A stretch of DNA of 64,000 bases from Apostichopus japonicus (taxonomy: Eukaryota > Echinodermata > Holothuroidea > Aspidochirotida > Stichopodidae), in the NCBI RefSeq assembly GCF_037975245.1, contig NC_092564.1:14883984-14947983 (forward strand). Reading direction: 5' to 3'. Below the pieces are notes generated by a model. That model ran no database searches. It saw only the letters and a list, made by a program, of their open reading frames with translations, and was not told where the DNA came from. This document shows, one piece after another, positions 1-64,000 of the stretch; the stretch's first letter is position 1, and every line of letters begins with the position of its first letter. The translations under genes were made by a program, and so were the position numbers.

Positions 1-1229
1 AAACCAATGCTGCTCCAGATGTCTCATATTAGGATCACTTTTGACATGTTTTCCCAAGGTATCTCTTGATAATGTGACTTCTAGGGGACAATCCCTTTCA
101 TTTTGGCACATCATTTAAAAGTGAGTGGAAGGAACAAGAGACATCTTGTCCAAATTTAAGTATCGTTTTTTAAAGCGATAACAGTTTCAGACTGACATTG
201 TAATACTTGAGGCACCTCTCTTCCTTTAGCCACTACCCTAGCTATCATGCTTTATCAAATTACATCCCTTTAAAAGTCACTTTGTATTCATATCCCTATT
301 GGTTAATATTAATTTCTTCTCAATAGCCTCCCCGTCTAAAAATACGTACAAAATTCAAAGACTGTCTCCAAAATTCTAGACTAGTCACTTTATGTGTTAC
401 ATTGAAAAAAATGGACGTAAAAAAAAAAAAATAAGAAAAAAACATTGTTTTGCTTTCTTGACACCTCCTCTGAGTGAGAATTTTTGATACTAATGACCAA
501 CCACAGACAATTCCTGCGTCTCATGTTTCACAGAAAAAGTGAAATCAAATCGAAAAATAAGATTGAAATGAGATACTGTCCACCAGTTATGGATGTGAGA
601 AAACTCTAGAACCAAGAATGACAACTGGAGAGACGAGTAAAACTGCAGAGAGGAGAAAAAATCAAAGTCGAGATGGCAATACAAGATGTACATACCCCCG
701 GGGACTGCTGGTATCATATATATTGATTATCATGGATTTAGAATCATTTTACTCTAGAGTTTATTGTCTATTCTTCTTCAACTAAGAGACAATAAAGATG
801 AAGATGAAGATGAGATCTCTGAGATGAAATACCGCCGCTGATTCTCGGATTCGATAAAAGAAGCAAAAGAAACTGGGAATCTTATCAGATTTATTTCCCA
901 GTTGAGGTATTTGATTGTTTTTTAAGAGACAACACGGGATAACTCGTTAGGGATTCATTGTTTCTTTAAATACGTTGATATTTTATGTTGCTATGACTCA
1001 TCAAAGTCTAAATGAGCATCCAGGCAACAGGTAAAGTAGCATTTATTAGCCCTAAAATTTTCAGGCATGGTTTTTCTCGTCTGCTTGGTTAGTGACAAAA
1101 GAATACCTGTCTATGCGACCATCTAATGTACGCATGTAATATAAGGGTTGATAAATTCATACGGGTTGTCAAGTATGTTAATGAGATGACAAAAGTTTTA
1201 TCTGGTCAAACCAAATCATCCTTGTGAAT
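1..1229. other. Gene-free AT-rich stretch
   Basis: I see no supported gene here. There is an A-rich run near 415-440 and a short GATGAA-type simple repeat near 797-815. An acidic reading follows that repeat to a TGA at about 839, but it is explained by the simple repeat. Confidence 0.5.
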
Positions 1230-2520
1230 GATTGATGCCTTGCTATACATTTCAAAACGCTAGGATTTTCAGGATCCTGTCTTTCCTCCGAGAGGTAGTA
1301 AAGCTGAACTCTTACACTTCCACATTTGAGAATGCAAGGTGGATCAATGATCCTCCCCAAAAGCGAGATCATGATTGCGGATCTGATCCCGGGTATGATC
1401 CAGATGCCTTGCTCACATTTCAGAACGCAAGGAGACTCAGGATCCTGTCTCTCCTCGGAGTGGTAGTTATTGCATCCACATTTTGGATCAATGATCCTCC
1501 CGAAAGCGAGATCATGATTGCGGGTCAGATGCCTTGCTCACATTTGAGAACAGGAGGAGACTCAGGATCCTGTCTCTCCTCGGATCGGTAGTTATTGCAT
1601 CCACACTTTGAGAACGCAAGGCGGATCAGCGACGTACAGAAAACATTATGTAATCAATGAAAAGGACACAATGACTGTTAACAATTTACCGTGAGGGCGT
1701 TAGTTTAGTTGAGTTAGTTTAGAGACCCAAGGATCATGAAGCCTTACAGTAGCTTATTTGAGACCATATCCGTGTTAGATCCTGGATGAACACCGGCTTA
1801 TATCAAGCCTTCTCTTTTGCGATAAGTGTTCAGAGGATAACGAGACAAGGGTGTGAATTGGCTCCCATTCCTACTCCCGGGACCGCCATTTAATGTTCCC
1901 ATTGAACGGACCAGAGTGTATACCCCAGCGTACTGACCACTTTCTCAAATACTGAGGTAGGCAAAGACACCCCAATCGACATCACTGCAGTGCAGTCATG
2001 ACGAACAAAGTAGTTTCAAAAACCAAGTGAACACAAAACAAACCCCTTTTCCTTTTACTTGGTTCTCTTTGTTATGAAATTACTTCTTTGCTGGTTCATG
2101 TGGAAGTGACGATGACGAGTATTCCAAGATCTCGGATCGCATTGATCATCCCGAGGAGCGACCGCAATGTAAGTATGTATTTATTTGAGATCCTCCTGCA
2201 AGCAGGAACTCTCGAAGAAGCCTCATTGGCTTTTCAAAAGCCGCAAGCTGACCGAAGTCAGTCTCTTACATTCATATTTAACGTCCCTGATTATGAATTG
2301 TCAATTGTCAACAACTCTGTAACTGGACGACATTCATTAATCTTGGAGTGACTCGAACTGGGGACCTTATACAATCTTGATACTCCCTTGCAGTGTCAGG
2401 ATCCTCCCCGAAAGCGACATCATGATTGCAGCGAGTCTGATCCAGCATCCACACAGTGATCTTGATCGTCCTTGGGGAGTCAAATCGTCCTTGAGATCTC
2501 AAATGTGAACAAGGCTTGAG
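1230..2520 (+). repeat. Diverged tandem/dispersed repeat block
   Basis: A module recurs in direct orientation. It contains GATGCCTTGCTCACATTT, then AACGCAAGGAGACTCAGGAT, CCTGTCTCTCCTCGG, TTATTGCATCCACATTTTGG, and ATCAATGATCCTCC followed by AAGCGAGATCATGATTGCGG. Clear copies lie near 1,231-1,385, 1,405-1,530 and 1,530-1,625. Related partial copies lie near 2,125-2,170 and 2,395-2,515. Open frames in the block (for example 1,232-1,591 and 2,088-2,351) follow the repeat and match no family I recognise. It is probably a decayed transposable element or local satellite. Confidence 0.65.
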
Positions 2521-2903
2521 GTACAACCAGTGTTTTTCACTATGGAAAGCTGCTATACAGTATGTCATCCATCAGACATCTTTCTGGTCAAGAAAGGTTT
2601 CCAGTTTAACAAACCTTGAAACAAGAGTTCACCAAAACTAGTCCTGATAATGCTACAATGTTCGCATAATTCAACTGTTATGAGTATTGTGCTCTTTGGC
2701 TGAATGACACTTTCAATGATCTAATATTGATGAAGTCCACACATGTGATCGTTGACGATCACTTACTGGAAAGCAATTTTCAAAGGGAAGAGTGATAAAT
2801 ATTGTTTTGCTGAAATAAAGATTCAGTTTCCTAAAGTTTAGGACAATAGAGAGATCTGAGTCTTGTGTAGTCCTTCCACAGTCTGATAAAAAAATTTAAA
2901 AAA

Positions 2904-2952
2904 AAGGGGGGGGGGGGGTTTGGTTGGTTGGTTTGTTGGGTGGTTGGTTGGG
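2904..2952 (+). repeat. Poly-G and GGTTG microsatellite
   Basis: A run of about a dozen G is followed by repeated GGTTGGTTGG units ending in TGGGTGG. The G-run spacing could form a G-quadruplex on the plus strand. There is no gene in the surrounding 2,521-4,952, which also holds small CATGATTTCAC repeats near 3,880-3,925 and ACCACCACAGTTGCAC-like repeats near 4,130-4,200. Confidence 0.7.
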
Positions 2953-4952
2953 AGTGCATTCAAGAATAATTTACACTTGTAACTGCAAAGCAGTATAGTC
3001 AACTGAAGATTAAACACTCACAAAAGACCGAAAAATATCCTATGATAACAGCTAGCTAAAGCCAAGATTTTGTAAAGTTAATTTGTATGTCTGCCATTAA
3101 TGACTCAGATATCTTTGTGTGTACACATTTTCTCCTCATTAGTTTGTTGACCCTACAGTATTTCTCTCCCCCATTCTTCATTTGATATTTACTCCCCATT
3201 AAGAGAGACATCTTACACATGTTGCCGCATCTTGGCATGGTTTTGTTTTTTTCCCTCTTCTTGTTTTCTGTATATTCATGTAAGTGTCATTAATTATGCT
3301 GTTTGATGTACGTGACTCATCGCTAAGAAAGATTTATTGTGACTAAAGGCTTAAAAAAGAAAAGCGATTCTAAAGCCCTTGCTACAATTAAGCAGGCAAT
3401 CAAGTGTGATCTCGTGGCAACCTAAACATGTTGCAATTTCTGACCTCATAGTGACTAGGAATAATTAAGACTCGACGAGGGTGTTACTCGTTTAGTCACG
3501 AGAGAACTAAATTATATCCCATGGACATCGCAGTGGGTTGAGTAATAAATGACATAGCAAATCCCCACTCTCAAAGACTAAAGTAATCAAGATGAAAAAA
3601 CAGATAACCATACCAACGTAATGTTACAGCAGAGTGGCTCCCGATGACAATATCAATAGTGGAACAGACTTCAAATATTAACAAGAATAAGACGGTCAAG
3701 AATCTGGAATGATGTGTCATTGATAGGCGATCAAGAACTTTACAAAGATCTTTCAAACAATCGTCTACAATTGCAATGCATTTAAACCACCGGGAGGAAG
3801 ACACTTCAAATTTCCAAAGAGAGTCCTCAAGAAACAAACACACACAGATAAAATCTGAATGCCAGTTGATCTGTTGTTTCACCATGATTTCACCATGATT
3901 TCACCATTTTCATCATGATTTCACTCTTATACAATATTTCTGTGTCATTTGCAAACTTTCAAAATTTGTTTATAAGAACTTTTACAAGCAAATTTATGAT
4001 GAAGATTAAAATCGATTAATGTGCAGCTCATGCACATAGAAAAATGAGTTGAGTTATTTATGTTGTCTCATCTCTGCATAGAGCTAGCTAGCATTTGCAA
4101 GAGTCATCTGTACTAGCCATTAGCACCACATCGGCACCGCAATAGCACCACAGTTGCACTAAAGTACCACCACAGTTGCACTTAAGTACCACCACATCTG
4201 CAACAACTAAGCACCATGCTAGCATACCTCAGTCATTCTAATTCCTAGCAAGCACAGATTGCCGATGCCAACCGCACTGTTTGCACATGAAACCGGACAC
4301 TGAATAGAATCACACACATATAGTGCGCAGTCCTTCGATCCTTTGAGCTTGATCAAATCTTTGCTTTATTCATGAAATTAACAAAGAGAACCTTGAAAGT
4401 CACTTTAAAAATATCCTTGACATATCAGATGTGAATTCAACTCAAGGAACTCACATATATTCTCTCTTTTTTTCCTGTTTCATACGATACATGTTTGGTT
4501 TGTATTATTAATATCTCTATATTTTATTTACAAGCACTTCTGTACGACAAACACACAATGCACGGCATGGGGACTCAGCTGACAAATTTGATATTTGGAG
4601 GGAAACAAAATGGATAAAAAATTCACTGTCAGTTTTCCATTACTCATGACTTATACAAATTTTATATTTGTTTAAGAGTCAAATGTAGTCACTCAGTCAA
4701 CAATTGTTCAAGATGCAGACTCCCAGGATTAAAAGTTCTTTAAGATCTCAGCTTCCAACTGAGGCATCAAGCAACTTATTTAATAGTGCTCTTGTGAAAT
4801 ATACTTTTAACAATTTAACAGAACAAAAAATATGTAATTTACGTGGAAGATGTTCACATTTGTCTGGTTTAGATTCAGAGGTTAGTTAATAGCTATATCC
4901 TAAGAAACTTATCCTGGAAGTTAAATGCTGACACTCACAAGTGGATGAGCAG

Positions 4953-5186
4953 TTAAAGGTATGCTGTATTGGCCCCAAATCTGGTCACCTGTGGTCAAAA
5001 TTCTGAAACTATTTTATTACCACCTTGAAGAAAATTTACCTCATTTGGGACATTCAGTCATCGTGTGTGTTCATATAGACTGTCTGAGAACAATTTGAAG
5101 AATAAAGACCTCCAGGAAATTACTTCTTGAAAATATCTTGAAATTATAGCGTGCTATAATTTGGGGCCTATACAGACGACCTTTAA
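4953..5186. mobile_element. MITE with TTAA target-site duplication
   Basis: A 226-bp element is bounded on both sides by TTAA (4,953-4,956 and 5,183-5,186). Its ends form an imperfect terminal inverted repeat of about 24 bp: the left end starts AGGTATGCTGTATTGG and the right end, read in reverse complement, starts AGGTCGTCTGTATAGG; both continue into CCCCAAAT. A second perfect palindrome, AAATTATAGC-GT-GCTATAATTT, lies inside at 5,141-5,162. TTAA duplication is typical of piggyBac- and Kolobok-type elements. No transposase is present, so it is a non-autonomous element. Confidence 0.8.
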
Positions 5187-6908
5187 GAGATTAGGTGAAT
5201 TTTTCTTCTAGTGTATACCTTGACACCTTCAAAACAGCCTTTTGCATCAGGGGCACTATCCTTTTGAGGCATTTTACAAGCATGCCCACTCTCCCACTCC
5301 TCTCCCCACTCCTTTTCCCACTTCCTACTCCCCCCACTCCTCTCCCATTCCACTGCCCCTTATCATGAATCAGTTGCTGCTTAACTTGGCAGTTTGGCAA
5401 GTGCTCGTACCACTTCAAACATTGTGAAATGTGAATAATCAACAATCCATTACATTCTGACAATTGTCTTATTCAACCTTATACTAATTCAAGGACAACT
5501 ACATTATCTCGAGCAGACAGGCTATATAATGAGTGCTAAGTAATCTTACGATGACGATAGACTTTTACATTTTATTGAAAACAGAAGGTAGATGGAGGGC
5601 GGTATGCTAATCAAATGAGTACTACTGTACATATACATACTGGGAGGTATCTCAAAGCGTGTAAACAATACAGCACACGGTGCGTATTAAATAATAGTGC
5701 AATAGTTGAGAGGAGACATGTGAGGTGAGGACTGAACTAACTGAAGACAACTTCCTTGTAATTCAGTTACATTAGACATGGTTGACTCTGCCATGTGCAT
5801 GCACGTGCAATTCTTCTCGTAATGTATTGAAGATGAGATCTTTTGAAAATTATTTCACAATTCACTAGCACACATACCGTAGGTTGAAATATGTTATGTA
5901 GCTCTATACAATCATTGATGATCTATTACAATAATATAGATCATGCGCATTATTACCTAACCGTACAGCTGTATCTGCGGCTATGTTAAAGAACCGATAT
6001 GACAATGTCCTTGGTAGAATGCTGAAGCTCCCCATAGTATACGGTATGGTAGATTTCTAATTGTCTAGTAATACCATTCATGTTTGCGAACAAAAGTGTC
6101 AAGTTCCCTCCGGGGTGTGAACTTTAAATTTTTAAAGGGATTCTGATGAAAGCAATTGCACATCGGACATGCCATCAGCAGCCCAAGGTGAAAGGTCTGA
6201 TCCATTCATGTGAAGTACACTCATTTCTCTGTTTATTTAATGTGCGTTCCAGGTGTACTTGCTAATCACAGGGCTACTAGAGAATTTAAAAAAAAAATCA
6301 AAATCTACCTGGCGGAAATTTTTAAAAGGACTGCCTAAATTTTTTGGTCTGTACCTTCTTTCGGTAGAGATGACCAATCTTTCTGGAATCAATACCGTGA
6401 AGGTCTAAGATGAAGTAGTTCTGACTCACAGATCGCCTCTGTTGCTAATCAATAACTGTAGTCTGTAGCCGCACACCTGATTGGCAGCTATAAAACTCGA
6501 TGGCCAAACGCTAACGAATAAAACTTTAATATCTCATCAACAGGGATGGCAAACTTTCACAGAGTGACACCCTGAGGGTGCAAGTTGATCGACAACCCTC
6601 CCTAGGATGGTCGATATTGCACAAACTTGACGTGTTGTCCCGGTAACTGCGTATAATAATCTCTTCCTCACTTTCGGAGGTGAAGAATCACGGTACGGTT
6701 GACGTATACTTTACTCTCTCTCTCTCTGTTAGGGAATTCAATTAGCTATCCAATTTAATGTAATATTGGCCGTGTTTATGAACTATATTCCTCAAAACAT
6801 GAATCATGTGCAATCAACTTTATTATACAATCTTGCAATGATAGATCGCTGTCATGCTTTTAGTTCACTACTCTCTCATGACTTTCATCCATACATTATC
6901 GACTGTCA
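5187..6908. other. Gene-free stretch with a C-rich tract
   Basis: No gene is supported. A C/T-rich imperfect repeat of CCACTCCTCTCCC type lies at about 5,282-5,360, and the open frames over it on both strands are low complexity. A CCAAT-like/TATAAAA pair occurs near 6,478-6,497, but no credible exon follows it. Confidence 0.45.
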
Positions 6909-7002
6909 CAAATTATAAGAGAATGTTAGAAATACTGAAATTTGTACATGTATGGCAAATTATAAGAGAATGCTAGAAATACTGAAATGTGTACATGTAT
7001 GG
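6909..7002 (+). repeat. 47-bp direct repeat, two copies
   Basis: Two adjacent near-identical copies begin CAAATTATAAGAGAATG at 6,909 and 6,956 and include GTACATGTATGG. They differ at only a few positions, so this is a recent local duplication. Confidence 0.8.
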
Positions 7003-9777
7003 GAAAGTTAAAGTTATAAGCATAGGGGAGAAGTTCCTCCCCCTTCTTACTAACCATCCATTCTCCATTTTTGCACTCTCTTCTTCTAGAAAATTATCCT
7101 TCACCTCCTCCCTCCCCCCCCCCAACATGCTTATGGTTGTTATAGGTACATGTTCTATTCAAACATTCAATCTTCTCCATGTACAGTATGGGTCTCCACA
7201 GAAGCAGAAAAGACAATAATCGTTATCTTTCACTGAAAAATCATCATTTTCATTCCCAAACTATCACTGGAAAACCTGTCAACCAGTTGATGTTGTGAGC
7301 CACATCAACTGTACAGAAGTACTGTATGATATTAAACATACTTGAGGGCTTCTAGATATAAGGCACCTTATATGGTATCTCTCTCATCCTTACTACGCTT
7401 TGTAGGCATCTAACCCAAAGAAAGGAAGAAACCTGGATGTTTTCTCTCAGGAATTGAGAGCTTTGAGCCCAATTGATCTTGGGGCTCCTTAAGGTCTGCA
7501 GTTGCCAGGGAATCTTAATTTAGGGTTCATATTTTTCGTAGCAATTTTGAAGGCTCCGGATATTGTCTCTTCTACAATACTGTGGTTCATGACTGTGTTA
7601 AAAAAGTGTTACATGCATCTTCAAATTGCACTTGCGTAGCTATTTGCCCATTTGGCATAACATTTTGTGATTCTGGATAGATTATTCAATGCCCTGCCTC
7701 ATATGGTTTTATATTGAATAATTGGCTGTGTGAAAATATTGCAAAGAAAAATATCATACCTCAGATACAAACAAACTTCTGAACCAAGAATAACACAGAG
7801 GGGGGGGGGGGGGGGATCAGTTTTGGTACAGTACAGTAGGTTTACAATCTATTTAAAATAAATCAGTTCAGCCTTTTTTGTCTTTGTTTTGAGAAATCAA
7901 CATTTGAATTTTAGCGTTGATCCACCAAAGTGACAGGAATAAATCTTGCATTTTCTTCGGGAGAATATGCACAACATTAAAAATGGTTATCATACTATGT
8001 GGGGTTTCATTTAAGATTAAAACGTTATGCACAGAGAAAAATTTGCCAAGGACACATTGGATTGGATATAGTCCTAGGGATACATGTGAAGATTATGTAA
8101 ATGTCAAAGCCAACAGGACTTAATTTATTCAAAGAATCTACATGACATAATGTTTTTGAAACCTGGAAATTAACTAGAGAAAATTATATTTCCCGTACTT
8201 AACACCAAACTCAATATGGACTGTCTATTTTTAATGAATTTCTGTTTTACATTGCAAATGAAAACAGTTGCTTTGCATGCAGTGAAACCAACTTTAGGAT
8301 AAAACAAGAAAATTCCATTTTATGCATGTGGACAAATAAATTCTTGGTCTGAAACTTTGTTTAAAAAAATTAAAATGAAAGATTTAATTTCAGAAGTTTT
8401 CTTCTGGGAGATCCAAAACAGCTCAAATAGTGCAAATTCGCTGAATTATGTCTTTCAACACAATGAGAAGTGATTTATGTGACTTTAAAACTGCAAACTC
8501 TAGTGGCCTCAAATTTAGACAGATGGCCCTAGAAGGTACTCTCCACAGCGGTTTTTAATTCCTTCTCGTGTTACTCTCAGACATCGCAGGTGTATTTTAA
8601 AGCGGCTTTTTGAGTTGGTTTCGATAAGATTTTTCTTTTATTCAAGTTTTATACAAAAAATCTTATCTAATTAGCTTGACAGGCCAAGTTTCATTAAATA
8701 AAAAGTGGAGGAAAAGTCCAAATTTGGGAAAATTTCTATGTATTTTTGGGGAAAATGTGTTACCCTATGCAAAAATATTAAAAAAAACTGTTTCTGAAGA
8801 CGAAATGTTGAGGACTGAATCAAGTTCTCTTATGTTATTACTGAATATTTACTCACTATAAAACCTTCATATGGTGCATAAATCAAGGCCAGCAGTTGGA
8901 TCAAATTACAGACTGCTTTATAGGAGAGCCAAAATTCGAGCCGGTTGGTTGCCCACATGGGACAGTGTGATGTGATACCCATACTAATTTTTAAGACAGT
9001 CATTTATGGAATTTGTAATGTTCAAAAACCCTGCTTTTGGCATTAAAAAAAAAAAAACCTGCCACATAGTTTGATAAAACATTGGAAATGTACGATGCTG
9101 ATATCTACTTAATAACCATATTCAAAGTACAATGAATGAGGCAAAATACAGGAGATATTTTATCAAACATTCTAATACTGTACTTTTACTATACTTGTGT
9201 AAAACTGAAGAAATTGGACCAGTCTCTAAAAGACCAAAGTTCACATCTAACTTCAAAAGCCCTGGACGGTTGCTCAAAAGAACTTTCATTAATATGAAGT
9301 TAATCAGACAAGTGTCAAGTTTGCTCTCCTTGTTTGTTTTCTGTCATTTTTTGGACCATCTTCAAATCTCATGTACTTTGACCATAGTTTACATTATAAC
9401 TAAAATCCAAATGGATCAGCTGAGAACTTGAAGTTATACATTTTGATTAAAATTTGTGATACATAGTTTTATTAGGATACTAGAATCCCATACTAGTGAA
9501 ATGCATTAGTTTGCTTGTTTTACAATTGTGCTTTGTGCTACATATATATATACAGTGTATTGAGTAACAAATTTTATTTTATTTTATCTCCAATAAATGC
9601 TCATTTGGAGAAAAGATTTGTGTGAAAGAATTATTTTGATCAATTACAATCTTACTTCAGTGTATTATTTTTGAAAAAAATGTTCAATTAATGCAAAAAC
9701 TTGCATCAGGAAAATATATGTGTAACAGTTGGTATTAAGTAGAGTGACTCTATAAAATTTTTAGCCCTGCAAGATGA

Positions 9778-9902
9778 CAAAGGAGAGGGAGGGGGGTGAG
9801 GCAAAGAGTGGGTATGGAAGGGGTACTGAAGTTATAAGGAAGAAGGGGTAGGGAGAGAATGGGAAGGGAGCGGAGGAGAGGGCAGGGAGAAGAAGGGAGG
9901 GT
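9778..9902 (+). repeat. Polypurine (G/A) tract
   Basis: About 125 bp is almost entirely G and A on the plus strand, with GGGAGGG-type runs. The minus-strand frame across it (9,750-9,959) encodes only Pro/Leu/Ser-rich low-complexity sequence. Such strand-asymmetric tracts can form triplex DNA or G-quadruplex structures. Confidence 0.7.
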
Positions 9903-12900
9903 ACCGCAAAGTGCAGCTAGGGCACTGTTGTTTTCATGAGGTGGGTGCATTGCATGCATAAGGCAATCATTGCTTCATGGAAGAGGGGGGGAGGGGCAGG
10001 GTTTACACACAGGCAATCAATTGAGGCAAATATGAGTCAAGCTAGTGAACAATATGATACTGAAACGTTAGTTGGACATAAAAGTTAATGAGATTTAAAA
10101 GTATACGTCAACATATTCTGTAAGAATTGGTACATTATGTTATCATAACAATTATTTACATGTCATATTTGCTGCCACTTTCACATGAAGCAATGTCAAC
10201 AGCTCTAATTACCTAATGAGCTCTTTGTGTTTATAGAGCTAGATATTTTCTGCAGCATTTTTAAAAATTTAATGATTAGATCTTCTGAAGAAATGTTTAC
10301 TTCCATAAACCTTCTACTCTGAGAGGGTATTGGACTTTGCCAAATGTTGCTAAATTTGTCAAATTCTTTGACTCGTTTTGATTCCCCGTTCAAACTTAGA
10401 TAAGAAGGAGGATAAAAGGAATTAAAAATCGGAGAGCTGCATAGTTTATCAAATTGTACCTTTTAATACACCTGCTGAGTCTTTCATTGTGTGCAAGCTA
10501 GCTATTTTGGGAACCCTGCTTAAATTAACCCAAATATAACCCTCTATCGAACTGAGGTCCTTGATCTTCCAGACCAGACACACCAGAGCAGGTCAGAAGC
10601 AGAATTACAACTCATGTTTCAGTTGTCAACTATGTTAAACCTCACACTCAAGTTTTCACTGGATCCAATCACCAAGCTGATAAGTTCATTCTCAGTCAAG
10701 GAAAAGCCACCTTTGCACTGTTACCAAATCAAACATTGGAGGCACCTCGGAGGGATGGAAATACTCCCAAAACCACACATGGATGTTATTCAGAACATGT
10801 CAAACTTTAAAGCATGTACCTTATATTTTCACGTTTTTTTTTTAATTTTATTTTTGGTATCTATTTTCTGCATTTACTTTGGTAAAGTTTTTTTCTTTTC
10901 TATTTATTAAATCCCATTACAAAGAAAGAAAGACAGAATTGAAACACACATCTTTTTTGCTTTCTGCATATGATAGTAATAATAATATACTGTATACAAA
11001 ATATTTCTTAGGGACAAAATCTTTGAAAACCCCTTAAAAAGAGCATCAGTTATTGTTCAAGAAACATTTATTTGGTGAAATATTACATAGGAGAGTGTCT
11101 TAAGTTAGATTAGTTAGAACCTAAAGTAAATTTGGGTACCACTTGGTATTTAAGTCAAATTTAATAAACATTGACAACTAAAATGTAAAAAGCTGCTTTG
11201 AAAATCACATCTTTACTATACTCATTTGTTTGAACAACAACAAATACCAAAAGTGCCAAAAAAAATGGCCAAACACACATACACATTTGATGTATACATC
11301 AAATTTATTGTGATAGTATTACTTTGGAATGATTTCATTTCATGGACAAAACTTCATCAAATATTCAAGATGACCCTCAATTTGTCTTGTCTAAAACTCC
11401 TCCAGATGACATTAAAGGCATTGAAGACTCGCCCCAAACCGCGTGTGGCCATCTGAAAAAGTTAACTTTCCGTTGCTTGCAAGTGGCGTTTTGTTCTTGT
11501 CGCTACAAAATGAAGACAGTACAGTAATGGAACGTGATACCTTGTCATCTTTAGCTGGACCTGAGATGTCCATCGCTGTATCGTTTATACGCTGTGCTGT
11601 GGGTATTGACCGCAGCTGTATGTACTGACTGTACACTAGTGTCTAATTACCGATGGTAGCAAGCTGTGTGTGTGTATTTTCTGGGATCGATGATGGTGTC
11701 TAACACTTCTGTTACACCTCATTCGAAACTAGGTCAGATTACCGGCATGAGACGTTTCTTTGTGCGCGAGTCTTCACACTCTTTAAGACATCTGTAGAAT
11801 GAATCATGGCAGAAACTAATTATCCCTATGGGCGCATTCTCTGGTATAATATTGTCCCAGACTTGCTTGTGACTTACCGGTTTAAGAATCAATTTCGACG
11901 ATGAAATTTATTGAATAGGGGCTTCTTCAGTAAAAAATACTTTTACTGCATACAGTCATTCATGTATCTCTTTTCAATAAAATTAGAATTGTCTCACCTT
12001 CCCCAAAAGATATAAATATTTTGGCAAACAATTAAATGTCACATGATTTAGTTCTGAAAAGTTCTTTTTGTTCCGCAATTGCATTACTAATTTCCTGAAT
12101 CCTAGAGTATTAAATAGATTTGCTATATCATGAAGAAGCCCTAAATAAACAAAACGAGAATATTAACTTCACTAACTCCATTCCAACCGACACCGAAACA
12201 GCTACATGAAACAGAATGACTTTGAAAATTGTATGCACCGGTCACATTTCGAGAACTACATTTTCTAAAAGGTTAAGTAAACTAGCCACTGGCAAAGAAT
12301 TTGGCAGGCCCCTTTCTGTCATTACAGGTGATGTGTTTTGACCAAAACCGAAGTAACACCCCAACCTGTCAGCAGTCACATTCTTGACGGCTTGCGAGGA
12401 AAACAGTTACAATGGCACTAGAATAATTGACCTTGATTCACACTTATTGGACCAAATCTGTAATTTTCCCTCCCCAACTCTGCCACACCGTTGTCTTGGT
12501 CATAGCTGTAGGGAGGAGAGAGCCTATAAGCTCCTCCTCGTTTCACGCCCGGTGGTATGTCCTTGATGATTCATACAGTTTGATTAAGATAAGATAATTC
12601 ACACGTGTGCATCCAAATCAAGGTATGCTAATTACCATCCTCAAACTTCCCAATTTACAAAAAAATCTCTTCCGACAAGAATTTAAAAGTGAAATGCTGC
12701 AACTGTTTTGTACGGGAAACAGGGTGCTTACTTCTAGGCCGGTTATCACAGAACAGTGCCACTTAACTGGCGAGTGTATCAAACTGCTTAGTTCATGCAT
12801 TATTCATGAGATCTTATACAATTAGGTCAGGTCTGCATATAACGGATCTAGCGTTCGACTTCAGACTCGGTGAGAACCCATGCATAGACCGATATTGGAT

Positions 12901-13865
12901 AATGTAAGCTAGGCCTGCAGTTAGTAGGTTTTTTTTTAATACCCATGCAGTCTCAAATGAAAAACAAGAGTCATATGACTTAGGTGAAAATATGACACAG
13001 TTGTTGAGAAAGCTTAGTATACCTACTGACAGGACATTGCTACAGTAAATGCAACTAAACCCTGAAGATATGTTTTGACATATCTGTCACATAGCCTACA
13101 TGTTAGGACATAAAGACGTGGTGACAGATATCAAACTTGTCAAATGGTTGTTTTACACTTTAAAGAGTAAAAAGGAATATTAAAATATGTTGAAGAGGGT
13201 GACCTGTTTACTTGTGAACAAATATTGACAAGATTATGTTCTACATGCCATCAACTGGTTTCTGTCAGCTTCAAGGATAAGGCTCTAAGGCGGCGAACCC
13301 AAAAACATAAATATCTATTGACAAAAAATTAATCTATGTTCCAAAGATGAAAAGAGGAAAATTAGGAAAAAATAGGTGAGATGTTATATGAGTTTACTCT
13401 TCTCTACAGGGCTGTGAGGAAAGAAACCCAATTTTTTTCCCCCTCCATTTTTTAACTTTCAAAATAAAATCTTTGAGATGAGAAAAAAAGGAAATATGAT
13501 TCATTCAAAACTATATACAGAAATACAGATCAACAGCTAGTAGAGAACATGATGGTTTAATCATTGCATTCAGTTTTGTGCTTCAGCTTATGAGCACAAA
13601 ATGTCAAGTTGAATTACTCAGAGACTAGAATAGCTCTCAAGCGACAAGCACACTAAATTGTTCTTGCAAAAAGAAACTCATTTGGAAAAATAATCTATGA
13701 GTGCTAGAAATAAGGGTTTTAACCTTGCAGTGACCTCCAAAAAGAAAAGAAAAAAAAATAATCCTTGTCCGTTCTCCCAACTATGCAAAATTATCCTACA
13801 GTGTAAAATTGTGACTGATTTTCATTTCTTTACAGGGTGTGCTGCACAGAATCAATAGAGATTTG

Positions 13866-13908
13866 ACCTAACCATGGAGCTATTTCGTTAATAGCTCCAT
13901 GACCTAAC
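13866..13908. mobile_element. 29-bp palindromic mini-insertion, 7-bp TSD
   Basis: A perfect inverted repeat, CATGGAGCTATT with its complement AATAGCTCCATG around a 5-nt spacer (13,873-13,901), is flanked on each side by the direct repeat ACCTAAC (13,866-13,872 and 13,902-13,908). A palindrome between exact direct repeats is the signature of a transposed or foldback insertion. A second element with the same CATGGAG ends and the same TSD length lies at 36,733-36,772. Confidence 0.65.
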
Positions 13909-14142
13909 CCCACGTGAATTGTTATTGGGATTGAAAGGACACAAAATAAAATGGAATTCGACCAGGATTTGAACCAGTGTCATGTATGATTACAGATCTA
14001 AAAAAGTTTGAATATGAAATGAAAAATAAAATCTGCAGATGTTCTCTCAGTGACTAGTTTATGCATTAATTAATTAATGTAAGGAATGGTTAATATCTAC
14101 TGAGATAAGTTCTGAAGATATGACCATGCCCCACAGTATAAG

Positions 14143-14694
14143 TCATACATCCATGGTGTAAGTGATATGTCCATGGTGTATGTGATATGTCCATGGTGTA
14201 AGTGATATGTCCATGGTGTATGTGGTATGTCCATGGTGTAGTGATATGTCCATGGTGTAAGTGACATGTCCATGGTGTATGTTGTATGTCCATGGTGTAT
14301 GTGGTATGTCCATGGTGTAAGTGATATGTCCATGGTGTAAGTGACATGTCCATGGTGTACGTGATATGCCCATAGTGTACGTGATATATATATCAATGGG
14401 TATAAAGTGAAATGTCCATGGTGTAAGTGATATATCCATGGTGTAAGTAATATGTCTATTTTGTAAGTGGTATGTCCATGGTAAAGTTATATGTTCATGG
14501 TGTAAGTAATATATCCATGGTGTACGTGATATGTCCATGGTGTACATGGTATGTCCATAATGTAAGCGAAATATGTCCATGAGTATAAAGTGACATGTCC
14601 ATGGTGTAAGTGATAATGTCCATGAGTATAAAGTGACATGTCCATGGTGTAAGTGACATGTTCATGGTGTAAGTGATATGTCCATTTTCTAAAA
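14143..14694 (+). repeat. 20-bp minisatellite (TCCATGGTGTAAGTGATATG)
   Basis: Roughly 27 units of 20 bp, with occasional 19-22 bp variants and a few interruptions containing GAGTATAAAG. The unit length is not a multiple of three and the minus strand of the unit lacks stops, so all three minus-strand frames stay open for up to 145 codons. All give the same 20-residue cycle (MDISLTPWTYHLHHGHITYT-like). These frames are a by-product of the repeat, not genes. Each unit carries CCATGG and, on the plus strand, GTAAGT. Confidence 0.9.
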
Positions 14695-17600
14695 GATGTA
14701 CTGTACATATCCATTTATCAGTATCTTAATAGATTCTTGGTTGTATTGCAACAGCTTTTTGTGTTGAGTTTTATTCATTTTCACTAGGTCCTGCTAAAAC
14801 ACAATATTATAAAATCCCATGCTGTACCTACTGTACTTTGCATAGGCTACCTGTGTACTCATGCAGTTCCTGTTAGCTTGACTTTGTCTAATTTCATTTC
14901 AGAAAATGAAGACAAACATAACAAAATTGAAAACATCTGATTTTGTTTTTTCAAATGTGAATACTGTATTTTTAAATATGTAGGTATCTGGGCCACAATT
15001 TTTTTTTTTTTTTAGAATCTAATGAAATTATTGATTTTTTCCTTATTAAAATAAGGTAATTTTAATGAGGAAAGATCGAAAAATAAAAGAAGACATGTAC
15101 TGTAGGCAGGTGTTTTGCTGTACAGCGTTACTTAAATTCACGAATTGCAATTTCAGTAATACCCAGTTGGTTAGGGAGTCCTACAAAATACTCCACAGAT
15201 GGTGTAAACAAATATAAATGGAAGATGATGTAAGCAAATAGGATTGGAAGATGATGTAAGCCTTATAAGGCACGTTAGAAATACATTGATGAAATGGGGG
15301 GGGGAGGGGGGAGGAGGAGCTATAGCAATTGGAAATTTGCAAGTGGCATCAAAGCATTATAGCTGAGTTTAACTATCATGAGGTGTGTTGGTGTGATAGT
15401 TTGGTTGGTAGGGATATCAATCTATTCCTGGACTTGAAAAGTGATGAAGTTAATTCAAAAGTCAATGGAGTGAAACCTAATGCATACCTTTTAAAAGTTC
15501 AGCTACTTGAAATATTTAGTACCCAGCTTTCTTTACCATATTATTTCGAACATATATGTGCATTTTGGAATGAAATTAACCAACCTAAACATTTAAACCT
15601 TTGTCCATTATTGTAAAAGATCCTTATATGTATAGAAATTTGCAGGGAAACTTGTATGGAAACCTTCAAGTGATAGGAAGAATGCTAATAGAGGGCGCTC
15701 ATCCAGCATACTGTGATCGCCCTTGCAAAAAACTTGTGCGCAAATTGCAAGTAAGTATTGCAGAGGTTGCATGTATTATAGTGCGTGGTAGCTTGATACG
15801 CAGAACAAAATTTGTGTACGTGCTCCATTCACACAACTTATTGTCACCACTTGCATCCTCAGAGAGAAGCAAATTTCAATTGCACATTTTGCACGCAAAA
15901 AAACAAAAAGTGGTTAGCAAGATCTTGTGTATTGATTGCTGAATACACGCAACTTTTTGCAACTGAACAAACCAGATTCGAACAAAGAGCGAGCAATTTG
16001 GACTTGGACATAGTAGTTGCAAAGTACAACCCTGGGCTTAGCAACACACATTACAAGCTATTACTGTACCTAAGGCAAAATATCATTTACATGATCAAAT
16101 GAATTTTCATGTTTTAATTTAATGAAAGAAGTTTGTGCAATGTGTAAGATACCATTTTCAAAACAGAATGTAGAGGGGAAGTGTGTGGGGTGGGGGTGAG
16201 TGGATGTGAGAGGGGAAGGTATGAATGCTACAAAAGTGCATAGATCTGCTCTCATGGAAGTTTGCCATGACAGAGAAAACTAAAATAGAAAAAAAAATGT
16301 TTTAGCCTTGACAATATACCAAAATAGATATATTATGTCATGGAATGATAACACATCAAAAAGATGCATACCAAGCATATACGGTATGTTTGTGACTGCA
16401 GAATTCAAAAACTTGTAAAGGTTCACAGATTAATGAAATTCAGCATTATTTTTTTTATGGAATGTTCTGCAACCAAGGTTACTAACACATATCTTAGAGA
16501 CTAATCTTTTTGGTTTTAGCCTAGTTTTTATTTCAAAACTGTTATATTTTATTATACCAATTGTTGCACAGTAACCACCAATAGTTTCTATGACAAAGAA
16601 AGAGAAATAAGCAACTCCACGTTTCACAGGCAAACTTTAAAAGGAGAGCTTGTTTGTCAAGACTCTATATATATCCCCTTGTTAATATAAATGTTATGGA
16701 GAGAGATTTAAAGTTGTCCTATTATGATAGTTTCCAAAAGATCCACAGGAGACTACAGACACTACCACAGACTAACATAACAGGTTATATATATTCTGCA
16801 TTCTATCCAGTTTCAACTCCTACACATTGTTAATTTAAGCAATCCCAAGGAGAAGAGTTAAATGTTTGTGAGTGTTTTTATTCAGGTTCAGATTCAGTTC
16901 ATTCCTGAAAAGCAAACTGAATTCAAAATTTAAGCTTATTCAAAAACATTCAATAGTATTCAAAACAGCTGATATTGTTTCCATGGTAACCTTTCTCACC
17001 ATGCACATACACATGAGCACAGTATCATATATTACTGTACATAAATGTAGTCTGTTCCATTTATGTCCACAACAGAATGTTAACTTTGTACTGGACTTTT
17101 CAAAAGTGCTACTTTCCAACTATTAAGATGGTCGGGGAAGGGGAGTATTTTCCAAATTTTTTATTATTGAAAATTGCCACTGTTTGCACCAAAACTTAAC
17201 TTGATCTGTAAAAGTTGTGATGTCATAGCTGCTGCAGCTGCACAATAAGAGCAATTGGTTTTCTTTACTTTTTGCACTGTACTGTTCTGACCTTGAATTG
17301 GACCTGGGTTCCAACTTTTCTTTCTTAAGGGGATGTGAAGTAATCGGTCCCCCCCCCCCAAATGACTGTGTAGCCATATGTTAATGCATCACACCATCTT
17401 GTAGAAGAAATTTTGGAGACATAAAAACATGAAATCTTGAAATAATTTGCAACTGTGCATACTTGGTATTACATCTTTTTTGCTCAAAGTTCATTTTTGG
17501 TAGAAAACGTGTCAAAACACGTCAAATGCTGTTATCTCCAAAAATGATACATATGAACCGACAGCAGATTTCACTAGCATACTTAAAATACGTCCCACTT

Positions 17601-20060
17601 TCATCAGATAGAAAATGAAAGATCCTCTGGACTAAATCCTTTGAATTTTCATAGTACGATACATAATACGGAATGGTTCACAGCAAATAACAGATGGCGT
17701 ATTATCTTGCACTGTTTACCTTGCAGGGAAAATTCATCCAACGAGAGTAAAAATAGCTAACCCAGTTATTCCCAGATCAATCTATTTATTTCATGGAGAT
17801 TACCGGTCCTACGATTACATCTAATTTTCAGACATTCTGATCACCATCAATAAGAGTGATCTTGGAGAATCTTGGTAAAATGTTGCTATATTTGCTATAA
17901 ATAGTCCAAAATGTTGCTATATTTGCTATAAATAGATCAAAATGTTGCTATATTTGCTATAAATAGACTATATATGCAAACTGCTGCAATAATCCTGACA
18001 AGATGTAACAGGCTTGACCAAGTCCTACTGACTCGGAATATAAAATGCAAATTAACTAAAGAAAACCATCAAAGCTGTATATATATATCCCAACTCTGTC
18101 CCAAATATATATATATTATTCCTGAAGTTGCTTTTAAATATAATCATAAAGACAGAGGACGTAGCATGAGGAAGCCAGTCTGTCATTATAAGTCTTAAAG
18201 ATTGATACTTTACAAATATCTCTCGAATATGTACTGGTCTATAACAAATAATGAAGGGAAATTGTTTTTTCCAGAAGTCAAAACATGTGGTACATAGAAT
18301 AGAGGTTGATATTTCAATAACAATGACTGGTCACACAGTTTAAATATTACAGTTTATTTTGAATACATTGTCTAGTTCAGGTCATTGAGATGTGTACCTA
18401 TATAGAGAATTTTTTAAATGATGACAACCATCTATTTTAAACCAACTCATTAAACTTGCTTGGAACAGCAATTGTTTTCAATTTGTGAAAACAAAGCATG
18501 ATAAAATACATTGTTGTATAATCACACCCAAATTGTGCCGAATTAAAAAACAAAAAATTATTTAGAGGTTGCACGTATAAACCGTAACTCACTGAAAAAA
18601 CAAGTGAAGAGTTATAATGAACAGAATTATAGTACCTTAGCATGGTAAATTAATATTCTGTAACTATAGTATGTCCCCCTCCACCCGCGCTCCCTCTCCT
18701 GCACCACCCACAACCCCACCACCACACAGAAATGGAGAGAGTAGAGAATATGCCATACAACCTTTAAACACAAATGTGCGCCTTGCTCCTCCACTCCTCA
18801 CTTTTCTAATTATACAGAATCATGAAATACAGAATAATTATAGCATGAATATATATGTGTTGTGAGAGAATTTAATATTAGTCATTTTTTTTTTTAAAGT
18901 AAAGTACATTGCCTAAACACAGGGCGATACTGACGGATGTAGAAACCTGTCAGGATAATCCCATGCATGTAATTACTCCACATCATTATGAACTTGATAA
19001 AAACTTTAATCTGTCATAAGAGTTCTTAACTCGGCTCAAAAGAGCCTAGAGGGCTCCATCTGCACTTGCTGAGCTGCGGTATGACAATCTCTATATGTAA
19101 TAAATAAAGGATTACAGGTTTTGATAACAGTATAAACCACAAGGATATATAAGCTGGCTGCTATCACTTTCATTCCATAAGAATGGAAAAAAAGAAAGAC
19201 AGTTAAGAGACGGAGACGAGGATGGAGAAGAAGACAAAGAGAAACATTGAGAAACTTTGCCCAGAAGCTATGACGGTGAAAGCTGACAGATTTATCGCTA
19301 ATTGGCAAATATCAAAGAAAAGCGAAAGGACCCTGCAGTTACAGATGCTTACTAAGTGTGAACTTCAGAGAGGGCATCGCTTTTTCTAGTGCATTTTTGT
19401 TTAAATCTTTTCCACCCACAAATATGTTTTCCATAATTTGTATCTTTTATGGTTTTTAACTGGTAATTTGTAAAACAAAAGTACCTTTCCACACTGGATA
19501 TATTAAGCATCTTACACGCATTGAAATTAATGCCACAGTGTGAGAGATAAGCATGACATGTAAAATTTATTTAATTTGCCCTATTATGCAATCTCTCTTT
19601 CTCTGCCAAATATTGATATTTCATTTATCAAAGTAAAATTGCATTTATCGAAGTAAACGGAAAATGTTGCACCATTGCCAATGAAGTAGGTAATGTTCAA
19701 AACTATTTTTTTCTTCAGTCATACAACGCTTTAGCAAAATTACACAGGCTGGACAAATCATGAATACAGTCTAGGGAATACATTCTTTGTGCAATATATG
19801 GTTTCAACTTCCTTGAATGTATTCAGATATTGAAGCATTCTTAATAACGATTTAAGTGGCTGTCAAAGTTTCCTTGTGGCAAGGCAGTATTCTGCATTTT
19901 TTGTTAAATCCATCATACTATTTAAACTTTGAATTAGAATCTTGAAATTTTGGCAACCAATATACAAAAAAATTAACAATTTTTACAGAAGGAACATTAA
20001 ATAATGTCTCAATAACTAATTATGTTTCTTTACTATGTCACTTTACTATACATAGACCAT
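14695..20060. other. Gene-free stretch
   Basis: No supported gene. It holds a poly-T run near 15,000-15,013, G-rich patches at 15,296-15,320 and 16,172-16,216, a 31-bp triplet repeat at 17,877-17,968 (listed separately), TATATA runs near 18,080-18,115, and a C-rich patch at 18,675-18,728. The open frames here are short and unlike any family I know. Confidence 0.4.
17877..17968 (+). repeat. 31-bp tandem repeat, three copies
   Basis: Three copies of AAAATGTTGCTATATTTGCT plus ATAAATAG are spaced exactly 31 bp apart (TGTTGCTATA at 17,881, 17,912 and 17,943), almost identical to one another. Confidence 0.85.
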
Positions 20061-20226
20061 GAAATCACCAGAATACATTATAGGGTCTACATGGTCAGTA
20101 ATCATCTCAAGGATGAGACTTTGCTTTCCACAAGATCCTACTCTGATTCTGAGCGTGATTCCTGCGTAAAAGTTCAAGAGCCTTCAATGGTTACTGTTTT
20201 ACAAAGTAATTCATACACTGATTAAA
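20061..20226 (+). CDS. Possible terminal coding exon, unrecognised
   Basis: A plus-strand frame ends at a TAA at 20,223-20,225. Its last 40 or so codons read as an ordinary polar protein tail (LLSTRSYSDSERDSCVKVQE and then a TVLQSNSYTD terminus) rather than AT-rich noise. An AG at 20,096-20,097 (GGTCAG) could be the acceptor, but its pyrimidine tract is poor, and I found no upstream partner exon. It may be the last exon of a gene whose other exons I could not see, or a chance frame. Confidence 0.22.
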
Positions 20227-21071
20227 TTTTGGGGTGGAGTCACTGGAGGTGAGGGTGGGAGGGGGGAGCATGGCAGCTGTCATACATGGTTAGGAAAGTT
20301 CATACATGGTTAGGAAAGTACAATTAATGCCAATGGATAATAGAGGGCAGCATATCACTTTACACAAAGATCATGGCATGCTTGCAAGTGTTCATTACAG
20401 TAACTGTAGAGAATCTTCCAATCTTTGTGTTCATATGTGTCAGATTTCTACTTCTGTTTATTTTTCTCCATAATTTTTTCTTGGTAGTTTAGGGAAGGTG
20501 TTCGCTACAGATATTTCCGTCTTGTAAAACAAGATTTAATGGTAAATAAAAAAATCAGGGATCATCTGCTTCTGTTGGCCTTCCTATGGATTTCCAGAAA
20601 AATTGAAATGATCTTTTAGTGACACACAATGTGTCAGTTACAAAAATATAACTCATGTGAAGATGCAAATGACATCTCCTACATTGCTCATAACATGAGA
20701 TAGGGTTGTTTGAGATTGAAATATTTTGCCATTTTTGCAATATTTGTAGAAATGAAACACAGGGGATAGTCTCTGGTATCATAATGCTAGATTTAGTTTA
20801 GAGAGCTTAGTTACTTTCCTTTTCATAGTCTTATTGTTTCCTTTACATATAACATAAATGTAAACATTTGCTTTAATAATAACTGACATGTAATCTGAAC
20901 AAAGGGTTCATCAAGCTGCAATGTTCTGTATGACAACTGTTCCCTCCCTGAACTATTAACAATTACACATTGTAACAACAACAACAACAACAACAACAAA
21001 ATAAGAAAGATCTACAGTTAAGTCCATAATTTTTATGCTGCCAGAGGAATTCATCTATTTTTATAGTCTTT
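20227..21071. other. Gene-free stretch with short repeats
   Basis: A G-rich patch lies at 20,229-20,270. Two adjacent 20-bp copies of TCATACATGGTTAGGAAAGT lie at 20,280-20,320. A pure AAC microsatellite of about nine units lies at 20,974-20,999. No gene is seen. Confidence 0.6.
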
Positions 21072-21810
21072 TAATATGAAAAAAGTCCCTTCTTGGCAAT
21101 AAAATATGCGATTGGGATGAATGTTTTACCTTGTGGTACAAAATATTTATAGCAATCTTTTGCAAAAAACAACATTCTCACTAACTAGCTATTCCAAAAA
21201 ATAGGAAAACAGTCCCTTCTTGGCAACGAAACATGCAATTGGGATGAATTTTTATCTTGTGGTACAAAATATTTATAGCAATCTTCTGCAAAAATCAACG
21301 TTCTAACTAACTAGCTATTCTATAAATAGGAAAACAGTCTCTTCTTGGCAATGAAACATGCGATTGGGATGAATTTTTTATCTTGTGGTACAAAATATTT
21401 ATAGCAATCTTTTGCAAAAAACAACATTCTCACTAACTAGCTATTCCGAAAAATAGGAAAACAGTCCCTTCTTGGCAATGAAACATGCGATTGGGATGAA
21501 TTTTTTATCTTGTCGTACAAAATATGTATAGCAATCTTCTGCAAATATCATAGTTATAACTAACTAGCTATTCTATAAATATGAAAACAGTCTCTTCTTG
21601 GCAATGAAACATGCGATTGGGATGAATTTTTTATCTCGTGGTACAAAATATTTATAGCAATCTTTTGCAAAAATCAACATTCTAACTAACTTGCTATTCT
21701 ATAAATATGAAAACAGTCCCTCCTTGGCAATGAAACATGCGATTGGGATGAATTTTTTACCTTGTCGTACAAGAAATTTATATCAATCTTCTGCGCAATC
21801 AACGTCTGTA
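21072..21810 (+). repeat. 126-bp satellite, six copies
   Basis: Six head-to-tail copies are marked by GATTGGGATGA, with GGGATGA at 21,114, 21,241, 21,366, 21,493, 21,619 and 21,745 (spacing 125-127 bp). Each unit contains AGTCCCTTCTTGGCAATGAA, TTGTGGTACAAAATATTTAT, AGCAATCTT and AACTAGCTATTC. Alternate copies share variants (CTTTTGCAAAAAACAACATT versus CTTCTGCAAAAATC), which suggests a two-unit higher-order expansion. Confidence 0.9.
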
Positions 21811-22032
21811 CAAGAATACATATATCCCATAAAATTTGGTAAATGTTGTGAGAAGGCAAAAAAGTTAGATTGCAATCTTAATATTTATTGATCACTATTT
21901 TCTCCAAACTGTCAGATACTTACAGAGAAAATGTCTTGAATTTTGAATTCCTGTGGCTTTAAAACATGGGAGAATTCATACCAAGCAGCTGTTTGTATTT
22001 GATTATCATAATAATACTTGATACTGAAATTT

Positions 22033-22197
22033 GCAATTTATAACAATGCAGCTCATTGGCTTGTCCAGTCCAGTTTTTATAACAATACAGCTCATGGCTT
22101 GTCCAGTCCAGTTTTTATTCCAATACAGCTCATTGGCTTGTCCAGTCCAGTTGTTATAACAATGAAGCTCATTGGCTTGTCCAGTCCAGTTTTTATT
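22033..22197 (+). repeat. 38-39-bp tandem repeat, four copies
   Basis: Four copies of CAGCTCATTGGCTTGTCCAG, each followed by TCCAGTTTTTAT and ATAACAAT. TTGTCC occurs at 22,061, 22,099, 22,138 and 22,177. The open frame over it (22,018-22,260) is repeat-driven. Confidence 0.88.
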
Positions 22198-25100
22198 TCA
22201 AAAAGTGAATTAATGGTAAAACATTCAATTGCCCTTTTGCATGTGATTAACTACTGGTAAGAAAGACATCTGAGGTAAAAAAAAAAAGCTTAAAGATAAT
22301 AATCAATTTGTTCATTAAACATTCATCGACTTAACAAATCTACAAGGATTGTCTTACCTTGAACAAGTGTTATCTTATTAATTACTCACTAGGACTGGGA
22401 AAACTTGCTGACCAAACCATATTCCTTTTTTTTCTTTTCTTTTTTTTCTCATTTTTCTCATCCACCGATCGTCAAGAATAAAATCCCCAAGCTGCCTGCC
22501 TGAATACATTGCTTAACAAAGAAATGACAGAAATGGATTTCTGAACTTCAAGGTTAAAGGAAAAATTGCCTGAGGCTTTCTACGTTTCCTGCGTTGCTAA
22601 AGTGATCTATCAAATCAAATGTGATCTATCAAACCGTCAAGAAATTGTGTTATCCAGTGCAGTGATGTGTTGATAATCACTGAAGAAAGAGCAGGCCATG
22701 GAAAGGTTACACCGGCATATACCATGCTAGGCAAAAACATTCTCTTTGAAATGGAAATGCATATTATGTTGTAAGTGACAGAAATTGAAAAGGGTTACTT
22801 TTCCCACTAGAATGTCAGAATCTGGTAGACTCTAGAACTTTGACATTGATCAGGTGCAAGAAAGCTACCAAAGTCAGACAGAGCTGGGGAGTATACCAGA
22901 AAGCCAATGGGCTTATTGTGATTCCTTGCCAATTGAGATTATAAATCCCAAGCTTTTGTCATTGTTGATTAAATTGATCAGCAAGGTTCTTTCACTGACT
23001 GTGGACCTACCTACTAAATATGTTACCTTACCATGTCTACAAGCTATTTTTAGCAAAAATGAACTCAAGCCCTGCCCCCTAATAAATGTGCATAATATCA
23101 CATTGAACATACATTATCATGTACAGCTATCTACCAACACCTTCACACAAAGTATGATTCAATTCTGAAAATGTTGACATTTGACCCTGTGACCTCATTA
23201 ATATTCTTGAAATGAGCACCAAAATCAATAGGGCTCTTCTACTCACTATGGCACATATATGTACCAAGTATGACTTGAATCCAACTTGTCGTTGTTCAGT
23301 CATTGTGTTTACAAGCTATTTTAGTGAAAATAAACTTAAGCCCCGCCCCCTAATAAATATGCATAAATAAAAAAAATCATGAGCTCACAGGTCTGTTAAA
23401 AAGAGTAAAGAGAAATATATTCTGCCCTGTTAGTTGAAAGCCCCATCTCAATACCTTGTCTCTTAAAGCAAAATATGTTTCATTGAATGTAAACTATTTT
23501 TGACCGGCTAAAACCTTCCTTTCTCCAGGAAGATGCTCACATTACAGTAGGTGGCTGTCATGGTCAACCTTGGGTAGATGTTCTTCAAAAGCTTCACTTT
23601 TCTATCACAATCATATTTTTTTTTTACGTTTTATCCTTGAAAATGATACATTTTGAAATATCAGTTTTCACTACATTTAGATTATATAAAATGCACCTTT
23701 CTTGTAGAAATGTTACTTTTCCTCTGTAGATTAATTGTTAAAGTATTATAAAGTATAAACGATACCACATACAACTCAATTGCCATGGTGACATCATTCA
23801 CTCTGATATTGCCAGGTGCAATCACAAAATATCATTATGTTTAAAAAACATAAATTCATATCTTTGCAACAAATCTTCCAGCAATATTGTTAGGCAATTA
23901 ACTTTAACCACATTAATATCTTTTTTAAAAGTTTGCTGGTTTTTTTACTAAACCATGTGGTTGCTCACAGTCTGCATCTCAGATCAGGGTCAGATACATC
24001 TGAGGTCAGTTCCATTGTATGAGTGATACAGTTGCTTTGACAATTTCTTACCTGGAAGTACTGTATGTTAATAATCAGACCAAAATTGCAGTAATAACCA
24101 TGGCTTGGGGGAAACTACCAGGATATGCCAAACAAGCACTGAGGTTGCTTCATGTTGTGGAAGCAGTATTTCTTATTATAAGGTTGTACCTTAATGCAAT
24201 GGTAAGGTACTTTATATGTCTTGGCTTGCAAAAGTTCTCAGGAAACTTTATTAGAAAATTGATTTCCTTCAAGTACCTTGACGATTATTACAACTGGATA
24301 GCTTACGGTAGCTTCAGATGTTCTCTCCGTAACTTACAACTTTGTAAGGGAGATGACTTCACAGTCTCTTTCGATTCGTTAGTATTTGGATATCTTTGCA
24401 GTATACGATCCGATCCTATAAATACACGAGCTTGAATAAAAAAGAGCCAGTTTTACTAACTTAGCATCCAATCAGCAGTTTGAATACCACTACATCTGGG
24501 GGTTTTTTTGGGTTGAAATAATAATATACCATCTAAAGCCTCCTGTAGATCTATCATGTTTCATTGTAAAAAATATATTTAGAACATACTCAATTTAAGT
24601 AACATATAATTTCTGGACTAAAGTTGTCAATCATGCAGACGAGATTAGGGTAAGATACCCAAGCAGTTTACACAAAAGGAAATAAACTTGAAACAAAACT
24701 CTAAATGAACCCAATGTACTAATTATCAGATCTGCATAAAAGACTAAGTGGACCTAGTTAGGCAGTGCATTGTCTGTAAACTTTGTATAATTTTCAAGTA
24801 ATAAAATTCAACTGACTTTCCTCAAATAAGAATCACAGAGGACAGTCAACACAGTAAAATGTTCATCTAATGCTTGCTATTTCATAAAACTCTGCCATAT
24901 CGAGTAGGAGGAAATGGGGGCGGGGAAAAAAAGCGATTCAATTTAAACTAAAAAAACAAAACAAATATGGATCAGCAGGGGATTGCAGCATTATTAAATA
25001 AATTTAAATTCATGAAATTGAAATCATGTGATCCTGATCATTCCTGAATGTGAAGTCAACTCGAAGGATAACTGAAAAATGTTGGAATGGTTATCTCAGT

Positions 25101-26689
25101 ACAAACAGCCATAGGGTTTTAAAATTCTAAAGTTTAATATCCTGCAGAGCAAAGAAAAATAATAAAAATCGGCGGTGAGGAAATTAATATTTCCTTGTTC
25201 TTGATAATACAGGGTATTACTTTGAAAATACTAATTGACCCAGATACAGCCCACTTGCTTCCATTTTAATAGTATATACATGTTATTTTCCACTTCATTA
25301 AAAACCACTTATATTAATCACTGTTTTTTAATTAAATGTGTATTTATTGCAGTCTGTACACGTGTGTCCTACACAAGCTTTAACCAATAAAAGACAATTT
25401 GTTTGGAAAATTACAAGAGATCTTGTACACTAAAGTAATCAGTGTAGTGGTTGCCTATTGGGGTGTAAATCATTACTACTTTTCAGTGAACAAAGAAAGT
25501 TATAACTTCCATCATTAGTATGTTGGACAGCACACACTTTGCGGCTCAGAACACTATTGAACAAACAACCCTAGATAGCTTTACCAGTAGAGTACAGGTT
25601 CCCTGAATCCACCAGTTTGAATCCTCTTCTTGAAAAATGATTCCTTTGCTCTTAACAAGTTTTCCTGTTTTCCGATTCACAATTGCTCGCACAAATGCCC
25701 TGCCCGGGTGTCAATAATAGTCCTAGTCTTATATACAAACTTGTACATATACATAAATACACCAAAAAAAATCATTTACATATATAGAAAGCATCTATAG
25801 AGGTAGAAAAATGTCTTACAAATGATGGACATTAGTGACTAACAGTCAATTGAAGAGGGGGCTTTGTAAATCTTGGTAAAAAAGAGAACAAAATATTCAG
25901 CACCTTTAATGCCAGGACTGAATGAGGATTTGTCATTTTCTGTATTTTTTCTCCCCTTTCTTTCCTGTTGTAAATTTTCTGCTTCAAGACTGCAAGAATG
26001 TCTATAAAACAACCGGCTGCATTTCAAACAACCTGCGGAGCAATTTCCTTTTAATACTGGAGTCAACTGTGCGTTGCTTGTAATCGCTCTTCATCGATGC
26101 AATTAACTATATCAGCTCACCGTAAATGACGCAAGTAGCTGATAATTAATTTAGTAACCTAACAACTACCAACTTTCACACAATGTAATTGGAACAGTAT
26201 GTAGGCTAGGCTGGTAGGCTAGGCAGTAGGGTAGGCTGGTAAGGACCTGTCAAAGGCCTAGGCTAAAGATTCATATTTGATTTGCAGAGTAACAATATTT
26301 TCCAGTTTTGTTAAATGTCTAACTTTAGTAGTTTTCAGCCCCCTCTCTTCTTGTGTCACTGTACTTTGTGAGTTGGAATGTGCTGTGAAGGAGAACTCTG
26401 GACTTCCATTTCTTAATTTTCAAATGACACGGCAGGGTTTTTCTGCATAATTTAATTTTGTGGTATTGAATGTATCTTACATTTATCTAACATTTATGTC
26501 TTCCATTCCACTTCAAATGAAAGAAAAATTACAAATCGAAATCCAATGTTGGATTTTCTCGTGATCCAACAAAGAATTACAGTATGTGGCAAATGTATGG
26601 CTGATGTCTGTACAGAACTCTTGTCAACTTTTCATATATTATGCAAATTCTTGTTATAAAAAACAGAATGTGTTCTTCTTTGATACTAT
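22198..26689. other. Gene-free stretch
   Basis: No supported gene. Two related copies of an AGCTATTTT / GCCCCGCCCCCTAATAAAT / TGCATAA module lie near 23,038-23,098 and 23,310-23,368, about 271 bp apart. The 138-codon plus-strand frame at 24,019-24,435 matches nothing I recognise and lacks convincing codon character. TAGGCTAGG-type short repeats lie near 26,200-26,265. Confidence 0.45.
25570..25632 (+). mobile_element. tRNA-derived SINE fragment
   Basis: An A-box-like TAGCTTTACCAGTAGAGTAC (from 25,575) is followed about 20 nt later by a B-box-like CAGTTTGAATCC (25,613-25,624). The spacing is that of an internal RNA polymerase III promoter, but the tRNA stems are not intact. Confidence 0.45.
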
Positions 26690-27330
26690 CATAATTGTGT
26701 ACATGCGTCATGTCATGATTCATGAAGCTGGGTCAAACCCTGATTCCTGCCGTAAGTGAGTTTGTTTAACAGCAGTTAATCAACAATTATGATTAATTGG
26801 TGATCAAACAGAGTTGATCAGTGTGTAGCAACCATACAGCTTTTGTCTCTAAAGAACTTGATCCATTTCATTTCACTGGATATACAGACTTTGCTCTTCA
26901 CTGATCCTGTCATTGCTGCATATAACTTCAGCAAGATTCATCAAGCTGGGTCAAAGCCTGATTCCTGCACCTGAATTTGGTAGAAGCCAACCAATCAATC
27001 AAAATGTAATTGTTTGGTGATACTTGTGAATTTCATTGTAGTCACAACAATCCAACAAATTGTTATCCAACAGAGCATATCAGTATAAGTATTAAACATA
27101 TAGTTGATGACTCTACAGGGCTTTTGTCATTTCTTAAAATTTAATTTGTAAATTTCTCTTAACTAAACACAGAGGATGTTCTACTTTGATACTATCATTG
27201 TTGTGTATGCTATGATGCTGGGCCATACCTTGATTCCTGCTGTGAGTTTGGTAGCAGTTGATGAATGAAGGAATCAATCAATCAATCAAATATTCAATGC
27301 ATCAATCAATCAATCATTTACAACAAGGTA
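26690..27330 (+). repeat. Three-copy diverged tandem block with CAAT microsatellite
   Basis: Three imperfect copies, about 220-270 bp apart, share TTTGATACTATCAT...GTGTA, GCTGGGTCAAA and CCTGATTCCTGC (near 26,725, 26,943 and 27,214), followed by GTAGCAGTTAATCAA-like sequence. The block ends in CAAT/AATC microsatellites at about 27,270-27,318. It abuts the 3' end of the ACP6 gene and probably includes that gene's 3' untranslated region. Confidence 0.6.
27140..27145 (-). terminator. Candidate ACP6 poly(A) signal
   Basis: ATTAAA on the minus strand lies about 205 nt beyond the ACP6 stop codon. It is the nearest recognised variant hexamer I saw; no AATAAA was found close by. Weakly supported. 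Confidence 0.25.
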
Positions 27331-27349
27331 CTCACCATTATCCCGTCCA

Positions 27350-27478
27350 TTATCTCATCTCCTGAGCTCTCTGTGCACTAAGGAGAAACTCATCCCAGGT
27401 TATACTAAACGGCCTCAATTCTTCCATCACTGTATCTAATGGCAGCAATTCATCTGCTTTCCGAAACATCCTCTGCAC
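27350..27478 (-). CDS. ACP6: ACP6 exon 9 (C-terminus)
   Basis: 129 bp, phase 0, acceptor ATCAACAG, ending at TAA 27352-27350. It encodes 42 residues including ELLPLDTVMEEL and TWDEFLLSAQ, matching the LCPLDMFLNAM...SPEKYHALC tail of the mammalian enzyme. It has no internal ATG-initiated long frame, so it is easy to miss. Confidence 0.88.
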   Translation of the reverse strand: MQRMFRKADELLPLDTVMEELRPFSITWDEFLLSAQRAQEMR

Positions 27479-30400
27479 CTGTTGATATGATCAAGGAGGA
27501 CGACAATTGAGGTTTTACCGGCAGAGAAACAACAGAGATTGGTGCCTATGAAGCTCCCATGAATGTTGCAAATCTTTCACCATTTGATATATTGATAAGA
27601 TGAAATTGAATCAGATAAGAGCGGGGAAGTTACACTCTTGTCCTCGAATACTGATCGATGTTTCTTAGGGGGTTTCGATTACCACTTATCACTATGTCGC
27701 CCACACTCTTGTGTTTTAAATAATTTGAAGGATATTCTCTGAGGTCTCAAGTTCCCAATAACCCAGAAAAGCCTTAGATTATGGTTTCATATCAACAGTC
27801 TCCTTTCTCTCTCATCATCTAACCCACACGTCTCGCAGAAAATTGGTTAAAGATATGAGAGGAACACTTCTAGGATTGTTCGTAAATGTAATTACCCTTA
27901 AAAGATAGTGATATATACATACCAGCATGTTTGCACACATGCACACACCCATGTATGTACACATGTACCAACATACTAACATATATACTTACATAAAGAC
28001 AAGCATATATATATGTACACAAATTAGCAGACTGTGATATAGGCCAACAGGATCATTTTTCCAGGTTTATAACGTTACAACATAATTACAGGCAGGATGA
28101 TGAAAACCATTGTCTTGTAATCCAAATTAATTTTACGGAAATGCAGCAAACTTGGTCAAACTAGTTTTGAAACATTGTCAGTTCCCTATCTCAAGCTCTT
28201 TTTCCCCCCACAGTAATAAAAAGTTTGATTTTATGTCTACACTAATCTTGTACCTGCATGTTTAAAAATTTTACCAAATATATTGTGGCAAACATGTTAA
28301 AATTCTGAACTGCACTGTGTGGATAACTATGATCCCTCAGTCAGCCTTGGCACAGTCTTTCTTAGTTAAACCACACCACCCACCTTGCACCCCTTCCAAT
28401 CCCCTCCTCCCCCACTGCATATGTGCAACACATCACTCAGTTATAAAACAGATCCTATTTAACTCAACCTAGAAGCATTAAACTGTTTACGAGGCATATC
28501 TGTCTCTAACTAATATTAGGTTTAAAAGTTGTACTTCCTGGACAGTAGAAATGGTCACCAAAGATCAATTCACTGTGAATACCAACTGTCTCACTAAACT
28601 TTAGCCTATGTTAAAAAGTATATGAACAAAATTGTGAGCTTTGGAGAGAAGGACAATCATCCATATAATATGTTAGCTGTCAAATATCACACTGTAAAAA
28701 CCAAACGGAAGATTACGAAGACACCAACAATGACTACAAACGAATGACAAAATCACTGACAATGCCAATCAGCTAAGAGGGGGATCTCTTTTACTATTTA
28801 CAGTCCGGTCAAATTCTTGTGATTTGTCAAGGAAATTTATCCTCCTGAATAATTCATTCCGAGTCCGACATCAAACCAAATTTTATTATTTTCTGATTTT
28901 TTTGGGGGGAAACCTGTCTATTTTTATCTGGGAATTATTATCTACAAGTATTACTCAGTAAAGTTCAACATATAGTTAAATGGTTATTATCTAGTGAGTA
29001 TTATGAAGTGTGGATACCGGTACCTTTCCTCTGTAGAGCACTCTTGTGTATAATTTGTCATCTACCCCCTGATATACTTCCAGTGATATACTGCAGCAGA
29101 GGGGCGGCCAATCGCCATCAAAGATACCAAGAGCAACTAGGAGGGCTGTCAATGTGGTATCGTGGCAAAAATACAGATGCATCTTCTCTTTCCTGGAGGG
29201 GAAACAGATTCAGGCACATGGCTGTGTTAATAGTAGGATGCTAAAGGGGCTGCAGCATCCTGCAGCCATGCTGCATTGGATGCAACCATTTGTACTTCAT
29301 TAGTTTTGCACAATAGCCACTGCTGGTCTACTGAGATATTCTCTGGCATTTGACATTGGTTCTACTTCAGTTATTTTGTACACTTTAACATACAAATAAA
29401 CTTACTACCTAAGCTGATAAACCCCTGTGTTGTGGGATTTGAGTATCAATAAGCATAGCTAAGCTTTGTCAAAATCAACTGACCTCAGAAAATCTGGTTT
29501 ATTGCTACTGTACCAATGAAAGCTACAAAATTGTACCCTTCTATAAGCCAACAAATATGAAGAGAAAAGTTAAGATATTGAGAGAATAATTCATGGTTCA
29601 TTGAACAGATATTCAACTATTTTTAGCATAATTATTTATGCAGGTTCTTGCCATAGTGTTGCTCAAACACAGCTACCCTTATATCTATATTGTACGTACA
29701 GTGCTACAGTGGGTAATCATATAGGATTTTCTGTTGAAAAAGAAGCTGGTTGCAATTTATAACTATATTAAACTTCCCAACAGATTTGCTCAAGTTGATA
29801 AATAGTATGCTATGTAAAAAAAAACAGAAAACTCTATCCTATCTTTCTTACATCAAAAAGTGTGCTCTGAGCCTCCACAGTTAATACCAATGAGAACTGT
29901 ATCCCCCTTTGCATGCAAATGTTTTATTAAAAAAAAAGAAAAAAAAACAAGTTAGTCCTAACAAATTGAACAGTCCATACACAAATGCCTGGACTATAAA
30001 GTCAATGCTGGACTCACAATTTGCCTTCTTTCAGCTTCTGAAAAACTTCTCTTATAAGGTGAAGAAGCGTTCCGATTGATATTGGTAAATATTTGACTTG
30101 TTCTCCGGGGGGTCCTCCTAGGGCGTACTGGAGTACCTTCGGACTCATCTCTTTCAGCGATTCTATAACATCGTTACCAAACTGAGGTGGGATAGGAAAC
30201 CCATGGACCTAACAATAAAATGGAAGAAAAAGAGAGAGAGAGTGAAAATGAACAGAGAACTGGCTAAACTAATCAAAGAAATTGACAAACGAAGGAATTT
30301 TGAAAAAAGTTGGAGAAAGACTTGGCAACAACAGGCTTTGATGAACCTGTGTCCAAAACAAACATTATCACAAGTTTTTTGCTCTTTCAACACAGCTATC

Positions 30401-33400
30401 CAATCCAGTGTTAAATATATAATCCATTAAAAATGTTCCAACTCCAGACCAGACCAGAACTGTAACAATAACCAAACATATTTACGTTTCAAGTAGTTTA
30501 GTTGTTTTAGAGCCTTTAAAAATTGAGCCAAGAATCAAATTAAAAAATTCAAATTGAATCGTGATATATTCCAATTACACACTGTTCCTGCTCTGTCTTA
30601 TATTCAAACTCTAGCTCCACCCCTCCCTCCCTTATCTACTGAATTGCCTAAGCTGTACCCCTCCCCCTTTAAGGTAAACTGCATTCTTGCAGTGAACAGT
30701 GATAGCTTGTTATGTTTCCTCAGCTTTCAAAGACAGAGTCTGTACTTGAAAAGCACATTCTAATAATTTCACCCATATACATCGATACAAAAATAATCAA
30801 TAAAAAACCCCACATATTAGCAAATTTTATTTGCTCCAAACATATCTCTGTCGCTTACAACATATGTGTGTTCTGTCAGCAGATATCGGCCAATATTACA
30901 CATGCCCTTAAACTGTTACTTCAGAAAAAAAGACAAACTTGCAAAAAGCCACAAAAACTCACCATTCTTGTACTGAGATCGTCTTTGACCCCCGTAAGAT
31001 CGATTCTCTTATCATCGTCCGGAAGAGCCAGCAGTTCTTTGACCTTTTTGATCAGAGCAGCAGAGCCAGGAATGAAGTCGGGTGCATGCTGGGCCTGGTG
31101 CCACATCTGTTTCAAGGACGGGTGAAGGTGCTCTTGAGGGTACAGGACTTCTCTGTTTGCATGATCAACATGGACTTTCAAAGGTTCTACAAGAGATCAT
31201 TCGGACACAGATATCTTTTGCATTAGTGCGTTGCAACGATAATTGCAAATAAACATGACACTTTACTACTACTGATTTATTTTTTCATTGTTATAGTAAA
31301 TCCCTATTAAACTACAACTTACACAGTATAGGCGATGCATTTTGGTCGTTAATTTTTTTATTGCAAACACATGAGAACTGATGACAGAAGTTTTATATAA
31401 GGTCACCTTGAAAAATAGTTTGATGAGGGTAAAAAGTGTATTAATTAAATCAAAGCATCTGGTAAAATTTCATTTTTGAAATAACAGTCTCCACTTTACT
31501 CCACATTCATCAAGGCATTTCTACAATGTTTAAATCCTATGAAGTATTTGGTTCTTGCAATTAATGACCCATCCAGGTTATTATCATTTCCGAATCTCAT
31601 TGCTCAAGATGACTTGTACTGGCTAACGGTTTACTGCATGAGACCCCAGTGGTAGTAAAAACAACAAAAAATAGACTGGTATTTGTCTTACCAACTGAAT
31701 TTGACTTCAGTTGCTTGCCATAGACTCCTGCAATTACACAACGACCAGTCTCAATGCATCTGTTGATGTTCGTTGATCTGATGCTACCAAACAAATAAAC
31801 AAACAAGAAAAATTCACAATGGAAAGCTACATAGCCAGGGAATATTTAGTGTACACATTTTTTTGTCTAGCATGTTTGAATGTCTTTAGGATGCCGGAGC
31901 ATCGGCTTCCATATCAAGCATTCAAGAATGACTTCAGCAAGCCAAGACCTCCAGGACGACCACCTTCAAGATGGAAGGACCTAATCCAGAAAGACCTAGG
32001 TTTGACAACCCAAGCTGCTGAAAGCTGCGCAGCAGATAGACCAGATTGGAGGAGGATTACTCGCCAGAGGGCAAAGGGACACAGCGTCCTACACACCTAA
32101 GTCAGTCAGTCAGTAAGTCATGTTTGAAGGTTCTGGATTTTGCCTCTTATTAATTACTATGGATCCTGTGCACAAATACTTCTATACATCTTTACACTTG
32201 CAAAGCAACTTGACAATTTTGCATAGCAGCTTGACCATTTTGCATAGCAACTTGACAATTTTGCATAGCAACTTGACCATTTTGCATAGCAACTTGACAA
32301 TTTTGCACAGCAGCTTGACCATTTTGCATAGGATCTTGAGATGAGATACTCTACAAGATAAATTATTACCTGATAGTAGTTATCTCAAATGGGAAGTGTA
32401 AATAAAGGTTGCATAATGTTAGTAATATTCATCAGCCCCGAGTTACAATTTGTCTGACACAGGTGCTAAAACTATTGTTTAAAAATATGCTGACTTTGTT
32501 CGGTACATGCTTTAACACAGCAGAAGAAACTTATACAATATTATGGCTTTACTTACTGCTTTAAATCGAGGCGTTTTGCTTTGATTGCTTATAAATGAGT
32601 CTTGATACAGACATGGTAACAAGTTATTAAGCAATGACCTTTCTCTCCAGCTATTTGCAGTCTCAGGTAGCTAACCAGGAGTTTGACTGTTACAATATAC
32701 CTTTAATTTTTTTTCAAGCCAATAGAATACTGGTCCAATACCAGGGAAAGATTAGTTTTCATCATGTTTTATGTATAATACAAGTTGTGTGGTCTTAAAA
32801 TGTAAAAAGTTTATATTAATAGGTTATGCGGCACGGATTCAACCCTCAAATAAGGGTTGCTTTGAGGGGTTTCCTCTTGTTTGTTACAATAATTGATTTT
32901 ACTACATGCACTGAATGCTGCAACTGGGAACTCCTTTGAGGAGAAATTAACAGCACCGAATCAACAACTTTTTTTAGAGTATCTTGAACCTACTATATGT
33001 CTTTTGCAGTGAATTCAGAGGAGAGAAACTTGAGTTGATCCACATAATAAGATTTTAAGGACTGGCCAAGCTGGTAGGCCTGCTTCATGCCAACACCGGT
33101 TAACTGACCACCGAAGGCACCTCCCTAAAATAACAAGAAAACAATAAAAAAGAATAAAAGGTTTTCATCAAATCTTCTGAAATTTAAATATCATAGTTCA
33201 ATTAAAAACTGCATGTGATTTAGTTGGTTTTTAATCAAACTGATGAATGTAACATTTGCCTGAGATGTTTGGTTGAAAGGAGTTTTGAAGAATTAGACAG
33301 AAAAAATTATTTTACAGCTTTAAGAACAATAGTGGTCAAGAATGGTTTCAATGCAAACTCACTTAATAACAGAGCGCACTTGCAAGCTAATCGAGATTAA

Positions 33401-36400
33401 AGAAAGGATGAATTGTTAGGAAAATTTTCATTCGAGTAAATAAATAGATTTCTGCTTAACTTGGATTTAACCAACAAATTATTTAACCAAGAATGGAAAA
33501 CTGACTAGGTAATTGATCACAACAATATCGAAAGAGCAAAACAAATTTCTTTCTTGTTTCAAAAACGAACCTCAACATTTATCGATAATTGAAACTTGTA
33601 AAATGTCTAGATGCTGATCAGATATCACTAACATTCAAAATAACTTTGCGATAAATGTTCTCAACAACAGGTTCCGGCCTGCTTCCACCGTCCAAAGAGC
33701 AAATCTCATAGTCAATTTCGGTGTGCTCCGCTCCAGAGAAAATTGTTTCCTTGTCCCACAAGACCTATAAATGAGATGATGAATTAAGCATCAACAATAA
33801 ATTACGTTCCGCATCGAGTTCATATGTTTTTACAAAATTACAGTACTACAATAGTTCAAATACTACCTACAGTACAGTAGGGCAACTCAGTATATCATTG
33901 TTACATACAAATTTTGCTTTCTAGTACATATTGTCTTTTTCTTGCTGGGCTTGAAAGCCAGAGGTCATACTTTGGAATCCATGTTGTTACCATGAAATTC
34001 TTTGCTCTTTCCCATTGTTCATAATTTTCCAGTCAATTTGCTGTTGTTCATTTACATATATATATATAGCTGTACAGAACAAGACAATTTTCTCCAAAAA
34101 TTCCTTGCCTGCTGGGTTGTTGAAACTGGGGTTGTGTTCCCTGTTGACACGATATGCAAGGTAATGTGGCCTCTGACTGGCACCCCTAGCTATGTAATGG
34201 CTACTGTTTACATGGGTCTCTACCAAATAAGGGCTGAATAGTTCTGTTGGTAGATTGCTGGGCTTGTAACCTTACCCAGAAGGCACTGTTCCAATACCCT
34301 TTCTAGCCGTGAATTTCAGTGTGCAGAGCACCAAAGAAAACATTTCCCCTGAACCCAAAACAACCCCATCAAGAAATTATCACTTTTCATTTAAGTGCAA
34401 GGATCATCACCAAAGTCTATAACTGGAAATCTGTAATTTGTTTAAATCATACTTTCTTGTTATAATTATAATGAGATAATTGCTTTTGCACTGGCTACCT
34501 AATTACTGAATGCCTATATAGTGAAGGCTTCATAATTGACGCACCCCCGTAATTGACGCACCTTCAATTATTACTCGCAACGATACAGAAGGCCACCTTA
34601 ACTTTTTGCAGTCAAGCAGAATCACATATTTCATGAGTTTGAATCCATTTCAGCTATTTTTGGTGACTAAATTGTGGTATTTTTTAAGCTTTTAACACCC
34701 TCCCCCAGTTTTGCACAATTTTTGGGAATTTGGAAATCTTACACTCTAAAATAACCAACATTACCTCAAAATGATAAAGCTACTCTCTGGGACCTGACCT
34801 GTCTGAGCTTAGAGGCTCAGAGCACAGCAAACAGCATCAAACGTCAATGGATGTATACTAAGGCCTACACTACAGTTACTTTATCGACGCATGTGTCAAT
34901 TTAGGGGTATGAAAGAACTTGACAAGGCAGACATTTTGTGGTCAAATTCTGCTCAATTGTACGGTGCATAAGCACAGAACCTTAAATATTTTGAAATCAT
35001 AACATTTTGGAGGAACTACACATATGAAAAACACATACAGTTGAATGATTTGGATTTTCCTTGATAGACATTGTTGATCAAATCCTTAAGTGCGTCAATT
35101 ATGAGCCCACCATGCCACATCTACAGTATGTAAGTCTCTATCAACAGCAAAATCTGAATGGGAAGTTATTTATAAACAATTTGAAAAGAGCAAAGAACTT
35201 TTTGGGCTAAAGTGGGATTAGATCCAGTGACCTCAGAATTACAGTACAAGCCCTGTGCTCTTAGAACTGAGCTATTCATTCATTACTTGCTGGATATCCC
35301 TACATACAGAACATAACCATTTCTTTGCTAGGGATGCCAGTCAGAAGCCACTGTGACAGTACTCTACCTTACATATATTCACGACATAGGTATCATGTCA
35401 CAGTTACAATCCAAAACAATCCAAAGGAGCAATAGGTTAGAGATTACAAAAGAAACTGCATTTTATATCTCCACCACACACAACACTTATTCCAAACATT
35501 TATTTGTGGAGATTGAGGGAAGATGAGGTTTTCAAGGAGCTTGTTTGGACAACTCCACATAAGTCTAACATTGTCTGACGGACTGCCACCACTAATAGTA
35601 CAATCTTACAACTTGAACATAGGCAACCAATTACAATTTTAGCAAATGTAAGTAAAAAATTTTGATAACACATCATATGATATCAAAGTATAATACACAT
35701 TAAAATACACATGGGTACATGTATACAGATCATACAAGTAAGTTGATGTCAACAAACACTACTCTGCCCTTTCACAATCGGTTCAACAAATTTTGTTGAT
35801 AATTTTTTAGTGTGTTTAGCTTTTCTACGTCAGTGCAGTTTATTGCAAGATGTAATTTGGACCCATATGACTTACTTGTTCAACATTTGGTAGTGTCCTA
35901 ATGGGTGTTCTTGCTCCATGTCTACCAAAAAACATCACAAATTTCAGCTGAAATTTGCTGTCTACTTCCGGAATATTTTTATATGTGCTACCAATCTCCT
36001 CAAGACTGGGGTTGTCTAAATTTATAGTAGCCATTCCTTTGCATTCCTGTCAATAAAAAATATTAAGAGAAACATACATAATGAGAAGGAAACAACATGG
36101 TGAACACACAAAATACTTCTGATTTCTTGAAAACAACTCAAACCTCTGTGATGTATGTTCAAATACAGATTTTCCCTGTGTACTGTTCTAGGCTTTATCA
36201 TAGCCACCTCACATAGCACCTCCCAATGCCCACCCCCACCCCCCCCCCCCCAACTGCCCTTTCATCAGATGCCAACAGTTTCTAATGCCTCCATGGTTTA
36301 AGTAAGCTATAAAGAAAAAAAGTGATGATTTTGGACAAAAGCTTTGTAGGTTTACATTATGGTTTGGCCTCAATTTTGAGAAAATCAAATTGAGAGACTT

Positions 36401-37312
36401 TATAGCACACCTCAAGTTTGGCTAACATTCTGTTGCTATGGTATCATCATGCAATTTTGGCAATTGTGTCATAAAAGGTCCATCAACTATTAAACTATAC
36501 AGTTACTACGGAAATGATTTGATGCAAGACAGTTAATACCATGGGTAATTGGTGCAAATAAGGGTTATGTTGACACACCAAATTTCACTACATAAACATC
36601 CAGTGTGCCACTAAACTGCAGCAATTTTAGTACTCTATCTCCACTAGCTGAACTCAGCATATTAAATATGTCATAATCATAAACTATGTGGACAAAGTAT
36701 CAGTCTGTAGTTTGTAAACTTGCATTGACTTAGTCTTACCATGGAGGTAAAAACAGACCTCCATGGTCTTACAATAACTTAGGCCGAGAGCTATCCTATC
36801 ATTATGCAAATGAAGTTTAGTTTTGATGGTAGCATACACCAGTTGACTTCGCAATCGATCAAACCGTTACATTTTTATTCTCTATCAAATATGGGTTGCA
36901 CTCTTGTACTAGGCCTACTGTAGGTCAGAATTACAGTACGGAACACAAACCAAGCCGATCCACACATGTCAAAATTCTGACTTAAGTTGTTGATTCTTTG
37001 TCAAGAACAGATGCGGACCATACACAATACAGTAATGGTTGTATTAGTTCCACGAGAGATTATTAATAATGATTTCCCTGTGAATTTAATATAGTAAAGC
37101 TTCCTTTAAGATTCAGCTTTAGTTAAACCTACAAGCGTACAAACAAGCTTTATGTATCATATCTGCATGAAATTAGGGCAATATTTAACATTCTTCAATC
37201 AACTTACCACATGTAATCGATTATATAACAGAACCGGATCGCATTCGGTAACGGCAGAAGATGTCAGCACGGCTACGAGCCTACGACTTAGTACGAGGCT
37301 TATGCAATGCAT
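27350..37312 (-). CDS. ACP6: Lysophosphatidic acid phosphatase type 6-like (ACP6), nine exons
   Basis: Histidine acid phosphatase of the ACP6 type, which removes phosphate from lysophosphatidic acid; the mammalian enzyme is mitochondrial. Exons in transcript order: 37312-37208, 36046-35876, 33764-33633, 33124-32994, 31783-31692, 31186-30963, 30208-30018, 29192-29024, 27478-27350. They sum to 1,344 bp, 447 residues plus TAA, close to the usual length of about 430, and every junction keeps phase. Seen: RHGARTP at residues 77-83 with His78 as nucleophile, IRSTNINR at 181-188, HDTTL at 359-363 with the His-Asp pair, LGIFD and WPP nearby. The first 35 residues (MHCISLVLSRRLVAVL...) are basic and hydrophobic, fitting an organelle or secretory leader. 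All introns are GT-AG; the donor after exon 8 is GTACCG. A start at the ATG of residue 40 is possible but would waste the in-frame exon 1. Confidence 0.93.
27479..29023 (-). other. ACP6 intron 8
   Basis: A 1,545-bp GT-AG intron. It holds alternating GTATGTACACATG-type sequence around 27,945-28,020 and C-rich patches near 28,375-28,415. No gene or exon is seen inside. Confidence 0.7.
29024..29192 (-). CDS. ACP6: ACP6 exon 8 (HDT proton-donor exon)
   Basis: 169 bp, 57 codons once the two bases carried over from exon 7 are included. It encodes HLYFCHDTTLTALLVALGIF, then DGDWPP and LEVYQG. The His-Asp of HDT supplies the general acid of this family. The minus-strand frame stays open past the donor for a few codons (VPVSTLHNTH), but the phase-0 donor GTACCG joins cleanly to exon 9. 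Confidence 0.93.
30963..31186 (-). CDS. ACP6: ACP6 exon 6
   Basis: 224 bp, entered with one base and left in phase 0. The acceptor is TCTTGTAG and the donor GTGAGT. It encodes EPLKVHVDHANREVLYPQ, aligning with the HTDEADSEVLYP region of mammalian ACP6, then a helical linker ending DDLSTRM. Confidence 0.9.
31880..32116 (+). mobile_element. 5'-truncated LINE 3' end
   Basis: The plus-strand frame ends at TAA 32,098-32,100 and encodes GRPPSRWKDLIQKDL followed by AADRPDWRRITRQRAKG. This is the RWxDxIxxDL...A.DRxxWR signature that closes the endonuclease-reverse transcriptase polyprotein of RTE/CR1-like non-LTR retrotransposons. The stop is followed immediately by a GTCA tetranucleotide tail (32,100-32,115), as expected for a LINE 3' end. 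Only about 70 codons remain. It sits in ACP6 intron 4, opposite to the gene's strand. Confidence 0.8.
32199..32335 (+). repeat. 21-bp minisatellite in ACP6 intron 4
   Basis: Six to seven copies of AGCAACTTGACAATTTTGCAT with A/C and A/G variants. The unit is a multiple of three, so the plus-strand frame reads as repeated SNLTILH heptads. This is a repeat-driven frame, not a gene. Confidence 0.9.
34236..34302 (+). mobile_element. tRNA-derived SINE fragment
   Basis: TAGTTCTGTTGGTAGATTGC resembles the tRNA D-arm/A box. GGCTTGTAACC occupies the anticodon-arm position, and a degenerate B box (CTGTTCCAATACC) follows at tRNA spacing. The stems are decayed, so it is not a functional tRNA. Confidence 0.5.
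34526..35107. mobile_element. 582-bp element with inverted CATAATTGACGCAC ends
   Basis: The left end GGCTTCATAATTGACGCAC (34,526-34,544) is inverted at the right end as GTGCGTCAATTATGAGCC (35,090-35,107); 14 bp match perfectly. A second direct copy of AATTGACGCACC follows at 34,551-34,562. There is no open frame for a transposase. A clear target-site duplication is not visible, so it is a decayed MITE or foldback element. It lies in ACP6 intron 2. Confidence 0.5.
35212..35278 (-). mobile_element. tRNA-derived SINE fragment
   Basis: On the minus strand, TAGCTCAGTTCTAAGAGCAC (A box) is followed by GGGCTTGTACTG (anticodon-arm position) and GGTCACTGGATCTAATCCC (B box). This is the best preserved of the tRNA-like pieces in the window, but the T-stem is mismatched. 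It lies in ACP6 intron 2, same strand as the gene. Confidence 0.6.
35876..36046 (-). CDS. ACP6: ACP6 exon 2 (RHGARTP active-site exon)
   Basis: 171 bp, 57 codons, phase 0 at both ends. The acceptor is TTGACAG and the donor GTAAGT. It carries FGRHGARTPI, the histidine acid phosphatase signature in which the His forms the phosphoenzyme and the two Arg bind phosphate. The sequence preceding it (KFQLKFVMFF) is the first beta-strand of the fold. Confidence 0.95.
36733..36772. mobile_element. 26-bp palindromic mini-insertion, 7-bp TSD
   Basis: CATGGAGGT and its complement ACCTCCATG surround an 8-nt spacer (36,740-36,765), flanked by an exact direct repeat GTCTTAC (36,733-36,739 and 36,766-36,772). 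Same end sequence and same 7-bp duplication as the element at 13,866-13,908. It lies in ACP6 intron 1. Confidence 0.65.
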
Positions 37313-38477
37313 TATAGGATGGTCTATTTTTTAGATTTGTGCTTATCATATCCACACTGCAAGTCTGCAAGTTGTCAACTGTCACTGAACGTTAGTATTT
37401 ACCACTATTTTGTTAGATCCAAGTTCAATTTCTATGGTTTAATCTAAAAATAAATATTCCACGGATAACTTATCATGAAACTAAGTTAACCAACTATGCG
37501 AGCGTCAAAGAAAGAGAAAGGAGGGGTTGGGGATAGTAAAGGAAATGGGGGAAGGAAAGTAGCGGTTATACAGGGGTCCATCTACGTAATGGTTTTGATA
37601 CGAATCTGGTTCGAAGACAGGGTTTGGAGGAGGGGGAATGTCTGCTGACATTTTAACCGACAACTTACGTTTTGCATGACAAAGTGGTAGAGACGGGGAG
37701 GAAGAAGGGGTGCGCACCGCGGGAGAAGCCTACAGAATAGGCGTATCCATTATTTTCTCGTGTTCCATATAAATTCACATAGGACGACGTATCATTCTGT
37801 GTGGACGAACTCATTTAGTTGCCACTTATCTGGCGTAGACTGTTGGATACGTTATGACGGCTTTCGATCTGCATGTCAATCAAGTAGCAAAGTCTAAGTT
37901 GCAGGGAGACTTGTGAGAGTGGTGAACGTCAGTTGGGGAAGATGGTTCAGTTCGGGGAATCCGATTCTTCGATAATCATATAGACCTAAATCATCGTCTA
38001 AATTTGCGACGGAATGGATCATTCGACGATCATGTCTTATTTCTTATATTCTGTGCAAGGATTCCCAAACCATCTACATAGGAGACGTCATATGAAGGAC
38101 CGCAGGGCGCGCAGCTCCTTCCATTTGAAACTCATTAATTCGCCAGTGGTCCTCCCAAACAGTTTTAGAACCCTACCTTAATCAGTCAGTGAGTTTATTA
38201 TTAGTTAGGCATATAATTAGCACTATTTTGCGTTTAGAACTTCTCATGTAGACCTATTAAAGTTATAATCTAAATATGCCTCAGACTGTACTATTTCCAA
38301 TGTAAAATTTGTAATTTCTTAATATCTGGAGGAGGACCCCAGATCACCTACATATGCTTCAATAACCCCAGTGCAGCCCGCACCAAAATAAAGCCCTTCA
38401 TTCGCCCCTGTCGTTTCACAAAATTCAGCTCCTACTTTAATCAGTCAGGGAAATTTTGAACCCCACCCCACACACAC
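37313..38477. other. Intergenic region upstream of ACP6
   Basis: It should contain the ACP6 promoter (minus strand), but I see no TATA box or other decisive core element near 37,313-37,400. The minus-strand frame at 37,505-37,717 is proline-rich with no recognised domain. No other gene is seen. Confidence 0.45.
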
Positions 38478-39167
38478 AAGGGCGGCGGAATCGGGGGGCA
38501 CAGTGGGCACGTGCCCCCCACTTTTCCTCAGGTTAAAAATGTGCCCTTTTTCTACATCAAAATTTCTAAATAAAAAAAGAGTTTACAAAGCGAAACCCAC
38601 GTCGAATGAAATATTTCGGGAAGTTTTAAATGTTTACTACCACAGGCGTAGGAGCCCAATTTGATTTGGGGGAGGGGGGGGTGTAACGACTTGCCCGAGA
38701 AATATTACCAAAATTTTCGGTTTGCCGTGATGTATAACCCTTCCAAATTGGTTATAATTATTGGGAAAGTCGTTACAATAATAATGATCATAATAATATC
38801 AGTTTAACCATTGAAAAACACATAGAAAATTATTTTTCTTTCAGTATTTTGACATATTTCATTTGCTTTCATGCATGTATCGATCGCGTGTGCAGGGACT
38901 TGGACTTTATAATGATTTCACCTCATTTTGTCTTTTTCCTTGTTTCCCAATTTGCACATTAGATATTTCAGTGCTAGTATGCATTGTTTCCTTGAAGGGG
39001 GGGGGGGGGGGCTTTGATGGAGTGATGTGTACACGCAAATAAGATAATACAATAAGAGTTATAAAGGGTACTAAATATCAGGCTGCATCAATCCAATCGA
39101 ATTTCTGCAAAGTGCCCTTCGACGTTGGTGCCCCCCCCCCCAGATTAAAAGTGCTTCCGCCGCCCTT
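38478..39167. mobile_element. 690-bp MITE-like element, AAGGGCGGCGGAA ends
   Basis: AAGGGCGGCGGAA at 38,478-38,490 is perfectly inverted as TTCCGCCGCCCTT at 39,155-39,167. Subterminal G-rich/C-rich stretches (GGGGGGCAC..., ...GTGCCCCCCC) continue the symmetry loosely. Both flanks are CACACA, so the target duplication cannot be resolved within the microsatellite. No transposase frame. Related, older sequence (GGGCACATGCCCTTCCAG) occurs in both receptor units near 47,690 and 59,415. Confidence 0.7.
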
Positions 39168-42152
39168 GCACACACATACCTTGGAAATCCTGTGCGTGCC
39201 ACTGGATTGTGATACCGCTACCAATTTCCATGCATTAAGATGAAGCTCCACGGCATAGGTATCAATTTGAATAAAACTGTCAGTAGGCTAAATTGTCAAT
39301 TGACAAAGACATGAGCCTGTTGGACCTCATTTAGATACTCTTTCACAAATATGACTGATAGGTGTGATCCGTTAGCTCAAAATGTCTGAACCACTACATT
39401 CACGGGCCCTGGACATTGGGGCCCCGGTTCAGTGAATCGACTGCCGCATATTTTGGTACGCCTGTGAGTGCTCAACTTCTTTTGTCAAAGGAACAGAATC
39501 GACTGTTATTTCACTCCGAATGTACAATTATATTTGTTTCACGTTGGTTACCTTCTCGGCACATTCTTTGAATAAACATTAATGAAACCAGTACTATACC
39601 CGACTATAGGGTGTAAACTGTTCAAACGGTAAAATAACTATGTGACACAGACCTAAACATGTGACTAGAGTTTACATGAAGGTTAACAGAATGCTTCTAC
39701 GGCATCTCCTGAATCCAAATTTCATTTGGATAGGTTGGCTTTAATTCTTTAAAATCCATTTCGATATTGCATCAATGTGTAACAATTTTGGTGGGGGAGG
39801 GGAGGGGCGGGGGGTTGTTGACTGGGTACAAATGTATTACGTTATAATTTTGGGAATGATAATGTAAACTGAAGAAACCATCTTTAGACAATTGAATGAG
39901 AACTAGACTGTATCGAAAGATACCGAAAGCGATCTTAAACGTATTGGTAAGAGGATAAGGTACATTCCCAGCTTAGGATGTATTACAACTTGTATATGCT
40001 CTCCTGCAATTAATACGGAGAGTGCATGGATTAATAGAGATATATTAAATATGTCTGAGGAATGATTGTATTCATGAGTGAAATGTGTGTTAATTGTGTG
40101 TATTTGTGTCTAATGATGAAGCTCAGAAAAGACGACCCAATCAGAATTTATGCTGTTCAAATTAGCCTACATTTTGGTTGGTTTATTCTTTGCTTATTAA
40201 TCAGTTCATTGCATAATTGCAACGAGCTACCTTAAAAATCACGTGCCTATGACACACTTAAACTGACCTCTCGAAATTCACTTTCCCCTCACAGTTCATA
40301 TACTCATGAAGAACAAAGTGTTTTTGAAGCAATTGTGCTTGGTGTGAGCTATACGTCTTTGTAAGTGTCCACTTTCTCTCAATGGGTTATGATAAAGTTA
40401 TGAGTTATGGTGCGGAAATTCTCTCAAAAATAGTTTCATTTGAGAATGCGGCAGTTAATGATTAGGCCTACTGATTCTACAAAGATAGGAAGCTGATTAA
40501 ATTTCGAAGTAACCGCGTATACACTAATTACGGACGGGGATAATTGTTTCGAAAATACTATAAACAATGATTTCAAGTGTTTTTTTAATTACTATTGAAA
40601 GTAATACACGGAAGTACATGTGTCACACTGTAGTGTACGTCAATGTATACTATAGTTGCTGAATTTAACAGAATGTCAATATTTACTTAATGGTGTGATA
40701 AAAGGTTCACTGCATAACTAACAAAGTCAGCCGAGGGAAGCGTATGAGCTTCGATCTATTGATACCATTACATTACGTTCATAGACGTTTAACGCGAAAC
40801 AAGAGTTCCACAATTTCGTCGGATACAATAACTAGAATATAAGAAACATCAGTATGATTTGTTAAACTTAATTGTTTATCTCTATGAAATCTTATGACGG
40901 CTGTTCTTTGAACCATGACATAGTAGATACACTTGAGCAAAAATCCGTTGGATTAGACTTTGGTAATCCTAAAGAACAGATGATCGGTGAGCAACAGCAG
41001 GATCCAGTAGGGTCATTAAAGGAACTCATCAATCTAACAAGAAAATCTTTTTTTTAATATGAATTAAGCCACGGTCTATGGATGTTTGTGTTGATATTTA
41101 TTGCTGAATAGTGTCGTATCGAATGCAGTAGAGGGGGTCATCCATTTTGGATCAAACATTTTATAAATATATCAACATGAGATGAAACTTTTACAGGTAG
41201 TAAAACAAAATTTTGTTTTTTATTTGTGGAGTCATAGTTAAATGTGTTATCGAAGCGACTGTATTATCCTCCATCTTCATTCTTGCCATCCGACGCCAGG
41301 AAAGATTTTTGACCTTGAAGTGCCGCTTGAAGTTCCCGAGTGATCTCATCACTGATTTATTCACCGCAACTTCAGGGAGGTGAATGTGGTAAGAGACAGC
41401 AACAGGCCAGTAGTATAGTAACATAAGGATTTGTTAATGTGTATGTGGTGCACTGCTGGCTGTATGTGACTGTTTGTGTACTTGTTAGTTTGTGTGTGTG
41501 TGTTTACTCAAGAAATGTAAGCAGGAAATAAAAATATAGTCCTTTTACATATTATTGATATAAAAAGTACACATTTTGTTCAAAACTTCGACACGCAACC
41601 GAGCAAACCTTTCAACATAGATTTGCTACTATGTGGACTTTACTATAGATTATTGCGAACAGGGATGGGAAAGGGTAAGTCATTCATCTCTTCCAGCTGT
41701 GTCTACAATAGGTATTGTAGTAAACAGACAGACAACGTATATAAACAGATATATATGTTAAAACGTAAGATCAGCCATATTAATATTTAGTAGTTATTGA
41801 TTATTTATGCTCTCAGATCATCTAATCCGCGGCCAACCAATCGTTAACCAGTTTACCATACAAACATTTGAGATTAAAGGGAAGTTTGAGATAAAGCGTC
41901 AAACTTTTGAGATAAACCGCCAAAAATTCCTCAACAACGTCATACGTGTCCTGAAACCGCAATTTTCTTCTCACACCCGTCGTCCTAGAGTAACATTGGG
42001 TTGCTACACCCCCCCCCCCCATTGTTACCCCTCTAGTTGGCGAGTGAAATGTCCAATTCATGCAACGGCGCATTTAATGACACGAGAAGGATAATTCGAC
42101 TTATTTTGTCATTCTGGCAAACACGGCATTGCTTAAAACTGTTTCATTTCAA

Positions 42153-42182
42153 CGACCTTTGACCTTTGAAACTATGACGTCA
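42153..42182 (+). promoter_or_regulatory. DR1-like and CRE-like sites upstream of gene A
   Basis: CGACCTTTGACCT (42,153-42,165) is, in reverse complement, two AGGTCA-type half-sites one base apart, as bound by nuclear receptors. Ten bases later lies TGACGTCA (42,175-42,182), the full cAMP-response-element palindrome, 219 bp before the start codon. Both recur upstream of gene B. Function is inferred from motif match only. Confidence 0.35.
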
Positions 42183-42393
42183 TAAATCAAGGCTTAATAA
42201 ATCCGTCACCGTGTGTTCAGAGGCTCGAAGAAATCATCAGTCAATATCTGTCACTCGCGGTATCTGTATTTTACTTTTCAATAAAGAGATTATTCGTTTT
42301 GTTGTAGAAATTAACTTACGAGTAACTATCTGACATGGTAAGGATCTTTTTAATCCAGGAATCATCTGCTGACATAACACGACCTGTTTAGTT

Positions 42394-43603
42394 ATGGGGA
42401 GGAGAGGGAAAATCTGTTTGTTTGGAACCATTGCTGCCAGTCCAATTCAAATAATGTTTTTCCTTGTCAATTTAGCAAACTTATCTATGCTTTGTTTCGG
42501 AGAGGAAACTATTGTGATTGATAAAGTATGGAAGGAACCTATAATCCGATCAGAGGGACAAACAGTGACCTTACGCTGTATAAGTAATGGTAATGTCACA
42601 ATCTTCCGAATAAAGAACGACAGTCAGGCAAAGATTGTGATGAACTCAACGCTGCTTGAGATTTACACTGGCAGTTATATTTTCAACTCCACGAAGAGTG
42701 GATCAGACATTATTAATGACTTAACTATTAGAGATGTCACCAGGGAATTTAACGGTTCCATATTTCATTGCGTGGACCATATTACGTTCATTCCACAGGA
42801 GCTTACATTGATAGTGCTATACAGTCCAAGACGTGAGTATCCACAGTGTACATCCAGCTCTACTTATCCAATATATTTCACTGATCAAATTGGTGAACCT
42901 TTTGATATAACCTGTATCTCAGAAGAAGGAAATCCAAGAATAAACCTCGCCTTACAAAACACGTTGACATTGATAAGCAATTCGTCCGTTACTCTTGGAG
43001 AGAATAAAACTCATCGATATGTTGAATTGAATGCTAAACTCGATAGCAAATGGAACAACAGTATGTTTTATTGTTATGTTGTGCAATCTTCTCCGGGAAT
43101 GGTTAATTACTTTGCTCATTGTTCATTTGGTCCAATACAGTTGGTGGACGAATTAATTGTGATTACGAATATATCGAATGTGTCATTTAAAGAAGGAAAG
43201 AAGATTATGTTTTCTTGTAAGAGTAATGTTGATGCTGCTTACAAACAATGGAACATAGTAGATATTCCAAAGCATGTTTCGTACTCCAGTTCAAATGATT
43301 CAGATTATATTTACTTAGAAATAGATGTTAGTAATTTGACAAAAGATACCCTCATAACATTAGCCTGCTTTGTGTCTTATCGTGGTAGAAACTTGACCAC
43401 GAATATAACGGCCTATGTCGAAACTTCTGGAAGTGAATTCATCTTTACGTTGCCTATTTTGGCAGTCAGTGTCTTTCTGATTGTGCTCTTACTGGTCATT
43501 GCTAAAGCGTGTGGAAGACAGCTACATTGTGAGGCCCGATGTTACAGAGCAAGAACCAGAGATCTGCGTACAGTAAACAGGACAGGAACACAAAATGGCC
43601 GAC
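42394..43603 (+). CDS. Gene A exon 1: signal peptide, three Ig domains, TM
   Basis: A single 1,210-bp exon encodes the whole ectodomain, the membrane span (LPILAVSVFLIVLLLVIA) and the basic stop-transfer stretch. About 14 N-glycosylation sequons are visible (for example NVT67, NST84, NST98, NGS120, NKT204, NIS259, NLT314, NIT337), so the ectodomain is heavily glycosylated. Its donor is CGAC/GTGAGT at 43,604. If intron 1 is kept, the frame runs 23 more codons to a TAA at 43,672-43,674, giving a 426-residue kinase-less form. The start is the first ATG, followed directly by a hydrophobic leader. Confidence 0.9.
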
Positions 43604-46600
43604 GTGAGTTTATGATATTTTATCCCGTAGGATGGATGAGTTATAGACTTATAGTAAACACTACATCTTTATAAACATTGTTAACATCTTATATTTCTAA
43701 TTCCAAACTGCTGTTTTCTATAAGTTTGTAAGTCTGAACTTAGGCTAAGCCTTTGTTGTGCTAACAACAAGCCAGCAATATTTGAACTCATGTGTATGTA
43801 TTCATGGACACAAATTTGTTGTAACGCAGCCTACTGTGATTAAAAAGCACATTGATTGCTATTCATAAAATTGATGGAGTAAATCATACCAAACACCTTT
43901 TCGGTTTCCATGCAATGGACATAACATCAGTGATCCAATTAAAATAGGTAAGGTCAGCGCGCGAAAATGAAATATTTACTGCTTTTTCTATAACAAAAGA
44001 TAACTATATTACCTTAAATGTATGATATATTACTATGTATAACCATATTTTGTGTTCGTAATTGCGTAAGGTAATTTCGAGGCGGAAGGAGCAAGGGGAG
44101 GGATTGGAGTCGGTGCAGCACGAAAAGAAGTGTTTACCCCAAAATTATAACCGCTCTGTAAATTTCCATATTCCTTCACAGATGAAGAGAATATACCCGT
44201 AACACGTCAGCAAACACAGAGGTAGAGCCTTTGATGTTCAATACTTTACATTACTAGGCAAGTCTCTCAATGTCTCTACTTCATCAAGGCACCTTTTGTA
44301 TGGAGGGAGACAAAACGAAGTGGACTTCATTAATTTGGTGATACAATTTCAAAAATTCAAGACCTCCATTGCCTCATTATACAGTTCGAACTTTCCTCAC
44401 ACTGAAAGTTTCAGTCCAGAATATGGATAGGTCTTCCGATTGTAAAGAAGTGACACACACATTGTATATTTGAATATGACAATTGTTTGTATTGCTTTCA
44501 TCCCAGGCTAATCATATTCCTGTGTTCTTTATGATTTTCCTCCAAGGTCAGTTCTTCCCAACTTGCCAGATGCGATTAATACTTCACATCATGAAAGAGA
44601 AATCGAGACATGTAGGTTTATGAAAATTATTCATTAACGTACAGTTAATCTCAAGTGGCCAAAGTCATATTGTACAAAAAGTTTCATATGGGATGTATGA
44701 AACATTTTTTAAACGACTTTCTAATGAAAAAAGAGAAACTATATAACGCGTTGTGATTTTGAATGTGTGAAGCTCATTCTAGGAACTAGTGACTAGTCTA
44801 CAGATAGGAATGTTCAAATAAACATTTTCAACGTTTTCTCGGCGAAGGACAATTGTGGAAGGAAAAAACGAAAAATAAAAACTAACAAATACAAAGCTGA
44901 AAGATATTCGTGTAGTCAGGGTAGTGAGGTGTCATTATGTATATAATATCTTGCTTTCATTACTTTTGACATGGAATCATAAATACATAGGTAAATTATT
45001 GACAAAGACTGTGGAATTACAGCGATTAAGAACTAAAGTTGATAGGATCGTTTTCGGTGTTACCTAAATTAATGGCATGTTCAACTTACGTGATGTGTCC
45101 TATTGAGTGAATAGTGACAATCTGTGTGGGTATCAATGCTATTGGTGGCATTAAATCATATACGATTATTGCAATGTCACTTATTAAACATGTAGGCTAT
45201 GATGTTCAAAGGTTTCATTCTAGGAATAATGAAATGTTGCTACATTTATTCTACCAGAGAAGATGACCATGTGCCTGTTTGCTTTTCTTGTAGACTACTC
45301 TACAGTGACAACAGACACTCCGGGAAGTAATCGGTTATTTAACGAAGACGATATTTGTCTTATATTAAAGATGAAGACCGGGACACTTTACACGAGGTGG
45401 ATGGGGACAATACCTGTCTCTCTTGGGGTCACCAAATGTGTAGTCCTAACAACCCTCTCTGATGGTAAACTGATATATAATTGATTTATCTGATTTCAAT
45501 AACTAGAGGTATAGAATTAGATTTGTATACTACACAAAGATGATTAGGGCCCGGGTGCGATATTTTATAATTAGTTACATTTCAATTCCAAGAAGCATTA
45601 ACACTGCACGGTTGGGGCATTGTTGAGCACCACTTTACTATTTTACAGCCAGTTTGGTGCTCCTTAACAGCAGTATATATACAAATGAGACTGCCCCACC
45701 CACCCCCAGAGTACAGGGCTAAGGCAAGTAATATTTCAACTGATTTTCTATGGCATGCTTCCGTGAAGAATAATACACGAGCTACAAAATATGCAGATAT
45801 TGAAGATATATTTTCTGCCAACAAATATAGAAGTGAGTCACAGATCTTCAAAGTTGTCACCTATTATAACTCACGTTCACTTAAACTAAGGCATATTACC
45901 AATATTTTCACTTTCTTCCTCCTATCCGTAGATATAGGCATTCACTGGGATAAATTTGTGAAAACGTCTTTAGACCTACCGTTGACGAATCATGTCACGA
46001 AAATTGAAGGAATTGGGATCGTATATAGTGAGTGTTTATTCTTTCTATTTAAGTTTTTGCTTTTCTTTTCTGCATCCCGATCTTCATATTCAGAGATGTG
46101 TGAAGAAGAGAAACATGTAATGCTTCTTGCATGCCGGGAAAAAAATCATCAGGCCTGATTCAGGGCTGGTGTTGGGGCGTGTGGCTACAGCACCGTGACC
46201 TGAGGTCAATGATGGTGGCATGAGAAATATGGAGTGGGCCATAATATGGGGAAAAGGATAGTGTCTTCTCATTTTCGTAATATAACTAACGAAAATGTGG
46301 GTGCAATTTGTTGGCTTGTCATATGAAACATCTACACATGCAACATGTTACTCTTGGTAACTCCACAAGATCTAATTGTATAATGCAAATTAACTTCTAA
46401 TCTATCTCTATCTCTTCTATCTCTTCTTTGTAGATCAAATAAATATGATAACTGAGCATCTAGCGTGTAAAACGTTACATAATTACTTGACCTTTGACCC
46501 AACCTCACGACAGGGAAGTGGGAGGAACGTCACGTCAGTGCGAGATGTTATGAAACATTTGTCAGGAGTACTTGAAGGAATGGAAGTCATTAAATCCTAC

Positions 46601-49600
46601 GGGGTGAGTTTCGTCCGTGACTGACAAAATATAGAGTTGAGCTGGTTTGGTTTCGCTGCAAACTCAGAAATCAATCTATGGTTCCGTATACAAACGGATA
46701 TGTAGATGCTGAATGTGTCTCTTTATGAGTTTTAGATCTTGCCTTGTGATTAAATTGTGTCTAACCTTGCGGGAATACTTGTTAAGATTAAACGTAGTTG
46801 TTGATTTGGTAGAGCAAAGGGCTCGTACCTCCGAGGTCCCTGTCTCAAATCCTGTTCTGTTCGAAAATTTATTTACCCGGTTCGAATTTCGAAGTCAGTT
46901 CTCCGTCGTTCATTTAGTTTATAACATTAGTAGACATTTCTTTTGTTAAAGAGCCATGGGTCGAGTTTCGATGTATTTTTTACTACATATCTATGATGTG
47001 ACCTTCCCCCAGCTTATACAACACAGTAAACATAGACTATTAGTTGTTTACGATATAGAAACCGGTGTCATGATCTCTATTGTTCTTAACAGCTTAAATG
47101 ATCTTTAGTTACTAATTAAATATCAGTCTAAAATTTATCGGTGAAAAACTATCGTCGACTTTATACATCTTCACATCTCCATCACTGATTTTGTATTTAT
47201 TCCCCCAATAGCTCCGTTGAAATGCAGTATTGATTTATATCACTTCCCGCCGGGCCATCGTATCATTTTATTTATGTTTCCTCGATATTGCTGGGGGGAA
47301 AAACGACGATTTATGTCATTATTGGCAGTCATGAAATTCATTCATTCATGAAATCTATTTCATTCGGTCACAGTTTCTTCATCCTTGCTTCTCAACTAAG
47401 AAGATTTTATATACCAAACAGGGACAATGTAAATTGTATGACTTCTGCCTTGCCGAGGATGCACCAACGATTTGCGCCCTCAAGAAATCAGAGGTAAATC
47501 TGTTGTTTCCCTTCATTGTTCTGCTGGTCCTAAGTGCGTCTCATTGTTCAGACGAATGAGTCGAGTCTTAATAACATCTCCTTACATAATGTTTGGCTAA
47601 GGAAATATGTTTCAAGTAAAGGAAGTAGCCTGAAAAGAAATATGAAATTATTCATTCATAATCAGGGACGACGGGCCAGGCGGGTACATGGGGCACATGC
47701 CCTTCCAGTTTGAGGGGATAACCTCAAAAATGCTCGTTTTCATAAATTAATTCTCGTTTGTAATCAAATTCCCCCTTTTTTAAACTTGTATGCGTTCTTT
47801 ATATTATTAAATTATTTGCTGAAAAGAAAAAGAAAGAATTTAAATGTACCCGTTTGCTGACGAACATATACAAATAATGTATAGCATTGCTACGAATGAA
47901 CGGAGGATTTATTTTTGGTTGGAAATCTGTCACTCTTCATTGATTTAAAATTGTTTATGTCTATGATTCCGGTGAAATGTAAGTTGAAAGAACAGCTGTT
48001 TTTATTTCATTGTTTCTTCCTTTAACATTCTTTTCTTTCTTTTTTACACCTGTTCTTACTTCTTGTTTTGTCTGTAGATGAAATCAGTGACGTTGAACCA
48101 ATTCGCTCCAGAAGCTTTCTACCAAAATGAATATTCAGCAGAGAGTGATGTCTGGTCAACAGCTGTTGTTATATGGGAACTTATTTCAGCTGGTGAAAAA
48201 AATTCAAATAAAACTATCATGAAAAATAAAAATACACACGCTTTGTAAATATTATATCGATCAAATAGTAGGCGAGCATGAAGAAGTAAAATCAGCATCT
48301 TCGCGTATACCTTACTTTGCCGTAAGACCAAATGCTATAATGTGGAAGTATATCAATCCTATACAATATAGTGATTTTTTCCAATTAGATATAAACGCTG
48401 CAAATTTATACTGCGAGGCTATTAATTCAGATTCAGATTAATACAGATTCAGTGTAATGTAACTATACATTACTACTAAAGTGTTTCTTTGATTGGCTCT
48501 CAATTCTGTGTAATATATTTGATAGAAGTGTGTTAAGTTTACACCCGGGGAACAATTCCATTAAAGCCAACATATTTTACAATGGTAGGATGAGAGTAAT
48601 CATTTAGAAACATTAAATGTCCACCAACAACGTTAGGATATCAGTATTTGTTTGCTTTTTCAGGTAATAAACCTTTCCCAATTAATGAGGAATACAAGCC
48701 AGGGGATGTCATTCCAATGCCAAAGATGCCATGGCCGGAAAAATATCTTCAGTTAAGGTAGAGTTATAGGAATTATTAGCATTAAATGTCGGTTCTATAC
48801 TGGCAATTTCTAGGAACTAAACCATTACTTCATATGTCTGGATTTGCACCTCTTTGAATCATTCTTAAAACTTCTGTTATCACTTACTGGTTGCTATAAT
48901 TTAAGTCGACGAATTACATGAACATAAATCAACGAATTTAGGAAATGAACCCACAGGGATAGAATGTCATATCTCTCCGCAGTGGATTAGTTGATAGTGA
49001 GGATATAAGGTTCCCTAGACTGTACAGCATCATTCAGATTTGAACACGATTTATCGAAATCTGGTCTCCTTCACCAACCACCACCTCTAACATCGTGGTC
49101 CCGGTATACTCTATACTTTTGTCTCCTTATTTGGAGGTCAGGTGAGACATTTGCTGAAGAATGTAGAATGACTTCTTCGACTTTCGAATGACTTTGTTAT
49201 TGTTCCACAGAAACACGCTTTTATTTGAATGCTGGAGTGAAAACATGTCCCTTCGACCATCTATACACCATCTGAGGGATTCTTTTAAAACGGTAATTAT
49301 TTCAGATTAAAACAGTAAACAGTATTTAAGGAAACTATACTTGACATCCTTGCCCGTTTTATCCTGTCTGCATGGCAGAAACGTTCGTACTAATATCACG
49401 GTGATATATCAATGTGACGTTATCAAACCCAGAAAATATAAAGAAGACAATGTCTGCTACAAAGTAGATATAACATATTTTCCGTCTGTTTTATTTTTCT
49501 CGACAGATTTTTGATAAGTTAATAGACAACAGCTTCTATGAGATACCAGTATCATCTTTGTATACACGGATGATTTCTCCAACTGACGACTGCGTGGAAG

Positions 49601-49638
49601 GGAATGATAGAAGAAAAACGCCTCAAGTTAGCAATTGA
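42394..49638 (+). CDS. Ig-domain receptor pseudokinase, gene A (intact)
   Basis: Predicted type I receptor of 764 residues, encoded by exons 42394-43603, 44182-44221, 44547-44611, 45294-45464, 45932-46027, 46434-46603, 47374-47493, 48078-48192, 48664-48757, 49211-49292 and 49507-49638 (2,295 bp, all GT-AG, all phases consistent). Signal peptide about 1-36; three Ig-like domains paired by Cys62/126, 174/227, 275/325; membrane span about 350-371; tyrosine-kinase-like domain about 453-721. The fold is shown by LFNEDDI (453-459), the hinge around NMITEHL (531-537), APE 634-636, SDVWS 647-651, CW 701-702 and RP 709-710. Catalysis looks lost: the glycine loop reads KMKTGTLYTRWMG, the beta3 Lys is Thr491, HRD is HPC (587-589), the loop Asn is Lys594, DFG is DFC (607-609). 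The tail has FYEIP and YTRM, candidate SH2-docking tyrosines. It most resembles Ig-type receptor tyrosine kinases; I cannot assign a named family. Confidence 0.9.
45294..45464 (+). CDS. Gene A exon 4: kinase N-lobe, degenerate
   Basis: 171 bp, 57 codons plus one base. It opens YYSTVTTD (adjacent tyrosines in the juxtamembrane segment), then LFNEDDICLILKMKTGTLYT and RWMG, where a kinase would have LGxGxFGxV, and CVVLTTL, where it would have VAVKTL. The ATP-anchoring lysine position is Thr. The acceptor is TTTTCTTGTAG; an upstream ATG at 45,263 lies in the intron and is not the start. Confidence 0.88.
46797..46862 (+). mobile_element. tRNA-like SINE piece in gene A intron 6
   Basis: GATTTGGTAGAGCAAAGGG (A-box region), GCTCGTACCTCCGAGGTCC and a decayed B box (TGTCTCAAATCCTG). 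The same insertion is present at the same intron position in unit B with a better B box, so it predates the duplication. Confidence 0.55.
47374..47493 (+). CDS. Gene A exon 7: catalytic-loop exon (HPC ... DFC)
   Basis: 120 bp, phase 0 at both ends. It encodes FLHPCFSTKKIL, then CKLYDFCLA. Compared with FVHRDLAARNVL and KISDFGLA, the proton-acceptor Asp, the Mg-binding Asn and the DFG Gly are all replaced, while the Asp of DFx remains. By hand count, 8 of the 10 nucleotide differences from gene B in this exon are silent, so the altered protein sequence looks conserved by selection. Confidence 0.9.
47664..47740 (+). repeat. Old repeat piece related to the 690-bp element
   Basis: GGACGACGGGCCAGGCGGG followed by GGGCACATGCCCTTCCAG and AACCTCAAAAATGCTCG resembles the left end of the 38,478 element in order and composition. 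It is shared with unit B at 59,394-59,462. Confidence 0.4.
48078..48192 (+). CDS. Gene A exon 8: APE to SDVW helix
   Basis: 115 bp encoding MKSVTLNQFAPEAF ... ESDVWSTAVVIWELISA. APE (634-636) and the SDVW core of helix F, whose Asp stabilises the catalytic loop, are preserved. The TGG codon of Trp650 is at 48,153-48,155; the equivalent codon in gene B is TGA. Confidence 0.9.
49507..49638 (+). CDS. Gene A exon 11: C-terminal tail
   Basis: 132 bp from acceptor CTCGACAG to the TGA at 49,636-49,638, 43 codons. After IFDKLIDN it contains FYEIPVSSLYTRM: YEIP and, nine residues on, YTRM, which matches the YxxM consensus for PI3-kinase p85 SH2 domains. A polar tail follows. Confidence 0.85.
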   Translation: MFDKLIDNSFYEIPVSSLYTRMISPTDDCVEGNDRRKTPQVSN

Positions 49639-49920
49639 TATGTTACAAAAGCTTGGCTTTCGTTAAGCATTCCGGCACTTCTTGTATGCAAAGAATTAAA
49701 TAGACGCATACCGTAACTACGTAAAACAGTATGATTAACTATTACTTCCATGTGTTACAAACAGGAAACAGGCAAACATGCTCAACAGTCACGGTGACTT
49801 ATGAACGTAATTCAAGATTCATCATTCATACTTATTATTTATACTCGATTTTCAAAGACGTCTCAAAAAGCTTTGCAAAGTGGGAAAGGAAATGGGCAGA
49901 TTCTACGCAATTGGCGGTAC

Positions 49921-49960
49921 GGCTGGTTCATTTAACCAGGGTCCCTAATGTCCAGGGGCC
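49921..49960 (+). other. Paired hairpins downstream of gene A
   Basis: Two short stem-loops in series, about 285 bp after the stop: GGTT..AACC, then CCCT-AATGTCC-AGGG. Unit B has the same pair in more perfect form (61,864-61,903: TGGTTCA-T-TGAACCA and CCCCT-AATGTCC-AGGGG). They may lie in the 3' untranslated region. Confidence 0.4.
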
Positions 49961-52900
49961 CTCTATATAGGTTTGATCCCAATCTTTTGTGCCAAAGGAT
50001 ATAACGACCGCATGTCAGTCATGTTTCTGCATGAAAACTTGAATGAGACCCAACATTGTCTACGTCTTATTCTGTTGTATTTCATTAATAACTGATGTTT
50101 TTAGTTGACAAACCACTGTGGGTGTCAACTGCTTGGACTCAAGACACTTGGACAGTTGTTCCGACCTGCTTCGTGAGTTAGTAAAGCACATATGTTCGGC
50201 AATCTCTCTGGGCGATGCCTAGCCCTAAAAGTTTAAACCACTTATTTTATGCACGGAAGGACGTAATATCGGTGATAATCTGCAGCTAAAGCTCCCAGAA
50301 GTTTTTTTTTTAGATCTCGATTTCTCCGAGTCCTTGTAAGTGCTTATAGCGGTGATGTTTTTATCAATTTTGTGTTACATTTTTCTTTATACAATGCTTT
50401 GATATTTGGCACATATAGACTTGCGGATATTGCAATCTCATGCATCCTCGGTTGACGGCAGGACTTTGTTTGATTTCTAAGTTGGCGGGAAGAAATTTAC
50501 TGAACAATATATAAGACAAACAAATAAATTAAATCTTCTGATTCTAAAAGCTTTAGATTAACTTAACTAAGTTGGGTATTGAAATTGTGTTTATTATACC
50601 ATTGTGTGGGAGCTATTTATCCTTCGCATCGGGTTCTATTAAATACCGCAAACAACTTTCAAACTACAAATGTGGGAAAGGGGACATGGCTCCCCCTCTC
50701 GAATTGACGCAAATGTATTTTAAATTTAAGAAAACTGTATATCTAGTAATAGAAATTATGACAAATGAAGGTGAAGAGCATGAAATCGACAAATAGCTTT
50801 ATAGATACTATGAGCGCCCATGAGATGAGATATTGTCGAATATTTTATGTCAAAATGTCTACTTTTTGTAAATTCAGTGTCTTGGCTTTTTGTCAAAATT
50901 CGAAACCAAATAAATATATAAAGGTCACATAATGTATTCTTATTAAGCAAATACAGTTTCAATGGCACCAAAAACTTGAGGAAAACATGAGGAACAGTTT
51001 AAAAGGGTGGGGCTGTTGCTGTGGGGTAGGGTAGGGTGTTTAACCTTAGTGAAATGGGGTAAGTAATACAATATGTATGAACTATACAGTTTTATACATC
51101 GAAGAAAGTATATATCAGTAACAAACAATATTAATAAAATGAAGTATTTTGGCCTGAAAAGTTCCCAAGATTTTAATACATATACTGGTTCGATGAGAAT
51201 TGTTTCATCGTTCACTGTCTTGGTATCTATAACCTAAGCATTTCATTGGTATTGTTATCTTTTTTAAATGTTAAGTTATAGTAACAAATGGTATTCGTCA
51301 TAATTGGGGAATGATAATATAAAGCAACTCTTAATCATTTGAATGAAAAGAAACCTTCATAGAAAAATTTCAAAAGCGATCTTCAACGTATTGGTTTAAA
51401 GTGAAGAACACATTCCTTGCTAAGAATGTAGTACAACTTGTAGGCTCTCCTGCAATTAATACGGAGAATGGTTTTATATGGGATAAATATTAAATATGTT
51501 TGAGGAATGTTTCTGTTCCATGAGTGAATTGCGTTTGGTATCAAAAGAATAGTTCAGGTCAAATCTAAGCATTCTGGTGAAATTGCTCATTGCTTTGTAC
51601 AGTGTTTGAGATATTGACAGTTGAAGTTGCCACCTTTCGTACTAAAGGTGAACTTATAGCAAACAGATTTGACGTCATTGTTGCACACTGATTGATGATG
51701 TTTTTTCCCCTGAAAATGTACGTCTAATTTTAGACTCCACAATTAGATGCATCCATAATGTGAATGTACCATAGGTATTGGTATTTTATAAACTTCACAT
51801 CCCCTATAGATAAACTAGTAACCTATATCCAATCCAAGGTCAAATCAATAGACTGAAAAATGTATTTGTCAGTGTGCAACTATGATATCACACCTTGTTT
51901 GCTTCAAGTTCACTTTTGGTAGAATATCACATACATTCAACAGTAAACGGTACATAGGAATTGAATGCAAGTTTCACCAGGATGCTTAGATTTTGACATG
52001 GACTGTATTCTTTTCACTGTGCGGGTTGGTGACCAATAATGAAGCTCGGAAATCAGAATTTATCTCTTCAAAGTTATACTACATTTCTGATGTATCATCC
52101 TATTCTAATTAATAAGTTGATTGAATAATTGTAACGGCCAACCTTAATAATCACGTAGCCTACTTATAACACACTCAAACTCACATCACGAAAGTAACTT
52201 TCCCCTCACAGTTCATACTCATGAAGAACAAGTGTCTGTGAAGCACTTGTGCTTGGTGTGAGATTTTCTTTGTGTTAGTGTACTTTCTGTCAGTGTATTA
52301 TGATAAAGTTATGAGTTATGGTGCGGAAATTCTCTCAAAAATAGTTTTATTTGAGAATGAGGCAATTAATGTTAAATGATTCATACAAAGATGGGAAGCT
52401 GATTAAATTTAGAAGTAACCGCTTACACTAATTACGGACGGTGATAATCGTTTCGAAAATAATATAAACGATGATTTCAAGTGTTTTTCAATTACCATTG
52501 AAAGTAATACACGGAAGTACATGTGTCACACTGTAGTGTACGTCAATGTATATACTATAGTTTCTGAATTTAACAAAATTTCTAATATTACTTAATGTGT
52601 GATAAAAGGTTCCCTGCATAACTAACAAAGTCAGCCGAGGGAAGCATATGAGCTTCGATCTATTGATACCATTACATTACGTTCATAGACGTTTAACGCG
52701 AAACAAGAGTTCCACAATTTCGTCGGAAACAATAACTAGAATATAAGAAACAGCAGTATGATTTGTAAAACTTGTTTATCCCTATGGAATCTTATGACGG
52801 CTGTTCTTTGATCCATGACATAGGAAATACACTTGAGCAAAAATCCGTTGGATTAGACTTTGGTAATCCTTAAAGAACAGATGATCGGTGAGCAACTGCA

Positions 52901-53517
52901 GGATCCAGCAGGGTCAAGGAACTCATCCATTTAGCAAGAAAATCCGTTTTTAATATGAATTATTATCAAAGGATTAGAAAAATGTGTAGCAAGCCACGGT
53001 CTATGGATGTTTGTGTTGACATTTATTGCTGAATAGTATCGTATCGAATGCAGTAGATGGGGTCATCCATTTTGAATCAAACATTTTTCAAAAATATCAA
53101 CATGAGATGAAACTTTTATAAGAAATAAAACAAATGTTTGTTTTTAAATGATGGAGTTAGTTAAATGTGTTATCGGAGCGACCGTATCATCCTCCATCTT
53201 CATTCTTGCCATCCGACGCCAGGAATGATTTTTGACCTTGAAGTGCTGCTTGAAGTTCCCGAATGATCTCACCACTGATTTATTCACAGCAACTCCAGGG
53301 AGGGGTATGTGGTAAGAGGCAGCAACATGCCAGTAGTATAGTAACATAAACATTTGTTAATGTGTATGTGGTGCACTGCTGGCTGTATATGTGACTGTTT
53401 GTGTACTAGTTAGTTTTTGTTTGTGTGTTTATTCAAGAAATGTAAACCGGAAATGAAAAATATAGTTCTTTCACATATTATTGATATACAAAGCACAGAT
53501 ATTGTCCAAAACTTCGA

Positions 53518-53547
53518 CATGCCACGTGGCATGGCTCGGTACCGAGC
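53518..53547. repeat. Two abutting perfect palindromes, unit B only
   Basis: CATGCCACGTGGCATG (16 bp, 53,518-53,533) is followed without a gap by GCTCGGTACCGAGC (14 bp, 53,534-53,547). Unit A has only GACACGCAACCGAGC at the matching place (from about 41,590), so both palindromes arose by one local change in unit B. The first contains an E-box CACGTG. Confidence 0.8.
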
Positions 53548-54075
53548 ATACCCTTCAACGTAGATTGCTACCATGTGGACTTTACTATAGATCATAGCGA
53601 ACAGGGCTGGGATAGAGTAAGTCATTCATCTCTTCAGCTGTGTTTACAATAGGTATTGTAGTAAACAGACAGACAACGTATAAACGTAAGAGCAGCCATA
53701 TTAATATTTAGTAGTTATAGCTTATTTGTGCTCTAGGATCATCCTAGCCGCGGCCAACCAATCGTTAACCAGTTTGCCAAACAAACATTTGAGATTAAAG
53801 GGAAGTTTGAGATGAAGCGTCAAACTTTTGAGATAAACCGCCAAAAATTCCTCAACAACGTCATCCGTTTCCTGAAACCGTAATTTCCTTCTCACACCCG
53901 TCGTTCTAGAGTCGACATTGGGTTGCTACACCCCCCCCCCCCCATTGTTACCCTTCTGCTTGGCGGGTGAAACGTCCAATTTATGCAACGGCGCCCTTAA
54001 TGACACTGGGAGAATAATTTGGCTTATTTTGTCATTCTGGCAAACACGGCATTGCTCAAAACTGTTTCATTTCAA

Positions 54076-54105
54076 TGACATTTGACCTTTGAAACTATGA
54101 CGTCA
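54076..54105 (+). promoter_or_regulatory. DR1-like and CRE-like sites upstream of gene B
   Basis: TGACATTTGACCT (54,076-54,088, a DR1 with one altered half-site base) and TGACGTCA (54,098-54,105), 222 bp before the start of gene B, equivalent to the pair in unit A. Part of this conservation is simply recent duplication. Confidence 0.35.
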
Positions 54106-54319
54106 TAAATCAAGTCACAACAAATGTGTCACCTTATGTTCAGAGGGCCCACAGAAATCATCAGTTAATGTCGGACACTTGGCGGTATCTGTATCTTAAT
54201 TTTCAATAAAGAGAGTGTTCGTTTCGTTTTACAAATTGACTTTACGAGTCACTATCTGACATGGTAAGAATCATTTTGATCCAGGAATCATCTGCTGACA
54301 TTACACGAGCTGCTTAGTT

Positions 54320-55538
54320 ATGGAGAGGAGAGGACACATCTATTTGTTTGGAACCATTGCTGTCAGTCCAATTCAAATAATGTTTTTCCTTCTCAATTTA
54401 GCAAACTTATTTATGCTTTGCTTCGGAGAGGAAACTATTGTGTTTGATCAAGTATGGAAGCAACATATAATCCGATCAGAGGGACAAACAGTCACCTTAC
54501 GCTGTATAAGTAATGGTAATGTCACAATCTCCCGAACAGAGACACTAAAGAACGACAGTCAGGCAAAGATTGTGATGAATTCAACGCTGCTTGGGAATTA
54601 CACTGGCAGTTATATTTTCAACTCCACAAAGAATGGATCAGACATTATTAATGACTTAACTATTAGAGATGTCACCAGGGAATTTAACGGTTCCTTATTT
54701 CGATGCGTGGACCATGTTACGTTCAATTCAGTGGAGCTTACATTGATGGTGCTATACAGTCCAAGACGTGAGTATCCACAGTGTGCATCCAGCTCTACTT
54801 ATCCAATATATTTCACTGATCAAATTGGTGAGCCTTTTGACATAATCTGTATCTCAGAAGAAGGAAATCATAGTATAAACCTCGCCTTACAAAACACGCT
54901 GACATTGATAAACGGTTCGTCCGTTACTCTTGGAGAGAATAAAACTCATCGATATGTTGAATTGAATGCTAAACTCGATAGTAAATGGAACAACAGTATG
55001 TTTTATTGTTACGTTGTGCAATCTTTTCCAGGGATGGTTAATTACAGTGCTAATTGTTCATTTGGTCCAATACAGTTTGTGGACGAATTAACTATCATTA
55101 CGAATACATCGAATGTGTCATTTAAAGAAGGAAAGAAGATTATGTTTTCTTGTAAGAGTAATGTTGATGCTGCTTACAAACAATGGATCATAATATATAT
55201 TCCGAAACATGTTTCGTATTCCAGTTCTAATGATTCAGATTATATTTACTTAGAAATGGATGTTAGTAATTTGACAAAAGATACCCTAATAACATTAGCC
55301 TGCTTTGTATCTTATCGTGGCAGAAACTTGACCACGAATGTAACGGCCTATGTCGAAACTTCTGGAAGTGAAGTCGTCTTTAAGTTACCTATTTTGGCAC
55401 TCATTGTCTTTCTGATTGTGCTCTTACTGGTAATCGCTAAAGCGTGTGGAAGACAACTACATTGTGAGGCCCGAGGTTACAGAGAAAGAACCAGAGATCT
55501 GCGTACAGTAAACAAGACAGAAACACAAACTCGCCGAA
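54320..55538 (+). CDS. Gene B exon 1: signal peptide, three Ig domains, TM
   Basis: 1,219 bp, 406 codons plus one base, fully open. Same architecture as gene A, with roughly 51 replacement and 23 silent codon changes plus the ETL insertion (hand count). Changes cluster in the leader and the first Ig domain. Read-through into intron 1 gives a 427-residue form with a different last 21 residues. This exon alone could make a membrane-anchored, kinase-less receptor even though the full gene is broken. Confidence 0.88.
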
Positions 55539-58500
55539 GTGAGTGTATGATATTTCATCCTGTAGGATTAGGAACAGCCTTAGCAAACGCTACATCTTCA
55601 TAAATACTGTTAACATCTCATATAATTCCAAACTGTTGTTTTCTGTAAGTTTGTAAGTCTGAACTTAGGCTAAGCCTTTGTTGTGCTAACAACAAGCCAG
55701 CAATATATTTGATCTCATGTGTATGTATTCTTGGACACACATTTTTGTAACGCATCCTGCTGGGATTAAAAAGCACATTGATTGCTATGCATAAAATTGA
55801 TGGAGTTAATCATAACAAACACCTTTTCGGTTTCCATGCAATGGACATAACAACTTTGATCCATGTAAAATAGGTAAGGTCAGCGCGCGAAAATGAAATA
55901 TTTACTGCATTTACTATGACAAAAGATAACTATATTACCTTACATGTATGATATATTACTATGTATAACCATATTTTGTGTTCCTAATTGCGTAAGGTAA
56001 TTTCGAGGCGGAAGGAGTAAGGGGAGGGAGTGGAGTCGGGTAGCACGAAATGAAGTGTTTACCCCAAAACTATAATCGCTCTGTAAATTTCCATATTCTT
56101 TCACAGATGAAGAGAATATACCCGTAACAAGTCAGCAAACACAGAGGTAAAGCCCTCGATATTCAATACTTTACATTACTAAGTTAAACTTGGCGAGTCT
56201 CTACTTCATCAAGGCACCTTTTGCAGGGAGGGAGTCTCAGGGAAACATAACGAAGTGGACTTAATTCATTTTGTGATACAATTTAAAACTCAAGCCCTCC
56301 ATTGCCTCATTTTACAGTTTGAGCTTTCCTCAAACTGAGCGTTTCAGTCCAGAATATGGATAGTTCTTCCGATTTTATAAGTTATTTAAGGCCTTTTTTT
56401 GTATTGTTTTCATCTCAGGGTGAATCATATTATCATTTTCTTTATGATTTTCCTCCAAGGTCAGTTCTTCCCAACTTGCCAGATGAGATTAATACTTCAC
56501 AAGATGAAAGAGAAATCGAGACATGTAGGTTTATGAAAATTATTCATTAACGTAAAATAAACTTCAAGTGGCCAAAGTCATATTGTACAAAAAGTCTCAT
56601 ATGGGATATATGACACAATTTAAAACGACCTTCTATTGAAAAAAAAAGAAAAACAACTATAACGCGTTTTGATTTTGAATGTGTAAAACTCATTCTCGAG
56701 GACACTGTCTGAGGAACTTCAGATAGAGATGTTCAAATAAACATTTTGAATGTTTTCTCGCCAAAGAACAATTATGGGGAAACAAACGAAAAATAAAAAC
56801 TAACAAATTCAAAGCTGAAAGATATTCGCGAAGTCAGGGTAGTGCATGAGGTCTGATTATGAATTTTATATCTTGATTTCATTACGTTTGACATGGAATC
56901 ATAAATACATCGGTAAATTATTAACAAAGACTGTGGAATTACAGCGATTATGAACTAAAGTTAAAAGGATCGTTCTCGATGTTACCTAAACTTATTGAAT
57001 AAACTGGCATGTTCAACTTACATGATGTGTCCTATTAAGTGAATAGTGACAATCTGTGTGGTTTTCAATGCTATTGGTGGCAATAGATCATATTAGATTA
57101 TTGCAATGTCACTTATTAAACATGCATGATGTTCACATCATGTTTCATTCTAGGAATATTGAATTGTTGCTACATTTATTCTACAAGAGAAGATGACCAT
57201 GTGCCTGTTTACTTTTCTTGTAGACTACTCTACAGTGACAACAGACACTCCGGAAAGTAATCGCTTATTTAACGAAGACGATATTTGTCTTATATTAAAG
57301 ATGAAGACCGGGACACTTTACACGAGGTGGATGGGGACAATATCTGTCTCTCTTGGGGTCACCAAATGTGTAGTCCTAACAACCCTCTCTGATGGTAAAC
57401 TGATATACACAATCGATTTATCTGATATCAATAACTAGAGGTATAGAATTAGATTTGTATCCTACACAAAGATGATTAGGACCTGGCTGATGTGATATGT
57501 TATAATTAGTTACATTTCAATTCCAAATCCAAGTATTACACTGCACGGTTGGGGCATTCATAATAATTTACTATTTTACAGCCAGTTTGGTGCTCCTTAA
57601 CAGCAACAAACAAATATGACCCCCCCCCCCCCATCCACTATGACATGCTTCCGTGAAGAATACTACACGAGCAATAAAATATGCAGATATTAAAAAAAAA
57701 ATTGCCAACAAATATTGAAGTGAGTCACAGATCTTCAAATTTGTCACATATGTTACATTGTCTGAAATATCGTTCAGTCATGGTATATCGTTTCGAAAGG
57801 ATTTACTCACGGGCACCTAAACTAAGGCATATTACCAATATTTTCACCTTCTTCCTCGTTTCCGTAGATAGAGTTGTTAAACACAGAGGCATTCACTGGG
57901 ATAAATTTGTGAAAACGTCTTTAGACCTACCTGTGACGAATCATGTTATGAACATTGAAGGAATTGGGATCGTATATAGTGAGTGCTTATTCTTTCTATT
58001 TCAGTATTTGTTTTAACTTTCAGCCGTTCTAACTTTATTCTACACCCGATCTTAATATTCAGAGATATGTGAAAAAGAGAAACAAGTTATGCTTCTTGCA
58101 TGCCGGGAAGAAATCATCAGGCCTGATGAAGGCTGGTGTCAGGGCGTGTGGCTACAGCACCGTGACCCGAGGTCAATTATGGTGGCACGGGAAATATGGA
58201 GAGGGCCAAAATATGGGGAAAAGGATAGTGTCTTCTCATTTTCGTAAAATAATTTACGGAAATGTGGGTGCAATTTGTTGGCTTGCCATGTGAAACAACT
58301 ACACAGCAACATGTTTCTCTTGGTAACTCCACAAGATCTAAGTGAATAATGCGATTTAACTTCTAATGTAACTATCTCTTCTTTGTAGATCAAATAAATA
58401 TGATAACTGAGCATCTTGCGTGTAAAACGTTAGATAATTACTTGACCTTTGACCCAACCTCACGACAGGGAAGTGGGAGGGGCGTCACGTCAGTGCGAGA

Positions 58501-58756
58501 TGTTATGAAACATTTGTCAGGAGTACTTGAAGGAATGGAAGTCATTAAATCATACGGGGTGAGTTTCGTACGTGACTGACAAAATATATAATTGAGCTGG
58601 TTTGGTTTCGCTGCAAACCAGTAATCAATCTTGGTTCCGTGTACAAACGGATATGTAAATGCTAAATGTGTCTCTTTATGAGTTTCAGATCTTGCCTTGT
58701 GATTAAATTGTGTCTAACCTACGTGAACGCTTATTACGATTACAATAATTGAATGT

Positions 58757-58824
58757 AGTTGTTGATTTGGTAGAGCAAAGGGCTCGTACCTCCGAGGTCC
58801 GTGGTTCAAATCCCGTACTGTTCG
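58757..58824 (+). mobile_element. tRNA-like SINE piece in gene B intron 6
   Basis: GATTTGGTAGAGCAAAGGG, then GCTCGTACCTCCGAGGTCC and B box GTGGTTCAAATCCCG at tRNA spacing. It is the orthologous position of the 46,797 piece in unit A and better preserved there at the B box. Not a functional tRNA: the stems do not pair fully. Confidence 0.6.
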
Positions 58825-59101
58825 AAAATTTATTTACCCGGTTCGAATTTAAAAGTCAGTTCTCCGTCGTTCATTTAGTTTATAAAATTAGTTGACATTC
58901 TTTTGTTAAAGAGCCATGGTTCGAGTTTCGATGTATTGTTTACTACATATATATGATGTGACCTTCCCCCAGCTAATACAACACAGTAAATATAAACTAT
59001 TAGATGTTTACGATGTAGAAACCGGTGGCTAGTAAAACACCCGACGATTACTGTCATTATTGGCAATCATAAAATCTATAAATTATTTCATTCGGCCACA
59101 G

Positions 59102-59221
59102 TTTCTCCATCCTTGTTTCTCAACGAAGAAGATTTTATACACCAAACAGGGACAATGTAAGCTGTATGACTTCTGTCTTGCTGGGGATGCACCAACGATT
59201 TGCGCCATCAAGAAATCAGAG
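59102..59221 (+). CDS. Gene B exon 7: catalytic-loop exon (HPC ... DFC)
   Basis: 120 bp, phase 0. It encodes FLHPCFSTKKIL and CKLYDFCLA, identical to gene A at all the altered catalytic positions despite ten nucleotide differences in the exon; the only residue changes are Glu to Gly and Leu to Ile beyond DFC. Confidence 0.9.
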
Positions 59222-59816
59222 GTAAACTTGTTGTTTCCCTTTATTGTTCTGCTGGTTCTATAAGTGCGTGTCATTATGCAGACGAAATTTGTCGAGTCTT
59301 TATAACATCTCCTAACATAATGTTTGGCTAAGGAAATATGTTTCAAGTAAAGGAAGTAGCCTGAAAAAAAATATAACATTATTCATCCATAATCAGGGAC
59401 GATGGGCCAGGCGGGCACATGCCCTTCCAGTTTGGGGGGAAACCTAAGATGTGCTCGTTTTCATAAATTACAACAGCTTGTCGTTTGTAATCAAATTAAT
59501 TCCTTTTTACCATTTCGTTCGTTCTTTATGTAATTTAAGCTGCTCTTTTGCTGAAAAAGAAAGAAAGAGATGGAAAACAAAGTGTACCCGTTTGTTGACA
59601 AACATACAAATAATGTATATTATTGCTACGAACGCACTGAGAGATAATTTTTTGTTGGAATTCTTTCATTCTTCATTGATTTATAATTGTTTATGTTTAC
59701 GATTCCGGTGTAATGCAAGTTTAAAGAACAGCTACTCTCATATCATTGTTTCTTCCTTTGTCTTTCTTTTTTTTACTTTTTTTTACACCTGTTCTTACTT
59801 AATGTTTTGTATGTAG

Positions 59817-59931
59817 ATGAAATCAGTGACGTTGAACCAATTCGCTCCAGAAGCTTTCTACCAAAATGAATATTCAGCAGAGAGTGATGTCTGATCTACG
59901 GCTGTTGTTATATGGGAAATTATTTCAGCTG
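59817..59931 (+). CDS. Gene B exon 8 with in-frame TGA
   Basis: 115 bp, acceptor TATGTAG and donor GTGAAA, same length as in A. Codons 1-25 match A exactly in protein (APE retained). Codon 26 is TGA (59,892-59,894) instead of TGG; the frame then continues STAVVIWEIISA to the donor. A single G-to-A change explains it. Confidence 0.88.
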
Positions 59932-60162
59932 GTGAAAAGCAACCAAATAAAACTATCATGAAAATAAAAATACACACGCTTTGTAAATATTATATCGATC
60001 AATAGTAGGCGAGAATAAAGAAGTAAAATCAGCTTCTTCGCGTATACCTTGCTTTGCCGTAACACCCAAAGCTATAATGTGGAAGTATATCGATGCTATA
60101 TATACAATATAGCGATGTTGTCCAATTACATATAAGCGCTGCAAATGTATACTGCCAGACTA

Positions 60163-60510
60163 TATAGGAGTCGTACTCGAATTAATCGTGGAGGTACTCA
60201 CGACTGTAAATTGAAGATCCACGAATTTGATCCCAGTACGACTTCAGTTTATCATATATTTGGCTTTTGATCCGGCGACGGTAACCTTCCAAACCCACAA
60301 GTTAATTCAGAGGTTAAGAATATTGATAAAGTAAAATATACTAAAGAGAGCTCGCTGTGTTTGGCACGACTCGATTAGCTGTCTTGATAACAGGAAGTAT
60401 GTTGTTACTAGGATAGTTATGACCACTGCTATCTGCACAAATCAACGAAGTTATAATGTTTAAGTAGTAAGTGAATGCTTCCTTTGCAAAGGCTTGTTTT
60501 ATTTTCAAAC
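60163..60510 (+). repeat. Unit-B-specific block with nested hairpin
   Basis: Sequence here has no counterpart in unit A, which has a different block of about 160 bp (48,421-48,580). It opens with an imperfect hairpin: AGTCGTACT (60,169-60,177) pairs with AGTACGACT (60,235-60,243), and TCGTGGA (60,186-60,192) with TCCACGA (60,218-60,224). This looks like a small foldback insertion in intron 8. Confidence 0.55.
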
Positions 60511-63290
60511 ACCTTTTACAAAGGTAAGGTGAGAGTAATAATTTAGAAACATTAAAGGTTCAACTACTGCAACGTAAGGATATCAGTATTGGTTTGCTTT
60601 TTCAGGTTATAAACCTTTCCCAATTAATGAGAAATACAAGCCAGGGGATGTCATTCCCATGCCAAAGACGCCATGGCCGGAGAAATATCTGCAGTTAAGG
60701 TAGCTTTATAGGGATTATTAGTTACAAATGTCGATTCTATACTGGCATTTCCAGGAACTCAACCATTACTTCATATGTCTGGTTTTACACGTTTTTGTAT
60801 CATTTCTAATACTTCTGTTATCACTTACTGGCTGCTACCATTTTTTGACGACGAATTACACGAACATTAATCAACGAATTTAGGAAATAAACCCACAGCT
60901 GATAGAATGTCACTTTCCGCATTGGAGTAGTGAGAGGAGAAAAGGTTCCCTATACTGCTTAGCATCATTCAAATTATACACGATTTATCTACACCTGGTC
61001 TCCTTCCCCGACCCCACCTTTTACTGTCTTACATCATGGTCCAGGTATACTTTATTTCTTTTGTCTCCTTTTTTGAGGTCAGGTTAGACATTTGCTGAAG
61101 AATTTAGAATGACTTTTTCGACTTTCGAATGACTTTGTTATTGTTCCACAGAAACACGCTTTTATTTGAATGCTGGAGTAAAAACATGTCCCTTCGACCA
61201 TCTATACACCATCTGAGGGATTCTTTTAAAACGGTACTTATTTTAGATTACAACAGTAAACAGTATTTAAGGAAACAACTTGACATCCTTGCTCGTTTTA
61301 TCCTGTCTGCATGGCAGAAATGTTCGTACTTATACTATCACGGTGATATATCAATGTGACGTAATCAAACCCAGAAAATATGAAGAAGACAATGTCTGCT
61401 ACAAAGTAGATATAACATATTTTCCCTCTGTTTTATTTTTCTCGACAGATTTTTGATAAGTTAATAGACAACAGCTTCTATGAGATACCAGTATCATCTT
61501 TGTATACACGGACGATTTCTCCAACTGACGACTACGTGGAAGGGAAAGAATGATAGAAGAAATACGCCTCAATTGAGTTAACAATTGATATATTACAAAA
61601 GCATTGCCTTGCTAAGCATTCCGGCACGTCTTGTATGCAAAGAATTAAATAGACACAAACCGTAACTACGTAAAACAGTATGATTAACTATAACTTCCAT
61701 GTGTTACAAACAGGCAAATATGCTCAACAGTCACGGTGACTTATGGACGTAATTCAAGATTCATCATTCATACTTATTATTTATATTCGATTTTCAAAGA
61801 CGTCTCAAAAAGCTTTGCAAAGTGGGAAAGGAACTGGGCAGATTCTACGCAATTGGCGGTTTGGCTGGTTCATTGAACCAGGGCCCCTAATGTCCAGGGG
61901 TCTCATATACAAGCTTGATCCCAACCTTTTGTGCCAAAGGATATAACGACCGCATGTCAGTCATGTTTCTGCACGAAAACTTGAATGAGACCCAACATTG
62001 TCTATACGTTCTGTTGTATTTCATTAACAACTGATGTTTCTAGTTGACAACCCACTGTGGGTGTCAACTGCTTGCACTCAAGACACTTGGACAGTGCATC
62101 CGACCTGCTTCGTGAGATAGTAAATCACATATCTTCGGCAATCTTTACTGGCGATGCCTTGCCCTAAAAGATTAAACCACTTATTTTATACACGGAAGGA
62201 CGTAATATCGGCGATTATCTGCAGAAAAAGCGCCCTGAAATATTTCTTTTAGATTTCGATTTCCCCGAGTCCTTCTAAGTACTAATACCGGTGAAGTTTT
62301 CATCAATTTTGTGTTACATTTAATTATACAATGCTCTGATAGTTACACACATAGACTTGCGGAAACTGCAATCTCACGCATCCTCTGTTGACGACAGGAC
62401 CTTTCTAATTTAGGCGGGAAGATATTAGAGACATAAACAAATAAATTAAATCTTCTGATATTTAAAGCTTTGAATTAACTAAGTAGCGTATTGTAATTGT
62501 GTTTATTATACCATTGTGTGGTAGCTACTTATCCTTTGTATCGGGATCTATTTAATACCGCAAATAACCTTCGAACTACAAATGTGGGAAGGGGGACATG
62601 GCTCCCTCTCTCGCTGAATTGACGCTCATGTTAACCATTTTACCGCACACACAACAGTCCATCGTTCTTACACTACAAGGTGCGCACAGTGACCAGTAAT
62701 TGAGTTGTATGGAAAGGAACGGATTCTGTCACAAAAGTAATTTAAGTTTAAGAAAACAGTTTATCTATTATTGGCGACTATAGCAAATGAAGGTGAAGAT
62801 TGTTTTCATTTATCATGATATATGTCTTTTAGAATTTATATAAAATAGCTTGTTAGATGCTAAGGGCGCCCATGAGATGAGATATTGTCGAAACTTTTAT
62901 ATCAAAATGTCTACTTTTTGTAAATTCAGTGTCTTGGCTTTTCGTCAAAATTTGAAATCGCAAAATACGATGATCATGTATTTTTTTTGCAAACAACCAC
63001 TTTTGTCGTGTTCTCCACGACAAAACTGAAACTACTGTCAACTCGTATTAGAAATGGGAAAATACTTCATCTCTTTTGTTTTTAAATTACAAAGCAGGTG
63101 TCTCAGGTGATGGGCGACTATATTCGCTAAGGACACGCCTGAATATACAATGATAAACTTTTATGCTGCTAGTACACCCGACTATAGGTCTCCAGACAGC
63201 ATCTCCTGCATCCAAATTGGATATGGATAAGTTGGTGTTGATACGTAAATAAATAATTAAATGTCACAGAATGTACGTTGAGACTTATAT

Positions 63291-64000
63291 AGCAATTACA
63301 ATTTCACTGGCAGCAAAACCTCGAGGAAGACACGAGGAACAGTAAAAAAAAAAAGGGGGGGTATGGCGATGCTATGAAGAGAGGTGTTTAACCATAGTGA
63401 AATGGGGTAAATAACACAATATGGATGAACATACAGTTTTATACAGTGTAGAAAGTATATGTCAGTAACAATATGATTTAAGTGAGGTACTCTGGCCTGA
63501 AAAGTTCCCAAGATTTGAATACATATACTCTTTCGATGAGAAATGTTTCCTCATTCAATGTCTTGATATCTATAACCTAGGCATTTCATTGGTATTGTTA
63601 TCTTTTTTAAATGTTAAGTTATAGTAACAAATGGTATTCGTCATAATTGGGGAATGATAATATAAAGCAACTCTTAATCATTTGAATGAGAAGATACCTT
63701 CAGAGAAAAATTCCAAAAGCGATCTTCAACTAATTGGTTTAAAGTGAATAACACATTCCCTGCTTAGGATGCATGTAGTGCAGCTTGTAGGCCCTCCTGC
63801 AATTAATACGGAGAATGGTTTGATATGGGAGAAATATTAAATATGTTTGAGGAATGTTTCTATTCCATAAATGAATTGCGTTCGGTATAACAAGAATCGT
63901 CCAGGTCAAATCTAAGCATTCTGGTTAAATTTGCATTCATTCCATTGTACAGTGTTTGAGATATTGACAGTTGAAGTTGCCACCTTTCGTACCAAACGGT
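63291..64000 (+). repeat. Start of a third tandem unit (C)
   Basis: From about 63,300 the sequence repeats the start of unit B (50,955 on): AACAGT...GGTGTTTAACC, AATGGGGTAA, AAAGTTCCCAAGATTT, TTTCATTGGTATTGTTATCT, GGGGAATGATAATATAAAGC, GCAATTAATACGGAGAATGG. The window ends before any exon of a third receptor gene. Confidence 0.85.

Follow-up and report, generated by a model that had tools for sequence, protein, structure and literature searches.

What does a sea cucumber do with a row of cell-surface receptors that carry immunoglobulin (Ig)-like domains outside the cell and a kinase-like domain inside it? The window that raises this question is a stretch of 64,000 nucleotides from a chromosome of Apostichopus japonicus. 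In a preliminary description it held at least three collinear units of about 12 kb, two of them with complete eleven-exon genes, that ran off its right edge and plausibly made up a lineage-specific recognition or decoy receptor family. Reading past that edge, we found ten receptor units, all on the same strand, in about 147 kb. Six have kinase exons (K units) and four lack them (T units), and the two types are interspersed. Our best explanation, held with about as much confidence as doubt, is that the array encodes paired cell-surface recognition receptors in which K and T are the two partners.

Two pseudokinase units in the window

Self-comparison of the window resolved two forward-strand units of the pseudokinase type, K1 (40139..51646) and K2 (52051..63996), which are collinear and approximately 87% identical over their longest stretch. 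The third copy that had been counted within the window is only a flank repeat of about 250 bp (63627-63881).

The K1 gene specifies a product of 764 amino acids with a leader, three Ig domains, a membrane span and a kinase-like domain; its reading frame is open and its exon phases close. Exon 1 (42394..43603) encodes the signal peptide, the three Ig-like domains, the transmembrane span and the start of the cytoplasmic part, and is followed by two juxtamembrane exons, exon 2 (44182..44221, placed by AG/GT borders and phase) and exon 3 (44547..44611). Exon 4 (45294..45464) encodes the N-lobe, with a degraded glycine loop and a threonine in place of the beta3 lysine (KCVVLTTLS); exon 5 (45932..46027), the helix C region, is 15 nt shorter than in K2 to K6, where it starts 15 nt earlier; exon 6 (46434..46603) runs from the hinge to helix E. 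The catalytic loop and activation segment lie in exon 7 (47374..47493), where FLHPCFSTKK...DFC replaces HRD...N and DFG. The APE and SDVW motifs are kept in exon 8 (48078..48192), the C-lobe continues through exon 9 (48664..48757) and exon 10 (49211..49292), the latter with its RPS motif kept, and exon 11 (49507..49638) encodes a C-terminal tail with FYEIP and LYTRM before the stop.

Against PF07714 the kinase-like domain of K1 scores 99.7 bits; it lacks the beta3 lysine, HRD, the catalytic-loop asparagine and DFG. By sequence, K1 combines the features of a receptor tyrosine pseudokinase, namely an ectodomain, one membrane span and a kinase fold without catalytic motifs; with Thr for the beta3 lysine, HPC for HRD and DFC for DFG, it lacks the residues of a catalytic tyrosine kinase and should not catalyse. 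The single membrane span and the dead tyrosine-kinase-like domain of the preliminary description are thus borne out, as are its three N-glycosylated Ig-like domains. In residues 37-350 K1 has eight cysteines and 14 N-glycosylation sequons and K2 has eight cysteines and 19 sequons; the Ig matches of both in Pfam all fall under the curated cut-off, and a PDB profile search of the ectodomain also returned Ig matches, with weak matches to NCAM and VEGFR2. Predicted from two window sequences (A3), the ectodomain structure had a mean pLDDT of 36.

K2 has its eleven exons at positions matching those of K1, with AG/GT internal borders in both. Exon 1 (54320..55538) encodes the ectodomain and transmembrane span, and exons 2-11 span 56107..61588, also on the forward strand: exon 2 at 56107-56146, exon 3 at 56460-56524, exon 4 at 57224-57394, exon 5 at 57868-57978, exon 6 at 58389-58558, exon 7 at 59102-59221, exon 8 at 59817..59931, exon 9 at 60606-60699, exon 10 at 61152-61233, and exon 11, delimited by alignment to its K1 counterpart and with the frame stopping inside it, at 61449-61588. 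K2 had been counted with K1 as complete; only K1 is open, since exon 8 of K2 carries an in-frame stop that turns SDVW into SDV*.

Two kinds of receptor with a near-identical ectodomain

The expected continuation of the array to the right was found, although the next unit is of a different kind: T1, the first unit after K2, has its ATG at 68845 in the coordinates of the extended window and is kinase-less. In T units a K-like ectodomain is followed by a membrane span unrelated to that of K and by a tail with tyrosines, which is open in all four. The tails have LDYEEI (4/4) and VAYDMI (2/4, the second ITIM-like tyrosine being lost in T2 and T3), both of which we take to fit the ITIM consensus; a canonical ITAM was found in none of the four.

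Tandem units that are approximately 84-97% identical to one another are generally hard to assemble, and a single locus could have been collapsed or multiplied. We regard such an artefact as scarcely credible here: the ten units are each of distinct sequence and have two unrelated body types, the 204 kb read across the array contain no N, and the assembly was built with HiFi and Hi-C data if this genome is the one described in PMC10344927.

K and T units share an island of about 1.2 kb (42190..43400, forward strand) that comprises the proximal 5' region and the ectodomain and is bounded by unrelated flanks. Mean K-T identity is 83-95% inside 42194-43393 and 37-51% in eight of ten comparison windows outside it. 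Nine of the ten units have the CRE-like octamer TGACGTCA (42175..42182 in K1, forward strand) close to the left boundary of the shared DNA. Within the island, K1 contains a putative conversion tract (42192..42313, forward strand), mainly upstream of the ATG, that agrees with the T type at 18 of 19 diagnostic sites and lies between K-type flanks; from 42313 to 43083 no site separates K from T. K3 and T2 agree at 33 polymorphic sites in a row, a length reached in none of 2000 shuffles. Only three of 45 pairs survive correction at 0.05 in the shuffle test, one of them a K-T pair. In trees of the whole cassette and of its 5' half, the T units form a group of four that K1 adjoins, so exchange between the two kinds has been only partial. 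These simple tests point to ectodomain exchange between K and T, and the cluster as a whole combines near-identical ectodomains with different cytoplasmic parts, as paired receptors do.

The first, membrane-distal Ig domain (D1) evolves faster than the second, with 99 non-synonymous to 24 synonymous variants against 47 to 33 in D2 (Fisher p=0.0013); D3 is also high among T pairs (pN/pS 1.18). Positive selection in D1 is unsupported when site numbers are taken into account (rate ratio 1.14, p=0.70 against neutrality), and because that ratio is not above neutral, relaxed constraint fits D1 as well as diversifying selection does. The faster non-synonymous change in D1 and the exchange of ectodomains support a recognition role indirectly; a decoy role may be envisaged for the same receptors. 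A different role, as homotypic adhesion or allorecognition molecules that are diversified between individuals and have no immune ligand, would also suit three N-glycosylated Ig domains, a tandem array, a variable D1 and weak profile matches to NCAM and VEGFR2, but the signalling-type tyrosines of T-like tails favour signalling over pure adhesion and we consider this alternative very improbable.

If the array does encode paired receptors, we infer that K and T would have a common ligand, be co-expressed, act in an immune context and have opposing outputs. The two kinds would display an almost identical ectodomain of three Ig domains, with exchange between units maintaining the likeness, and would probably be under similar proximal control DNA. 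In the T kind, SH2 proteins would dock on the phosphorylated tail tyrosines (those of LDYEEI being present in all four units), while the K kind, as a member of a pseudokinase family, would bind the T ligand without catalysis and might tune the T kind as a non-catalytic scaffold, an allosteric partner or a competitor.

A genome-wide family of dead kinases

The preliminary description saw a dead kinase multiplied in tandem. Its family is indeed expanded, but it is a large genome-wide family and not a local product: exon 7 has 140 exon matches across the genome, only one of them with a stop. The HRD aspartate and DFG are absent from all 40 family exons sampled, which mostly have HPG and DFC instead (DFC in 32 of 40), by motif counts read by eye and in a sample that leans to dead members, the query for family exons itself having HPG and DFC; the HRD aspartate and DFG are both present in 13 of 13 control kinases. 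The beta3 lysine position is Thr in K1 and, by eye alignment, in each of the seven paralogues examined over the N-lobe exon (L017, L019-L023 and L037). In a tree of some 40 residues, from which L021 and L030-L036 were left out as near-duplicates or incomplete, 48 family exons form one group apart from the 13 DFG-bearing controls with support of 0.85, although the tree is a weak one, the region being short and the controls not forming one group. Among the entries listed in a literature search, none concerned an HPG/DFC pseudokinase family and none concerned paired receptors in sea cucumbers.

Relatives of the array's ectodomain are also found elsewhere in the genome, with 73 of the 87 listed T-like ectodomain matches lying outside the array by hand count. 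Among them, on C11, C19 and C23, are receptors that have three Ig domains and tails bearing tyrosines and are encoded by a single exon; in the six that were read and aligned, the ectodomain is 24-33% identical to that of K1. The cysteines of D2 and D3 are kept and L028 is without the D1 pair. These receptors differ from K units in showing no kinase exon match within the 3-5 kb examined at each locus; they form clusters separate from the array and their tails vary from gene to gene, that of L027 having many DQELYLVP-like repeats. L037, which is kinase-like and lies within the C11 cluster, has no three-Ig exon in the approximately 7 kb read upstream of it, and no second K-type fusion was seen in the genome when the listed places of ectodomain and kinase matches were compared by eye.

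The plentiful T-like matches and the lack of a second K-type fusion among the listed places would suit a scheme in which T is the working family and K a by-product. In it, a T-like ectodomain was long ago fused to a pseudokinase gene, and the fusion has been spread by unequal exchange and is now mostly dying, conversion being incidental. The K arm may be in decay, with K2, K3, K4 and K6 disrupted and one D1 cysteine lost from K5; all four T genes are open. Yet two open genes of six against four of four is a small-sample difference; K1 is fully open and K5 is open up to exon 11, which ends about nine residues early, as it does in K2. Measured between borders equivalent to those of K1, kinase exons 2-10 are equally long in all six K units, dN/dS is below 1 in all 15 K pairs (0.21-0.69, broken copies included), and the pseudokinase is conserved genome-wide. 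We therefore judge the by-product scheme unlikely, though not negligible, and retain paired receptors as the better account.

Known receptor kinases and paired receptors

Nothing pointed to an orthologue among known receptor kinases: the nearest intact kinase among the same-genome matches listed is only 27% identical. The best 60 PDB matches of the kinase domain come from EGFR, FGFR, CSK, BTK and FES at 58-69 bits. Fast change in D1 together with ectodomain exchange would be unusual in growth-factor receptors. A place for the array in FGF-type signalling during growth or regeneration, as dominant-negative forms or co-receptors, is suggested by reports that Fgfr has 38 copies in A. japonicus, mostly activated in intestine regeneration (PMC6018497), and that tyrosine-protein kinase receptor genes are expanded and clustered there (PMC5638244). 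FGFR chains do rank with the best of the solved structures that match the C-lobe, but at only some 60 bits, with CSK, BTK, FES and EGFR about equally near; with the distance to the nearest intact kinase and the behaviour of D1, this makes membership of that set improbable. Our findings suggest that the published 'Fgfr' and 'tyrosine kinase receptor' expansion counts for A. japonicus may include catalytically dead genes.

K units have an Ig ectodomain, one membrane span and a tyrosine-kinase fold in common with FGFR, VEGFR and PDGFR, but lack the catalytic residues and show no specific affinity to one class among the 60 best PDB matches. With human receptor pseudokinases they share a single-pass form and a kinase fold with altered catalytic motifs, and PTK7 and the RORs have Ig domains too. 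In EphA10 and EphB6 the beta3 lysine, HRD aspartate and DFG are described as changed together, as they are in K (PMC13259870). The motif table of the same source gives none of eight human pseudokinase families an HPx catalytic loop or DFC; K, whose motif set differs from all eight, is by its motifs a member of none of them. The sea cucumber family differs also in its 140 exon matches in one genome. Through it a farmed animal supplies well over a hundred naturally occurring versions of a single receptor pseudokinase, a number that makes the purpose of receptor pseudokinases testable.

The closest parallel to the array as a whole is with the paired receptors of vertebrates, among them KIR and LILR. 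Siglec-11/16 and CEACAM1/3 are described as having near-identical Ig ectodomains on different cytoplasmic parts, with ectodomain exchange between the two kinds, as in K and T (PMC5701461, PMC5112662), and it is for ectodomain gene conversion and different signalling that Siglec-11/16 are called paired receptors (PMC5701461). Judged by titles and abstract openings, none of the listed entries of the paired-receptor literature concerns an echinoderm. Our fuller proposal, offered tentatively and with less confidence than the pairing itself, is that these are paired receptors that arose independently in echinoderms, with a pseudokinase of the very large HPG/DFC family as regulatory arm (K), a phosphotyrosine arm (T), an ectodomain homogenised by conversion and a diversifying outer Ig domain. 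Should such a pair function in a sea cucumber, a design known from vertebrate immunity would have originated there independently. The pair would differ from the vertebrate systems in its echinoderm host and in a K arm that is a pseudokinase and not an ITIM or ITAM tail, and building one arm from a dead kinase would be a novel solution.

Two kinds of receptor unit in one array

The tandem array that the preliminary description saw running off the right edge of the window does continue: ten ectodomain units lie on one strand of contig C4 between 14.926 and 15.073 Mb, in the order K1 K2 T1 K3 T2 K4 T3 K5 K6 T4. The count was obtained by searching the genome (671,581,487 bases, 35 contigs) with the ectodomain and then reading fourteen further pieces. 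By genome search and reading of the array, all six K units have kinase exons and the four T units have none. The ATG codons are at 42394 (K1), 54320 (K2) and, in window numbering carried on rightwards past 64000, at 68845 (T1), 84790 (K3), 105191 (T2), 123016 (K4), 135611 (T3), 161922 (K5), 174770 (K6) and 188317 (T4). Self-comparison of the window, which spans 14883984-14947983 of C4, gave two units of about 12 kb that are about 87% identical (K1, 40139-51646; K2, 52051-63996); at least three had been claimed there, and the third is only a flank repeat of about 250 bp (63627-63881). LINE reverse transcriptase-like frames were noted by eye between receptor units outside the window, at 66404-67597 and 196924-198591 in the extended numbering. 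Left of the array, a short frame (35840-36049, minus strand) carries FFGRHGARTP, which we take to be an acid-phosphatase-like signature, and there are tandem repeats with offset steps near 60 and 126 bases at 14136-14692 and 21064-21805. Elsewhere in the assembly, COX1 of the 16,099 bp contig C35 has AAA mostly at what we take to be conserved Asn positions, AGA at Ser and ATA at Ile; judged from these positions, its codon use is that of the echinoderm-type mitochondrial code. Contig C29 (31,219 bp) holds several COX1 pieces with TGA codons and is probably stray or duplicated mitochondrial DNA.

The K1 gene (42394-49638) has 11 exons with AG/GT borders and phases that close. It encodes 764 amino acids, in which a hydrophobic leader and three Ig-like domains precede a single membrane span and the kinase-like part. 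Residues 37-350 hold 14 sequons and 8 cysteines. Pfam Ig matches were sub-threshold and a nine-sequence ectodomain profile had VEGFR2, NCAM and antibody light chains as its best PDB matches (E about 1e-5); from these matches the ectodomain is predicted to be three Ig-like domains, D1 (membrane-distal) to D3. The kinase part matches PF07714 with 99.7 bits and retains APE, SDVW and RPS. Its description as a dead kinase-like domain is supported by the replacement of the beta3 Lys by Thr, HRD by HPC, the catalytic-loop Asn by Lys and DFG by DFC. The nearest intact kinase among the matches listed in the genome is 27% identical, and the PDB matches single out no one receptor class. Each T unit is one open frame of 473-474 amino acids, having the same ectodomain as K, a different membrane span and a tail of about 100 residues. 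All four tails carry QNYNID, HTYTAP or HTYTTP, LDYEEI, and VAYEPC or VVYEPC; VAYDMI is found in two, T2 and T3 carrying Cys instead. LDYEEI and VAYDMI fit what we take to be the ITIM consensus and YEEI what we take to be that of Src-SH2; any function of theirs is putative.

Shared DNA and domain-specific divergence

Mean K-T identity, in 100-base windows along K1, is 37-51% over 41694-42093, rises to 71% in the 42094 window and to 83-95% across 42194-43393, then falls to 62% at 43394 and 38-49% as far as 43893. This profile delimits an island that begins about 200 bp 5' of the ATG and runs through the ectodomain as far as the membrane span. Close to its left edge is TGACGTCA, in nine of the ten units (K3 deviates), and the proximal DNA common to K and T suggests common control. 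Diagnostic sites, at which at least four of the five other K units and three of the four T units agree, number 36, and none separates K from T between 42313 and 43083. Of the ten sites in 42121-42167, K1 matches K at eight, T at one and neither kind at one. It matches T at 18 of the 19 sites in 42192-42313, the other fitting neither, and K at all seven from 43083 on. Shuffling of 327 polymorphic sites ranked K3-T2 first, its 33-site run being matched in none of 2000 shuffles; three of 45 pairs survived correction at 0.05, the remaining two being K-K pairs, and T3-K6 narrowly missed that level. Whole-cassette and 5'-half trees group T1-T4 with K1 adjoining, which counts against full mixing. In the 3'-half tree, where support is weak, the T units do not form a single group. 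We read this pattern as repeated partial gene conversion.

Distinct non-synonymous and synonymous variants among eight sequences (K1, K2, K4, K5 and T1-T4; K3 and K6 excluded) stand at 25:7 in the leader, 99:24 in D1, 47:33 in D2 and 43:20 in D3. The D1 ratio differs from that of D2 (p=0.0013) and of D2 and D3 together (p=0.0018), and no D1 excess over neutral was found in the eight sequences (p=0.70). In pairwise comparison of seven sequences, pN/pS lies at 1.11-1.54 in D1 and at 0.30-0.42 in D2; for D3 it is 0.28 (K-K), 0.59 (K-T) and 1.18 (T-T). Diversifying selection and relaxed constraint would both fit the D1 rates.

State and possible origin of the pseudokinase units

The main rival to the paired-receptor reading discussed below is that the K units are a dying by-product. 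Two complete eleven-exon genes had been described; K1 is open, and K2 has the same exons with an in-frame stop in exon 8. Exon 1 is frameshifted in K3, K4 and K6. In K5 the frame is open as far as the end of exon 10; exon 11 stops about nine residues before that of K1, with the same ending as in K2, and the first D1 cysteine is missing. Two of six K genes are thus open, as against four of four T genes. With this tally must be weighed the kinase exons 2-10, which are of equal length over K1-equivalent borders in all six K units and have dN/dS of 0.21-0.69 in 15 of 15 K pairs, broken copies included.

Dead motifs extend well beyond the array. Exon 7 of a paralogue on C12, used as a query of 40 residues, has at least 140 genome matches, chiefly on C12 and C16 (one with an internal stop), a lower bound with 150 of 246 candidates scored. 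In 40 of the 140, hand-picked down the ranking and with motifs counted by eye, the HRD Asp is missing throughout (HPG in 35; NPG, HPV, HPI, SPG and HPS once each), as is DFG (DFC in 32), recruitment being biased towards dead members because HPG and DFC are also the motifs of the query. DFG and the catalytic Asp are present at 13 of 13 ordinary PF07714 places taken as a control. The 13 paralogous loci fetched first for K1 kinase matches have HPG in 12, HPA in one (L020) and DFC in all. The dead motif is therefore widely conserved across the family and not a product of recent decay within the C4 array. Kinase exons from apparent tandem clusters in the PF07714 search (loci L078-L082, on C17, C21, C18, C19 and C22) have HGD for HRD and an intact DFG.

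The ectodomain search returned 87 rows, 14 in the array and 73 elsewhere, mostly on C11 and then C19 (hand count). All six relatives that were read encode, in one exon, a three-Ig receptor whose tail bears tyrosines, and the 3-5 kb fetched per locus gave no kinase match. No other ectodomain-pseudokinase join was noticed when the listed search places were compared by eye, and a C18 pseudokinase gene has an Ig-containing but different, multi-exon front; K thus has the appearance of a T-like front fused to a pseudokinase back. A three-Ig receptor on C11 at 18.42 Mb (L027:1193-3379, minus strand) has many tandem tail repeats of about 28 residues with DQELYLVP-like tyrosine motifs, a putative natural multi-site docking tail.

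Comparison with known receptor systems

One front with two backs, a single cluster, signs of exchange and a faster outer domain together fit the anatomy of paired receptors. On this model the K back would have a non-catalytic role, and K might damp T, help it or merely compete with it. Extracts of earlier reports describe an expansion of 'tyrosine-protein kinase receptor' genes in the A. japonicus genome (PMC5638244) and 38 Fgfr genes in this species (PMC6018497), with pseudokinases not mentioned in those extracts. Among the literature matches listed, none concerned the HPG/DFC pseudokinase family or paired receptors in sea cucumbers. The non-catalytic roles of human receptor pseudokinases, as extracts of one account give them, are scaffolding and hetero-dimerisation, and the role proposed for K would resemble such action (PMC13259870). 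Among the systems compared, the closest parallel is Siglec-11/16 (PMC5701461).
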